Source: Ianthella basta
Taxonomy: Eukaryota > Porifera > Demospongiae > Verongiida > Ianthellidae
DNA length: 64,000 nucleotides
Assembly (NCBI GenBank): GCA_964019415.1
Contig: OZ025875.1
Location: forward strand, 7,423,306 to 7,487,305
Direction: 5' to 3'
The translations under genes and the position numbers were made by a program. This document shows, piece after piece, positions 1 through 64,000 of this stretch. A model generated the notes under the pieces. That model did no database searches, was not told where the DNA came from, and saw only the letters and a list, made by a program, of their open reading frames with translations. Position 1 is the first letter of the stretch, and every line of letters begins with the position of its first letter.

Positions 1-1595
1 CCATGAAATTATCTTACCACATTACACAAGTGTACTTATGTGTACAGTATGGTGTGTGGTGTATGTCAAGTGACAGTTCCTCTGAACAAACACAATGTGT
101 TATGTGGTAGAGACTGCATGCAACAGCACTGAGCACAAATGAGAAATCTCCTGGCACAGAAAGGCATAATTATAGTAACACTCTTAGATTTCAAGAACAG
201 TTTTGTTACTGCCAGGCATATTGCCTCAAAGTCGAAGTGTTTCACCAATTTTCGTCTTCCTGATTGCTCAACATCAAACCTACTGTACATTTCGGTCTTT
301 AAACAGCAATTTCTATCATACTGTATAGCATGTAATTATTCTGACATCAGTTATTTCTGTTGGGTCTGTATGTGACTACGAATACATGTTGTATGTGTAG
401 TGCGAGTACATGCAAATATACATGACTTGTGTGCTAGTGTGTTTGTGTGTGACTGTACTTTGAAGGAGTTGTGGCTTGTTTGGTAAGTGTAATTCATTAT
501 ACCTGTCTTCTCTTGAACTGTACCAGTACTTATGTGCATACCGTATACCACTTGAGCATATCACTGTAATATAAGCACTTAATCTAGGTATCCTGTGTCA
601 ACAATTGCTTATACATTTCACAATATAATGCACAGACACTGTAATTATGTACGTAAGCAATTGTGATGAATGCAGTGTGAACTGTACACATAATTATAGA
701 GATGGACAATAGAGATACTGGTTTACTGCACACTGGTGGTGTGGCTGTAGGTAATGCATAAGACACCATGTTGGTGAGAGTGAAAAAGAATATGTTACCT
801 GTAAAATAGAACAGTGTGTGTGTGTAATTGTACGTACCACTTATATAGTTTTGCTGCTGGTTTGGTGAAAAACAATAGTCTAAGAATGATAAACTCTACC
901 TGACCTCCCTGTACTGTTACCAGTACCTGTGTCCTATCGCTCTATTTTCAAGGTGCAATAGTTTATCACATAACTCTCAACCATTCAACATCATACGATA
1001 ACATTGCAGTTTCACTGTCTATCGGTAACAGCATACACTGACCCTGTCCAGGTATCAGAATTAACTGACCAATCATGGTGCCCATGAAGGTATGCATTAA
1101 TAGTGAACCATGTTCTCTCCATTATCTGCATTTCCCACTTTTGAGTACTTGTATTAAAGAGAAGCAATGAAGGCATGGTGTTATGATGTGAGCTCATGCA
1201 GTCAATGCACGTACTATATACACTGGACTGTGTTCCATGTTACTGCTTTTGCTGCAAAAATGCACATTTTATCATGAACCCTTAAAGTATATATCAGGTG
1301 ACTCCTGTTTCATTGCCCTATGTATATGCATACTGTAAGTACATACGTATGTACATATGTGGCAATGAATGTATAATTTCATACTCATTTCCCATGCAAT
1401 ATAATGTATAATTCCATGAGGTTCACACAGTAGACTTATCAAATGTAGGATTCAAAGAGACTTACAAAATCGAGTACTCTAGCTGGTAAAACTGTGATGT
1501 ATTATAATTTTGTGTGAATTTGTTAAAGGTTAACAGAGGATATAGTTTACACAGATATTGAGTGCTACTTATTTCGATGAGCGTGAAACGGAATG

Positions 1596-1598
<3 letters not shown>
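1..1598. other. Intergenic spacer downstream of G1
   Basis: I see no gene here. Parts of the first 900 bases resemble the spacer at about 29200-29900: the stretch near 70-120 matches 29220-29280, and the stretch near 690-800 matches 29770-29890. This is therefore a duplicated inter-unit spacer. Unlike the spacers at 10.4, 19.6 and 29.9 kb, I find no tail-3 remnant in it. Short reading frames here lack domains and are not supported. Confidence 0.6.

Positions 1599-1656
<58 letters not shown>
1599..1656. repeat. (CA)n microsatellite
   Basis: Uninterrupted CA dinucleotide array just beyond the 3' end of G1. The same place downstream of G7 carries another array (30769-30843). Confidence 0.97.
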
Positions 1657-1658
<2 letters not shown>

Positions 1659-1723
1659 ATCACACTTGCAAAACTGCATGAGCATGTCCGCAGAATGGAC
1701 ATTGTACATATTGTTGTTTTCAC

Positions 1724-4700
1724 TTAATTCTCTTTTTTCCTTTTCTTACTCTTGTCAACCACTGCATACACTGCATTTGGTTCACATGACTCAGACTGAA
1801 GGCCTGTTACCTTTGGATCATCAGAGAGGCTTCCCATTTCAACACCACCAGCATTTCCTTCAGTCTTCACCACAGTCCCAAGCCAATCCATCCCAATGAC
1901 AGTGCTACTTTCATAGTGCTGCTCTTCTGTGTAATGATCTTGTGTAGCGGTAGTGCTTTGATCACCTTCTGTTTTGCCCTTTTTCTTTTTCCTACTTTTG
2001 TCAACCACTGCATACACTGCATCTGGTCGTGTGTCTGTTGGCTGGTCAACATGTAGGCCCTCATCCACTGTGCCATGTCTGTCCCAATCCCTGGATAGAA
2101 TTTCAGCTGCATCAATTTCATCATAGTCTCCATTGCACCTGATTCTGTTACCTTCCACACTATCGAGACTTCTCTGTATCAGAATATTGGCACTTTCGTG
2201 ATTCAGTTCTTCCACATATTGCTCTACTCTTACATTGTCTATGCAGTGTTCACATTCGTTACCAGTTGTTGCCTCCTCAACTTTTCCTTGAGGTTCTTCC
2301 ACTTTCTCTGTACATTCCATGCTCTTGACTGAAGGCAACCGTTTCTTTGGTAATCCTTCCTTCCTCTTTGCCCTTCTCAACAGCACTAATCCACTGATCC
2401 CAGCAACCAGCAGTGCAAGGAGCAGGAAGGACACTGCTACACCAGACAGTACTGCTGTCAGGTTCAGTGCACCAACACCTGTGGGAGAACCTGTGAAGGA
2501 AAAGATTGGAGTATATAAATGATATACAGCTAGTTTTAAAAAGCATGCGAGACATTTGTACATCACTAGATATCCACAGAGTGTACTAAAAATGTACTCT
2601 ATATATTAATGCAGGTGAGTTTCATTTACCACCATCTACCTTTCTTGTCTTCTTCATTTGTACTGCTTGGTGTGGATACAACAGTGTTATTAAATGTGGC
2701 AGTGCTGTTGGATGTGGGTGTGGCAGAACTGCTGGATGTGGGTGTGGTAGTGCTGCTGGATGTGTGTGTGGCAGTGCTGCTGGATGTGGGTGTGGCAATG
2801 CTGCTGGATGTGGGTGTGGCAGTACTACTGGATGTGGGTGTGGCAGGTACCATTTCAATTGTGATAGGAGTGCTTTCATTCCTCCCAGCTGAGTTCACTG
2901 CCACCACTCTGATGGTGTAGTTGGTACCACTGTGTAGTCCTGTCACGTTGTAGTGTGTGCTATCACTTGTAGCTATAGTGCTGACTGAGGTCCAACTCCC
3001 ACTGTCCTCTGTCTTGTACTCTATGACATAGTGCACCTCTCCATTGGGTTCATTAGGAGGTAGCCAGTTCAGTTCAACACCATCTCTGAACACTCTTGTA
3101 ACGGTGCCATTTCTTGGAGAGGAGGGGTCTGCTGGGTAAGAAGGCAAACAGTGTTTTCTGGAGGTGGGGGGATTGCTCATCAGTGGATAAAGTGACCACA
3201 ATAATGCTTCACAGAACTTGTATAAGTATATCCAAGCAGCTCGTGCTTGCAGAATACTGCACTGTATCAGATCTATGTAGGAGGCACTATACATAGAACT
3301 CACTTGTTTCTTCAGTGGTAACACTCTCCATTGCTGGTGTTGCACTCCTGCTACCATTACCAAGTGCCCATGCTGTAATCCTGTACTGAGCACCTGGTAC
3401 TGCAGGGCTGATTGTAACATTCATCCCTCTACCTGTATTCACATACTCTCCTATCATTGGTACTCCAAAGCGAAACACCTCATATCCAGCAATGACTCTA
3501 TTTGCACTGCCATGTGCTGTTGTCTCATACACCACTTGTGAGCTAGTCACATCTGTGACAGTGACTCCTGGGGGAGGAACTGAGTCAATGTGTGTGGGAG
3601 GGAAATAGAAGTAATGATGTCCATGTGCAGTCACTGTACTGGGCTAGTCTCATGAGGCAGACCACTAACTTTAAGATTATGCCATTTGTCGATGATGACC
3701 TAATATGTAATATGGAGGCAGGGTAGCAGTCTGGCTCGTGCGGCTAGTATTGGGGTACTTCACACTCTGATTTGTACTTACTATAAACATGTGTACATAT
3801 GTATGCTGTGATACCAAATATGGAAGAAGGTCATGAAACAATTAAATGTTGATTCTCCATTGACTGCAGATGACAGAATGAAGAAATGCCAGCCCAATAG
3901 CATAATGAGGACATGTGTTATCGCCTCCTACAATAAGACCCATTAGCAGTTAGTAGCCACAGTCATTTTGTGATGTATCAAGTGCTATGCTGTTCATATA
4001 TGCAGCAGTGATGTTGCGTGATAGAGTATATAGATTCATTTTAGACATTGTAGCACCAGATTGGACGTGTTTATTACTCACTGTTGTTTAATGATGTGAG
4101 GTAGAGATAGAAGTAGTTAGTGTCATTTGAATTGCAGTACACATCTCTGTTCTGAAAAGTGTCAATGTTGGTGGTGTTCACATTGAGCCATGTTGTATGT
4201 GTGTATTGTGTTTGACTGGCTCCTCCAGTGTCTAGTGTTCTGTTAGGGCTGTTGAACCAAGGTTTTGGTTGTCCACTGCTGACATCACATTTAACTCTGT
4301 ATCCAGTTACTCCTGACCTTATTAAGTAATTTATCTGTTGAAGATCAGTTATTGGATACTGGTTAGGTATGAGTCTCCCTTCACTGTGGACAGCACGACC
4401 ACCTATGGAAATGTGTGCGAATGTGATAGATGGAGTTTGTAGGTAGTATTATAAGAGGGTCCATTTGTTGTAACAATGCCATGACAGTTGTATGCCACTC
4501 ATGTGTACACACTTGGTACTGCATACTGAGTGATGCTAACCAGCAATATTGAGTGTGAAACTCCCATTAGCTTTCTGTCCTCCTTTAACTGTCACCTGAC
4601 AGGTGTATGTCCCACTGTAAGTTGTGGATATTGTAGTGATGGCCAAAATGAAATTGTTCTGGTAGGAACTTCTACTTTTGAGCTGAGCTGTAAAACATAA

Positions 4701-5202
4701 TCCATCTGGACAGTTCCAGGTGAAGCTAAGTGGTGAGGTTGAAGTCTCTCCACTAGTGAAACGTAGTTTTGTTCCATAAGGTAGACCAACAACCTGACAG
4801 ACTAGGATGAGTTGAGTTCCAAAGGGAACTGAGTCCCCAGATGTAAGGGTACTGTTGTGTGTGTAGGCGTCAATCACTACAGTAACTGTTGAGGAGGCAT
4901 TTGAAGTATCACAACTAACTCTATTACGTAATACTCCTAGCATATTGCCTTTCTCTCCTATCCTTCCCTCTCACTCCAGAATATCTTACTTAACTGTCTC
5001 TTCCCCTCACCTTCCCCTGTTGTGTTTCCTCCTGTGAAAGTGAGACTAGCCCCCTCTTCCTGACTGCCACTGCCAGCTAGACCTGAAGGGAGGAGGGGAC
5101 ACACCCTCCACTCAGCAAGTGTCCCTCCCCCTCAATGTAGTGTGTGTCCTCACCTGATGTGGCTGTGAGTGCAGTTAGAAGTAGAGTGAACAGCATCTTC
5201 AT
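1724..5202 (-). CDS. G1: Ig-Ig-FN3-FN3 receptor with tail-1
   Basis: Predicted single-pass surface receptor of 772 aa. Exons, transcription order: 5202-5154, 5082-5011, 4885-4541, 4402-4082, 3579-3304, 3128-2640, 2490-1724. All junctions are phase 1 and the total is divisible by three. Signal peptide MKMLFTLLLTALTATS; Ig1 about residues 41-155 (Cys in LVCQV, Trp in FTWNC, YTCQV); Ig2 156-262; FN3-1 263-354; FN3-2 from 355 with the WLPP, YVIEYK and NYTIRVVAVNSAG landmarks; then a short stalk of about seven TATPTSSS-like repeats to 517. The last exon gives a membrane helix (VSFLLLALLVAGISGLVLL), an RRAKRK stop-transfer and a tail with YDEI, two YAVVDKS and HYESS motifs, which are possible SH2 docking sites once phosphorylated. 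The Ig1 donor reads GTTAGC where paralogues have GTAAGC. Domain calls are strong; the signalling role is inference. Confidence 0.8.
2684..2850 (-). repeat. G1 stalk minisatellite (24-bp unit)
   Basis: About seven copies of a 24-bp unit encoding the 8-aa Ser/Thr/Pro repeat TATPTSSS on the minus strand. This is the short version of the arrays that are greatly expanded in G8-G12. It would form an O-glycosylated, extended juxtamembrane stalk. Confidence 0.85.
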
Positions 5203-6083
5203 CCTCCACTGTAAGGAGCATACTTCACACCACATTATCTTAGCACTCTGTGTACTATACAGTACACTATGTGTGTCTTCATAAGTAAACTTCAAAGGGC
5301 CCCTAATGTGGCCCCTATATGGTTTACTTTCACTGTGTGCTCTGACTGTATAAGGTATGTGGTTTCTCCATTAAGGTATTGTGTCTACAGACTGTTGTAC
5401 CTCATGGCCATTTAGATTGTGTAAAGTGGACTATGCATTATTGGATTCCTAGCTCTCCTGCCAATACACCTCTGTTTGTCACCAGAATGCAACCACACTA
5501 CAGTGGTTACAGTAGGGCAATGTGAACCAATTGCACAAATACTGTGTGACCTGGTGTGTTGTGGGTGCAGAGTGGTGTGTGTAGAAGAGCACAGCACATT
5601 CATAGTGGAATATGACTTAGTGTTATGTATTACAACTCTTGTAGCACCTGGTCGTAACGTGTGTACTGTATGTGATAGTAGTCATCAACTTACGTATATA
5701 CGCATATCTACAGTACGTATACTATGAATGTGATTAAAGAGCAGGAGTTAAATTTGGCAGTCTATATATATATGACTGTTCTTTTTTCTATGGAAGTGGC
5801 CAATTCATTCTTGCTTCCTCCCATTACAGATCTGGTGCTACCAGTGGCATACAGTAAATGTAAGCCTGTTCATTAACGTTTAAGCAGTGGATTGCTGGAC
5901 AGGTGTTGACCATGATTACATGGACCATACTTCCCTTTGCAATTATTCATTAGATTAATCATTACTGTTCATTCATTTCATTACTACGTATAATAATAAT
6001 TATACAAACATAAATAACATAACATAATGATTGCTGTAGTCAGATATGTGCTTTAGATGTATTGTGTGTATTCTATGTGTATA
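5203..6083. other. Spacer between G1 and G2; conserved 5' flank
   Basis: No gene seen. A block at about 5300-5400 and 5490-5660 is strongly conserved at the same position upstream of G3 (15430-15530, 15600-15760) and G5 (24810-24900, 24970-25140). It lies 100-460 bases upstream of the start codon in the direction of transcription, so it may hold the promoter, or it may simply be co-duplicated sequence. No core promoter element was recognised with confidence. Confidence 0.5.
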
Positions 6084-6290
<207 letters not shown>

Positions 6291-6302
6291 CTATACTAGT
6301 GA

Positions 6303-9300
6303 TCACTTCTTCCCTCCATCACCCTCCATCCCATTGTCAACCCTCTGGTAGTGGTGCTCCTCCTCCTTGCCTTGGAGATCCAGCTCCTGGTAGGTCCCCC
6401 CTCCCAGTTGAGTGTACACACTGTCACAGACCTGGCTCCCCACATCAAGTCCTTGGTACACAACCGCTCTCCCAACAATGGAACACTCCTCATCCACAAC
6501 ATCATAGGTGTGGTCTTTTGTACCCTCCTCCTCTTCTGTTGCCCCACCCACCTCAGTTGTGCTGCTCACCTCTTTGGAATCTATCTTTCTGTCTGGGGAA
6601 TTCCCTTTCTGTTCCCATGCTCTTCTCCCCAGCACCACTCCGATAGCAACCCCCACAGTGAGACTGAGTAGTGTCAGGAGAACAAAGACCACCACACCAA
6701 CTGTGACACCAGTTACGTCACCTGCACCACCTGAATAGGGTAAGCAATGAATGAAGTTTTACTGATGTACTGTAGCTGTGAACAGTGTGTTTATGTACTG
6801 CATTCTTCCTTTTGTTTTTGAGTACGTGTGTGCTGTCCTCATACACTGCTACTGACAAATGCCTCATTCATTGTGTACACTATACAGTATAATCGATGCC
6901 ATGTAGCTCAAAATTGAAGACAGATAGTCAGAAAACCAAACAAGATATCCACAGAGTGAACTAGATGTGACTAACTCAAATAATGCAAATGAGTTTCATT
7001 CGCCACCATCTACCTTTCTTGTCTTCTTCATTTGTACCGATTGGTGTGGGTACAACAGTGTTATTGGATGTGGGCGTGTCTGTGCTGCTATATGTGGGTG
7101 TGGCAGTGCTGTTGGATGTGGGTGTGGCAGATGTCATTTCAACTGTGATAGGTGTACTTTTATGCAGCCCAGCTGAGTTGACTGCCACCACTCTGATGGT
7201 GTAGTTGGTACCACTGTGTAGTCCTGTCAAGTTGTAGTGGGTGCTATCACTTGTAGTGTTGACTGAGGTCCAACTCCCACTGTCCTCTCTCTTGTACTCT
7301 ATGACATAGTGCACCTCTCCATTGGGTTCAGTAGAAGGTAGCCAATTAAGCTCAACACCCTCTCGGAACACTCTTGTGATGGTGACATTTCTTGGAGGGG
7401 AGGGGTCTGCTGGGCAAGAAGGCAAACAGTATTTTGAAGGTGGGTGATTACTCGTCGATGGATAAAGTAACCACAATATTGTTGCACAGAACTTGCATAA
7501 GTATTTCCAATCATGTGCCTGCATGCATAACTCTGTGCTGTACATATCAGATCTACATAGAACTCACATGCTTCTCCAGTGGTAACACTCTTCACTGCTG
7601 GTGTTGCACTCCTGCTACCATTACCAAGTGCCCATGCTGTAATCCTGTACTGAGCACCTGGTACTGCAGGGCTGATTGGAACTCTCCTCCCTCTACCTGT
7701 ATTCACATACTCTCCTATCATTGGTACTCCAAAGCGGAACACCTCATATCCAGCAATGACTCTATTTGCACTGCCATGTGCTGTTGTCTCATACACCACT
7801 TGTGAGCTAGTCACATCTGTGACAGTGACTCCTGGGGGAGGAACTAAGTCAATGTGTGTGGAAGGGAAATAGAGAAATGATGTACATGTACAGTATGTTC
7901 ACAGCTATCATGTAGTCCCATGAGCAGACCATGCACTAATATAACTTCAAGATTATTTGATGATGACCTAATCTGTTAATATGGAGGCAAGTTAGTGGCC
8001 TGGCTCACGAGACCAGTATTGGGCTACTTCACGCCCTGATTTGTATTCACTATATAGTACATGTGTACATATGTATGCTGTGATACCAAATAATAATATT
8101 ATGGAAGAAAGTCATAAAAATTTAATGGTGATTCTCTGTCGACTGCAAATGAAAGAATGAAGAAATGCCAGACCTCTCCTTGTGCACAGTGCATAATGAT
8201 AACGAGCAACATCGGTGTTATCACCTCCTACATTAAGACCCATTAGCAGTTAGTAGCCACAGTCATTATGTGATGTATGAAGTGCTGTACTGTACATATG
8301 CAGCAGTGATGTTGTGTGATAGAGTAGATTCATTTTGGACATTGTAGCAACAGATTGGACATGTTTATTACTCACTGTTGTTTGATGATGTGAGGTAGAG
8401 ATAGAAGTAGTTAGTGTCATTTGAATTGCAGTACACATCTCTGTTCTGGAAAGTGTCAATGTTGGTGATGTCCACATTGAGCCATGTTGTACGTGTGTAT
8501 TATGTTTGACTGACTCCTCCAGTGTCTAGTGTTCCGTTAGGGCTGTTGAACCAAGGTGATGGTGGTCCACTGCTGACATCACATTTAACTCTGTATCCAG
8601 TTACTCCTGACCTTATTAAGTAATTTATCTGTTGTAGATTAGTTATGGGGAAGTGGTGAGGTATTAGCCTTCCTTCACTGTGGACAACACGACCACCTAT
8701 GGAAATGTGTACAAATGTGATAGATGGAGTTTGTAGGTAGTAATATAAGAGGGTCCATTTGTTGTAACAATGCCATGAGAGTTGTATGCCACTCGTGTAC
8801 ACACTTGGTACTACATACTGAGTGATGCTTACCAGCAATATTGAGTGTGAAACTCCCCTTAGCTTTCTGTCCGCTTGCATCTGCCACCTGACAGGTGTAT
8901 GTCCCACTGTAAGTTGTGGATATTGTAGTGATGGCCAAAATGAAATTGTTCTGGTAGGAACTTCTACTTTTGAGCTGAGCTGTAAAACATAATCCATCCG
9001 GACACTTCCAGGTGAAGGTGAGTGGTGAGGTTAAGGTCTGTCCACTAGTGAAGCAGAGTTTTGTTCCATAAGGTAGACTAACAACCTGACAGACTAGGAT
9101 GAGTTGAGTTCCAAGGGGAACTGAGTCCCCAGATGTGATGGTACTATTGTGTGTATAGGCATCAATCACTACAGTGACTGTTGAGGAGGGAGTAGCACAA
9201 CAAACTCCATCACTTATCCTAGCATTGTGCCTTTCTCTCTCTCCCTCCCCCTCTTCCTCCCTCTCACCTTCCCCTGCTGTGTTTCCTCCTGTCAAAGTGA

Positions 9301-9459
9301 GACTAGCTCCCTCTTCCTGACTGCCACTGCCAGCTAGATCTGAAGGGAGGAGGGGACACACCCTCCCCTCAGCAAGTGCCCCTCCCCCTCACCGTAGTGT
9401 GTGTCCTCACCTAATGTGGCAGTGAGTGCTGTGAGAAGTAGAGTGAACAGCATCCTCAT
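6303..9459 (-). CDS. G2: Ig-Ig-FN3-FN3 receptor with tail-2
   Basis: Predicted 627-aa surface receptor. Exons: 9459-9411, 9339-9268, 9177-8833, 8696-8376, 7843-7568, 7406-7014, 6730-6303; all phase 1, total divisible by three. The signal peptide starts MRMLFTLLLTALTAT. Ig1 about 41-155, Ig2 156-262, FN3-1 263-354, FN3-2 plus a very short stalk (about four repeats) 355-485. The tail exon is of the second class: helix FVLLTLLSLTVGVAIGVVLG, then an acidic tail with YDVV, VVYQGL, SVYTQL, TYQEL and HYQRV. VVYQGL and SVYTQL fit the ITIM consensus (S/I/V/L)xYxx(I/V/L), so a phosphatase-recruiting inhibitory role is possible (inference). It is the partner of G1 in a two-gene module, and its Ig1 resembles G1 rather than the other tail-2 genes. 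Confidence 0.8.
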
Positions 9460-10368
9460 CCTCCACTCTACAGAGCACTCTAAAGACCTCTTCATTCACT
9501 AATTACTTAGTATACAGTGTGTGTACACACATGTAGTTATGTATGTACACTGCATTACATGTGTGTATGCATAGCAAGCCTTGTATGGCTTCCCCCATAC
9601 CTGTGTACCTGCCCATGTAGGGTTAGCAGTAGGTGTGGTCCAGTGCAGTGTTACTGTATGTTATCTCCATTAGTGCATTAGGTATAGGTATGTCTATGAT
9701 TAGATAACACACTCAGTTCTAGCAGTAGTGCTGTGGGCAGTGAGTGTATGAGTGCTGTACTAGAAGAAGCAGCAAACTCTGTACCAACTCTCACCTCATA
9801 CCTACTCTTGTGTGTGTTGACTAAACATAAACAGCAGCTGATTGTGAAGTCTCGGCAATTATATTGTGTAGATCACATCTTTAAGGTGTGCATAGTAGCT
9901 CAATAGTGCATTATCAGTGGACTATAGTGCTACGTACTGTATATGTAGCTTACTGCATGTCACCAGTACCACTTGGATTTATGTAAGTCTGTAATACATA
10001 GCACTATTACCCATGCATAATACTCTATCCTATTATAACAATTCTTTTACATCTAATACCTTATGTAATAACATTTCACAATACTATGTACGTACATGCA
10101 GACACTATGTGACTATATGTAGTGTGTGTGAACTGTTTAATTAGGCACTAGATAATAGAAACAAGTTTTATTAGCTCTCACTGCTCCTGTCCAATAGAAA
10201 AAATGATTTACTTCACACCGGGGGTGTGGCTGTAGATAATGTATAGGACACGTTGTTGGTGAGAGTGAAAGAGAATAATTATGCAATCTGTGAAATTGGA
10301 AATGGAATACATAGCTGCGTATGTGTTCAGCAGGTGAACTGCGTATATACAATGGTTTCATTACATGC
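9460..10368. other. Spacer upstream of G2
   Basis: No gene seen. The 9490-9900 stretch matches the 5' flank of G6 at 28740-29130, so it is co-duplicated 5' flank. From about 10060 it matches 19390 onward in the G4-G5 spacer. Near 10165 the minus strand reads AATAAAA, a possible poly(A) signal left from the decayed tail-3 gene. Confidence 0.5.
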
Positions 10369-10393
10369 ACACACACACACACACACACACACA
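10369..10393. repeat. Short (CA)n array
   Basis: About 12 CA repeats just downstream of the tail-3 remnant. Confidence 0.9.
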
Positions 10394-10439
10394 GTCTTGA
10401 GTGACCTTGCATGCAAGCACTCAAAATTAGTGAGTTAGC

Positions 10440-11440
10440 TGTTCAACTTCACTGCCCTCCATTCCTTTTCATACTTTTGTCAACCAGTGTTGAATAATCT
10501 GCATTTGGGTTGCAAGGCTCAGGCAGATGGCCTGTTTCTCTTTCATCATTATATGCATAGGGGCTCCTCTCTCCATGTCAGCATGGTTTCTTTCGGGTTT
10601 GATGCCTGCCAGATTCCTGTACCCACTACCAAATTCATAGTGTGGCTCTTCTGGTTGAATACCCAATGTGGTGGTTGCCCTTGGACCAATGTCTGTCTTT
10701 CCTTTACTCTGCTCCTTGCTCTTGTTGACTTCTGCATATACCCCAACTGGGTCATGGGGATGAGGCTGAGGACCTGCTCCCTTTGTGATAGTAGAAGAGT
10801 GCTACCAGTGTTCAGGGTGCTGACATGGAAGAACAGGACTAAGCATATGCATACAGCAAGTTTTTGGACAGGTCTGATTTGGGAATATAGCAGGAGAGAA
10901 TCTTGAAGGGGATGTGAACAGCTTCTGTGTTCCTATTCTTTGCTTTCTTACTCTTGTCAACCTCTGTGTACACTGCATCTCGTATACATACGTATTGGCT
11001 GGTCACTCTCCAGGCCCTTTTCTGCTTTGTCTCCTCCATCTCAGTTATTAGACAGAACTTCTGCTGCATCAATTTCATCATAGTCTCCAATGTACCTGAC
11101 TCTGCCACCATCCTCACTATTGAGGGATCCCTGTCTCAGAATATCAGTGCCATGGAAGTGCAGTTCCTGGGACCACCAAATTCTGCTCCACCCATTCATC
11201 ATTCATCTGCTGCTCTCTTTCATTGCCTATATTAGGCTCTCCCTCTTTGCCTTGAGATCCTTCCCATATTGTCAATGTACCTTTCTCTGGTCATTCTAGC
11301 CTCTCAACTAATGTCCCTTATTTAAGTGATTTTCTCTTCCTCTTTGCCCTTCTCAACAGCACTAATCCAACAATGATCCCAGCAATGAGCAGTGCAAAGA
11401 GCAGGAAGGACACTGCTACACCAGACAGACTATTGCAGTT
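10440..11440 (-). pseudogene. Decayed tail-3 exon, copy 1
   Basis: Remnant of a membrane-plus-tail exon with no ectodomain exons upstream. Reading from 11440 the minus strand encodes a helix close to those of tail-1 (VSFLLFALLIAGIIVGLVLL, then RRAKRKRK), but an in-frame TAA follows almost at once. Further on, in other frames, come DAVYTEVDKSKK and HYEFGSGYRNLAGIKP. The HYEFGSGYRNL segment is absent from the living tail-1 and tail-2 exons, so this was a third tail class. Frameshifts and stops make it non-functional. Paralogous remnants lie at 19590-20590 and 29890-30310. Confidence 0.65.
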
Positions 11441-11856
11441 AATGTACTACTAGCTAGACTGTGTTCCATGTACTTGCTGCATACTTAGATTATTCTATTA
11501 TATACAGTGCCCTTAAATTAACAGGTGAGATACATACATGTTCATGCCCTATGTATGTTCTACTGTAAGTACATATGTGGCAATGATTGTACTCATTTCC
11601 CATACATGCATACAGTATCATGAGAATTTACATAATAGACTAATCAAAATGAAGGATTCAAATAGACTTACAGAATATGAATACATATGTAAACTGTGAT
11701 GTAATATAAATTTTGCAGTAAATTACCTAGTTAGAGAATCATACATACAGTAGTAGACATAATAGTTCACACAGGTAATGCTATGTTGATGAGAGTGAAA
11801 GGGAATTCGTATGCACACACACAAATCACACTTGCACACATGCTTGAGTGAAGTGC
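11441..11856. other. Spacer downstream of G3
   Basis: No gene seen. The sequence is repeated almost unchanged downstream of G5 (20590-21010) and partly downstream of G7 (30300-30770). It probably includes the 3' untranslated region of G3. Confidence 0.5.
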
Positions 11857-14800
11857 TTACTTTGTTTCAATTCTCTTTTTTGTTTTCTTGCTCTTGTCAA
11901 CCACTGCATACACAGCATTTGGGTCACATGGCTCAGACTGAGGGCCTGTTGCCTTCGGATCACCAGAAGGGCTTCCTTTGTTAGTCTCACTAGCAGCTTC
12001 ATTGGGATTTACCTCGTTCCCCATCCAATCCATCCCAATGACAGTGCTACTTTCATAGTGCTGCTCTTCTGTGTAAGGATCATGTGCAGTGGTAGTGTTT
12101 TGATCACCTTCTGTTTTGCGCTTCTTCTTCTTCATACTTTTGTCAACCACTGCATACACTGCATTTGGGTCACATGGCTCAGACTGAAGGCCTGTTACCT
12201 TCGGATCATCAGAGGGGCTTCCTGTTTCAACACCACTAGCATCTCCTTCAGGCTTCACCTCTTTCCCCGGCCGATCTATCCCAATGAGAGTGCTACTTTC
12301 ATAGTGCTGTTCTTCTGTGTAAGGATCTTGTGTAGCAGAAGTGCTTCGATCACCTTCTGTTTTGCCCTTCTTCTTTTTCTTACTTTTGTCAACCACTGCA
12401 TACACTGCATCGAGTGTACTTGATGGCTTTTCATTCTGTTGGTCATTTTCGACTGTGCTATGTCTGTCCCAATAGTTATCCTTGGGAAGAATTTCAGCTG
12501 CATCAATTTCATCATAGTCTCCATTGTACCTGATTCTGTTACCTTCCACTCTATTGAGACTTCTCGTTCTCAGAACATTGGCACTTTCAGGATTCAGTTC
12601 TTCCACATCTTGCTCTACTCTTACATCATCTACACAAGGTTCACATTGAATTTCATCATCAGCTGTTGATTTCTTCACTTTTCCTAGAGGTTCTTCCATT
12701 TTCTCTATACATTCCATGCTCTTGACTGAAGGTGACTGTTTCTTTAGTGATCCTTCCTTCCTCTTTGCCCTTCTCAACAGCACCACTCCAGCAATGAATA
12801 CAGCAATCAGCAATGCAAGGAGCAGGAAGGACACTGCTACACCAGACAGTACTGCTGTCAGGTCCAGTGCACCAGCTGTGGGTGAATCTGTGAGGGAGGA
12901 AGTGGTAGTGGAAGTAAATAATGCACAGATTCTGAAGACTTTACACCAGCATGAGAGATACTTGTATGTTGACTGGATATCCAGATAGTATGGTAGGTGT
13001 GGCTACTCTATAATGCAAGTGAGATTCATTCCCAACTGTTTCTTCCTTGTCTTCTTCACCTGTGCTGCTAGGTGTGGGAGTGTCAGTGTTATTGGATGTG
13101 GGTGTAGCAGTGCTGCTGGATGTGGGTGTGGCAGTGCTGCTGGATGTGGGTGCCATAGGTGCCCTCCCAGCTGAGTTCACTGCCACCACTCTGATGGTGT
13201 AGTTGGTACCATTGTGTAGTCCTGTCAAGTTGTAGTGGGTGCTATCACTTGTAGTGTTGACTGAGGTCCAACTCCCACTGTCCTCTCTCTTGTACTCTAT
13301 GACATAGTGCACCTCTCCATTGGGTTCAGTAGGAGGTAGCCAGTTCAGTTCAACACCATCTTGGAGCACTCTTGGGATGGTGACATTTCTTGGAGGGGAG
13401 GGATCTGTCAGAATAAGAAGACAAACAAGCATTATGGGTGTAAGGGGGAATGGAGTTGGATGAATTAGCCACAAAGACGCTTCACAGAGCTTGCCTACTT
13501 ATGTCCGGCATGCAATTGTGCTTGCATGCATGATACTATGCTGTATCAGATCTAGAAGGCACTATGCGTAGAACTCACTTGCTTCTCCTGTGGAAACACT
13601 CTTCACTGCTGGTGTTGCACTCCTGCTACCGTTACCAAGTGCCCATGCTGTAATCCTGTACTGAGCACCTGGTACTGCAGGGCTGATTGTAACTCTCCTT
13701 CCTCCACCTGTATTTGCATACTCTCCTATCATTGGCACTCCAAAGCGAAACACCTCATATCTAACAATGACTCTAGTTGCATTACCATGTGCTGTTGTCT
13801 CATACACCACTTGTGAGCTAGTCACATCTGTGACAGTGACTCCTGGGGGAGGAACTGAGTCAATGTGTGTGGGAGGGAGAAAGAGGGTATGATTTACTTC
13901 TACAATCACTGCTACTGTACACATGACATTGTGTAAAAAATGTACATATGCTGTAATACCGAATGTATCGAAGAAAGTCATGAAACAAATGTTAATTCTC
14001 CATCTACTGCCAATGTCAGAAATGACGAAATGCCAGTCCTCTCTTTGTGCACAGAACATACTGTAATGATGACAAGTGTTATCAGTGTTATCACCTGCTA
14101 CAGCACATTACGTTAAGACCCATTAGCAGTTAGTAGCCACAGTCATTTTGTATGTATCAAGTGCTGTACTGTACATATGCAGTAGTGATGTTGTGTGATA
14201 GAGTAGATTCATTTTGGACATTGTAGCACCAGACTGGATGTGTTTATTACTCACTGTTGTTTGATGATGTGAGGTAGAGATAGAAGTAGTTTGTTCTCAT
14301 GTCATCACAGTACACATCTCTGTTCTGGAAAGTGGCAATGTTGGTGATGTCCACATTGAGCCATGTTGTACGTGTGTATTGTCTCTGACTGACTCCTCCA
14401 CTGTCTAGTGTTCCGTTAGGGCTGTTGAACCAAGGTGATGGTGGTCCACTGCTGACGTCACATTTAACTCTGTATCCAGTTACTCCTGACCTTATTAAGT
14501 GATTTATCTGTTGTAGATCAGTTATGGGGAAGTGGTGAGGTATGAGTCTCCCTTCACTGTGGACAACACGACCACCTATGGAAATGTGTACAAATGTGAT
14601 AGATATTGTGTGTAGGTAGTAATATAAGAGGGTCCATTTGTTGTAACAATGCCATGACAGTTGTATGCCACTCATGTGTACACACTTGGTACTGCATACT
14701 GAATGATGCTTACCAGCAATATTGAGTGTGAAACTTCCATTAGCTTCCTGTCCACCTGCATCTGTCACCTGACAGGTGTATGTACCACTGTAAGTTGTGG

Positions 14801-15329
14801 ATATTGTAGTGATGGCCAAAATGAAATTCTTCTTGTAGAACTTTCTACTTTTAAACTGAGGTATAGTGCATACTCCGGTTGGACAGTTCCAGGTGAAGGT
14901 GAGTGGTGAGGTTAAGGTTTGCGCAGTTGAGTAACGTAGTTTCGTCTCATGAGGTAGACCAACAACCTGACAGACTAGAATGAGTTGAGTTCCAAGGGGA
15001 ACTGAGTCCCCAGATGTGAGGGTACTGTTGTGTGTGTAGGCATCAATCACTACAGTGACTGTTGAAGGAGGAAGTACCACAACAAACTCCATGAATCATC
15101 CTAGCATTGTGCCTCACTCTCTCTCCTTCCCCCTCACCATTCCCTGTTGTGTTTCCTCCTGTGAAAGTGAGACTAGCCCCCTCTTCCTGACTGCCACTGA
15201 CAGCTAGACCTGAATGGAGGAGGGGACACACCCTCCCCTCAACAAGTGTCCCTCCCCCTCACTGTATTGTGTGTCCTCACCTGCTGTGGCAGTGAGTGCA
15301 GTGAGAAGTAGAGTGAACAGCATCCTCAT
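11857..15329 (-). CDS. G3: Ig-Ig-FN3-FN3 receptor with long tail-1
   Basis: Predicted 812-aa receptor. Exons: 15329-15281, 15209-15138, 15058-14714, 14575-14255, 13854-13579, 13404-13060, 12887-11857; all phase 1. Ig1 41-155 has the variable segment of the STAQ/TIPQF type shared with G4 and G7. Ig2 156-262; FN3-1 263-354; FN3-2 and a minimal three-repeat stalk 355-469. The stalk donor lies inside GCACAG|GTGAAG, upstream of the site used by G1, because this is the only phase-1 choice. The tail (470-812) holds a helix, YDEI and three YAVVDKS copies in an internal 82-aa duplication (YAVVDKS to the next YAVVDKS) that also repeats HYESS. The stop overlaps AAAGTAAGC, which resembles a splice donor, so a further 3' exon cannot be excluded. 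Confidence 0.8.
13075..13155 (-). repeat. G3 stalk minisatellite, minimal
   Basis: About three 24-bp units encoding TATPTSSS-type repeats, near the shortest stalk in the array. Confidence 0.75.
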
Positions 15330-16121
15330 CCTCTACTCTACCGAGCACACTTCTCATATCTCTTAGTACTGAATGCACTATACGTATGTATAGGTACGTA
15401 TGTATTTTCAGAAGTAACCACTAAGTAAGGTGACCCCTATATGGCTTCCTTTCACTGTGTACTTTGACTGTATAGGGTATGTGGTTTCTCCATTAAGGTA
15501 TTGTGTCTACAGATTGTTGTGCCTCAGGGCCATTTAGATTATGTCAATAGTATACACATTGAATTCCTAGCTCTCCTGACAATGTATTTGTGTTTATCAT
15601 GACCACCTGCATTGGCTACAGTAGGGTAATGTGAACCAATTGCACGAATACTGTGTGACCTGGTGTGTTGTGGGTGCAGAGTGGTGTGTGTAGAAGAGCA
15701 CAGCACATCCATAGTGGAATATGACTTAGTGTTATGTATTACAACTCTTGTAGCGCCTTGTGTTAACATGTGTGTATGTGATGGTAGACATCAACATGAT
15801 ATGTATACTATGAATGAGTGGGTGCTACCATAGTCTGAATGTATATGCTTGTTCATTATCATTTTAGCTAGCTGTGGATTGATGGTGTTGACAATCATTA
15901 CACTTTTGCAATTGTTGATTAGATTAATCATTACCATTCATCCATCTTATCAATATTATACATACAAATATACATAACATATTGTCAATGAATATTGTAA
16001 TCAGTTTTGGGCACTTCATAAAGTTAGCATTAGCTCTACATTTATTGTACAATCATATTCTATGTATAACACAGTCACACACACTCACACACACATGGAT
16101 GTGCACACACTATACTAGTAA
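15330..16121. other. Spacer between G3 and G4
   Basis: No gene seen. It contains the conserved 5' flanking blocks (15430-15530 and 15600-15760) shared with G1 and G5. Only a short degenerate CA stretch near 16075-16110 stands where G2 and G6 carry long arrays. Confidence 0.5.
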
Positions 16122-19035
16122 TCACTTTCTCCCTCCATCTCCCTCCTTCTCACTGTCAACCCTCTGGTAGTGGTGCTCCTCCTCCTTGCCTTGGAGATCC
16201 ACCTCCTGATAGGTCCCCCCTCCCAGTTGAGTGTACACACTGTCACAGACCTGGCTCCCCACATCAAGTCCTTGGTACACAACCGCTCTCCCAACAATGG
16301 AACACTCCTCATCCACAACATCATAGGTGTGGTCTTTTGTACCCTCCTCCTCTTCTGTTGTCCCCCCCACCTCAGTTGTGCTGCTCACCTCTTCGGACTC
16401 TACCTTTCTGTCTGGGGAATCCCCTTTCTTTTCCCATGCCCTTCTCCCCAGCACCACTCCAATAGCAACCCCCACAGTGAGACTGAGTAGTGTCAGGAGA
16501 ACAAATACTGCCACCACACCAACTGCTATACCGGTTAAGTGAACTGCACCACCTGAATAGGGTAAAACACAAATAAAGACTTACATACTGTGATTAGTGT
16601 ATGTATGTATGTTTTTGAGTAGATGTGTGCTGTCCCCATTCACTGCTACTGACAATCTCTGTTGTGTACACTTGTGCAATCATGCTATGTACGTAGCTTT
16701 CAAAAGGAGAACAAAACTGTCAACAGACTATGTCAGAAAAGCATGCAAATTTACACACTAAAATTTAATGCGTGTACTGTACAGCTTTTACACCTGGAGT
16801 CTTTGGGCCACAGACCTTTCAGACCACGGCATTCCTGAAGGAGTTTGTACAGTATTAAGTATTACTATCTGTACTCTACATATGCCCACCTGGTGTGTGT
16901 GTATCTTCACTGTTCTTGTCCCTGTGTTTAGTGTTGCAGTACTGCTGGATGTGGGTGTGGCAGTGCTGCTCATTGTGAATGATGCCTGCTTCATCATGTT
17001 CACTGCCACCACTCTGATGGTGTAGTTGGTACTACTGTGTAGTCCTGTCAAGTTGTAGTGGGTGCTATCACTTGTAGTGTTGACTGAGGTCCAACTCCCA
17101 CTGTCCTCTCTCTTGTACTCTATGACATAGTGCACCTCTCCATTGGGTTCAGTAGGAGGTAGCCAGTTCAGTTCAACACCATCTTGGAACGCTCTTGTAA
17201 TGGCGACATTTCTTGGAGGAGAGGGGTCTGTAGCAAAACGTTCGGAGGTGGGGGATTGCTCAATGGATGAAGTAACCACAATATTAATAAGGCTTCACAA
17301 CTTGCATGATTACGTATATCCAAGCATGTGCTTGCATATACCTGATACTGTGCTGTATCAGATTTAGGAGGCACCATATGTAAAACTCACTTGCCTTTCC
17401 AGTGGTAACAATCTTCACTGCTGGTATTGCACTCCTGCTACCATTACCAAGTGCCCAAGTTGTAATATTGTACTGAGCACCTGGTACTGCAGGGCTGATT
17501 GTAACATTCATCCCTCTGCCTGTATTCACATACTCTCCTATCATTGGTACTCCAAAGCGGAACACCTCATATCCAGTAATGACTCTAGTTGCACTGCCAT
17601 GTGCTGTTGTCTCATACACCACTTGTGAGCTAGTCACATCTGTGACAGTGACTCCTGAGGGAGGAACTGAGTCAATGTGTGTGGGAGGGAAAAAGAAGAA
17701 ATGATTTACATGAAAGGTTTACTGCTATGGACTGGGCTAGTCTCATGAGGCAGATCGCTAGGCCACTAACTTGCCTCCACGCTTTAAGATTATGTCATTG
17801 GTCGGTGATGACCTAATCTGTAAAATGAAGGTAGTAGTGATAAGTCTGCTGTCCTCTTACCCCAATAGTAGTCTGGCTCATAGACTAGTATTGGGCTACT
17901 GCACACCTGATTTGTATACTGTGATACCAAATATGGAAGAAAGTCATGAAATAAGTGTTGGATCTCCATCGATAATGTGGTAGAGGCTCATGCTACGTTG
18001 TCTACATTTATGGAGCGTTGATGAGCATTCACGTAGCCAAAGTGATGGTTCAAGTAAACGTTTCGACCAAACCGACGAAATCGACCGAAAAGATTTACTC
18101 GAACCATCCCTTTAGCTACATAAATGCTCATCAACGCTCCATAAATATGATTCTACTTCAACTGCAAGTGTCAGAATGAAGAAATGCCAGACTTCTCTTT
18201 GTGCAAATTGCATAATGATAACAAGCATTATCACCTCCAATATTAAGACCCATCAGCAGTAGCCTACAGTCATTTTGTGTTGTATGAAGTGCTGTACTGT
18301 ACACATGCAGCAGTGATGTTGTGTGATAGAGTGGATTCATTTTGGACATTGTAGCAACAGATTGGATGTGTTTATCACTCACTGTTGTTTGATGATGTGA
18401 GGTAGAGATAGAAGTAGTTTGTTTTCATGTCATCACAGTACACATCTCTGTTCTGGAAAGTGTCAATGTTGGTGGTGTTCACATTGAGCCATGTTGTACG
18501 TGTGTATTGTCTCTGACTGACTCCTCCAGTGTCTAGTGTTCCATTAGGGCTGTAGAACCAAGGTGATGGTGGTCCACTGCTGGCATCACATTGAACTCTG
18601 TATCCAGTTACTCCTAACCTTATTAAGTGATTTATCTGTTGTAGATCAGTTATGGGGAAGTGGTGAGGTATGAGTCTCCCTTCACTGTGGACAACACGAC
18701 CACCTATGGAAATGAGTACAAATGTGATAGATGGAGTTTGTAGGTAGTAATATAAGAGTGATCGTTTGCTGTAACAATCCCATGGCAGTTGTATGCCACT
18801 CATGTGTACACACTTGATACTGCATACTGAGTGATGCTTACCAGCAATATTGAGTGTGAAACTCCCATTAGCTTTCTGTCCACTTGCATCTGTCACCTGA
18901 CAGGTGTATGTCCCACTGTAAGTTGTGGATATTGTAGTGATGGCCAAAATGAAATTATTCTGGTAGAACATTCTACTATTAAACTGAGGTATAGTGCATA
19001 CTCCGGTTGGACATTTCCAGGTGAAGGTAAGTGGG
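16122..19035 (-). pseudogene. G4: 5'-truncated tail-2 receptor gene
   Basis: Tail-2 partner of G3, lacking its start. Remaining exons: partial Ig1 about 19035-18842, Ig2 18703-18383, FN3-1 17666-17391, FN3-2/stalk 17227-16890, tail-2 16552-16122. The 5' half of Ig1, the linker, the signal exon and the 5' flank (about 1 kb compared with G2) are gone, replaced by a retroelement fragment at about 19036-19390. The stalk exon ends CACCAG|GTGGGC in phase 0 while the tail exon needs phase 1, a second problem shared with G6. Tail-2 itself is intact (YDVV, VVYQGL, SVYTQL, TYQEL, HYQRV). Without a signal peptide it should not make a surface receptor; intact downstream exons suggest recent loss or a role as donor for gene conversion (inference). 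Confidence 0.7.
18007..18145. mobile_element. Small foldback (hairpin) element in G4 intron
   Basis: Perfect 23-bp inverted repeat at 18007-18029 and 18123-18145, with further imperfect pairing inward (GGTTCAAGTAAA against TTTACTCGAACC). No paralogue has it at the corresponding place in its Ig2/FN3-1 intron, so it looks like a recent insertion of a small non-autonomous, MITE-like element. Confidence 0.65.
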
Positions 19036-19044
19036 TAGGTAAGG

Positions 19045-19403
19045 TAAGCTTACAGCAACCTGGCTCTAGATTCATCATCATTGCACAGTGTGAGGATGGT
19101 GTCAAACAGAGCATCAATCCTTGGCCTATCTCAGACTTTCTGCCTACTCGATGTAGTGGGTGCAGGCATCTCGGGTGGTAGGTCTTGCTTCCACACCCTC
19201 AAAGAAAGATCTCTTTCCTCATACTGAGTTGTTGAGAGGTGAGCTGGTAACAGGTCTGGCATAAGTGACTGGGCTCCATCAGCTGAAGCCAAAAAGGCAG
19301 TAGGTGCAAGATAAGAGGCCCTTCGTATGCCAAGACCACCACACCAGACAAGAGTGGCCTGAAGCCAGCAGGGATCATCAGGACGGACCTTATGTAATAC
19401 CAT
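19045..19403 (-). mobile_element. Retroelement reverse-transcriptase C-terminal fragment
   Basis: Minus-strand reading frame carrying RPDDPCWLQATL, CGGLGIRRASYLAPTAFLAS and, after one in-frame TGA at about 19131, DRPRIDALFDTILTLC to a TAA at 19052-19050. The GGLGIR..LAP.AFLAS pattern is typical of the C-terminal region of reverse-transcriptase polyproteins of invertebrate retroelements. No catalytic YXDD region is present. It sits at the breakpoint that removed the 5' end of G4; co-duplicated spacer resumes at about 19390. Confidence 0.6.
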
Positions 19404-19589
19404 TTCACAATAAGATGTACAGACACTATTTAAGCAACTGTGATTAATGCAGTGTGCGTGAACTCTTTAATTACGCAGACAGATAATTGAAACAAGTTTT
19501 ATTAGCTCTCACTGCTTCTGTCCAATAGAAAAAATGCATGGCTTACTTCACACTGGGGGTGTGGCTGTAGATAATGAGCTAGCTGTTTA
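19404..19589. other. Spacer, co-duplicated
   Basis: Matches about 10060-10300 of the G2-G3 spacer and part of 29740-29880. A minus-strand AATAAAA near 19500 is at the same place as in the other copies. No gene seen. Confidence 0.5.
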
Positions 19590-20590
19590 ACTTCATATCC
19601 CTCCGCTCCCTTTCATAATTTTGTCAACCAGTGTACAAGCTGCATTTGGGTTGCACAGCTCAGGCAGATGGCCTGTTTCTCTTTCTTTATTATATGCATA
19701 GGGCCTTCCTCCACCATGTCACCATGGTTTCTTTGGGGTTTGATTCCAGCCAGATTCCTGTACCCACTGCCAAATTCATAGTGCAGCTCTTCTGGATGAA
19801 CACCCAGTGTGGCGGTTGCCCTTGGACCAACGTCTGTTTGTCCTTCCTCTATTCCTTGCTCTTGTTGACTTCTGCATGCGTGTGCCACAACTGTGTCATG
19901 GGGATGAGGCTGAGGGCCTGCTCCCTTTGTGATATCAGAAGTGCCCTTCTCAACATAGCTAGCATCCCCTTCAGAAATCTCTCCCGCATAATTCCCAAAC
20001 CAGCCCTGTCCAAAAAATACTGGGATGTATGCATATGCACATAGTCTTGTTCTTCCATGTCAACATCCTGAACACTGGTAGCACTATGAACAGCTTCTGT
20101 GTTCCTATTCTTTGTTTTCTTACTTTTGTCAACCTCTGTGTACACTGCATCTTATGTGCATATTGGCTGGTCACTCTGCAGGCCCTTTTCTGCTTTGTCT
20201 TCATCATCTCGGTTCTTAGAAAGAACTTCTGCTGCATTAATTTCATCATAGTCTTCAATGTACCTGACTCTGCCGCCATCATCTCTATTGAGGGATCCCT
20301 ATCTCAGAATATCAATTCCTTCAAAGTGCAGTCCCACCAAATTCTGCTCCACCCATTCATCATTTATCTGCTGCTCTCTTTCATTACCTGCTGCAGGCTC
20401 TCCCTCTATCCCTTGAGATCCTTGCCATACTGTCAATGTACCTTTCTCTGTGCATTCTATCCTCTCAACTAACGTCTCTTCTCTAATGATTTTCTCTTCC
20501 TCTTTGCCCTTCTTAACAGCACTAATCCAACAATGATCCCAGCAATGAGCAGTGCAGGAAGGACACTGCTACACCTGAGAGTACTGCAGT
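19590..20590 (-). pseudogene. Decayed tail-3 exon, copy 2
   Basis: Second remnant of the tail-3 membrane/tail exon. Minus-strand pieces in different frames include DAVYTEVDKSKKTKNRN, EEQDYVHMHTSQYFLDRAG, a decayed EVNKSKE and HYEFGSGYRNLAGIKP. The membrane segment near 20480-20570 has a deletion relative to copy 1. Frameshifts and stops prevent translation as one tail. It lies between the broken G4 and the 3' end of G5, like copy 1 between G2 and G3. Confidence 0.6.
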
Positions 20591-21010
20591 TAATGTACTA
20601 CTGGACTGCGTTCCATGTACTTGCTGCATACTTAGATTATTCTATCATATACAGTACCCTTAATTATAAATTAGCAGGTGAGATGCTTATATGTATGTTT
20701 CATGCCCTATGTATGTCATACTATAACTACATATGTGGCAATGATCGTACTCATTTCCCATACGTGCATGCAATATCATGAGAATTTACATAATAGACTA
20801 ATCAAATGAAGGATTCAAACAGACTTACGGAATACGAATACATATGTAAACTGTGATGTAATATAATTTTTGTAGTGAATTACCAAGTTGGAGAATCATA
20901 CGTAGTAAACATATTATAGTTCACACAGGTAATGCTATGTTGATGAGAGTGAAAGGGAATTCGTATGCACACACATAAATCACACTTGCACACATGCTTG
21001 AGTGAAGTGC
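20591..21010. other. Spacer downstream of G5
   Basis: Close copy of 11441-11856. No gene seen; it probably contains the G5 3' untranslated region. Confidence 0.5.
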
Positions 21011-24000
21011 TTACTTTGTTTCAATTCTCTTTTTCATTTTCTTGCTCTTGTCAACCACTGCATACACTGCATTTGGGTCACATGGCTCAGACTGAGGGCC
21101 TGTTACCTTTGGATCACCAGAGAGGCTTCCTTTTTTAGTATCACCAGGACCTTCATTGGGATTTACCTCGTTCCCCACCCAATCCATCCCACTGACAGTG
21201 CTACTTTCATAGTGCTGCTCTTCTTCAGTGTAATGATCTTGTGTAGCGGTAGTGCTTTGATCACCTTCTGTTTTGCCCTTCTTCTTTTTCTTGCTTTTGT
21301 CAACCACTGCATACACTGCATCTGGTGTACTTGATGGCTTTTCATCCTGTTGGTCATTTTCAACTGTGCTATGTCTATCCCAATAGTTATCCTTGGGAAG
21401 AATTTCAACTGCGTCAATTTCATCATAGTCTCCATTGTACCTGACTCTGCTACCGTCCACACTATTGAGGCTTCTATTTCTCAGGACATCGGTGCTTTCA
21501 TGATTCAGTTTTTCCACATATTGATCTACTCTTACATCGTCTATGCAATGTTCACATTCATCATCAGCTGTTGGTTTCTTCACTTTTCCTTGAGGTTCTT
21601 CCACTTTCTCTATACATTCTATGCTCTTGACTGAAGGTGGCCATTTCTTTAGCGATCTTTCCTTTCTGTTTGCCCTTCTCAACAGCACCACTCCAACAAT
21701 AATCCCAGCAATCAGCAGTACAAGGAGCAGGAAGGACACTGCTACACCTGACAGTACTGCTGTCAGGTCCAGTGCACCACCTGTGGTAGGATCTGTGAGG
21801 GAGGAAGTGGAAGTGGAAGTAAATAATGCACAGATTCTAAAGACTTTACACCAGCATGAGAGATACTTGTATGTTGACTGGATATCCAGATAGTATGGTA
21901 GGTGTGGCTACTCTATAATGCAAGTGAGTTTCTTTCCCAACTATCTATTTTTTCCTTGTCTTCTTCACCTGTGCTGCTAGGAGTGGGAGTGGCAGTGATA
22001 TTGGATGTGGGTGTGTCCGTGGTGCTGGATGTAAGTGTGGCAGCGCTACTGGATGTGGGTGTGGCAGTCCTGGATGTGGGTGTGGCAGTGCCGCTGGACG
22101 TGGGTGCCATAGGTGTCCTCCCAGCTGAGTTCACTGCCACCACTCTGATGGTGTAGTTGGTGCCACTGTGTAGTCCTGTCAAGTTGTAGTAGGTGCTATC
22201 ACTTGTAGTGTTGACTGAGGTCCAATTCCCAGTGTACTCTCTCTTGTACTCTATGACATAGTGCACCTCTCCATTGGGTTCAGTAGGAGGTAGCCAGTTC
22301 AGTTCAACACCATCTTGCAATACTCTTGTGATGGTAACATTTCTTGGAGGGGAGGGATCTGTTGTGGTAAGAGAACAACAGAGAGCATGGGAAGGGGGTC
22401 ATCAGTAAATGAAGCAACCACAATGATACTGAACTGAACTTACATAATGATGTCAAAAACATGTGTTTGTATGCATAATACTATGCTGTTTCTGATCTAG
22501 GAGGCACTATGTATATGTAGAACTCACTTGCTTCTCCAGTGGAAATACTTTTCACTGCTGGTGTTGCACTCCTGATACCGTTACCAAGTGCCCATACTGT
22601 AATCCTGTACTGAGCACCTGGTACTGCAGGGCTGATTGGTACATTCCTCCCTCTACCTGTATTCACATACTCTCCAATCATTGGTACTCCAAAGCGGAAC
22701 ACCTCATATCCAGTAATGGCTCTAGGTGCACTGCCATGTGCTATTGTCTGATACACCACTTGTGAGCTAGTCACATTTGTGATAGCAACTCCGGGAGGAG
22801 GAACTGAGTCAATGTGTGTGGGAAGGGAAAAGAAGAAATGATGTACATGTATGTATGTTCACTGTTTGTCTCATGAGGCAGACCACTAACTTGAAGATTA
22901 CGCCATTAGTTGGCGATGACTTAATCAGTAAAATGAAAGCAAGGTAGCAGTCTGGCTCACGAGACTAGTATTGGTCTACTTCACACCATTTATACTTACT
23001 ATATACATGTGTATATATACTTATGCTGTGTATATATGCGTATGCTGTGATTCCAATATGGACAAAAGTCTACATGCTTTAAGATTGTGTCATTGGTCAT
23101 CGATATGATCTAATCTGCTAAATGGAGGCAAGGTATAGCGGTCTGGCTCATGAGACTAGTATTGGGTTAATTCACACCTGATTTGTACTTACTATAAACA
23201 TTTGTACATGGTATGCTGTGATTCTAAATATGGAAGAAAGTCATGAAACAAGTGTTGATTCTATTCATTATTCATTCATATACATCTACTGCAATGTCAG
23301 AATAATGAAACGCCCTCTCTTTGCAGACAGATCATACTGATAATGAGCAGCATTGACATCTATCCCCTCCTACTTTAAGACTGCTATATTAACAACAGGC
23401 ATTGTGTTGCAAATGTCAGAATGAAGAAATACCAGCCCTCTCTTTGTGCACAATGATAACAGTGTTATCAGTGTTATCACACTATAGCACATTACTGTAA
23501 GACTTATTAGCAGTTAGTAGCCACAGTCATTTTGTGATGTACGAAGTGCTGTACTGTACATATGCAGCAGTGATGTTGTGTGATAGAGTGGATTCATTTT
23601 GGACATTGTAGCACTAGATTGGGTGTGTTTATTACTCACTGTTGTTTGATGATGTGAGGTACAGATAGAAGTAGTTTGTTCTCATATCATCACAGTACAC
23701 ATCTCTGCTCTGGAAAGAGTCAATGTTGGTGGTGTTCACATTGAGCCATGTTGTACGCGTGTATTGTCTCTGACTGACTCCTCCAGTGTCTAGTGTTCCG
23801 TTAGGGCTGTTGAACCTAGGTGATGGTGGTCCTCTGCTGACATCACATGTAACTCTGTATCCAGTTACTCCTGACCTTATTAAGTAATTTATCTGTTGTA
23901 GCTCAGTTATGGGAAAGTGGTGAGGTATGAGTCTCCCTTCACTGTGGACAACACGACCACCTATGGAAATGTGTACAAATGTGATAGATGGAGTTTGTAG

Positions 24001-24712
24001 GTAGTAATATAAGAGGGTCCATTTGCTGTAACAATGCCATGGCAGTTGTATGCCACTCATGTGTATACACTTGGTACTGCATACTGAGTGATGCTTACCA
24101 GCAATATTGAGTGTGAAACTCCCATTAGCTTTCTGTCCACCTGCATCTGTCACCTGACAGGTGTATGTCCCACTGTAAGTTGTGGATATTGTAGTGATGG
24201 CCAAAATAAACTTATTCTGGTAGGACCTTCTACTTTTGCGCTGAGCTATAAAACATAATCCATCTGGACAGTTCCAGGTGAAGCTAAGTGGTGTGGTTGA
24301 GGTGTGACCACTAGTGAAGCGGAGTTTTGTTCCATAAGGTAGACCAACAACCTGACAGACTAGAATGAGTTGAGTTCCAAGGGGAACTGAGTCCCCAGAT
24401 GTGATGGTACTGTTGTGTGTGTAGGCATCAATCACTACAGTGACTGTTGAAGGAGGAATGAGCATAACTAACTCTATCAACACCCCTACCATTGTGCTTT
24501 CTCTCTATCCTCCCCCTCACCATTCCCTGTTGTGTTTCCTCCTGTCAAAGTGAAACTAGCCCCCTCTTCCTGACTGCCATTGCCAGCTAGACCTGAAGGG
24601 AGGAAGGGACACACCCTCCCCTCAGCAAGTGCCCCTCCCCCTCACTGTAGTGTGTGCCCTCACCTGATGTGGCAGTGAGTGTAGTGAGAAGTAGAGTGAA
24701 CAGCATCTTCAT
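21011..24712 (-). CDS. G5: Ig-Ig-FN3-FN3 receptor with tail-1
   Basis: Predicted 744-aa receptor. Exons: 24712-24664, 24592-24521, 24443-24099, 23960-23640, 22803-22528, 22358-21969, 21792-21011; all phase 1. Signal peptide MKMLFTLLLTTLTATS. Ig1 41-155 with the HTSTTPLS/QRKSRRSYQNK variable segment shared only with G6. Ig2 156-262, FN3-1 263-354, FN3-2 and a five-repeat stalk 355-484. The stalk donor ACAG|GTGAAG is the same as in G3. The tail has YDEI, two YAVVDKS and HYESS. The Ig2/FN3-1 intron (23639-22804) is longer than in the other left-block genes and seems to contain an internal duplication of the intron sequence (22890-23000 against 23080-23240). Confidence 0.8.
21985..22112 (-). repeat. 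G5 stalk minisatellite
   Basis: About five 24-bp units, one shortened by loss of three bases (frame kept), encoding Ser/Thr/Pro repeats. Confidence 0.75.
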
Positions 24713-25536
24713 CCTCCACTCTACAGATCTAGAGCATACTTCACACCACATTATCTAATTACTCTGTGTACTATTATGTGTGTTTTCAGAAGTAAACTTG
24801 AAAGAGGCCACAAATGTGACCCCTATATGGCTTACTTTCACTGTGTACTCTGACTGTATAGGGTATGTGGTTTCTCCATTAAGGTATTGTGTCCACAGTT
24901 TGTTGTGCCTTATGCAGGGCCATTTGGATTATCTGTCCTTTCCTAGCTCTCCTGCCAATACACCTCTGTTTGTCACTAGAATGCAACCACACTATTGTGG
25001 TTACAGTAGGGCAATGTGAACCAATTGCACAGATACTGTGTGACCTGGTGTGTTGTGGGTGTAGAGTGGTGTGTGTAGAAGAGCACAGTACATCCATAGT
25101 GGAATATGACTTAGTGTTATGTATTACAACTCTTGTAGCACCTTGTCTTAACATGTGTATGTGTATAATTGCATGGTCGCCATCAACTTATACAGTATAT
25201 ATCTACAGTATGTATACTGCGTATGATGATTAGAAAGCGGGAGTTAATCTTGGCAGTCTGTGCAACCATTCTTTTCTCTTTGTAAGTGGTTGCTACCATA
25301 CCCTGAATGCATGCCTGTTCATTACTGTTTAAGATGTGGATCGGTTGTATTGACAACAATTATAAGAACTGTACGCATACTTTCTTTTGCAATTGTTGAT
25401 TAGATCAATCATTGCCATTCATCCATTTTATCAATATACAATATATGTACAAATATACATAACATTGCATAATGATTATTGTAGTCAGTTTCGTACTCTC
25501 CTTAAAGTTAGCCTCAGCTCTAGATCTACGTAGTGT
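24713..25536. other. Spacer between G5 and G6
   Basis: No gene seen. It contains the third copy of the conserved 5' flanking blocks (24810-24900 and 24970-25140). Confidence 0.5.
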
Positions 25537-25546
25537 ACACACACAC

Positions 25547-25633
<87 letters not shown>

Positions 25634-25655
25634 ACACACATATACACACACACTA
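25537..25655. repeat. (CA)n microsatellite
   Basis: About 115 bp of CA repeat just beyond the G6 stop, equivalent to 6084-6290 beyond G2. Confidence 0.97.
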
Positions 25656-25664
25656 TACTAGTAA

Positions 25665-28600
25665 TCACTTCTTCCCTCCATCACCGTCTATCCCATTGTC
25701 GACCCTCTGGTAGTGGTGCTCCTCCTCCTTGCCTTGGAGATAAAGTTCCTGGTAGGTCCCCCCTCCCAGTTGAGTGTACACACTGTCACAGACCTGGCTC
25801 CCCACATCAAGTCCTTGATACACAACTGCTCTCCCAACAATGGAACACTCCTCATCCACAACATCATAGGTGTGGTCTTTTGTACCCTCCTCCTCTTCTG
25901 TTGTCCCCCCCACCTCAGTTGTGCTGCCCACCTCTTTGAACTCTACCTTTCTGTCTGGGGAATTCCCCTTCTTTTCCCATGCCCTTCTTCCCAGCACCAC
26001 TCCAATAGCAACCCCCACAGTGAGACTGAGTAGCGTCAGGAGAACAAATACTGCCACCACACCAACTACTATACCAGTTAAGTCAACTGCACCACCTGAA
26101 TAGGGTAAGCCATGGATGAAGATTTACTTACGTACATACTGTGAACAGTGTATGCATGTAATACACTCTTGCTTATATGTATATATTTTTAAGTACATGT
26201 GTGCTGTCCCCAATTACTACTACTGACAAGCTTCGTTGTGTACACTGTGCAATCATGCTATGCAGCTTTCAAAAGGAGAACAAAACTAAAGACAGACTAT
26301 GTCAGAAAAGGACATGAAATTACACGCTAAAATTCAATGCATGTACTGTACAGCTTTGTACAGTATTATGTAAGTCATATTTAATCTCTATCTGTACTCT
26401 CTACTAATGTATATATACTTACCTGGTGTGTGTGTGTGTCTCCATTGTTGGTGAAATTGAGTGTGATAGTGCTGCTGGAAGTGGGTGTGGCAGTGCTACT
26501 GGATGTGGGTGTGGCAGTGCTGCTGGATGTGTGTGTGTCAGTACTGCTGGATGTGGGTGTGGCAGTACTACTGGATGTGGGTGTGTCTGTGGTGCTGGAT
26601 GTGGGTGTGGCAATGCCGTTGGGTGCAGGTGTGACAGATGCCATTTCAATTGCGATAGGAGTGCTTTCATTCCGCCCAGCTGAGTTCACTGCCACCACTC
26701 TGATGGTGCAGTTTGTACCACTGTGTAGTCCTGTCAAGTTGTAGTAGGTGCTATCACTTGTAGTGTTGACTGAGATCCAACTCCCACTGTCCTCTCTCTT
26801 GTACTCTATGACATAGTGCACCTCTCCATTGGGTTCAGTAGGAGGTAGCCAGTTCAGTTCAACACCATCTTGGAGCACTCTTGTGATGGTGACATATCTT
26901 GGAGAGGAAGGATCTGTTGGGGTAAGAGGACAGCAGAGAGTATGGGAAGGGGGTTCATCAGTAAATGAAGCAACCACAATGATACTGCACAGAACCTACA
27001 TAATTATGTCTAAACATGTGCTTGCATGTCTAATACTGTGCTGTTTCTGATTATGTATGAGGTACTATGTACTCACTTGCCTCTCCTGTGGTAACACTTT
27101 TCACTGCTGGTGTTGCACTCCTGCTACCATTACCAAGTGCCCATGCTGTAATCCTGTACTGAGCACCTGGTACTGCAGGGCTGATTGTAACTGTCCTCCC
27201 TCTACCTGTATTCACATACTCTCCTATTATTGGTACTCCAAAGCGGAACACCTCGTATCCAGCAATGACTCTAGTTGCACTGCCATGTGCTGTTGTCTCA
27301 TACTCCACTTGTGAACTAGTCACATCTGTGACAGTGACTCCTGGGGTAGGAACTGTGTCAATGTGTGTGGGAGGGGAAAAGAAGAAAATTATGATGTCTG
27401 TGTATGTTCACTGCTATTTACTGGGCTAGTCTCATGAGGCAGATCACTAACTTTGTGCACGGAGCATAATGATAACTAGCGGTATCAACTCCTATATTAA
27501 GACCCATTAGCAGTTAGTAGCCACAGTCATTTTGTGATGTATGAAGTGCTGTACTGTACATATGCAGCAGTGATGTTGTGTGATAGAGTAGATTCATTTT
27601 GGACATTGTAGCACCAGATTGGCTGTTTATCACTCACTGTTGTTTGATGATGTGAGGTAGAGATAGAAGTAGTTTGTTCTCATGTCATCACAGTACACAT
27701 CTCTGTTCTGGAAAGTGTCAATGTTGGTGGTGTTCACATTGAGCCATGTTGTATGTGTGTATTGTCTCTGACTGACTCCTCCACTGTCTAGTGTTCCGTT
27801 AGGGCTGTTGAACCAAGGTGATGGTGGTCCACTGCTGACATCACATGTAACTCTGTATCCAGTCACTCCTGACCTTATTAAGTGATTTATCTGTTGCGGC
27901 TCAGTTATGGGAAAGTGGTGAGGTATGAGTCTCCCTTCACTGTGGACAACACGACCACCTATGGAATGTGTACAAATGTGATAGATGAAGTTTGTAGGTA
28001 GTAATATAAGAGGGTCCATTTGCTGTAACAATGCCATGGCAGTTGTATGCCACTCATGTGTACACACTTGGTACTGCATACTGAGTGATGCTTACCAGCA
28101 ATATTGAGTGTGAACCTGCCATTTCTGCTTCCTGTCCACCTGCATCTGTCACCAGACAGGTGTATGTCCCACTGTAAGATGTGAATATTGTAGTGATGGC
28201 CAAAATAAACTTATTCTGGTAGGACCTTCTACTTTTGCGCTGAGCTATAAAACATAATCCATCTGGACAGTTCCAGGTGAAGCTAAGTGGTGTGGTTGAG
28301 GTGTGACCACCAGTGAAGCGGAGTTTTGTTCCATAAGGTAGACCAACAACCTGACAGACTAGAATGAGTTGAGTTCCAAGGGGAACTGAGTCCCCAGATG
28401 TGATGGTACTGTTGTGTGTGTAGGCATCAATCACTACAGTGACTGTTGAAGAGGAAGTAGCATAAATAACTCTATCAACACCCCTACCATTGTGCTTTCT
28501 CTCTATCCTCCCCCTCACCATTCCCTGTTGTGTTTCCTCCTGTCAAAGTGAAACTAGCCCCCTCTTCCTGACTGCCACTGCCAGCTAGACCTGAAGGGAG

Positions 28601-28710
28601 AAGGGGACACACCCTCCCCTCAGCAAGTGCCCCTCCCTCTCACTGTAGTGTGTGTCCTCACCTGATGTGGCAGTGAGTACAGTGAGAAGTAGAGTGAACA
28701 GCATCCTCAT
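25665..28710 (-). CDS. G6: Ig-Ig-FN3-FN3 receptor with tail-2, possibly impaired
   Basis: Exons: 28710-28662, 28590-28519, Ig1 28442-28096 (conventional) or 28442-28116, Ig2 27958-27638, FN3-1 27352-27077, FN3-2/stalk 26913-26419 or -26423, tail-2 26095-25665. Two problems. Ig1 is 347 nt at the usual donor instead of 345, because two bases are inserted near 28112-28125, shifting the frame before Ig2. A cryptic donor GGCAG|GTTCAC at 28116 would restore phase 1 but remove the last Ig strand. The stalk exon at AG|GTAAGT (26423) is in phase 0; the overlapping GTAA|GTATAT (26419) would give phase 1. With both alternatives the frame is open for 656 aa. The tail resembles G2 (YDVV, VVYQGL, SVYTQL, TYQEL, HYQRV). 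Either a gene using shifted splice sites or an early pseudogene. Confidence 0.6.
26466..26640 (-). repeat. G6 stalk minisatellite
   Basis: About seven 24-bp units encoding TATPTSSS/TDTHTSSS repeats. Confidence 0.8.
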
Positions 28711-29889
28711 CCTCCTCCACTCTACAGAGCTCTTCATTCACTAATTACTTAGTATACAGTGTGTGTACACACGTAGTTATGCACACTGTATTACATGTGT
28801 GTATGTGTATGCATAGCAAGCCTTGTATGGCTTCCCCTATACCTGTGTACCTGTCCATATAGGGTTAGCATTAGGTGTGGTCCAGTGCAGTGTTATGTTA
28901 TCTCCATTAGTGCATTAGGTGGGTATGTCTATGATTAGATAATGTACTCAGTTCTAGCAGTAGTGTTGTGGGCAGTGAGTGTACAATTGCTGTATTAGAA
29001 CTGGCAAATGCTGTACCAACTCTCACCTCCTACCTACTCTTGTGTGTGTTGACAGAACATAAACAGCAGCTGATTGTGAATTAAGATGATGCGCAACACA
29101 TTTTTGATGTGTGTAGTAGTTCAATGGTGCATTATCATCGGACTATTGTGCTATAATTATACTGTATACAGCGTACTGCATATCAGTGGCCTATGTCTAC
29201 AGTATGATGTGTGATGTATGTCAAGTGACAGTTCTTCTGAAAAAACACAATGTGTGATGTCAGTGGTGGAGGCTGCATGCCATAGAGTCAAAGAACGCAA
29301 ACGAACAGTCATGCAGCAAAAAGGACAAATAGCAACGCTTTTTGAGGCTGAGAACTGTTTGTAACTGACATACACAGTCCGTCAAGGTTAAAACGTTTCA
29401 CTGATTTTCTCCTTCGTACGTAATTGCTCAACATTAAAAATATTTCTGTATTTCAGACGCATTTACGTATAATAAATTTTACATAATTTTTCTTTTATTA
29501 ATTAAATGGGTGTATCTGTTTAGCCTGTGTATGAGTATGTGTACATGTTGTGAGTATGTGTTACGTGAGTACATGCATACATACATGCATGTGTACATGT
29601 ACTGTATATACCTGTGTCTAGTGCATGTGTGTGACTGTACTTTCAAGGAGTTGTGGCTAGTTTGGTGAGTGCACGTAAGTCATTATACCTGTCTTCTATT
29701 GCACTGTACCAGTACTTAGTTATGTACTAGTACAATGTGCCCATAACAGACAGATAACAGAAACAAGTTTTATTACCGTCACTGCTTGAGTCCAGTAGAA
29801 AAAAATGGTTTACTTCACACTAGTTGTGTGGCTGTAGATAATGCATATTGGTGTTGGTGAGAGTAAAAGAGAATGGGTTACCTGTGAAT
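28711..29889. other. Spacer upstream of G6
   Basis: No gene seen. The 28740-29130 stretch copies the G2 5' flank, and 29200-29890 copies parts of 60-800 at the window start. The end near 29760-29880 copies the 3' flank of the tail-3 remnants. Confidence 0.5.
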
Positions 29890-30310
29890 TTTTCAGGCCT
29901 TTTTCTGCTTTGTCTCCTCCATCTTGGTTCTTAGACAGAGCTTCTGCCACATTGATTTTATCATGTCTCCATTGTACCTGACTCTGCCACCATCCTCACT
30001 ATTGAGGGATCCCTGTCTCAGAACATCGATATCAGTGCTGTGAAAGTGCGTTCCACCAAATTCTGCTCCACCCATTCAACATTTATCTGTTGTTCTCTGT
30101 CATTACCTGTTGCAGGCTCTCCCTCTTTCCCTTGAGATTCTTGCCATACTGTCAATGTACCTTTCTCTGCTCCTCTCAACTAATGTCCCTTTTTAAAGCG
30201 ATTTTCTCTTCCTCTTTGCCCTTCTCAACAGCACTAATCCAGCTATGATCCCAGCACTGAGCAGTGCAAGGAGTAGGATGGACACTGCTACACCAGACAG
30301 TATTGCAGTT
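29890..30310 (-). pseudogene. Decayed tail-3 exon, copy 3 (fragment)
   Basis: Shortest of the three remnants. The membrane-segment part near 30195-30300 matches the other tail exons, and the 29900-30120 part matches the middle of copies 1 and 2. The later part with HYEFGSGYRNL is missing. No open frame spans it. Confidence 0.55.
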
Positions 30311-30764
30311 AATGTACTACTGGACTGTGTTCCATGTACTTGCTGCATACTTAGATTATTCTATTATATACAGTACCCATTAATTATCAGGCGAGATATA
30401 TGTTTCATGCTCTATGTATTTTATACTATAAGTACATATGTGGCAATGATTGTACTCATTTCCCATGCATACAATATCATGAGAATTCACATAATAGAGA
30501 CTAATCAAATGAAGGGTCCAAAAGACTTACGGAATACGAAAACATATGTAAATTGTGAGGTTATATAATTTTATACTGAATTACATAGTTAGAGGATCAT
30601 TATATAGTAAACAAATTTAGTAATGAAGGATCCAAAAGACTTACAGAATTTGAAAACATATGTAAATTGTGATGTAACATAATTTTTACTGAATTACGTA
30701 GTTATATAGTAAGCAAATTTAGTTAATACAGGTAATGCTGTGTTGATGAGAGTGAAAGGGAATT

Positions 30765-30768
<4 letters not shown>
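30311..30768. other. Spacer downstream of G7
   Basis: Copy of 11441-11800 with a local tandem duplication (about 30505-30570 and 30622-30690). No gene seen. Confidence 0.5.

Positions 30769-30843
<75 letters not shown>
30769..30843. repeat. (CA)n microsatellite
   Basis: Pure CA array just beyond the G7 stop codon. Confidence 0.97.
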
Positions 30844-30847
<4 letters not shown>

Positions 30848-30877
30848 CACACTTGCGTACATGCTTGAGTGAAGTGC

Positions 30878-33800
30878 TTACTTTGTTTCAATTCTCTTTT
30901 TTATTTTCTTACTTTTGTCAACCACTGCATACACAGCATTTGGGTCACATGGCTCCGACTGAGGGCCTGTTACCTTCAGATCGCCAGAAGGGCCTCCTTT
31001 TTTAGTATCACCAGCATCTCTATTGGAATTCGCCTTGTTCTCCATCCAATCCATCCCAGTGACAGTGCTACTTTCATAGTGCTGCTCTTCTGTGTAAGGA
31101 TCTTGTGTAGCAGTAGTGCTTTGATCACCTTCTGTTTTGCATGTCTTCTTCTTCATACTTTTGTCAACCACTGCATACACTGCATTTGGTTCACATGGTT
31201 CAGATGGAAGGCCTGTTACCTTCGCATCATCAGAGGGGCTTCCCATTTCAACACCACTAGCATCTACTTCAGGCTTCACTTCAGTTCCCATCCAGTCCAT
31301 CCCAATGACAGTGCTACTTTCATAGTGCTGCTCTTCTGTGTAAGGATCTTGTGTAGCAGAAGTGCTCTGATCACCTTCTGTTATGTCCTTCTTTGTTTTC
31401 TTACTTTTGTCAACCACTGCATACACTGCATCTGGTGTGTCTGTTGGCTGGTTAACCTGTTGGCCTTCATCCACTGTGCCATGCCTGTCCCAATTCCTGG
31501 AAAGAACTTCAGCTGCATCAATTTCATCATAGTCTCCATTGTACTTGATTCTGTTACCTTCCACTCTATCGAGACTTCTCTTTATCAGAACATTGGCACT
31601 TGCATGATTCAGTTCTTCCACATATTGCTCAACTCCTACATCATCTATGCAGTGTTCACATTCATCATCAGCTGTTGATTCCTCAACTTTTCCTTGAGGT
31701 TCTTTCAGTTCTTTGTCTATACATTCTATGCTCTCGAGTGAAGGTGACCGCTTCTTTACTGCTTTTCTCTTCCTCTTTGCCCTTCTCAACAGCACTAATC
31801 CAACAATGATCCCAGCAATGAGCAGTGCAAGGAGCAGGAAGGACACTGCTACACCAGACAGTACTGCAGTCAGGTCCAGTGCACCACCTGTGGGAGGATC
31901 TGTGAAGAAAGACATTGGAGTACATGATGCACAGAAAACTTTAGAAATGAATGTGAGATATATTCATTAGATATCCACAGAATGTCATACAGAGCTACTC
32001 TATTAATTCAATTGATTTTCATTCACCACCATCTACAGTACCTTTCTTGTCTTCTTCATTTGTGCTGCTTGGTGTGGTTATGGCAGTGTTGCTGGTTGTG
32101 GGCGTGACAATACTGTTGGATGTGGGTGTGGCAGTGCTGCTAGACATGGGTGTGGCAATACTGTTGGATGTGGGTGTGGCAGTGCTGCTAGCCGTGGGTG
32201 TGGCAATACTGTTGAATGTGGGTGTGGCAGTGCTGCTAGCCGTGGGTGTGGCAATACTGTTGAATGTGGGTAGGGCAGTGCTGCTGGGTGCAGGTGTAAC
32301 TGATGCCATTTCAACTATGCTAGGAATGCTTTCAGCCTGCCCAGCTGAGTTCACTGCCACCACTCTGATGGTGTAGTTGTTACCACTGTGTAGTCCTGTC
32401 AAGTTGTAGTAGGTGCTATCACTTGTAGTGTTGACTGAGGTCCAAATCCCACTGTCCTCTCTCTTGTACTCTATGACATAGTGCACCTCTCCATTGGGTT
32501 CAGTAGGAGGTAGCCAGTTCAGTTCAACACCATCATGGAACACTCTAGTGATGGTGACATTTCTTGGAAGAGAGGGATCTGTTGGTGTAAGAGGACAGCA
32601 GAGAGTATGGAAAGGGGGTTCTTCAGTAAATGAAGCAACTACAATGATACTGCACAGAACTTACATAATTATGTCTAAACATGTGCTTCCATGCATAACA
32701 CTGTGCTGTTTCTGATTATGTATGAGGTACTATGTACTCACTTGCCTCTCCTGTGGTAACACTTTTCACTGCTGGTGTTGCACTCCTGCTACCATTACCA
32801 AGTGCCCATGCTGTAATCCTGTACTGAGCACCTGGTACTGCAGGGCTGATTGGAACATTCATCCCTCTACCTGTATTCACATACTCTCCTATCATTGGTA
32901 CTCCAAAGCGGAACAACTCATATCCAGCAATGACTCTAGTTGCACTGCCATTTGCTGTTGTCTCATACACCACTTGTGAGCTAGTCACATCTGTGACAGT
33001 GACTCCTGGGGGAGGGACTGGGCCAATGTGTGTGGGAGGGAAAAAGAAGAAATGATGTCCATGTATGTTCACTGCAATGTAATGGGCTAGTCCCATGAGG
33101 CAGGCCACTAATTTGTCTACATGCTTTAAGAATACATAATTATGTCATTGGTCGATGATGACCTAATCTGTAAAATGGAGGCAAGGTAGTGGTCTGACTC
33201 ATGAGACTAGTATTGGGCTACTTCACACCTGATTGTACTTATTATACCTGTGTACATAAGTATGCTGTGATTACAAATATGGAAGAAAGTTATGAAACAA
33301 GTGTTGATTCTCCAACCATTGATTGCAAATGTTGAAAATGAAGAAAGGCCAGCCCTCTCCTTGTGCAAAATGCACAATGATAGTGAGTGTTATCACCTCC
33401 TACATTAAGACCCATTAGCAGTTAGTAGCCACAGTCATTAAATTTTGTGATGTATGTAGTGCTGTACTATACATATGCAGCAGTGATGTTGTGTGATAGA
33501 GTAGATTCATTTTGGACATTGTAGCACCAGATTGGATGTGTTTATCACTCACTGTTGTTTGATGATGTGAGGTAGAGATAGAAGTAGTTTGTTCTCATGT
33601 CATCACAGTATACATCTCTGTTCTGGAAAGTGTCAATGTTGGTGGTGTTCACATTGAGCCATGTTGTATGTGTGTGTTGTCTCTGACTGACTCCTCCAGT
33701 GTCCAGTGTTCCATTAGGGCTGTTGAACCAAGGTGATTGTGGTCCACTGCTGACATCACATTTAACTCTGTATCCAGTTACTCCTGACCTTATTATGGGG

Positions 33801-34618
33801 AAGTGGTGAGGTATGAGTCTCCCTTCACTGTGGACAACACGACCATCTATGGAAATGTGTACAAATGTGATAGATGGAGTTTGTAGGTAGTAATATACGT
33901 AAGAGGGTCCATTTGTTGTAACAATGCCATGGCAGTTGTATGCCATTCATGTGTACACACTTGGTACTGCATACTGAGTGATGCTTACCAGCAATATTGA
34001 GTGTGAAGCTCCCATTAGCTTTCTGTCCACCTGCATCTGTCACCTGACAGGTGTATGTCCCGCTGTAAGTTGTGGATATTGTATTGATGGCCAAAATGAA
34101 ATTCTTCTTGTAGAACCTTCTACTTTTAAACTGAGGTATAGTGCATACTCCCGCGGGACAGTTCCAGGTGAAGGTGAGTGGTGAGGTTAAGGTTTGCGCA
34201 GTTGAGTAACGTAGTTTTGTCCCATGGGGTAGACCGACAACCTGACAGACTAGGATGAGTTGAATTCCAAGGGGAACTGAGTCCCCAGATGTGAGGGTAC
34301 TGTTGTGTGTGTAGGCATCAATCACTACAGTGACTGTTGAAGGAGGAATGAGCAGAACAACAAACTTCATCAATACTCCTAGCTTTGTTCCTTTCTCTCT
34401 CTCCCTCCCCTTCTTCCTTCCTCTCACCATTCCCTGTTGTGTTTCCTCCTGTCAAAGTGAGACTAGCCCCCTCTTCCTGACTGCCACTGCCAGCTAGACC
34501 TGAAGGGAGGAGGGGACACACCCTCCACTCAACAAGTGCCCCTCCCCTCACTATGGTGTGTGTCCTCACTTGATGTGGCAGTGAGTGCAGTGAGAAGTAG
34601 AGTGAACAGTATCCTCAT
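30878..34618 (-). CDS. G7: Ig-Ig-FN3-FN3 receptor with long tail-1
   Basis: Predicted 864-aa receptor. Exons: 34618-34570, 34499-34428, 34333-33989, 33846-33553, 33017-32742, 32578-32042, 31899-30878; all phase 1. The signal peptide starts MRILFTLLLTALTATS; the first donor has lost the usual G before GT (CATCAA|GTGAGG). Ig1 has the STAQ/TIPQF variable segment, as in G3. Ig2 (156-253) has a 27-nt in-frame deletion removing the TDLQQIN stretch found in all left-block paralogues. FN3-1 254-345; FN3-2 and a nine-repeat stalk to 524. The tail has YDEI, three YAVVDKS and two HYESS in 82-aa cassettes, like G3. It has no tail-2 neighbour on its upstream side, so the pair pattern ends here. Confidence 0.8.
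32075..32300 (-). repeat. G7 stalk minisatellite with higher-order unit
   Basis: About nine 24-bp units arranged partly as a 48-bp doublet (the TFNSIATPTASSTATP pattern repeated), showing a different expansion history from the other genes. Confidence 0.8.
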
Positions 34619-35590
34619 CCTCCAGTTTACAGAGCACTCTACACACATCTTCATTCACTGTGTGTGCACACACATATAGTTATATGCATTCTGTATTACA
34701 TGACTTGTGTATGCATAGCAGGCCTTGTTTGGCTTCCTCTACCTGTGTACATGACTGTATAAGTGCATTGGGTGTGGCCTGTGGTGTTCTGTGGTCTCCC
34801 TCTTAGTGTGTTGTGTCTAGAACTGGAGGCTTCACTGCCACACTCAGGTGTCTGCATACGTACAGTATAAAGGTTTCGTTTTATACCTACAGTACGAACA
34901 TATAATATTATTGTGAATTTGACTATGGTTTGTACCTATACAAGCGCAGTTCTGCTGCTGTGACATCTGTGATCATTATGGTTCATTAGTAAGCAGTGCA
35001 CATGCTTCATCTACTAGATAACTCCCCACATCCTGGCTGCTTTCTAACGTATATATAATATGTAAAATTCCATCAGCTTTGAGCTCCGTTTGAACTCCAC
35101 AACAGCATTTTCAATGTACCGTCTGTAAACGTTTATACTTACATGTACTGTATGTGGCACTTGAACAGAGATGTAGGATCCATCACTTAACTGCAGTATA
35201 CAGTACAGTACAGTACTGCTCCAATAGACCTACTGTATAATACATGCATGAGGAAGATAACTTCATTACATATATACAGTACATGCTCATTAGCTTGTGG
35301 TATCAACAAGTAACACTGTTTGTGTATGTTGAAATACACAATTATATTTCACAGACTTAATTCTTTATACTGCATATCTGTACACCATTCCTGGTCACAT
35401 TTACTGTATTGAGTACCTAGAAACTGTAGTGTTGCCTGATGTTATGATACACCCCTTGGTTGGCAAACAAGCCTACGAGTGAGTAGTGAATACACTGGCA
35501 TTCATGCAAACACAACCAAGTAGGCACAATTTGTAATGCAACACTAGTGGCATGCATTGATTGAAAGAATACACTAAATATATTTATGAC
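34619..35590. other. Spacer between G7 and G8
   Basis: No gene seen. This is the left part of a 1.75-kb spacer separating the left block (G1-G7) from the divergent G8. A foldback element lies at 35591-35882. Confidence 0.45.
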
Positions 35591-35882
35591 ACGTACAGAG
35601 AAGAAGGCAGATAGTTTGTGGGCAATATGTAGCAGATTATTCCAGAACTGAATGCAGGACGTTTTGGCCCGAAAGCCTTCGTCAGCTGCGTACAAAACTG
35701 AGAATGTACAGTGTGAGACTGGTTACATTCTGAGTTTTGTACGCAGCTGACGAAGGCCTTCGGGCCGAAACATCCTGCATTCAGTTGTTGAATAATCTGC
35801 TATGTATTGCCCACAAACTATTCGCCTACATTGAACAACGTAGCAATGAGCCTCTTCTTCTACACGTACAGAGAAGACGGCA
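35591..35882. mobile_element. Foldback element with hammerhead-like core
   Basis: Two imperfect inverted arms of about 100 bp (35605-35708 and 35724-35829) around a 15-base loop. They are flanked by a 19-bp direct repeat with one mismatch (35591-35609 and 35864-35882). The right arm, plus strand, contains CTGACGA (35747-35753), a GGCC-TTCG-GGCC hairpin (35755-35766) and GAAAC (35767-35771), closed by GCAG (35743-35746) and CTGC (35775-35778). This order resembles a minimal type I hammerhead ribozyme as described in Penelope-like retroelements. The left arm has the same motif on the minus strand with a changed GAAA. The foldback structure is clear; the element family and ribozyme are inference. 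Confidence 0.6.
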
Positions 35883-36375
35883 ATGAGTAAATTACGTATG
35901 GCGAGAACAAAAGCAGGTTGTGAGTTGACTGTCTGAGTGCGCTTAAGCTGCAGTGCATATTCCACAAATCTTTTCATGGGATAGTAATTAAGCTGTGCTA
36001 ACCTAAATTATGTTGGTGCATGTAGTGTTCTTTATACAGTACATGTTCTACATAATGGCAGTTTCACACTCCATACATAGCAGGGCACTTGTTAAGAAGG
36101 TGTTGAGAAAACATAATTCTAAGTACTGTGTAAACAAAATACATCAATTCACTTAACAATGGATGAGCCATAAGTGCAGTTTCTTAATTAAAGTATATAA
36201 TTATTGCAGGGAGTGACTGGCAAAATTAATGCAGTATATACCAGGAAGTGCATGTGAAGTAATAAACATTATGTCAATTTGAAAACGTGAGGGAGCATGC
36301 CTACATGCACACACTGAATTGACGCAAGTGTTCTTGCGTCTACCTGAATTACACAGCACACATACTAGCCTCTGT
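35883..36375. other. Spacer downstream of G8
   Basis: No gene seen; it likely includes the G8 3' untranslated region. Confidence 0.4.
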
Positions 36376-39300
36376 TCAGTTTGGTACTGGATTGACATTT
36401 TCCCCAATTGCAATCTCCATGTCTGGTGCCCTGTGGTCCTCCACCTCAGTGTACGGTGAACCATTGGGGCTTACTGTCTTCCCAAACCAGTCCTGTCCAA
36501 GGACATCACTGCATTCATAGTGTTGCCCTTCTAATTCAGCACCCTGTGTAGCGGTAGCACTAGGACTAGTGTCTTTCTTCACTTTCGTCTTTTTCTTGCT
36601 TTTGTCAACCTCTGCATACACTACCTGTGGGGTGCTTGGCTCTTGCATTGGGAATGCCACATTCCCTAACCAGTCCTGTCCAGGGGTGTTGCTGCATTCA
36701 TAGTGCTGCTCTTCTGTATGAACACCTTGTTTAGGAGCACCATCATCTGTCCTCCCTTTTTCCTTTTTGTCTTTGTTGATCACTGCATACACTGCATTTG
36801 GTGTGCCCATTGGCTGGTTATTCTTTTGGTCATTTTCTCTTTGATCATTGCAATACTGATCATCCACATCCTTTGAAGGCACGTCTGCATCATCAATAAC
36901 CTCAGAATAGTCTCCCACAAACCTGACTTCTGACACCTTACCACCACCACAACCCTGTCCAAGAGAATTGGGCTTTTCATACTGGGGATCTCCTGCTCTT
37001 TCATCAAGTTCAACTTCCTCATACCACTCACTGGCCCGAGTTCTGGGTGCGTTGCCCACTCTCTCACTCACTCCTTCCCTCTTCCCAGGATGATTCCTCT
37101 TCCCTTTTTGTGCTCTTCTAAGCACTAGCCCAATAACAATACTAGTGAAGAGTAGTATCAGGAGGAGAAAGAAGGCTGCTGCTACACCACCTGCCACTCC
37201 AGCCATAGTAACTGCACCATCTACACAAATGAAGTGGAAGAAACATGATTGAGGTACATGTTTAATTGTCTTCCACATTCACTGCCCACCTGCCATATTG
37301 GTACCTCTTGTGTTGTTCCATGGTGGTGTGATCTTGGGTGTGGGTGTGGCACTGCTGCTGGATGTGGGTGTGGCAGTGCTGCTGGATGTGGGTGCGACAG
37401 TGCTGCTGGATGTGGGTGTGGCAGTGATGTTGGAGGTGGGTGTGTCAATGATGTTGGAGGTGGGAGTGGCAATGCTACTGGATATGGGTGTGGCAGAGAT
37501 GCTGGATATGAGTACTAGTGTGGCAGCACTAATAGATGTCAGTGGGGCAGTGCTGTTGGAGGTGGGTGTGGCAGTGTTGTGGGATGTGGGTGTGGCAGTG
37601 CTGCTGGATGTGGGTGTGGCAGTGCTGCTGCATATGTGTGTGGCAATGCTGCTGGATAGGAGTATGGCAGTGCTGCTAGATGTGGGTGTGGCAGTGCTGC
37701 TGGATGTGGGTGTGGCAGTGATGCTAGATGTGGGTGTGGCAGTGCTGCTGGATGTGGGTATGGCAGTATTGTGGGATGTGGGTGTGGCAGTGCTGCTGGA
37801 TGTGGGTGTGGCAGTACTGCTGGATGTGGGTGTGACAGTGATATTGGATGTGGGTGTGGCAGTGCTGCTGGATGTGTGTGTGTCAGTGCTGCTGGATATG
37901 AGTAAGACAGTACTGTGGGATGTGGGTGTGGCAGTGCTGCTGGATGTGGGTGTGGCAGTACTGCTGGATGTGGGTGTGGCAGTACTGCTGGATGTGGGTG
38001 TGGCAGTGCTACTGGATGTGGGTATGGCAGTACTGCGGGATGTGGGTGTGGCAGTGCTGCTGGATGTGGGTGTGGCAGTGCTGCTGGATGTGGGTGTGGC
38101 AGTGATGTTGGATGTGGGTGTGGCAGTGCTGCTGGATGTGTGTGTGTTAGTGCTGCTGGATGTGGGTGTGGCAGTGCTGTAGGGAGTAGGTGTGATGGAT
38201 GCTGTTTCAATTGTGATAGGAGTGCTTTCATTCCTCCCAGCTGAGTTTACTGCCACCACTCTGATGGTGTAGTTGGTACCATTGTGTAGTCCTGTCAAGT
38301 TGTAGTGGGTGCTGTCACGTGTAGTGTTGACTGAGGTCCAGTTCCCACTGTTCTCTCTCTTGTGCTCTATGACATAATGCACCTCTCCATTGGGTTCAGT
38401 TGGAGGTAGCCAGTTCAGTTCAACCCCGTCTTGGGACAATCTTGTGATTGTAACCCTCCTTGGTTTGGAGGGGCCTGTAAGATTGAAGAAACGTTTAAGT
38501 GAAGTAGTAATAATGAGGTGATATGTACGAGTATGTACTCCTCCTTATAAATGAGCTCACTTGTTTCTCCAGTGGTGACATTCACCAATGCTGGTGTTGC
38601 ACTCCTGCTACCATTACCAAGTGCCCATGCTGTAATCCTGTACTGAGCACCTGGTACTGCAGGGCTGATTGTAACTCTCCTCCCTCTACATGTATTCACA
38701 TACACTCCTATCATTGGTACTCCAAAGCGGGTAACTTCATACCCAGAGATCAGGAGATTACTTCCCAGATCTGTAGCGTTCAAACAATACTCCACTGAAG
38801 AATTGGTGCTTCTGATCACAGTGAGATTTGGGACATTGAGGGAATCTGAACAAATGGTTGGTGGGAGGTGGATGGGAGATTTGCCCGATGAGCATGTGTA
38901 TAGCACCTGTAGTAGTGTCAATCTGAAACTTGATAATTTCATGCATTAATTACTGTATGAGCTGTAATTGAGTGGCTTTTGATCCACAGACAAATAGATA
39001 CTTCCACCTAAGTCCTTTTAACTGTGTGGAACAATCTTTAACTCAAACTAGCAATTAAGTACTAGCAATGACACTTGGTAGCTACATATAACAACTAACT
39101 GGCTATGATTATGGAGACTGATAAGTGGACTGTGTCTAGCTACTTACAGGAACTTAATGTCATACTTCATGTTTTGTAGTTACTGTATGCTTTAAACTCA
39201 CTGTTGTCTGAGATGAAGAGGTAGAAATATAAATTAGCTCTCAGATTACTGCAGTACACTTGTCTACTGTGGTAGTTGTGTCTTGGATTCACTAGCAGTC

Positions 39301-40204
39301 TTGCTGTAGTTCCATTTCTTGTCTGAGACAATCCCCCAGTTTCTAATACACCACATGTTGTATTGAACTCAGCTGTTCCACTGCTGACAGTGCAGGTGAT
39401 AGTCCCATTCCCATCTGGACCAGATATCTGTTGTAGATCAGTTATGGGGAACTCATGAGGTATGAGTCTCCCAAGGCTGTGGACAACACTACCACCTGAA
39501 TGTTGAGAAAGCAGTAGGATTTCACTCCAATATTATTGTAATATAAAAGGACTGTGAAGGTAAAACCACCAATGTGTTATGTGACAGTGCACAACATACC
39601 AGTGACATTGAGTATGAAGCTAGCATTAGCTTTCTGTCCTCCTGTAGCTGTCACCTGACAGGTGTATGTTTCTCCATCACTTGTGGAAGTGGTGTTGACA
39701 GCCAAGATGTGTTCATTGTAGACCTTTCTACTATAATTCCCTTCTACTTCACATGTTTCATTTGGGCAGATCCAGGTGTAGTTGAGTGGTGTTCCATATG
39801 GTAGACCAACAACCTGACAGACTAGGATGAGTTGAGTTCCAAGGGGAACTGAGTCCCCAGATGCGAGGGTACTGTAGTGTGTGTAGCCATCAATCACTAT
39901 AGTTACTATAGTGAAGAGTACAGTACAGAATCCATGTGGCAGTAGCTACATTAAATGCAGCACCTTCATTTCAACTGCATACAGTACATAAATAGTCTCA
40001 CCTCCTCTTGTTAAGTGTCCTCTTGTCAAAGTGAAGCTAGCCTCCTCCTGACTGACACCACTAGCTAGAGCTGAAGGTATAAAGGAAGGGACCTACTATC
40101 CTCACAGCTAAGGATTCTTATATACTACCACATAGCAAAGGGTGTGTGTCCTCACCTGGTGTGGCAGTGAGTACAGTGAAAAGTAGAGTGAACAGCATCA
40201 TCAT
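36376..40204 (-). CDS. G8: divergent receptor with long mucin stalk
   Basis: Predicted 1010-aa receptor. Exons: 40204-40156, 40070-40002, 39905-39600, 39495-39202, 38845-38561, 38474-37290, 37220-36376; all phase 1. Signal peptide MMMLFTLLFTVLTATP. Ig1 (40-141) is 13 codons shorter than in G1-G7 (GTPLNYTW instead of the long variable segment); Ig2 142-239; FN3-1 240-334; FN3-2 then a stalk of about 35 repeats to 729. The tail is the most divergent tail-1: helix FFLLLILLFTSIVIGLVL, then WYEEV, YEKP, YSEV, YAVINKDKK, HYECS, YAEVDKSKK, HYECS and YTEV. It shares HYECS..GQDW with G9 and G10. It probably founded or represents the oldest lineage of the right block (inference from divergence). Confidence 0.8.
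37331..38182 (-). repeat. G8 coding minisatellite (24 bp, about 35 units)
   Basis: About 850 bp of 24-bp units inside exon 6, coding TATPTSSS-like repeats with variants (TAIPTS, TDTHTS, TAILLS). Every insertion or deletion keeps the frame. The opposite strand is also open, giving a false VLLDVGVA protein. Confidence 0.93.
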
Positions 40205-41159
40205 CTTCCAGTCTGACTAGATTCTACATATAAACCTCACAATATATAACCTTCACTGCACACTGTGTGTCCACATATAAAACGCATTCATATTTATACT
40301 ACTTTATATACTATACTATGTATATATTACTGTATACAGTACATGTGTGTTGGGGAGTTATATAGGCCTTATGACTGTTTCCTCTTCCTGTATACTCTAC
40401 CCATATTTGGTATGCATTAGTGCAGTAGGAAGTGCTAATTGCATATCCATGTCCACATTGTTGTGTTCTAACCACAAGGGGATGTCCCCAGGACGTGCTT
40501 ATTGAGTGGCCGGGACCTGCTGTGTGTGTAGCGCAACAATTTCCTATACAGTACTGTTGTGGGCAATGAATTGAATGTATAATGCAAGTCACACTGCGAG
40601 TGTTGTCAAAGTGTATCACACTGCATGACAACAGGTTTGACAAGATCACCATTCTCTCATTACATGTTTGTCCACTGAGCATTCATTACAGCCAGCAGTA
40701 TTCTGTATTCCTCTGAAGACTGTTGGTAAGCTGTGGTGTGGAGCGGTATGTACAGCACAGCATACACGCTACATGGGACTACTGAGGCAGCACTCACGTT
40801 TTACCACTTTCTTACCAGCAAGCATTGCCCACTGCACAGAACAAACAGTTGAACTGACTGATTTCCTGAACATGTGTAAATTATTATGTGTATTGCGTGT
40901 GCTGAGGATGCCTGAAGGAGTATAGCCACATACTAAAGGCTATCCATACAATGAGAAAGATTCCCAAATCCAACCTAGTGTTAGTGTATTCATAACTCAT
41001 GTGCAGAGCTGTGGCTATGTTAGTTTTCAGCCACTGATCATGAATGACATGTACTGCAGCCCTTCTATATAACTAGGTTCACTTGGAATTGTACTCACCA
41101 CTACAGTGTGCATACTGTGTATCAGGCAGACTGACTCTACTTTCATTTTCTATGCCCAC
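40205..41159. other. Spacer between G8 and G9
   Basis: No gene recognised. It is unique within the window and ends where the G9/G10 duplicated segment begins (about 41160). Confidence 0.4.
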
Positions 41160-41897
41160 AGTTAGTTTCATCATTTCTTGTACACTTTAGATTAGGAGAA
41201 TTTTCATCTTCATGATGTATATTTTGCTGTTTCAATTTCACTGTGTATTCCAGTGTTTCAACTTTGTGGTCATCAGTATATACATATCATTCCATCCTGA
41301 TTCACATGATTGCACACTTAGTGTATTATAGACATTTTGAGGATTGGTTTTATACATTGCCACAGCTGAGTGGAGTCTAGATCTGACAGCACTAGCTGTG
41401 ATGGGGTGCATCAGTGCAAGTTACAATGAATGCAGCGAGGCATGCAGTGAGCAAAGGTGGAACACTGACAGGTTGTGCGTTGACTCCACGAGGGTGAGGC
41501 TGGACTGCACTTCCCGCATACAGTACATATCTATACTCATGATCAGTGGGCAAATGTGTGATGACTGTCTCAAGTTGGCTTTAATGTATGTACCGCACAC
41601 ACAGTGCATTGATATTCACACCTTGTTCAACTTATTAATGAACGAAATGAAACACAGACTGATACTGAGTGATTAATGTACATATACATACTGTAGTGCC
41701 ACTCATTACGTATTTATCATAAATATAGCTGCATGCATGTAGGCATCAAATTGCACAATGACATTGAAGTGATTGTATCACCATGTGATATGAGAAATAT
41801 TGAAAAATGCACTACCAGAAAGTGTACAAAGTGTATTAATGTTACCAAAAGCTTGTTTATGGAGTTCAAGCCCAATACATGTGTACGCCAAACGCAC

Positions 41898-41932
<35 letters not shown>

Positions 41933-42031
41933 CAAGCGCGCACACACACACAACGTGAGTTCATGAGTCACTCACATTATATACCACACATTGACTCTAT
42001 TCAGTTTGATTCTCAATTGCTGCCTGAGCTG
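41160..42031. other. 3' flank of G9, duplicated downstream of G10
   Basis: Nearly identical to 47405-48276 at a constant offset of about 6245 bases. It contains a plus-strand open frame of 110 codons (41344-41676) with several Cys and no recognised domain, and a short CA/CG-rich array at 41893-41954. The open frame survives in both copies, but the copies are too similar for this to be evidence of coding. Confidence 0.55.
41893..41954. repeat. Interrupted (CA)n array
   Basis: CA repeat with AA and GCGC interruptions, identical in the copy at 48138-48199. Confidence 0.9.
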
Positions 42032-45000
42032 TCATGGACCTGCACCTCGGTATCCTATTGCACTCAAGTTGGCACCTTTAGGGACCGACCCATTGCCATC
42101 GCGCTCACTGTCTTTCTGCAGTGCATTGGCCTCACTTGCGTCTCCTCCGCTGCTGTTCTTCTGTGCCTTCTTCATCTTCCTTTCATTCGTCTTCTTGCTC
42201 TTGTCAACCACTGCATACATTGCACTTGGATCACTGGGATCAGACTGTAGGACATTCTCCTTAGCATCATTGAGAGAGCTTTCCTTCATGGCCTCATTGC
42301 GGCTTCCACCAGACAGCACTCCCACTTCATTCCCAAACCAGTCTTGTCCAAACTCATCACTGCATTCATAGTGCTGCTCCTGTGTAGTGGCAGCAGTAGC
42401 TCCACCTCTTTTATTCTTCTTCTTGCTTTTGTCGACCACTGCGTATACTACATTTGGGTTGCCTGTTGACTGGTCACTCTGCTGGGTTATTTCCTTGTGG
42501 TCATTGCAGTGGCTACTATCCTCTGCCTTTGGTAGTGCATCAACATTGTCATTGTCAATATCACAATAGTCTCTCACAAACCTGACCACTTTCACCTTGC
42601 CAACAGAACCCTGTCTCGGAACAATTACACTGCCATACTGATTGTCTCCTGTTCTTTCATCTGCAGGGTACGGTTCAAGTCCAAAACTCTCCTGTCGCTC
42701 ATTGGCCTGAGTAGTGGGGAAGTTGGCCATTCTTTCACTCTCTTCTTCCCTCTCCGCTGGGGAATCTGTCTTCCTATGCCGAGCCCTTCTACACACCACC
42801 CCAACAACAACCACAATAGAGATGACCAGTATCAGGAGGAGGATGAAGGCTGCCACTGCACCAGCCACCACTGGTATTAAGTCATCTGTTCCTAGTGTAT
42901 AAGAGAAGTGAAATTGCATATAAACTGTCCAGGTTGATGGAAAGTATTGTAAATATACTAAAATTAGTTGCACAATAAAATCATGCTTCTTTAGTAGTAG
43001 TAAATTACATGTTTTTTTTACATATGCCATCCACCACAACTCAACTTAAGAGTATCATAAACTGGCTGGCCCACCTGCTGTATCAGTTCCTTTTGTGTTA
43101 TTCAGTGGCGGTGTGATCTTTGGTGTGGCTGTGGCAGTGTCATAGGATGTAAGAGTGGTAGTCCTGATAGATGTGGGAGTGAGTTCAATAGTGTTGCTGG
43201 AAATGGGTGTGACAGTGTTACTGGATGTGGCAGAACTAGTACTGTCGCGTGCAGAAGAGGCACTGCTGCTGGATATGAGTATGGCAGTACTGCTGGATGT
43301 GGGTGTGGCAGTGCTGCTGGATGTGGGCGTGGCAGTGCTGCTGGATGTGGGTGTGGCAGTACTGCTGGATGTGGGTGTGGCAGTACTGGTGGAGGTGGGT
43401 GTGGCAGTGATGTTGGATGTGGGTGTGGCAGTACTGCTGGATGTGGGTGTGGCAGTACTGGTGGAGGTGGGTGTGGCAGTGCTGCTGTGTGTGTGTGTGT
43501 CAGTACTGATGGAGGTAGGTGTGGCAGTGCTGCTGGATATGAGTATGGCAGTGCTGCTGGATGTGGGTGTGGCAGAACTGCTGGATGTGGATGTGGCAGT
43601 GCTGCTGTGTGTGTGTGTGTCAGTACTGATGGAGGTAGGTGTGGCAGTGCTGCTGGACGTGTTGGATATGAGTTTGGCACTGCTGGATGTGGTTGTGTCA
43701 TTGCTGTTAGATGTGGGTGTGGCAGTGCTTCTGGATGTGGGTGCCATAGGTGTCCTCCCAGCTGAGTTCACTGCCACCACTCTGATGGTGTAGTTGGTAC
43801 CACTGTGTAGTCCTGTCAAGTTGTAGTAGGTGCTATCACTTGTAGTGTTGACTGAGGTCCAACTCCCACTGTCCTCTCTCTTGTACTCTATGACATAGTG
43901 CACCTCTCCATTGGGTTCAGTAGGAGGTAGCCAGTTTAGTTCAACTGTGTAATTGAGTGTTCTTGTGATAATGACATTCCTTGGGGTAGAAGGAGCTGTT
44001 AGAGAGAAGATATAGCTTAAGTATATTATAAAATTTTATGATATGGTATTGTGTTTCTATAGTATTATATACGTAGTAGCAGTGAGATGTCACAGGTACA
44101 ATATATAATGACTATAGTCTTTACATTTGACTACACAATGAGATATACTTAAGAGATGCACTGTTAACTTTGCCATTCTTAATGCATTGTATTGGCAAAC
44201 ACAACTCACCTGCTTCTCTAGTGGTGGTATTCAACACTGCTGGTGATGCACTCCTGCTACCATTACCAAGTGCCCATGCTGTAATCCTGTACTGAGCACC
44301 TGGTACTGTAGGGCTGATTGGAACTTTCATCCCTCCACTTGTATTCACATACTCTCCTATCATTGGTACTCCAAATCGGAACACCTCATATCCAGAAATC
44401 AATGAAGTTGTTACATTATCTGTTCTCTCCACCCAATACCACAATGACATATTTGTAGCTCTGTTCAAAGTGAGATTTGGTTGACTGATGGAATCTGAAT
44501 AACATGAGGTAGGCATGGAGAAGTCATCTAAGAGTCTGAACTTTACAATTATGGTATGAAACGTACATGCCTCAAAGCAACAACTACAGTAAATTTGCTT
44601 CTTAAAAGCATACAGCCACTACATACACATACCTGGCTAATTGTGAGAATTGTAGGTGAGTGACATAAAATTTGTGTTGACACTTCCACCATTAACTACA
44701 TGCGTTATGTACATTTTTACTTTGCCCAACATACTACTGACACAATGGCAAACTAAGTATATTGGGAAACATGACAACCTGCGATCAATGCAGAATCTGA
44801 GCATACAATGACAGCCTGTACTATGTCACTGTAAAATTTCCAGTTATTAATTTGCGTTAAGTTAGGCAAGGAAATTATTTATCACATTTTCACTATCATT
44901 CTACATTGTACCTTCTGTAGAGTTAGTACCCTCCAAATCCTGAAATTTCAGAATGCTAAATTAGCTGCTGTTAAATTTGTAGCCTTAAAGCAGAATATAT

Positions 45001-46458
45001 GTACACAAATAAGGCTGTGAAATGGACTGGCATGCCTCCAGGCACACTGTTATAGTGAACAGGTATTGTAAATTATTGCTCTCACTTTCCAAACAAAACT
45101 TGCATTGGATGCTTCTTTGTTGGACCTGCTATCCGTAAATATGTCTTTAGCATGCCCAAAGTATATAAAAACTATAGCCTTTCTTGAATCATTCAACGAA
45201 TGTTTCATTAGGAAGACTTCGAAGGATTAGACTTAATTGCAGTGTGATGTATGTATTACTTTTGGTGCACTTCTAGGCCAACTTACGTTTTTACGTTATT
45301 TTCAAATGGAGTCAAATAACAGTTAAAATAATGCTAATTTGTCTTTTTAATGTCACACTTCATGCATGATAGGTGCAATCTTTTCATGGAAGTCTGAGAT
45401 GAAGTAAGTGGTGTTATATACATTCTGTTATCAAATCAAGTAGGCAATATCAACATATTACATGATTACATTTCATAAGGACAGTAGGGTCGATACAATC
45501 AACTCACTGGTGTCTGAGAGGAAGAGATAGAAGTAATTAGTAGTTGGGTTGCTGCAGTACAAGTGTCTATTGTGGAAGTTGTCTGCTGAATTCAATAACA
45601 GCATCAGTATTGCTGTCATTGTGTTTGTGGTCTGAATCACTCCATCAGTTTCTGGCACTCCACTTCGTCTCATGAACTTAGCAGTTCCACTACTAACAAT
45701 GCAAGTGATCCTCCTAATCCCATCTGGACCAGATATCTGTTGTAGATCAGTTATGGGGAACTCATGAGGTATGAGTCTTCCATAGCTATGGACAACTCTA
45801 CCACCTGAATGTTGAGAAAGCAGTAGGATTTCACTCCAGTACACTGCTTTATGTTACATCACTCTACTGTAGTGTAGTGAAGGGCATACCTGTGACATTG
45901 AGTGTGAAGCTCCCATTAGCTTCCTGTCCTCTTGTAGCTGTCACCTGACAGGTGTATGTCCCTCCATCACTTGTGGAAGTTGTGTTGACAGCCAGGATGT
46001 GTTCACTGTAGACCTTTCTACCATAATACCCTTCTACTTCACATGTTCCATTTGGACAGGTCCAGGTGTAGCTGAGTGGTGTTCCATAAGGTAGACCAAC
46101 AACCTGACAGACTAGGAGGAGCTGAGTTCCAAGGGGAACTGAGTCCCCAGATGTGAGGGTACCACTGTGTGTGTAGGCATCAATTACTACAGTGACTGTT
46201 GAGGGAGAAGAAGAGGTAGCAGAGGGTCTTAGTCTACTACAACCCTGCAAAATGCCTCCCTCTCACCATTTCCTGTTGTGTTTCCTCCTGTCAAAGTGAG
46301 ACTAGCCCCCTCTTCCTGACTGCCACTGCCAGCTAGACCTGAAGGGAGGAGGGGACACACCCTCCCCTCAACAAGTGTCCCTCCTCCTCACTGTAGTGTG
46401 TGTCCTCACCTGATGTGGCAGTGAGTGCAGTGAGAAGTAGAATAGACAGCATCCTCAT
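42032..46458 (-). CDS. G9: Ig-Ig-FN3-FN3 receptor, long stalk, tail-1
   Basis: Predicted 929-aa receptor. Exons: 46458-46410, 46338-46267, 46195-45890, 45804-45508, 44494-44210, 43995-43075, 42891-42032; all phase 1. The signal peptide starts MRMLSILLLTALTATS. Ig1 41-142 (short type, GTPLSYTW), Ig2 143-241, FN3-1 242-336, FN3-2 and about 26 stalk repeats to 643. The tail has a long hydrophobic helix (FILLLILVISIVVVVGVV), RRARHRK, then YPADE, YGSV, YCDI, YAVVDKSKK, HYECS..GQDWFG and MYAVVDKSKK. Tandem duplicate of G10: their tails and 3' flanks are nearly identical. The Ig2/FN3-1 intron is about 1 kb, twice that of most left-block genes, and is conserved in G10 and G11. Confidence 0.82.
43120..43747 (-). 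repeat. G9 coding minisatellite (about 26 units)
   Basis: 24-bp units coding TATPTSSS, with a higher-order block: a segment with ISTDTHTHSST occurs twice about 125 bp apart, showing duplication of multi-unit blocks. One interval (near 43660) is non-standard but the frame is kept. Confidence 0.92.
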
Positions 46459-47237
46459 CCTCCACCTTGTCCTCCACTCTAAACAGTACTCTACACACTT
46501 ACAGTACATATGTACGTGTGTATCAACTCTAAATGACACACACTGCCCGTGTACACAGGCTTTCATTATGCACGCTTGGCTACATGTGTGTATGTATAAG
46601 TATTCTGTGCATGAAGATCTTTGGCTTCCTCTCCTTAATTGTATATGCGTGAAATATCTTATTGTGCCACTAGTTGTGGTTAGTACTGTGGCATTCCATT
46701 TGTGTGTTATGACTTATTAATGGAGTACCTCATTAGGGCCTCTTTAATTGAATGTGGTATTTTTAATACTTCTGTACATGTGTAGTGTAAGTACATACAT
46801 ACTGTACACATGTTGTCCCTGGTGCATCATACTGTATGTAATGACAGTATGCATTACCTATGTGCTTTATATTATCACCGTTCATATGTATGCACCTACG
46901 TAAAATGTGTAGTCCTTGCTGAGTGAATAACCATACAGGGTCAGCAACTGATTTGGACATCTCTACATGTACAGTAAATGCATGCTACTATACTGTACGT
47001 CTGTCGTGGTCTGAGTGGGAATCTTGCAGATACTTAAAGTGCTGTCTGTGCACATGTGTTCGTGTGGTAGCTCACCATGCACCATCTGTGAGCCTACGTA
47101 AAGTATTATAATGGTCACGTGCAGTCTGACATGTACAGTGTACAGTAGATACAGTATACCTCTTTTGCTCAAGAGACAAGATGGAATGAAACTATACAGT
47201 ATAATTATTTTACAGTGAAATCCTCACATCACACACA
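46459..47237. other. Conserved 5' flank of G9
   Basis: Matches the 5' flanks of G10 (53102-53845) and G11 (59446-60235) along nearly its whole length. No gene seen. The promoter should lie near the 46459 end, but no core element was identified with confidence. Confidence 0.5.
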
Positions 47238-48276
<1,039 letters not shown>

Positions 48277-51200
48277 TCATGGACCTGCACCTCGGTATCC
48301 TATTGCACTCAAGTTGGCACCTTTAGGGACCGACCCATTGCCATCGCGCTCACTGTCTTTCTGCAGTGCATTGGCCTCACTTGCGTCTCCTCCGCTGCTG
48401 TTCTTCTGTGCCTTCTTCATCTTCCTTTCATTCGTCTTCTTGCTCTTGTCAACCACTGCATACATTGCACTTGGATCACTGGGCTCAGACTGTAGGACAT
48501 TCTCCTTAGCATCATTGAGAGAGCTTTCCTTCATGGCCTCATTGCGGCTTCCACCAGACAGCACTTCCACTTCATTCCCAAACCAGTCTTGTCCAAATAC
48601 ATCACTGCATTCATAGTGCTGCTCCTGCTCCTGTACAGCAGTAGCTCCACCTCCTTTATTCTTCTTCTTGCTTTTGTCGACCACTGCGTATACTACATTT
48701 GGGTTGCCTGTTGACTGGTCACTCTGCTGGGCCTTTTCCTTCTGGTCATTGCAGAGGCTACTATCCTCTGCCTTTGGTAGTGCATCAACATTGTCATTGT
48801 CAATATCACAATAGTCTCCCGCAAACCTGACCATTTTCACCTTGCCAACAGAACCCTGTCTCGGAACATCTACACTGTCATACTGATTGTCTCCTGCTCT
48901 TTCATCTGCAGGGTACGGTTCAAGTCTAAAACTCTCCTGCTGTTCATTGGCCTGAGTAGTGGAGAAGTTGGCCATTCTTTCACTCTCTTCTTCCCTCTCC
49001 GCTGGGGAATATGTCTTCCTATGCCGAGCCCTTCTACACACCACCCCAACAACAACCACAATAGAGATGACCAGTATCAGGAGAATGAAGGCTGCTACTG
49101 GACCAGCCATCACTGGTATTAGGCCATCTGTTCCTAGTGTATAAGAGAAGTAAAATTGCATATAAACTATCCAGGGTGATGGAAAGTATTGTAAATATAC
49201 TAAAATTAGTCACACAATAAAATCGTGTTTCTGTAGTAGTAGTAAAATTGCATGTTATTTCCATATGCCATCCACCCCAACTCAACTTAAGAGTATCATA
49301 AACCGGCTGGCCCACCTGTTATATCAGTTCCTTTTGTGTTATTCAGTGGTGGTGTGCTCTTGGGTGTGGCTGTGGCAGTGTCATAGGATGTAAGAGCGGC
49401 AGTCCAGATAGATGTGGGAGTGAGTTCAATAGTGTTGCTGGAAATGGGTGTGACAGTGTTACTGGATGTGGCAGAACTTGTACTGTCGCGTGCAGAGGTG
49501 GCAATACTGTTGGATATGAGTATGGCAGTGCTACTTGATGCGGGTGTGGCAGTGATGCTGGATGTGGGTGTGGCAGTGCTACTGGATGTGGGTGTGGCAG
49601 TGCTGCTGGATGTGGGTGTGGCAGTACTGCGGGATGTGGGTGTGGCAGTGCTACTGGATGCGGGTGTGGCAGTGATGCTGGATGTGGGTGTGGCAGTGCT
49701 GCTGGATGTGGGTGTGGCAGTGCTGCTGGATGTGGGTGTGGCAGTACTGCGGGATGTGGGTGTGGCAGTGCTACTGGATGTGGGTGTGGCAGTGCTGCTG
49801 GATGTGGGTGTGGCAGTGATGCTGGATGTGGGTGTGGCAATGATGTTGGATGTGGGTGTGGCAGTGCTGCTGGATATGAGTATGGCAGTGCTGTTGGATG
49901 TGGGTGTGGCAGTGATGCTGGATGTGGGTGTGGCAGTGATGCTGGATGTGGGTGTGGCAGTGCTGCTAGATGTGGGTGTGACAGTGCTGCTGGATGTGGG
50001 TGTGGCAGTGATGTTGGATGTGGGTGTTGCAGTGCTGCTGGATGTGTGTGTGTTAGTGCTACTGGATGTGGGTGTGTCAGTGCTGCTGGATGTGGGTGTG
50101 GTCTTGGTGTTGGATGTGGGTGTGGCAGTGCTGCTGGATGTGGGTGTGACAGTGCTGCTGGATGTGGGTGTGGCAGTGATGTTGGATGTGGGTGTTGCAG
50201 TGCTGCTGGATGTGTGTGTGTCAGTGCTACTGGATGTGATTATGTTATTGCTGTTGGATGTGGGTGCGACAGTGCTGCCGGACGTGGGTGTGGCATTGCT
50301 GACATTGATAGGTGACCTCCCAGCTGAGTTCACTGCCACCACTCTGATGGTGTAGTTGGTACCACTGTGTAGTCCTGTCAAGTTGTAGTGGGTGCTATCA
50401 CTTGTAGTGTTGACTGAGGTCCAATTCCCACTGTCCTCTCTCTTGTACTCTATGACATAGTGCACCTCTCCATTGGGTTCAGTAGGAGGTAGCCAGTTCA
50501 GTTCAACTGTGAAATTGAATGTTCTGGTGATAATGATATTCCTTGGGGTAGAAGGAGCTGTTGGAGATATGATATAGCTTTAGCATATTATAAAATTTCT
50601 ATAGTATAGTATAGTATAGTATAGTATAGTATAGTATAGTATAGTATAGTATAGTATAGTATAGTATAGTATAGTATAGTATAGTAATTCTATAGTATTA
50701 CATACGTAGTAGCAGTGAGATGTACGTCACAAGCACAATAATGACCATTATTATAATGATCATTACATTTGACTACACAATGAGATATACTTAAGAGATG
50801 CACTGTTAACTTTGCCATTCTTAATACATTGTATTGGCAAACACGTACAACTCACTTTCTTCTCCAGTAGTGACACTCTCCACTGCTGGTGTTGCACTCC
50901 TGCTACCATTACCAAGTGCCCATGCTGTAATCCTGTACTGAGCACCTGGTACTGCAGGGCTGATTGGAACATTCATCCCTCCACTTGTATTCACATACTC
51001 TCCTATCATTGGTACTCCAAAGCGGAACACCTCATATCCAGAAATCAATGAAGTTGTTACATTATCTGTTCTCTCCACCCCATACCACAATGACATATTT
51101 GTAGCTCTGTTCAAAGTGAGATTTGGTTGACTGATGGGATCTGAATAATGTGAGGTAGGCATGGAGAAGTCTGCTAAGAGTCTGAACTCAACAATTATGG

Positions 51201-53101
51201 TATGAAACGTTATGCCTCAAAGCAACAACTACAGTAAATTTGCTTCTTAAAAGCATACAGCCACTATATACACATACCTGGCTAATTGTGGGAACTGTAG
51301 GTGAGTGGCATAAAATTTGTGTTGACACTTCCACCATTAACTACACATGTTATGTACATTTTTACTTTGCCCAACATAACACTGACACAATGGCAAACTA
51401 CGTATATAAGGAAACATGACAACCTGCGATCAATGCGGAATCTGAGCATACAATGACAGCCTGTACTGCCCTTGCTATATCACTGTAAACGTTTCAGCTA
51501 TTAATTTGCGATAATTTAGGCAAGAAAATGATTTAGCACATTTTTCATTATCATTCTACATTGTATCTTCTGTATAATTAGTACTCTCCAAATCCTGGAC
51601 TTTCAGAATGCTAAATTTAGTTGCTGCTAAAACTGTAGCCTTAAAGCATAATATATGTACACAAATAAGGCTGTGAAATGGACTGGCATGCCTCCAGACA
51701 CACTGTTATAGTGAACAGATATTGTAAATTATTACTCTCACTTTCCAAACAAAACTTGCATTGGATGCTTCTTTGTGTGGACCTGCTATCAGTAAATATG
51801 TCTTTAGCATGCCCAAAGTAACACTATAGCCTTTTTTGAATCATTCAATGAATGTTTTATTAGGAAGACTTCGAAGGATTAGACTTAATTGCCATGTGAT
51901 GGGAATTATGATGTATGTAATTACTTTTGGCGCGCTTCTAGCTCAACTTACGTTTATAAGTTATTTTCAAATGAAGTAAAATAATGGTAAAAATAATGCT
52001 AATTTGTCTTTTTAATGTCACACCTCTTTTAATGGAAGTCTGAGATGAAGTAATTGGTGTTATATACATTCTGTTATCAAATCAAGACAATATCCACATA
52101 TTACATGATTACATTTCATAAGAACAGTAGGGTCGATACAATCAACTCACTGGTGTCCGAGATGAAGAGATAGAAGTAATTAGTAGTTGGGTTGCTGCAG
52201 TACAATTGTCTATTGTGGAAGTTGTCTGTTGAATTCAATAACAGCATCAGTAGTGCTGTCATTGTGTTATTGGTCTGAATCACTCCATCAGTTTCTGGCA
52301 CTCCACTTCGTCTCATGAACTTAGCAGTTCCACTACTGACAGTGCAGTTGATCCTCCCAATCCCATCTGAACCAGATATCTGTTGTAGATCAGTTATGGG
52401 GAACTCATGAGGTATGAGTCTTCCATAGCTGTGGACAACACTGCCACCTGAATGTTGAGAAAGCAGTAGGATTTCACTCCAGTACACTGCTCTATGTTAC
52501 ATCACTCTACTGTAGTGTAGTGAAGGGCATACCTGTGACATTGAGTGTGAAGTTCCCATTAGCTTCCTGTTCTCCTGTAGCTGTCACCTGACAGGAGTAT
52601 GTCCCTCCATCACTTGCGGAAGTTGTGTTGACAGCCAGGATGTGTTGATTGTAGACCTTTCTACCATAATACCCTTCTACTTCACATGTTCCATTTGGAC
52701 AGGTCCAGGTGTGACTGAGTGGTGTTCCATAAGGTAGACCAACAACCTGACAGACTAGGAGGAGCTGAGTTCCAAGGGGAACTGAGTCCCCAGACGTGAG
52801 GGTACCACTGTGTGTGTAGGCATCAATTACTACAGTGACTGTTGAGGGAGAAGAAGAGGTAGCAGAGGGTCTTAGTCTACTACAACCCTGCAAAATGCCT
52901 CCCTCTCACCATTCCCTGTTGTGCTTCCTCTTGTTAAAGTGAGACTAGCCCCCTCTTCCTGACTACCACTGCCAGCTAGACCTGAAGGGAGGAAGGGACA
53001 CACTCTCCCCTCAACAAGTGCCCCTCCTCTTCACTGTAGTGTGTATCCTCACCTGATGTGGCAGTGAGTGTAGTGAGAAGTAGAATGGACAGCATCTTCA
53101 T
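48277..53101 (-). CDS. G10: Ig-Ig-FN3-FN3 receptor, longest stalk, tail-1
   Basis: Predicted 1035-aa receptor. Exons: 53101-53053, 52981-52910, 52838-52533, 52447-52151, 51140-50856, 50557-49316, 49133-48277; all phase 1. The signal peptide starts MKMLSILLLTTLTATS. Ig1 41-142, Ig2 143-241, FN3-1 242-336, FN3-2 and a stalk of about 38 repeats to 750. The tail is almost the same as G9 (YPADE, YDSV, YCDI, YAVVDKSKK, HYECS..GQDWFG, MYAVVDKSKK). Its signal, linker, Ig1 and Ig2 exons are nearly identical to those of G11, which has tail-2, so G10 and G11 are two ends of a recent recombinant. The intron between FN3-1 and FN3-2 carries a pentanucleotide array. Confidence 0.82.
49375..50302 (-). repeat. 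G10 coding minisatellite (about 38 units)
   Basis: 24-bp units inside exon 6. A multi-unit block recurs (about 49535-49655 against 49655-49775, and 49980-50060 against 50140-50220), so growth was by block duplication as well as single units. The frame is kept throughout. Confidence 0.93.
50601..50685. repeat. (ATAGT)17 pentanucleotide array
   Basis: Seventeen tandem ATAGT units in the FN3-1/FN3-2 intron of G10. The same place in G11 (near 56885) has only about two units, and G9 has one. Confidence 0.97.
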
Positions 53102-54236
<1,135 letters not shown>

Positions 54237-54365
54237 GTGATTGATGGCTACGTATACAGTATACACACACCTTAATACCCTCATACGTATGAGGGGACTC
54301 AGTTCCCCTTGGAGCTCAACTCATCCTAGTCTGTCATCAGGTTGTTGTTCTACCTTACGGAGCAG
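54237..54365 (+). pseudogene. Inverted Ig1 fragment, copy 1
   Basis: Plus-strand piece of an Ig1 exon, opposite to every real gene. It has the start (VIDGY), then after a decayed gap the GDSVPLG and ILVCQV stretch near 54293-54345, with a 3-base insertion and further changes. Flanks are not exonic. Homologous fragment at 60350-60475. Confidence 0.7.
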
Positions 54366-54742
54366 TGAAGGGGGGATGAATTGAAGCATCTTATTACTCA
54401 CTACCACCAAACTGAATGAATCATTCCTAATAATCGTTGCCATTCATTAGACATTAACACAAAGGCAACAATATAACAGCATGGTGTTCAAAATCATTCG
54501 ACAGCCATTATTCAAGTTCAAGTATACAAGTACAGTATTGCAGGGTGAACCTTGCACTGAGTGCAGTTAATACAGTGAAAATGCAGTTTGAGAATAAACA
54601 TGTACCATTGGTTTGTGTACTGTACATAAGGTTAGCTTGCACTGTAATGACTTCAGTACATACTGTAACATACGCACATAGCAGGTCACTGCATTTGTTG
54701 CAATTGGATACACTCCATTGCTATGAGTTAGCACAGCACACA

Positions 54743-54743
54743 C

Positions 54744-54826
<83 letters not shown>
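54743..54826. repeat. (CA)n microsatellite
   Basis: CA array next to the duplicated end of tail-2. Confidence 0.95.
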
Positions 54827-54829
<3 letters not shown>

Positions 54830-54873
54830 ACGTGTACACATGCACGCGCACACACTCTAATGCAGTTCCTCCT

Positions 54874-55025
54874 TCAGTGTCCCTCCTTCCCCACATCCAT
54901 TGCCTGGTAGTGATGCTCCTCCTCCTTACCCTGTGTATCCAGCTCTTGGTAGGTCCCCCCTCCCAGTTGAGTGTACACACGGTCACAATCCTGCGTACTC
55001 ACATCCAGACCCTGGTACACTGCCT

Positions 55026-55027
<2 letters not shown>
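54874..55027 (-). pseudogene. Duplicated 3' end of a tail-2 exon
   Basis: Encodes the last 50 or so codons of tail-2 (YQGLDVSTQDCD, VYTQLGGGTYQEL, HYQAMDVGKEGH, stop) with no membrane part or upstream exons. It sits just downstream of the intact G11 tail, with its own copy of the 3' flank (54545-54873 resembles 55190-55406). It breaks off into a CA array at 55028. Confidence 0.75.
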
Positions 55028-55085
<58 letters not shown>

Positions 55086-55123
55086 CACACACGTACACAT
55101 ACACACACACACAGCACACACTA
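55028..55123. repeat. (CA)n microsatellite interrupting duplicated tail
   Basis: CA-rich array with CG and TA interruptions, exactly at the 5' break of the partial tail-2 copy. Confidence 0.95.
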
Positions 55124-55406
55124 ATACAATTCCTCTTTAGAGTCCCTTCTTCCCCACATGTCATACATATTCATATACCACGTTGCAGGGTGAATCTGCA
55201 CTGAGTGCAGTTAATATAGTGAAAATGCTGTTTGAGTATAAGCATGTACCAATGACATGTAAGATTAGCTTGCATTGCAATGAGTTCAATACATACTGTA
55301 ACATACATAGCAGGTCACCGCATTTGTTGCAATTGGATGCTCTCCATTGTTATAAACTAGCAGCGCACACGCACACATACACACACACTCTAATGCAGTT
55401 CCTCCT

Positions 55407-58400
55407 TCAGTGTCCCTCCTTCCTCACATCCATTGCCTGGTAGTGATGCTCTTCCTCCTTACCCTGTGTATCCAGCTCTTGGTAGGTCCCTCCTCCCAGT
55501 TGAGTGTACACACCGTCACAATCCTGCGTACTCACATCCAGACCCTGGTACGCTGCCTCTCTCCCAACAGTGGTGCTCCCCTCATCCACAACATCATAGG
55601 TGTGGTCTTTTGTACCCTCCTCCTCTTCAAGGTGGTGTTGAGGTTGTGACAATTGAGGTGTTGTCATACTCACCTCAATTACATTACTCATCTCTTGTGA
55701 TTCTGTTATATTCTCTGCCAGCTTTCTCTTTCTCCCCTGTCCCCTTCTCCTTCGCACCACTCCAACAGCAACCCCGGCAGTGAGACTGAGTAGTGTCAGG
55801 AGAATGATGACCACTAACATGCCAACTGTAATACCAGCTATGTTCACTGCTCCACCTGTGTGGGGTGACAAGAAAGAGGAATGTACTGTATAATTATGCT
55901 GTATAGTGAAAGAAGACATATACAAGATACGTATCACTCTGACTATCCATTAGTGTACTCAAGTATATATTCTGTATCTGTCATAATGTTTGATATTGTC
56001 ATGATCAACCCTCTTCTCACTCACTGCTTACCTACTGTGCTTATATTTTCTTTTCCTGTATTGTTGGAGTTTGGTAGAGACATGCTACTGGGTGTGGGTG
56101 TGATACTTCTGCTAGATGTGGGTGTGGCAGTACTGCTGGATATGAGTTTGGTAGTGCTGCTGGATGTGTGTGTGACAATGCTGCTGGATGTGGGTGTGGC
56201 AGTGCTGCTGGATGTGGGTGTGGCAGTGCTGCTGGATGTGGGTGTGGCAGTGCTGCTAGATGTGGGTGTGGCAGTGATGCTGGATGTGGGTGTGGCAGTG
56301 ATGTTGGATGTGGGTGTGGCAGTGATGTTGGATGTGGGTGTGACAGTGCTGCTGGACATGTGTGTGTCAGTACTGGTGGATATGAGTATGGCAGTGCTGC
56401 TGAATGTGTGTGCAGCATTGCTGCTGGATGCGGGTGTGGCAGTGCTGCTGGATGTGGGTGTGGCAGTGCTGCTAGATGTGGGTGTGGCAGTGTTGCTGGA
56501 GGTGGGTGTGGCAGTGCTGCTGGATGTGGGTGTTGCAGTGATGTTGGATGTGTGTGTGTCAGTGCTGCCGGACGTGGGTGTGGCATTGCTGACATTGATA
56601 GGTGACCTTCCAGCTGAGTTCACTGCCACCACTCTGATGGTGTACTTGGTACCACTGTGTAGTCCTGTCAAGTTGTAGTGGCTGCTATCACTTGTAGTGT
56701 TGACTGAGGTCCAATTCCCACTGTCCTCTCTCTTGTACTCTATGACATAGTGCACCTCTCCATTTGGTTCAGTAGGAGGTAGCCAGTTCAGTTCAACTGT
56801 GTAATTGAGTGTTCTTGTGATAATGACATTCCTTGGGGTAGAGGGAGCTGTTAGAGAGAAGATATAGCTTAAGTTTAAACTTTCTATAGTATAGTATTGT
56901 AATTCTATAGTATTATATATGTATTAGCAGTGAGATGTCACAGGTACAGTAATGACCATTATTATAGTGATCATTACATTTGACTACACAATGAGATATG
57001 CTTAAGAGATGCACTGTTAACTTTGCCATTCTTAATGCATTGTATTGGCAAGCACAACTCACGTGCTTCTCCAGTAGTGACACTCTCCACTGCTGGTGAT
57101 GCACTCCTGCTACCATTACCAAGTGCCCATGCTGTAATCCTGTACTGAGCACCTGGTACTGCAGGGCTGATTGGAACATTCATTCCTCCACTTGTAGTCA
57201 CATACTCTCCTATCATTGGTACTCCAAAGCGGAACACCTCATATCCAGAAATCAATGAAGTTGTTACATTATCTGTTCTCTCCACCCAATACCACAATGA
57301 CATATTTGTAGCTCTGTTCAAAGTGAGATTTGGTTGACTGATGGGATCTGAATAATGTGAGGTAGGCATGGAGAAGTCTGCTATGAGCCTGAACTCTACA
57401 ATTATGGTATGAAACATACATGCCTCAAAGCAGCAACTACAGAAAATGTGCTTCTTATAGCATACAGCCACTATATGCCCCTACCTGGCTAATTGTGGGA
57501 ACTGTAGGTGAGTGGCATAAAATATGTCGATACTTCCACCATTAACTACACACGTTATGTACATCTTTACTTTGCCCAACATAACACTGACACAATGGCA
57601 AACTACGTATATAAGGAAACATGACAACCTGCAATCAATGCAGAATTTGAGCATACAAGACAGCCTGTACTGCCCTTGCTATGTCACTGTAAAAGTTCCA
57701 ATTATTGATTTGCGTTAATTTAGGCAAGGAAAGCTCACTCACATATACTGCAAGATGTAGTGTACAACTACAACATTCTGAATTATATAATAAAATGAGG
57801 AAGGAAAGGAAATGAAGCATGAAAGAAAACGAGACAAGGAAATAATTTAGCACATTTTTCACTATCATTCTACATTGTATCTTCTGTATAATTAGTACTT
57901 TCCAAATTCTGGACTTTCTGAATGCTAAATTGTAGTTGCTGCTGAAATTGTAGCCTTAAAGCATATACACAAATAAGGCTGTGAAATGGACTGGCATGCC
58001 TCCAGGCACACTGTTATAGTAAACAGGTATGTAAATTATTGCTCTGAGACTCACTTTCCAAACAAAACTTGCATGGGATGCTTCTTTGTATGGACCTGCT
58101 ATCAGTAAACGTGCCTTTAGCATGCCCAAAGTAACACTACAGCCTTTCTTGAATCATTCAATGAATGTTTTATTAGGAAGACTTCGAAGGATTGGACTTA
58201 ATTGCCATGTGACGGGAATTATGTATGTAATTACTTTTGGTGCACTTCTAGCTCAACTTATGTTTATAAGTTATTTTCAAATGAAGTCAAATAACGGTAA
58301 AAATAATTCTAATTTGTCTTTTTAATGTCACTCTTCATGCATGATAGGTGCAATCTCATGGAAGTCTGAGAAGAAGTAAATGGTGTTATATACATTCTGT

Positions 58401-59445
58401 TATCAAATCAAGACAATATCCACATATCACATAACATCCACATATTACATGATTACATTTCATAAGAACAGTAGGGTCGATACAATCAACTCACTGGTGT
58501 CCGAGATGAAGAGATAGAAGTAATTAGTAGTTGGGTTGCTGCAGTACAATTGTCTATTGTGGAAGTTGTCTGTTGAATTCAATAACAGCATCAGTAGTGC
58601 TGTCATTGTGTTATTGGTCTGAATCACTCCATCAGTTTCTGGCACTCCACTTCGTCTCATGAACTTAGCAGTTCCACTACTGACAGTGCAGTTGATCCTC
58701 CCAATCCCATCTGAACCAGACATCTGTTGTAGATCAGTTATGGGGAACTCATGAGGTATGAGTCTTCCATAGCTGTGGACAACACTGCCACCTGAATGTT
58801 GAGAAAGCAGTAGGATTTCACTCCAGTACACTGCTCTATGTTACATCACTCTACTGTAGTGTAGTGAAGGGCATACCTGTGACATTGAGTGTGAAGTTCC
58901 CATTAGCTTCCTGTTCTCCTGTAGCTGTCACCTGACAGGAGTATGTCCCTCCATCACTTGCGGAAGTTGTGTTGACAGCCAGGATGTGTTGATTGTAGAC
59001 CTTTCTACCATAATACCCTTCTACTTCACATGTTCCATTTGGACAGGTCCAGGTGTGACTGAGTGGTGTTCCATAAGGTAGACCAACAACCTGACAGACT
59101 AGGAGGAGCTGAGTTCCAAAGTGAACTGAGTCCCCAGATGTGAGGGTACCACTGTGTGTGTAGGCATCAATTACTACAGTGACTGTTGAGGGAGAAGAAG
59201 AGGTAGCAGAGGGTCTTAGTCTACTACAACCCTGCAAAATGCCTCCCTCTCACCATTCCCTGTTGTGCTTCCTCTTGTCAAAGTGAGACTAGCCCCCTCT
59301 TCCTGACTACCACTGCCAGCTAGACCTGAAGGGAGGAAGGGACACACTCTCCCCTCAACAAGTGCCCCTCCTCCTCACTGTAGTGTGTATCCTCACCTGA
59401 TGTGGCAGTGAGTGTAGTGAGAAGTAGAATGGACAGCATCTTCAT
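55407..59445 (-). CDS. G11: Ig-Ig-FN3-FN3 receptor, long stalk, tail-2
   Basis: Predicted 757-aa receptor. Exons: 59445-59397, 59325-59254, 59182-58877, 58791-58495, 57347-57063, 56847-56032, 55855-55407; all phase 1. Signal, linker, Ig1 and Ig2 are nearly identical to G10 (one residue differs in the Ig2 reading frame, two in Ig1: SVHFG for SVPLG). FN3-1 242-336; FN3-2 and about 21 stalk repeats to 608. The tail is tail-2: helix LVVIILLTLLSLTAGVAVGVV, basic RRRRGQGRKRK, then YDVV, AAYQGL, GVYTQL, TYQEL, HYQAM. The -2 residues before YQGL and YTQL differ from G2, so these are Yxx(L/M) motifs rather than strict ITIMs. A G10-like ectodomain joined to a tail-2 cytoplasmic part. Confidence 0.82.
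56083..56602 (-). repeat. G11 coding minisatellite (about 21 units)
   Basis: 24-bp units coding TATPTSSS-like repeats inside exon 6; frame kept. Confidence 0.92.
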
Positions 59446-60349
59446 CCTCCACCTTGTCCTCCACTCTAAACAGTACCCTACACAATTACAGTACATACGT
59501 ACGTGTGTATCAACTCTAAATAACACACACTGCCTGTGTACACAGGCTTTCATTATGCACACTTGGCTACATGTGTGCATGTATAAGTATTCTGTACATG
59601 AAGATCTTTTGGCTTCCTCTCCTTAATTGTGTATAAACATACTTATTATGCCACTAGTTGTGGTTAGTACTGTGGCATCCCATTAGTGTGTTATGACTTA
59701 TTACTGGAGTACCTCATTAGGGCCTCTTTAATTGAATGTGATATTTCTAATAATTCTGTCCATGTGTAGTGTAGGTACATACTGTACACATGTTGTTCCT
59801 GGTGCATCATACTGTATGTAATGACAGTATGGTTACCTATGTGCTATATATTATCACCGTTTATATGTATGCACCTACAGTATGTAGTCCTTGCTGAGTG
59901 AATAACCATACAGGGTCAGCAACTGATTCGGACATCTCTTCATGTACAGTAAATGCATGCTACTATACTGTACGTCTGTTGTGGTCTGAGTGGGAATCTT
60001 GTAGATTCTTAAAGTGCTGTCTGTGCACATGTGTTCGTGTGGTAGCTCACCATGCACCATCTGTGAGCCTACGTAAAGTATTCATATAGTATAGATTCTC
60101 ATTATGTCACATACAGTCTGACATGTACAGTGTACAGTAGATACAGTATACCTCTTTTCCTCAAGAGAAAAGATGGAATGAGACCATACAGTATAATTAT
60201 TTTACAGTGAAATCCTCACATCACACACAAACACGCCAGGGTCATTCAAGGCAGCGGAGAGCTAAGACATGCACTTCTTTTGTTTAATCATACATTGCAG
60301 TCAAAGAAGAATAACCAGCTCATCATTGGGCCTGACTATCATGAAGTGG
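59446..60349. other. Conserved 5' flank of G11 and 3' flank of G12 unit
   Basis: 59446-60235 copies the 5' flanks of G9 and G10. At 60236 it joins, without a CA array, to sequence matching 54118 onward. No gene seen. Confidence 0.5.
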
Positions 60350-60475
60350 GTGATTGATGGCTATATACGTATATGCACACACTTTATACCCTCATATGTA
60401 TGTGGGGACTCAGTTCCCCTTGGAGCTCAACTCATCCTAGTCTGTCAGGTTGTTGGTCTACCTTATGGAACAGTG
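60350..60475 (+). pseudogene. Inverted Ig1 fragment, copy 2
   Basis: Plus-strand Ig1 piece with VIDGY, then GDSVPLG and LILVCQVVGLPYGT in one open frame that ends soon after. Better preserved than copy 1. No splice-linked exons around it. Confidence 0.7.
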
Positions 60476-60904
60476 AAGTGGGAATGAATTGAAGCATCTC
60501 ATTACTCACTACCACCAAACTGAATGAATCATTCCTACTACAAGGCAACAATATAACAACTGGTGTTCAAACACACTCGACATTATTCAAATTCAAGTAT
60601 ACAAGTACAGTATTGCAGGGTGAACCTTACACTGAGTGTAGTTAATACAGTGAAAATGCAGTTTGAGAATAAACATGTACCATTGGCATATGTACTGTAC
60701 ATAAGGTTAGCTTGCACTGCAATGAGTTCAGTACATACTGTAACATACGCACATAGCAGGTCACTGCATTTGTTGCAATTGGATACACTCCATTGCTATG
60801 AGTTAGCACAGCACACACTCATGCACACACTCATGCACACACACATACACACACACGTGCGCGCGTACACACGCACGCACACACACTCTAATGCAGTTCC
60901 TCCT

Positions 60905-62772
60905 TCAGTATCCCTCCTTCCCCACATCCATTGCCTGGTAGTGATGCTCCTCCTCCTTACCCTGTGTATCCAGCTCTTGGTAGGTCCCTCCTCCCAGTTG
61001 AGTGTACACACCGTCACAATCCTGCGTACTCACATCCAGACCCTGGTACACTGCCTCTCTCCCAACAGTGGTGCTCCCCTCATCCACAACATCATAGGTG
61101 TGGTCTTTTGTACCCTCCTCCTCTTCAAGTTGGTGTTGAGGTTGTGACAGTTGAGGTGCTATCTCACTCACCTCAATTACATTACTCATTTCTTGTGATT
61201 CTGTTTTATTCTCTGGTAGGTTTCTCTTTCTCCCCTGTGCTCTTCTCTTCAGCACCACTCCAACAGCAACCCCGGCAGTGAGACTGAGTAGTGTCAGGAG
61301 AATGATGACCACCAGCGTGCCAACTGAAATAGCAGCAGCTATGTTTATTGCTCCACCTGTATAATGTGACAAGAAAGAGGAACAGTTGTATACAGTGAAA
61401 GATAACATACCACTCTGACTATCCATTAGTGAACTGAAGTATATTCTGTATCTGTCATATGACATGCATTGTCATGATCATCCCTCTTCTCACTCACTGC
61501 TTACCTACTGTGCCTATATTATTTTCTCCTGTGTTGTTGGAGTTTGGTATGGCAGTGCTGCTGGATATGGGTGTGGCAGTGCTGCTGGATGTGTATGTGG
61601 CAGTGCTGCTGGATGTGGGTGTGGCAGTGCTGCTGGATGTGGGTGTGGCAGTGCTGTTGGATGTGGGTGTGGCAGTGCTGCTGGATGTGGGTGTGTCAGT
61701 GCTGCTGGATGTTGGTGTGGCAGTGCTGCTGGATGTGGGTGTGGCAGTGCTGCTGGATGTGGGTGTGTCAGTGCTGCTGGATGTTGGTGTGGCAGTGCTG
61801 CTGGATGTGGGTGTGGCAGTGCTGCTGGATGTGGGTGTGGCAGTGCTGTTGGATGTGGGTGTGTCAGTGCTGCTGGATGTGGGTGTGGCAGTGCTGCTGA
61901 ATGTGGGTGTGGCAGTGCTGCTGGATGTTGGTGTGGCAGTGCTGCTGGATGTGGGTGTGTCAGTGCTGCTGGATGTGGGTGTGGCAACACCATTGGATGT
62001 GGGTGTGGTAGTGCTGCTGGATGTGGGTGTGGTAGTGCTGCTGGATGTGGGTGTGTCAGTGCTGCTGGATGTGGGTGTGGTAGTCCTGTTGGATGAGGGA
62101 ATGGCAGTGCTGCTGGATCTGTGAGTGTCAGTGCTGCTGGATGTGGGTGTGTCAGTGCTGCTGGATGTGGGTGTGGCAGTGCTGCTGGATGTGGGTGTGG
62201 CAGTGCTGCTGGATGTGGGTGTGTCAGTGCTGCTGGATGTGGGTGTGTCAGTGCTGCTGGATGTGGGTGTGGCAGTGCTGCTGGATGTGGGTGTGGCAGT
62301 GATGTTGGATGAGGGAATGGCAGTGCTGCTGGATCTGTGAGTGTCAGTGCTGCTGGATGTGGTTGTGGCAGTGCTGCTGGATGTGGGTGTGGTAGTCCTG
62401 TTGGGTGAGGGAATGGCAGCGCTGCTGGATGTGGGTGTGTCAGTGCTGCTGGATGTGGGCGTGGCAGTGCTGTAGGGAGTAGGTGTGATGGATGCTATTT
62501 CAATTCTGATAGGAGTGCTTTCATGACGCCCAGCTGAGTTCACTGTCACCACTCTGATGGTGTAGTTGGTACCAATGTATAGTCCTGTCAAGATGAAGTG
62601 GATCTAGATAATGGCATCTAGTGGACCTAGACCATGGCTATATTACACAGTACTAGCAGGGAAGCATAAGCAGTTTACTCTCTCTCAGTGTGTGTATGTA
62701 CAAGTGTGGTATGGTGGGCGTGTCCTCACCTGATGTGACAGTAAGTGTAGTGAAAAACAACATGAACAGCAT
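60905..62772 (-). CDS. G12: Ig-less mucin-stalk receptor with tail-2
   Basis: Predicted 524-aa protein. Exons: 62772-62730, 62584-61505, 61356-60905; phase 1 at both junctions and open throughout. Signal peptide MLFMLFFTTLTVTS. Linker, Ig1, Ig2, FN3-1 and the first half of FN3-2 are absent. The second exon begins at a CTTGACAG|GA site that is internal FN3-2 coding sequence in all paralogues, continues with GLYIGTNYTIRVVTVNSAGR, then about 39 Ser/Thr/Pro repeats. The tail is tail-2 close to G11: VVIILLTLLSLTAGVAVGVV, YDVV, AVYQGL, GVYTQL, TYQEL, HYQAM. It may be a functional mucin-like molecule with the same signalling tail but no Ig binding head, or a deletion product whose cryptic splice happens to keep the frame. 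The intron is 145 nt. Confidence 0.6.
61542..62482 (-). repeat. G12 coding minisatellite (about 39 units)
   Basis: The most regular and among the longest arrays. 24-bp units alternate TATPTSSS and TDTPTSSS, with multi-unit block duplications (for example the TDTHRSSSTAIPSS block twice, near 62090-62130 and 62300-62345). Frame kept. Confidence 0.93.
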
Positions 62773-64000
62773 CCTCCTTGACTCTACCAAGCACTCTAAA
62801 CTTGTGAGTATGTACGTATACATTGAAATGTACATTTATAGTAGCATGTATTACACTATAGTCTGCAGAAGTAACCCTGATTACTTCCTCTTCCTGTGTA
62901 TGTATTCTGGCCTTTTATGGTATGCAATAGAGTGAACCCACTGTAACCACTAGCATGTTATGACTATTAGGAGTACCTCATCAGTACCTCTAAATTATTG
63001 CGTTAAGGAACAGTTGTGTTTATGGCTGCACTATAAGTGCTGTGGAAGTGCATCAATATAGCCACTTATCTTCCTGTTTCTGTTTTACAATGAATGATTA
63101 ATTATTTGAGTGTGTAATCACGCATCCCTCTATTGGTCATCTAGTACAGCAGGGAGAATGCCATTAGAACTGGAGGCAGCTCCTATACAGTCAAGCTCCA
63201 TAGCTGGGTGAAGGTTGCAGATTACATTACATGATGGGAGTGATAATGAGACAGCACATTAATCACATAATTCCTAGTGGATAAATGCTGTTAGCTGACA
63301 AGTAGATGTGGAATGTGCTGAAATTTGCATAGAGTGACTACCTAACACTGCAAAGGAAAGTGCATGTGCATAAAAAGGAAAGACGAATAACAAGCTAGAG
63401 AAATAATTTAATATACAAATTAGTGTATAAAATATGAAACATGGACACTCACAAATTCTGCCACATACAGTACCTAGTCTAGAATGTGCATGACATGACA
63501 GCAATGTTATATTATAGCAGAATTCACATCAGTCAACACATAGTTATAATGTTGTTTGTCAGTCATGCAGTTAACGTTCACGCTCCAATATCTACAGTAT
63601 ATGTCCTATATAGTATCAATGGTTTGGTACTCCATTGCTGCTGTTTGCAGACTGATATACACTGTATGCCACTTGCAAGCAGGAGGTAAGATGGGAATGG
63701 AACCTTTAAGAAATGTGATTACAATACCTTACACAATACCTTCTTAGTTGTAGCAATGCAATCCTCTATACTGTAGATAGGCCATTACTGATTTATGCTA
63801 AGTGGCAGTTAATGTATTTGTTTAACTGACTGTAAACCCACCGGACTAATCAGCCAGATAACATACCAACTCTGCTAATATTGCTCAAATAATCTCCAAA
63901 GTGAAGAGCTGTTCTTTCTTCCACATTTAATCAAAATGTTAGGTACAGTAAGTCACTGGCTAAGCCACTGTATATGGAAAGTGATATTTTGGCAACATTC
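62773..64000. other. 5' flank of G12 and window end
   Basis: No gene, RNA gene or repeat family recognised. Open frames are short and without domains. The array may continue beyond the window, since another tail exon could lie further right. Confidence 0.4.

Follow-up and report, generated by a model that had tools for sequence, protein, structure and literature searches.

The protein A0AA96MNW2 (P0001) of Halisarca dujardinii, which carries the label 'Insulin-like protein receptor', consists of a signal peptide, Ig, Ig-like, FN3 and FN3 domains, an S/T stalk and a TM. LILR and KIR are mammalian paired receptors. So are the CEACAM1/CEACAM3-like pairs, in which very similar heads are joined to different tyrosine-motif tails and gene conversion keeps the heads alike (PMC2832619), and CD300A/C, another mammalian pair of similar heads on different tails (PMC12447643). 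The Alr genes of Hydractinia encode clustered single-pass IgSF receptors and include pseudogenes (PMC11067881), and ITIM/hemITAM motifs are reported on Hydractinia allorecognition candidates (PMC12065747). An activating/inhibitory logic has been proposed for the fuhc receptors of Botryllus, whose genes are of the Ig/Sushi type (PMC12065747). In sponges, a receptor tyrosine kinase (RTK) and an adhesion molecule of Geodia cydonium bear Ig domains (reviews including PMC11999971), and aggregation factors are candidate recognition molecules (PMC5450542).

The sponge locus described here has the plan of the Halisarca protein, to which 95% of the queried head aligns at 39% identity (a single Halisarca sequence was compared). 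The tail of A0AA96MNW2 has LYAEVDK/LYAVVDK repeats, akin to the B and T1 tails of this locus and not to its A or C tails. The label of A0AA96MNW2 is unsupported, since Pfam finds no tyrosine kinase domain in it (E ≤ 0.01); nor was a kinase found at this threshold in one tail each of the types A2, B, C and D of the array, and insulin receptor identity was rejected. With mammalian paired receptors the family shares linked genes and very similar heads on different tails. Unlike them, it has four or more tail types and an alternation from gene to gene, and its array is larger; no sequence relation to them was found among the matches listed in protein searches. Unlike Hydractinia Alr, the sponge family has FN3 domains and a mucin stalk, and no protein named Alr was among the matches listed (27 and 113) in a name-based search that needs shared exact words. 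No relation to Botryllus fuhc was found in this analysis. The Ig-bearing Geodia proteins have a Pro/Ser/Thr-rich region; no Geodia-named protein was among the matches listed (protein searches, judged by name), and, unlike the Geodia RTK, the four array tails scanned contain no kinase. Aggregation factors have a Calx-beta/Wreath architecture, which differs from that of the array receptors. A preliminary description had not recognised the family as a known system. No described, named counterpart was found in the searches made, and no report of an Ig/Ig-like/FN3/FN3/stalk/tail family was found in the literature searched, which took in few subscription papers.

Results

The window, 64,000 nt of Ianthella basta DNA (contig OZ025875.1, positions 7,423,306 to 7,487,305), contains 12 paralogous gene units, which all lie on the minus strand. 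COX1 places the genome among the demosponges, its best match being a Demospongiae cluster at 90% identity. The units were recovered by tblastn with exon-type queries from the window (non-self matches down to ~1e-96) and by spliced models, which agrees with the preliminary description: a tandem set of related genes on one strand that encode Ig/FN3 receptors whose tails are rich in tyrosine. The first model begins with the ATG of G1 at 62772, and the last ends with the stop of G12 at 1724. Eight of the 12 are open with a single terminal stop: G2 (55407..59445), with the short tail A2 (YQGL-x10-YTQL); G3 (48277..53101), G4 (42032..46458) and G5 (36376..40204), with the B-like tail T1; and G6 (30878..34618; 18B in the array), G8 (21011..24712; 16B), G10 (11857..15329; 14B) and G12 (1724..5202; 12B), with tail B, which has three YAVVDK repeats in G6. 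The other four are broken, and the pseudogenes previously proposed among the paralogues are thus present. G1 (60905..62772) is a remnant with a signal exon, a partial FN3-2/stalk and tail A2; it lacks the linker, both Ig exons, FN3-1 and part of FN3-2. The remaining three have tail A: G7 (25665..28710; 17A) has a net +2 frameshift in the Ig-A exon, G9 (16122..19048; 15A) is 5'-truncated and lacks the signal, linker and half of Ig-A, and G11 (6303..9459; 13A) has an in-frame stop in Ig-B. A degenerate, extra B-like tail exon lies 3' of G6 (29965..30330, minus strand), and similar degenerate exons are found at 20041-20585 and 10634-11428.

In the spliced models the exon order is signal, linker, Ig (Ig-A), Ig-like (Ig-B), FN3 (FN3-1), FN3 (FN3-2) with a repeat-rich mucin stalk, and membrane plus tail; signal peptide and TM were assigned by eye. 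The FN3-2 exon of G3 provides an example of the stalk, with 33.5 copies of a 24-nt tandem repeat (49498..50301, minus strand). GT-AG phase-1 sites flank almost all head exons at corresponding positions. This supports the phase-1 exon plan first described; the uniformity of phase is by construction, because the modelling script considered GT-AG phase-1 junctions only. Donors at the stalk end are weaker and less certain than the other junctions, and the FN3-1 acceptor is possibly 12 nt off in six models (G6, G7, G9-G12).

Ig-A matches Pfam Ig_2 (E 9.3e-8), and FN3-2 has a Pfam match at E 1.6e-15. FN3-1 reached E 0.063 in Pfam in one of the two copies scanned and gave weak fibronectin matches in a PDB profile search; AlphaFold2 (pLDDT 91) and Foldseek assign it an FN3 fold. 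Ig-B had no Pfam Ig match in any of the 30 members scanned, and a PDB profile search returned a single match at chance level. Its AlphaFold2 model is of low confidence (pLDDT 62.9), too low to serve as proof of the fold, and was set aside; the matches to Ig-like folds were weak (best E 0.14). Two cysteines are invariant in Ig-B, and on these the domain is classed as putatively Ig-like.

The window covers part of a 1.39 Mb array at C8:6.26-7.65 Mb, far larger than first noted. At least 151 first-Ig matches were found in the genome (one assembly of a single genome), and several copies of the family also occur on further contigs. One head type is joined to at least four tail types. Tail A is short, with YxxL-x10-YxxL; tail B is long, with YAVVDK repeats; tail C, from the 6.25-6.49 Mb block, is short with two closely spaced YxxL; tail D is another long type rich in tyrosine. 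Paired YxxL motifs at x9-x10 spacing are present in 11/11 A/A2 tails and 16/21 C tails, and a YAVVDK-like motif, a feature of B/T1 and not of A or C, in all 12 B/T1 tails. The strict ITIM pattern occurs twice per tail in 9/9 A and in 0/2 A2 tails, and is matched in 3/9 B and 3/3 T1 tails. The YxxL spacing of A tails is 10, versus 6-8 for the canonical ITAM in the CEACAM paper (PMC2832619). A tails fit ITAM-like and ITIM patterns alike, and such loose motif matches do not fix the polarity of signalling. YxxPhi is weak in B tails (reached by 14-41 of 300 shuffles), and in the one D tail scanned it is not enriched, since 129 of 300 shuffles attain it. There are 70 SH2 matches in the genome, with an SHP-like SH2-SH2-PTP order on C16 (~0.694-0.713 Mb) and SH2-kinase open frames on C4; these SH2-bearing genes are possible candidates for tail effectors. 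No Syk-type kinase was resolved in this genome.

Between 7.281 and 7.455 Mb, A and B tails alternate at 28 of the 30 junctions of 31 tails, a level reached in 0 of 200,000 shuffles; in transcription order, B comes before A. A tail was scored as A when it was ≥60% identical to that of G2, and as B when it was ≥70% identical to that of G6, in each case across ≥60 residues and with adjacent fragments of one tail exon joined. The count excludes some ten additional B-like tail exons that have diverged (39-53%, some open), as well as diverged tails located at 7.263 and 7.276 Mb. Going on below 7.281 Mb, the next tails are an A at 7.2705 and a B at 7.268, both damaged; with these two the alternation is 30/32.

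The heads do not follow this division. In the 18 sequenced genes, identities within A, within B and between A and B are.85/.88/.87 for Ig-A,.95/.92/.94 for Ig-B,.94/.94/.93 for FN3-1 and.93/.93/.93 for FN3-2, versus.94/.89/.48 for the tail (here, and in the AU and flank comparisons, exons of sufficient length only, 7 to 9 of 9 per type). The grouping of heads by tail was rejected by the AU test (p=0.0003, dlnL 142; 16 of the 18 genes). The corresponding identities of the 300-nt 5' flanks are.81/.68/.52, and the flanks require 2 label changes, against 5.9 when shuffled; their sorting is imperfect, with 08B and 18B on the A side. Five to eight label changes are needed in the eight head segments, and one each in stalk plus intron, pre-TM and tail. 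Heads are thus unsorted by tail, whereas flanks are largely and tails fully sorted, which indicates that head cassettes have been exchanged between two gene lineages, A and B. Tail swapping as the main process was dropped in favour of head conversion, because the 5' flanks, too, are largely type-specific. The alternation of tails on exchanged heads is an addition to the preliminary description. The chimeras proposed there hold for head versus tail. Exon shuffling between blocks was not adopted: the Ig-A, Ig-B, FN3-1 and FN3-2 trees of the genes of the window and of the 6.25-6.45 Mb block (without W1, W9, C09 and C12) differ in branch lengths and not significantly in topology.

G2 and G3 share three collinear blocks (95%, 93%, 88%) that take in the introns as well; these start upstream of the signal and extend as far as the stalk. 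Their tails do not match, and the head homology stops inside the FN3-2 exon with the stalk repeat; G3 and G4 are alike at 92.6% in the tail and 3' part. Taken alone, the G2/G3 pair is compatible with either tail swapping or head conversion.

Pooled dN/dS of the head domains is 0.42-0.89 in the A/B array. In the 6.25-6.45 Mb set, three head domains give 0.53-0.83, and only FN3-1 exceeds 1 (1.26, bootstrap 0.92-1.74). Positive selection was set aside, the pooled pairwise values being mostly below 1 with no clear signal.

Discussion

We hold with moderate confidence that the window is part of a giant array of single-pass, phosphotyrosine-coupled sponge receptors, which would act as paired (multi-output) recognition receptors. 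The common head, Ig, Ig-like, FN3 and FN3 on a mucin stalk, would bind cell-surface or microbial ligands, and the tail type would set the signal output. In the alternating array A and B would be separate lineages, with 5' flanks largely and tails fully their own, and the head cassette would be copied between them by gene conversion or unequal exchange that ends in or near the repeat-rich stalk. Because heads are copied between the lineages, A and B outputs would see the same ligands, and the same ligand range would be kept for both. We infer that the tails may be phosphorylated and read by SH2 effectors, that one tail type may be activating, that the heads may bind such ligands, and that the role may be immune. 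In the alternating array, shared heads lie between type-specific flanks and tails, which makes it a clean natural system for the study of gene conversion.

The heads may be determinants of self and non-self, homophilic or directed against a second polymorphic partner, with the balance of A and B signalling deciding between fusion and rejection. Such an allorecognition complex can be proposed tentatively. Like Hydractinia Alr, which has at least 41 loci (PMC11067881), the array is a tandem cluster of IgSF genes that includes pseudogenes and has tyrosine-bearing tails; convergence on ITIM/ITAM-type signalling from cnidarians to mammals is proposed in a Botryllus review (PMC12065747), and sponge graft specificity has been held to imply a polymorphic system (PMC5450542). 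However, Ig-A is well conserved and not hypervariable within the 6.25-6.45 Mb block (mean amino-acid identity 85%), the established candidates in sponges are the aggregation factors, and a study of grafting in Amphimedon does not use the words 'immunoglobulin' and 'fibronectin' in its main text (PMC5450542). Recognition of microbes or symbionts, for phagocytosis or tolerance, fits as well and is likewise possible, if somewhat unlikely. A and B might then be a decoy or activating form and an inhibitory form, as in CEACAM1/CEACAM3. Pathogen-driven paired receptors show the same head conversion and tail divergence (PMC2832619), and the large block-wise expansion suits many ligands.

Decay is unevenly distributed in the array. 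Broken heads are found in 8/9 A and 0/9 B sequenced genes (Fisher p 0.0004), and in 11/15 A and 1/16 B genes of the 31-gene array, where the head state of 13 genes was judged from Ig-A, Ig-B and FN3-1 search rows alone. A heads are thus decayed in excess of B heads, and in many cases the pairing may have been lost. A genes may therefore be dying, with a functional B lineage and an alternation that is a relic of the tandem duplication of a two-gene unit; the breakage of 2/15 A tails would agree with this. We regard this reading, too, as possible, if somewhat unlikely: 13/15 A tails appear intact and A tails keep their tyrosine motifs, their dN/dS of 0.44 (0.30-0.64) is the lowest of any part measured save FN3-2 of A genes (0.42), A 5' flanks are mostly still alike (mean 81%), and 11A and the A2 gene G2 are intact.

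Alternatively, where the head of an A gene is broken and its tail intact, this tail might act as an alternative last exon for the intact B head just upstream, and one head would then be expressed with either tail. Phase-1 junctions would permit an in-frame join of B FN3-2/stalk exons to A tails, B precedes A in transcription, and in the sequenced stretch 9/9 A tails are intact. This splice switch is nevertheless quite improbable, as A genes mostly retain their own 5' flank, poly(A)-like signals do not separate A from B genes, and, given the two broken A tails of the wider array, tails do not clearly carry fewer lesions for their length than heads do. To our knowledge, it is rare for guidance and adhesion genes to form arrays of such copy number that also show pseudogenes, an exchange of heads and several kinds of tail, and purely adhesive or developmental receptors with no immune role are very improbable here. 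This applies even though Ig/FN3 architecture is common among adhesion molecules and a review ties sponge IgSF to adhesion (PMC11999971).

The mechanisms of invertebrate allorecognition were called 'a complete mystery' in a 2025 review (PMC12065747). Returning to paired receptors, we consider it unlikely, yet worth stating, that a sponge recognition complex already operated on paired ITAM-like/ITIM-like receptors whose head repertoire was spread by conversion, and that in some units a B head may be spliced to the A tail of a neighbour whose own head is broken. Sponges reject grafts, and the receptors involved are not settled. If this proposal is true, the activating/inhibitory logic seen in NK-type and allorecognition systems would be as old as sponges. 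The 1.39-Mb paired-tail array is a concrete, mappable candidate locus for sponge recognition, and would make it testable whether signalling by a balance of tyrosine motifs predates cnidarians and bilaterians.

Results

Searches with exon-type queries (tblastn) and splice modelling bore out the tandem array of one-strand paralogues given in the preliminary description: 12 units lie on the minus strand of the window, from 62772 down to 1724, with a common exon plan of signal, linker (~24 aa), IgA, IgB, FN3-1, FN3-2 plus Ser/Thr/Pro stalk, and one exon for the transmembrane (TM) segment and tail. Matching phase-1 GT-AG sites flank nearly every head exon; the uniform phase also claimed there is by construction in these models, since the script sought solely such sites. 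Numbered from the high-coordinate end, G2, G3, G4, G5, G6, G8, G10 and G12 gave intact models. The pseudogenes described earlier are G1 (head lost), G7 (IgA frameshift, net +2), G9 (5' truncated) and G11 (stop in IgB), all broken and all with short tails of types A/A2. A tandemly repeated 24-nt unit makes up the stalk; arrays exceeding the score cutoff, of 6 to 39 copies, are present in 8 of the 12 genes. Inverted first-Ig exon relics lie between genes on the plus strand, opposite to the array (window 60350-60472 and 54260-54361), and degenerate additional B-like TM/tail exons lie 3' of B genes (window 20041-20585, 29965-30330 and 10634-11428, minus strand). Long CA/GT runs, frequently just past tail stop codons (window 6085-6291, 25537-25653, 30768-30852, 47225-47405 and others), are possible recombination spots.

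The head comprises, in order, Ig, probable Ig, FN3 and FN3 domains. Pfam matched IgA to Ig_2 (E 9.3e-8) and FN3-2 to fn3 (E 1.6e-15). FN3-1 matched fn3 in one of the two copies scanned (E 0.063), the other having no fn3 match; its AlphaFold2 pLDDT was 91, and FN3 structures top its structural matches. For IgB, Pfam gave an Ig match in none of 30 members and AlphaFold2 a pLDDT of 62.9; its top Foldseek matches are Ig domains (E >= 0.14), and two of its cysteines are invariant.

On C8, the contig that carries the window (at 7423306-7487305), 31 tails at 7.281-7.455 Mb, 15 of the short type A and 16 of the long type B, switch type at 28 of 30 junctions, which was equalled by none of 200,000 shuffles; this count omitted about ten diverged additional B-like exons. 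Alternation is strict over the 18 headed genes sequenced at 7.364-7.455 Mb; this count leaves aside one T1-like tail without a head, at about 7.407 Mb.

In the four head exons, identity between A and B genes is about equal to that inside each type, and tail identity is 0.94 and 0.89 within A and B and 0.48 between them. Grouping of heads by tail was rejected by an AU test of 16 genes (p 0.0003, dlnL 142). Among neighbours paired in the head tree (named by array number and tail), 12B/13A is firm (100/99), and 16B/17A (90/97) and 07A/08B (85/81) are less so. The A/B label changes 3 times on the tree of the region 600-300 nt upstream; 2 times in the 300-nt 5' flank, against a shuffled mean of 5.9, with 08B and 18B on the A side and 05A on a long branch; 5-8 times in the eight segments that run from the signal exon through FN3-2; and once in the stalk plus intron, pre-TM segment and tail. 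Movement of the head cassette between two gene lineages, by gene conversion or double exchange, would leave such a pattern. The chimeras proposed earlier hold for G2/G3, which share three collinear blocks (95%, 93% and 88%, including introns) as far as the stalk, with tails unmatched; domain shuffling between blocks is not supported, and tests of selection gave no clear signal. G3 and G4 have the tail and 3' part in common (92.6%).

Among the 18 genes of 7.364-7.455 Mb, head lesions (stop, net frameshift, exon or donor loss) affect 8 of 9 A genes and 0 of 9 B genes (Fisher 0.0004); four B genes served as references, yet the lesions themselves are absolute. The sole intact A head of the nine, 11A, has its ATG in frame. 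In 13 further array genes, scored from IgA, IgB and FN3-1 search rows alone, heads are broken in 3 of 6 A and 1 of 7 B genes, which gives 11/15 versus 1/16 for all 31 (p 0.00017). Broken tails number 2/15 in A and 1/16 in B, and tail dN/dS is 0.44 (0.30-0.64) for A and 0.68 for B. Either the A genes are undergoing loss, or their tails remain in use, possibly by upstream B heads.

The assembly spans 209 Mb in 96 contigs; COX1 lies on C96 and is read with TGA=Trp, its top database cluster being one of Demospongiae (90% identity). The IgA query of G4 gave at least 151 matches, a few of them partial, on C8 (6.264-7.654 Mb), C16, C3, C4 and C20, a lower bound with 150 of 422 candidates scored; that of G10 gave 27 further matches in 7.28-7.46 Mb (manual tally). 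In a 200-kb stretch of C8 (6.25-6.45 Mb), 17 more units and another at the end of the stretch follow this head plan, some of them incompletely. A collagen-like Gly-Pro-Pro open frame lies amid receptor genes at ~6.300 Mb, and the open frame that holds the FN3-1 match at C8:7299365-7299634 has a listed length of 1810 aa, much above that of the other copies listed.

Tail matches, in which one tail may give several rows (fragments), numbered 56 for A/A2 (C8 7.20-7.55 Mb, C16, one on C11), 66 for B/T1 (C8 7.18-7.52 Mb, C16), 39 for C (C8 6.27-6.49 Mb, one at 6.68; C4 2.90-2.92 Mb) and 87 for D (C8 6.51-7.02 Mb, one short at 6.27; C3). Pfam found no domain at E <= 0.01 in the one tail scanned per type. 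An ITAM spacing of 6-8 is given in PMC2832619. YxxL-x10-YxxL occurs in 11/11 A/A2 tails, and a YQEL-x9-YESL-type motif in 16 of 21 C tails, two of these 21 ending early; B/T1 tails carry 1-3 YAVVDK-like repeats each (12/12) and paired YxxL in 0/12. YxxPhi occurs 4-5 times in A/A2 tails versus ~1 in shuffles (reached by at most 1/300); the excess is weak in B tails (14-41/300) and absent in the one D tail examined (129/300). The strict ITIM pattern is present in 9/9 A (two each), 0/2 A2, 3/9 B and 3/3 T1 tails. A tails fit ITAM-like and ITIM patterns alike, and by motif either kind of tail may be the activating one.

The genome gave 70 SH2 matches, among which a Syk-type gene was not resolved. 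On the minus strand of C16, SH2 (701203, 697956) and PTP (694657, 693793) matches, with a second set at 713-707 kb, follow an SH2-SH2-PTP order, which suggests SHP-like phosphatases. On C4 (2.900-2.954 Mb overall), SH2-kinase open frames at 2.94-2.95 Mb are separated by ~20-30 kb from a group of receptors with tail C. Tyrosine-phosphatase domain matches (at least 175, with 150 of 689 candidates scored) form large clusters on C6 (~5.95-7.1 Mb) and C12 (~4.4-6.1 Mb), so that this genome has a second giant expansion of signalling genes.

Discussion

Among 27 protein matches, the sole one spanning most of the head was the Halisarca dujardinii 'insulin-like protein receptor' (UniRef A0AA96MNW2; 39% over 95%), which shares the domain plan and has YAEVDK/YAVVDK tail repeats. 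Pfam found no kinase in it, so the name is unsupported and the entry is probably misannotated. A second search (113 matches) retrieved many relatives, 36-72% identical to the first query (rows covering >=20%) and, in those inspected, including heads and B-type tails, and a protein of the window's own G8 stretch (P0148, 83%); the remaining matches were generic FN3 proteins. If same size means same contig, 9, 8 and 5 relatives (the last including P0148) share contigs of 906,029, 669,887 and 572,303 nt. These relatives are probably from other sponges or individuals.

Clustered IgSF receptors with tyrosine tails are already known as a kind, and ITIM/ITAM-type motifs are noted on Botryllus and Hydractinia candidates in PMC12065747. 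In agreement with the preliminary description, the family itself was not reported in the literature searched, a coverage outside which most subscription papers fall. As far as tested, what is new is the family, its size, its multiple tail blocks and, in a sponge, a paired array whose tail types alternate.

Of the possible readings, a paired-receptor system undergoing concerted evolution has the best support. The same head conversion and tail divergence mark mammalian ITIM/ITAM pairs, according to PMC2832619. In such a system, one ligand range, either allogeneic self or microbial, would be read out through two or more phosphotyrosine outputs.
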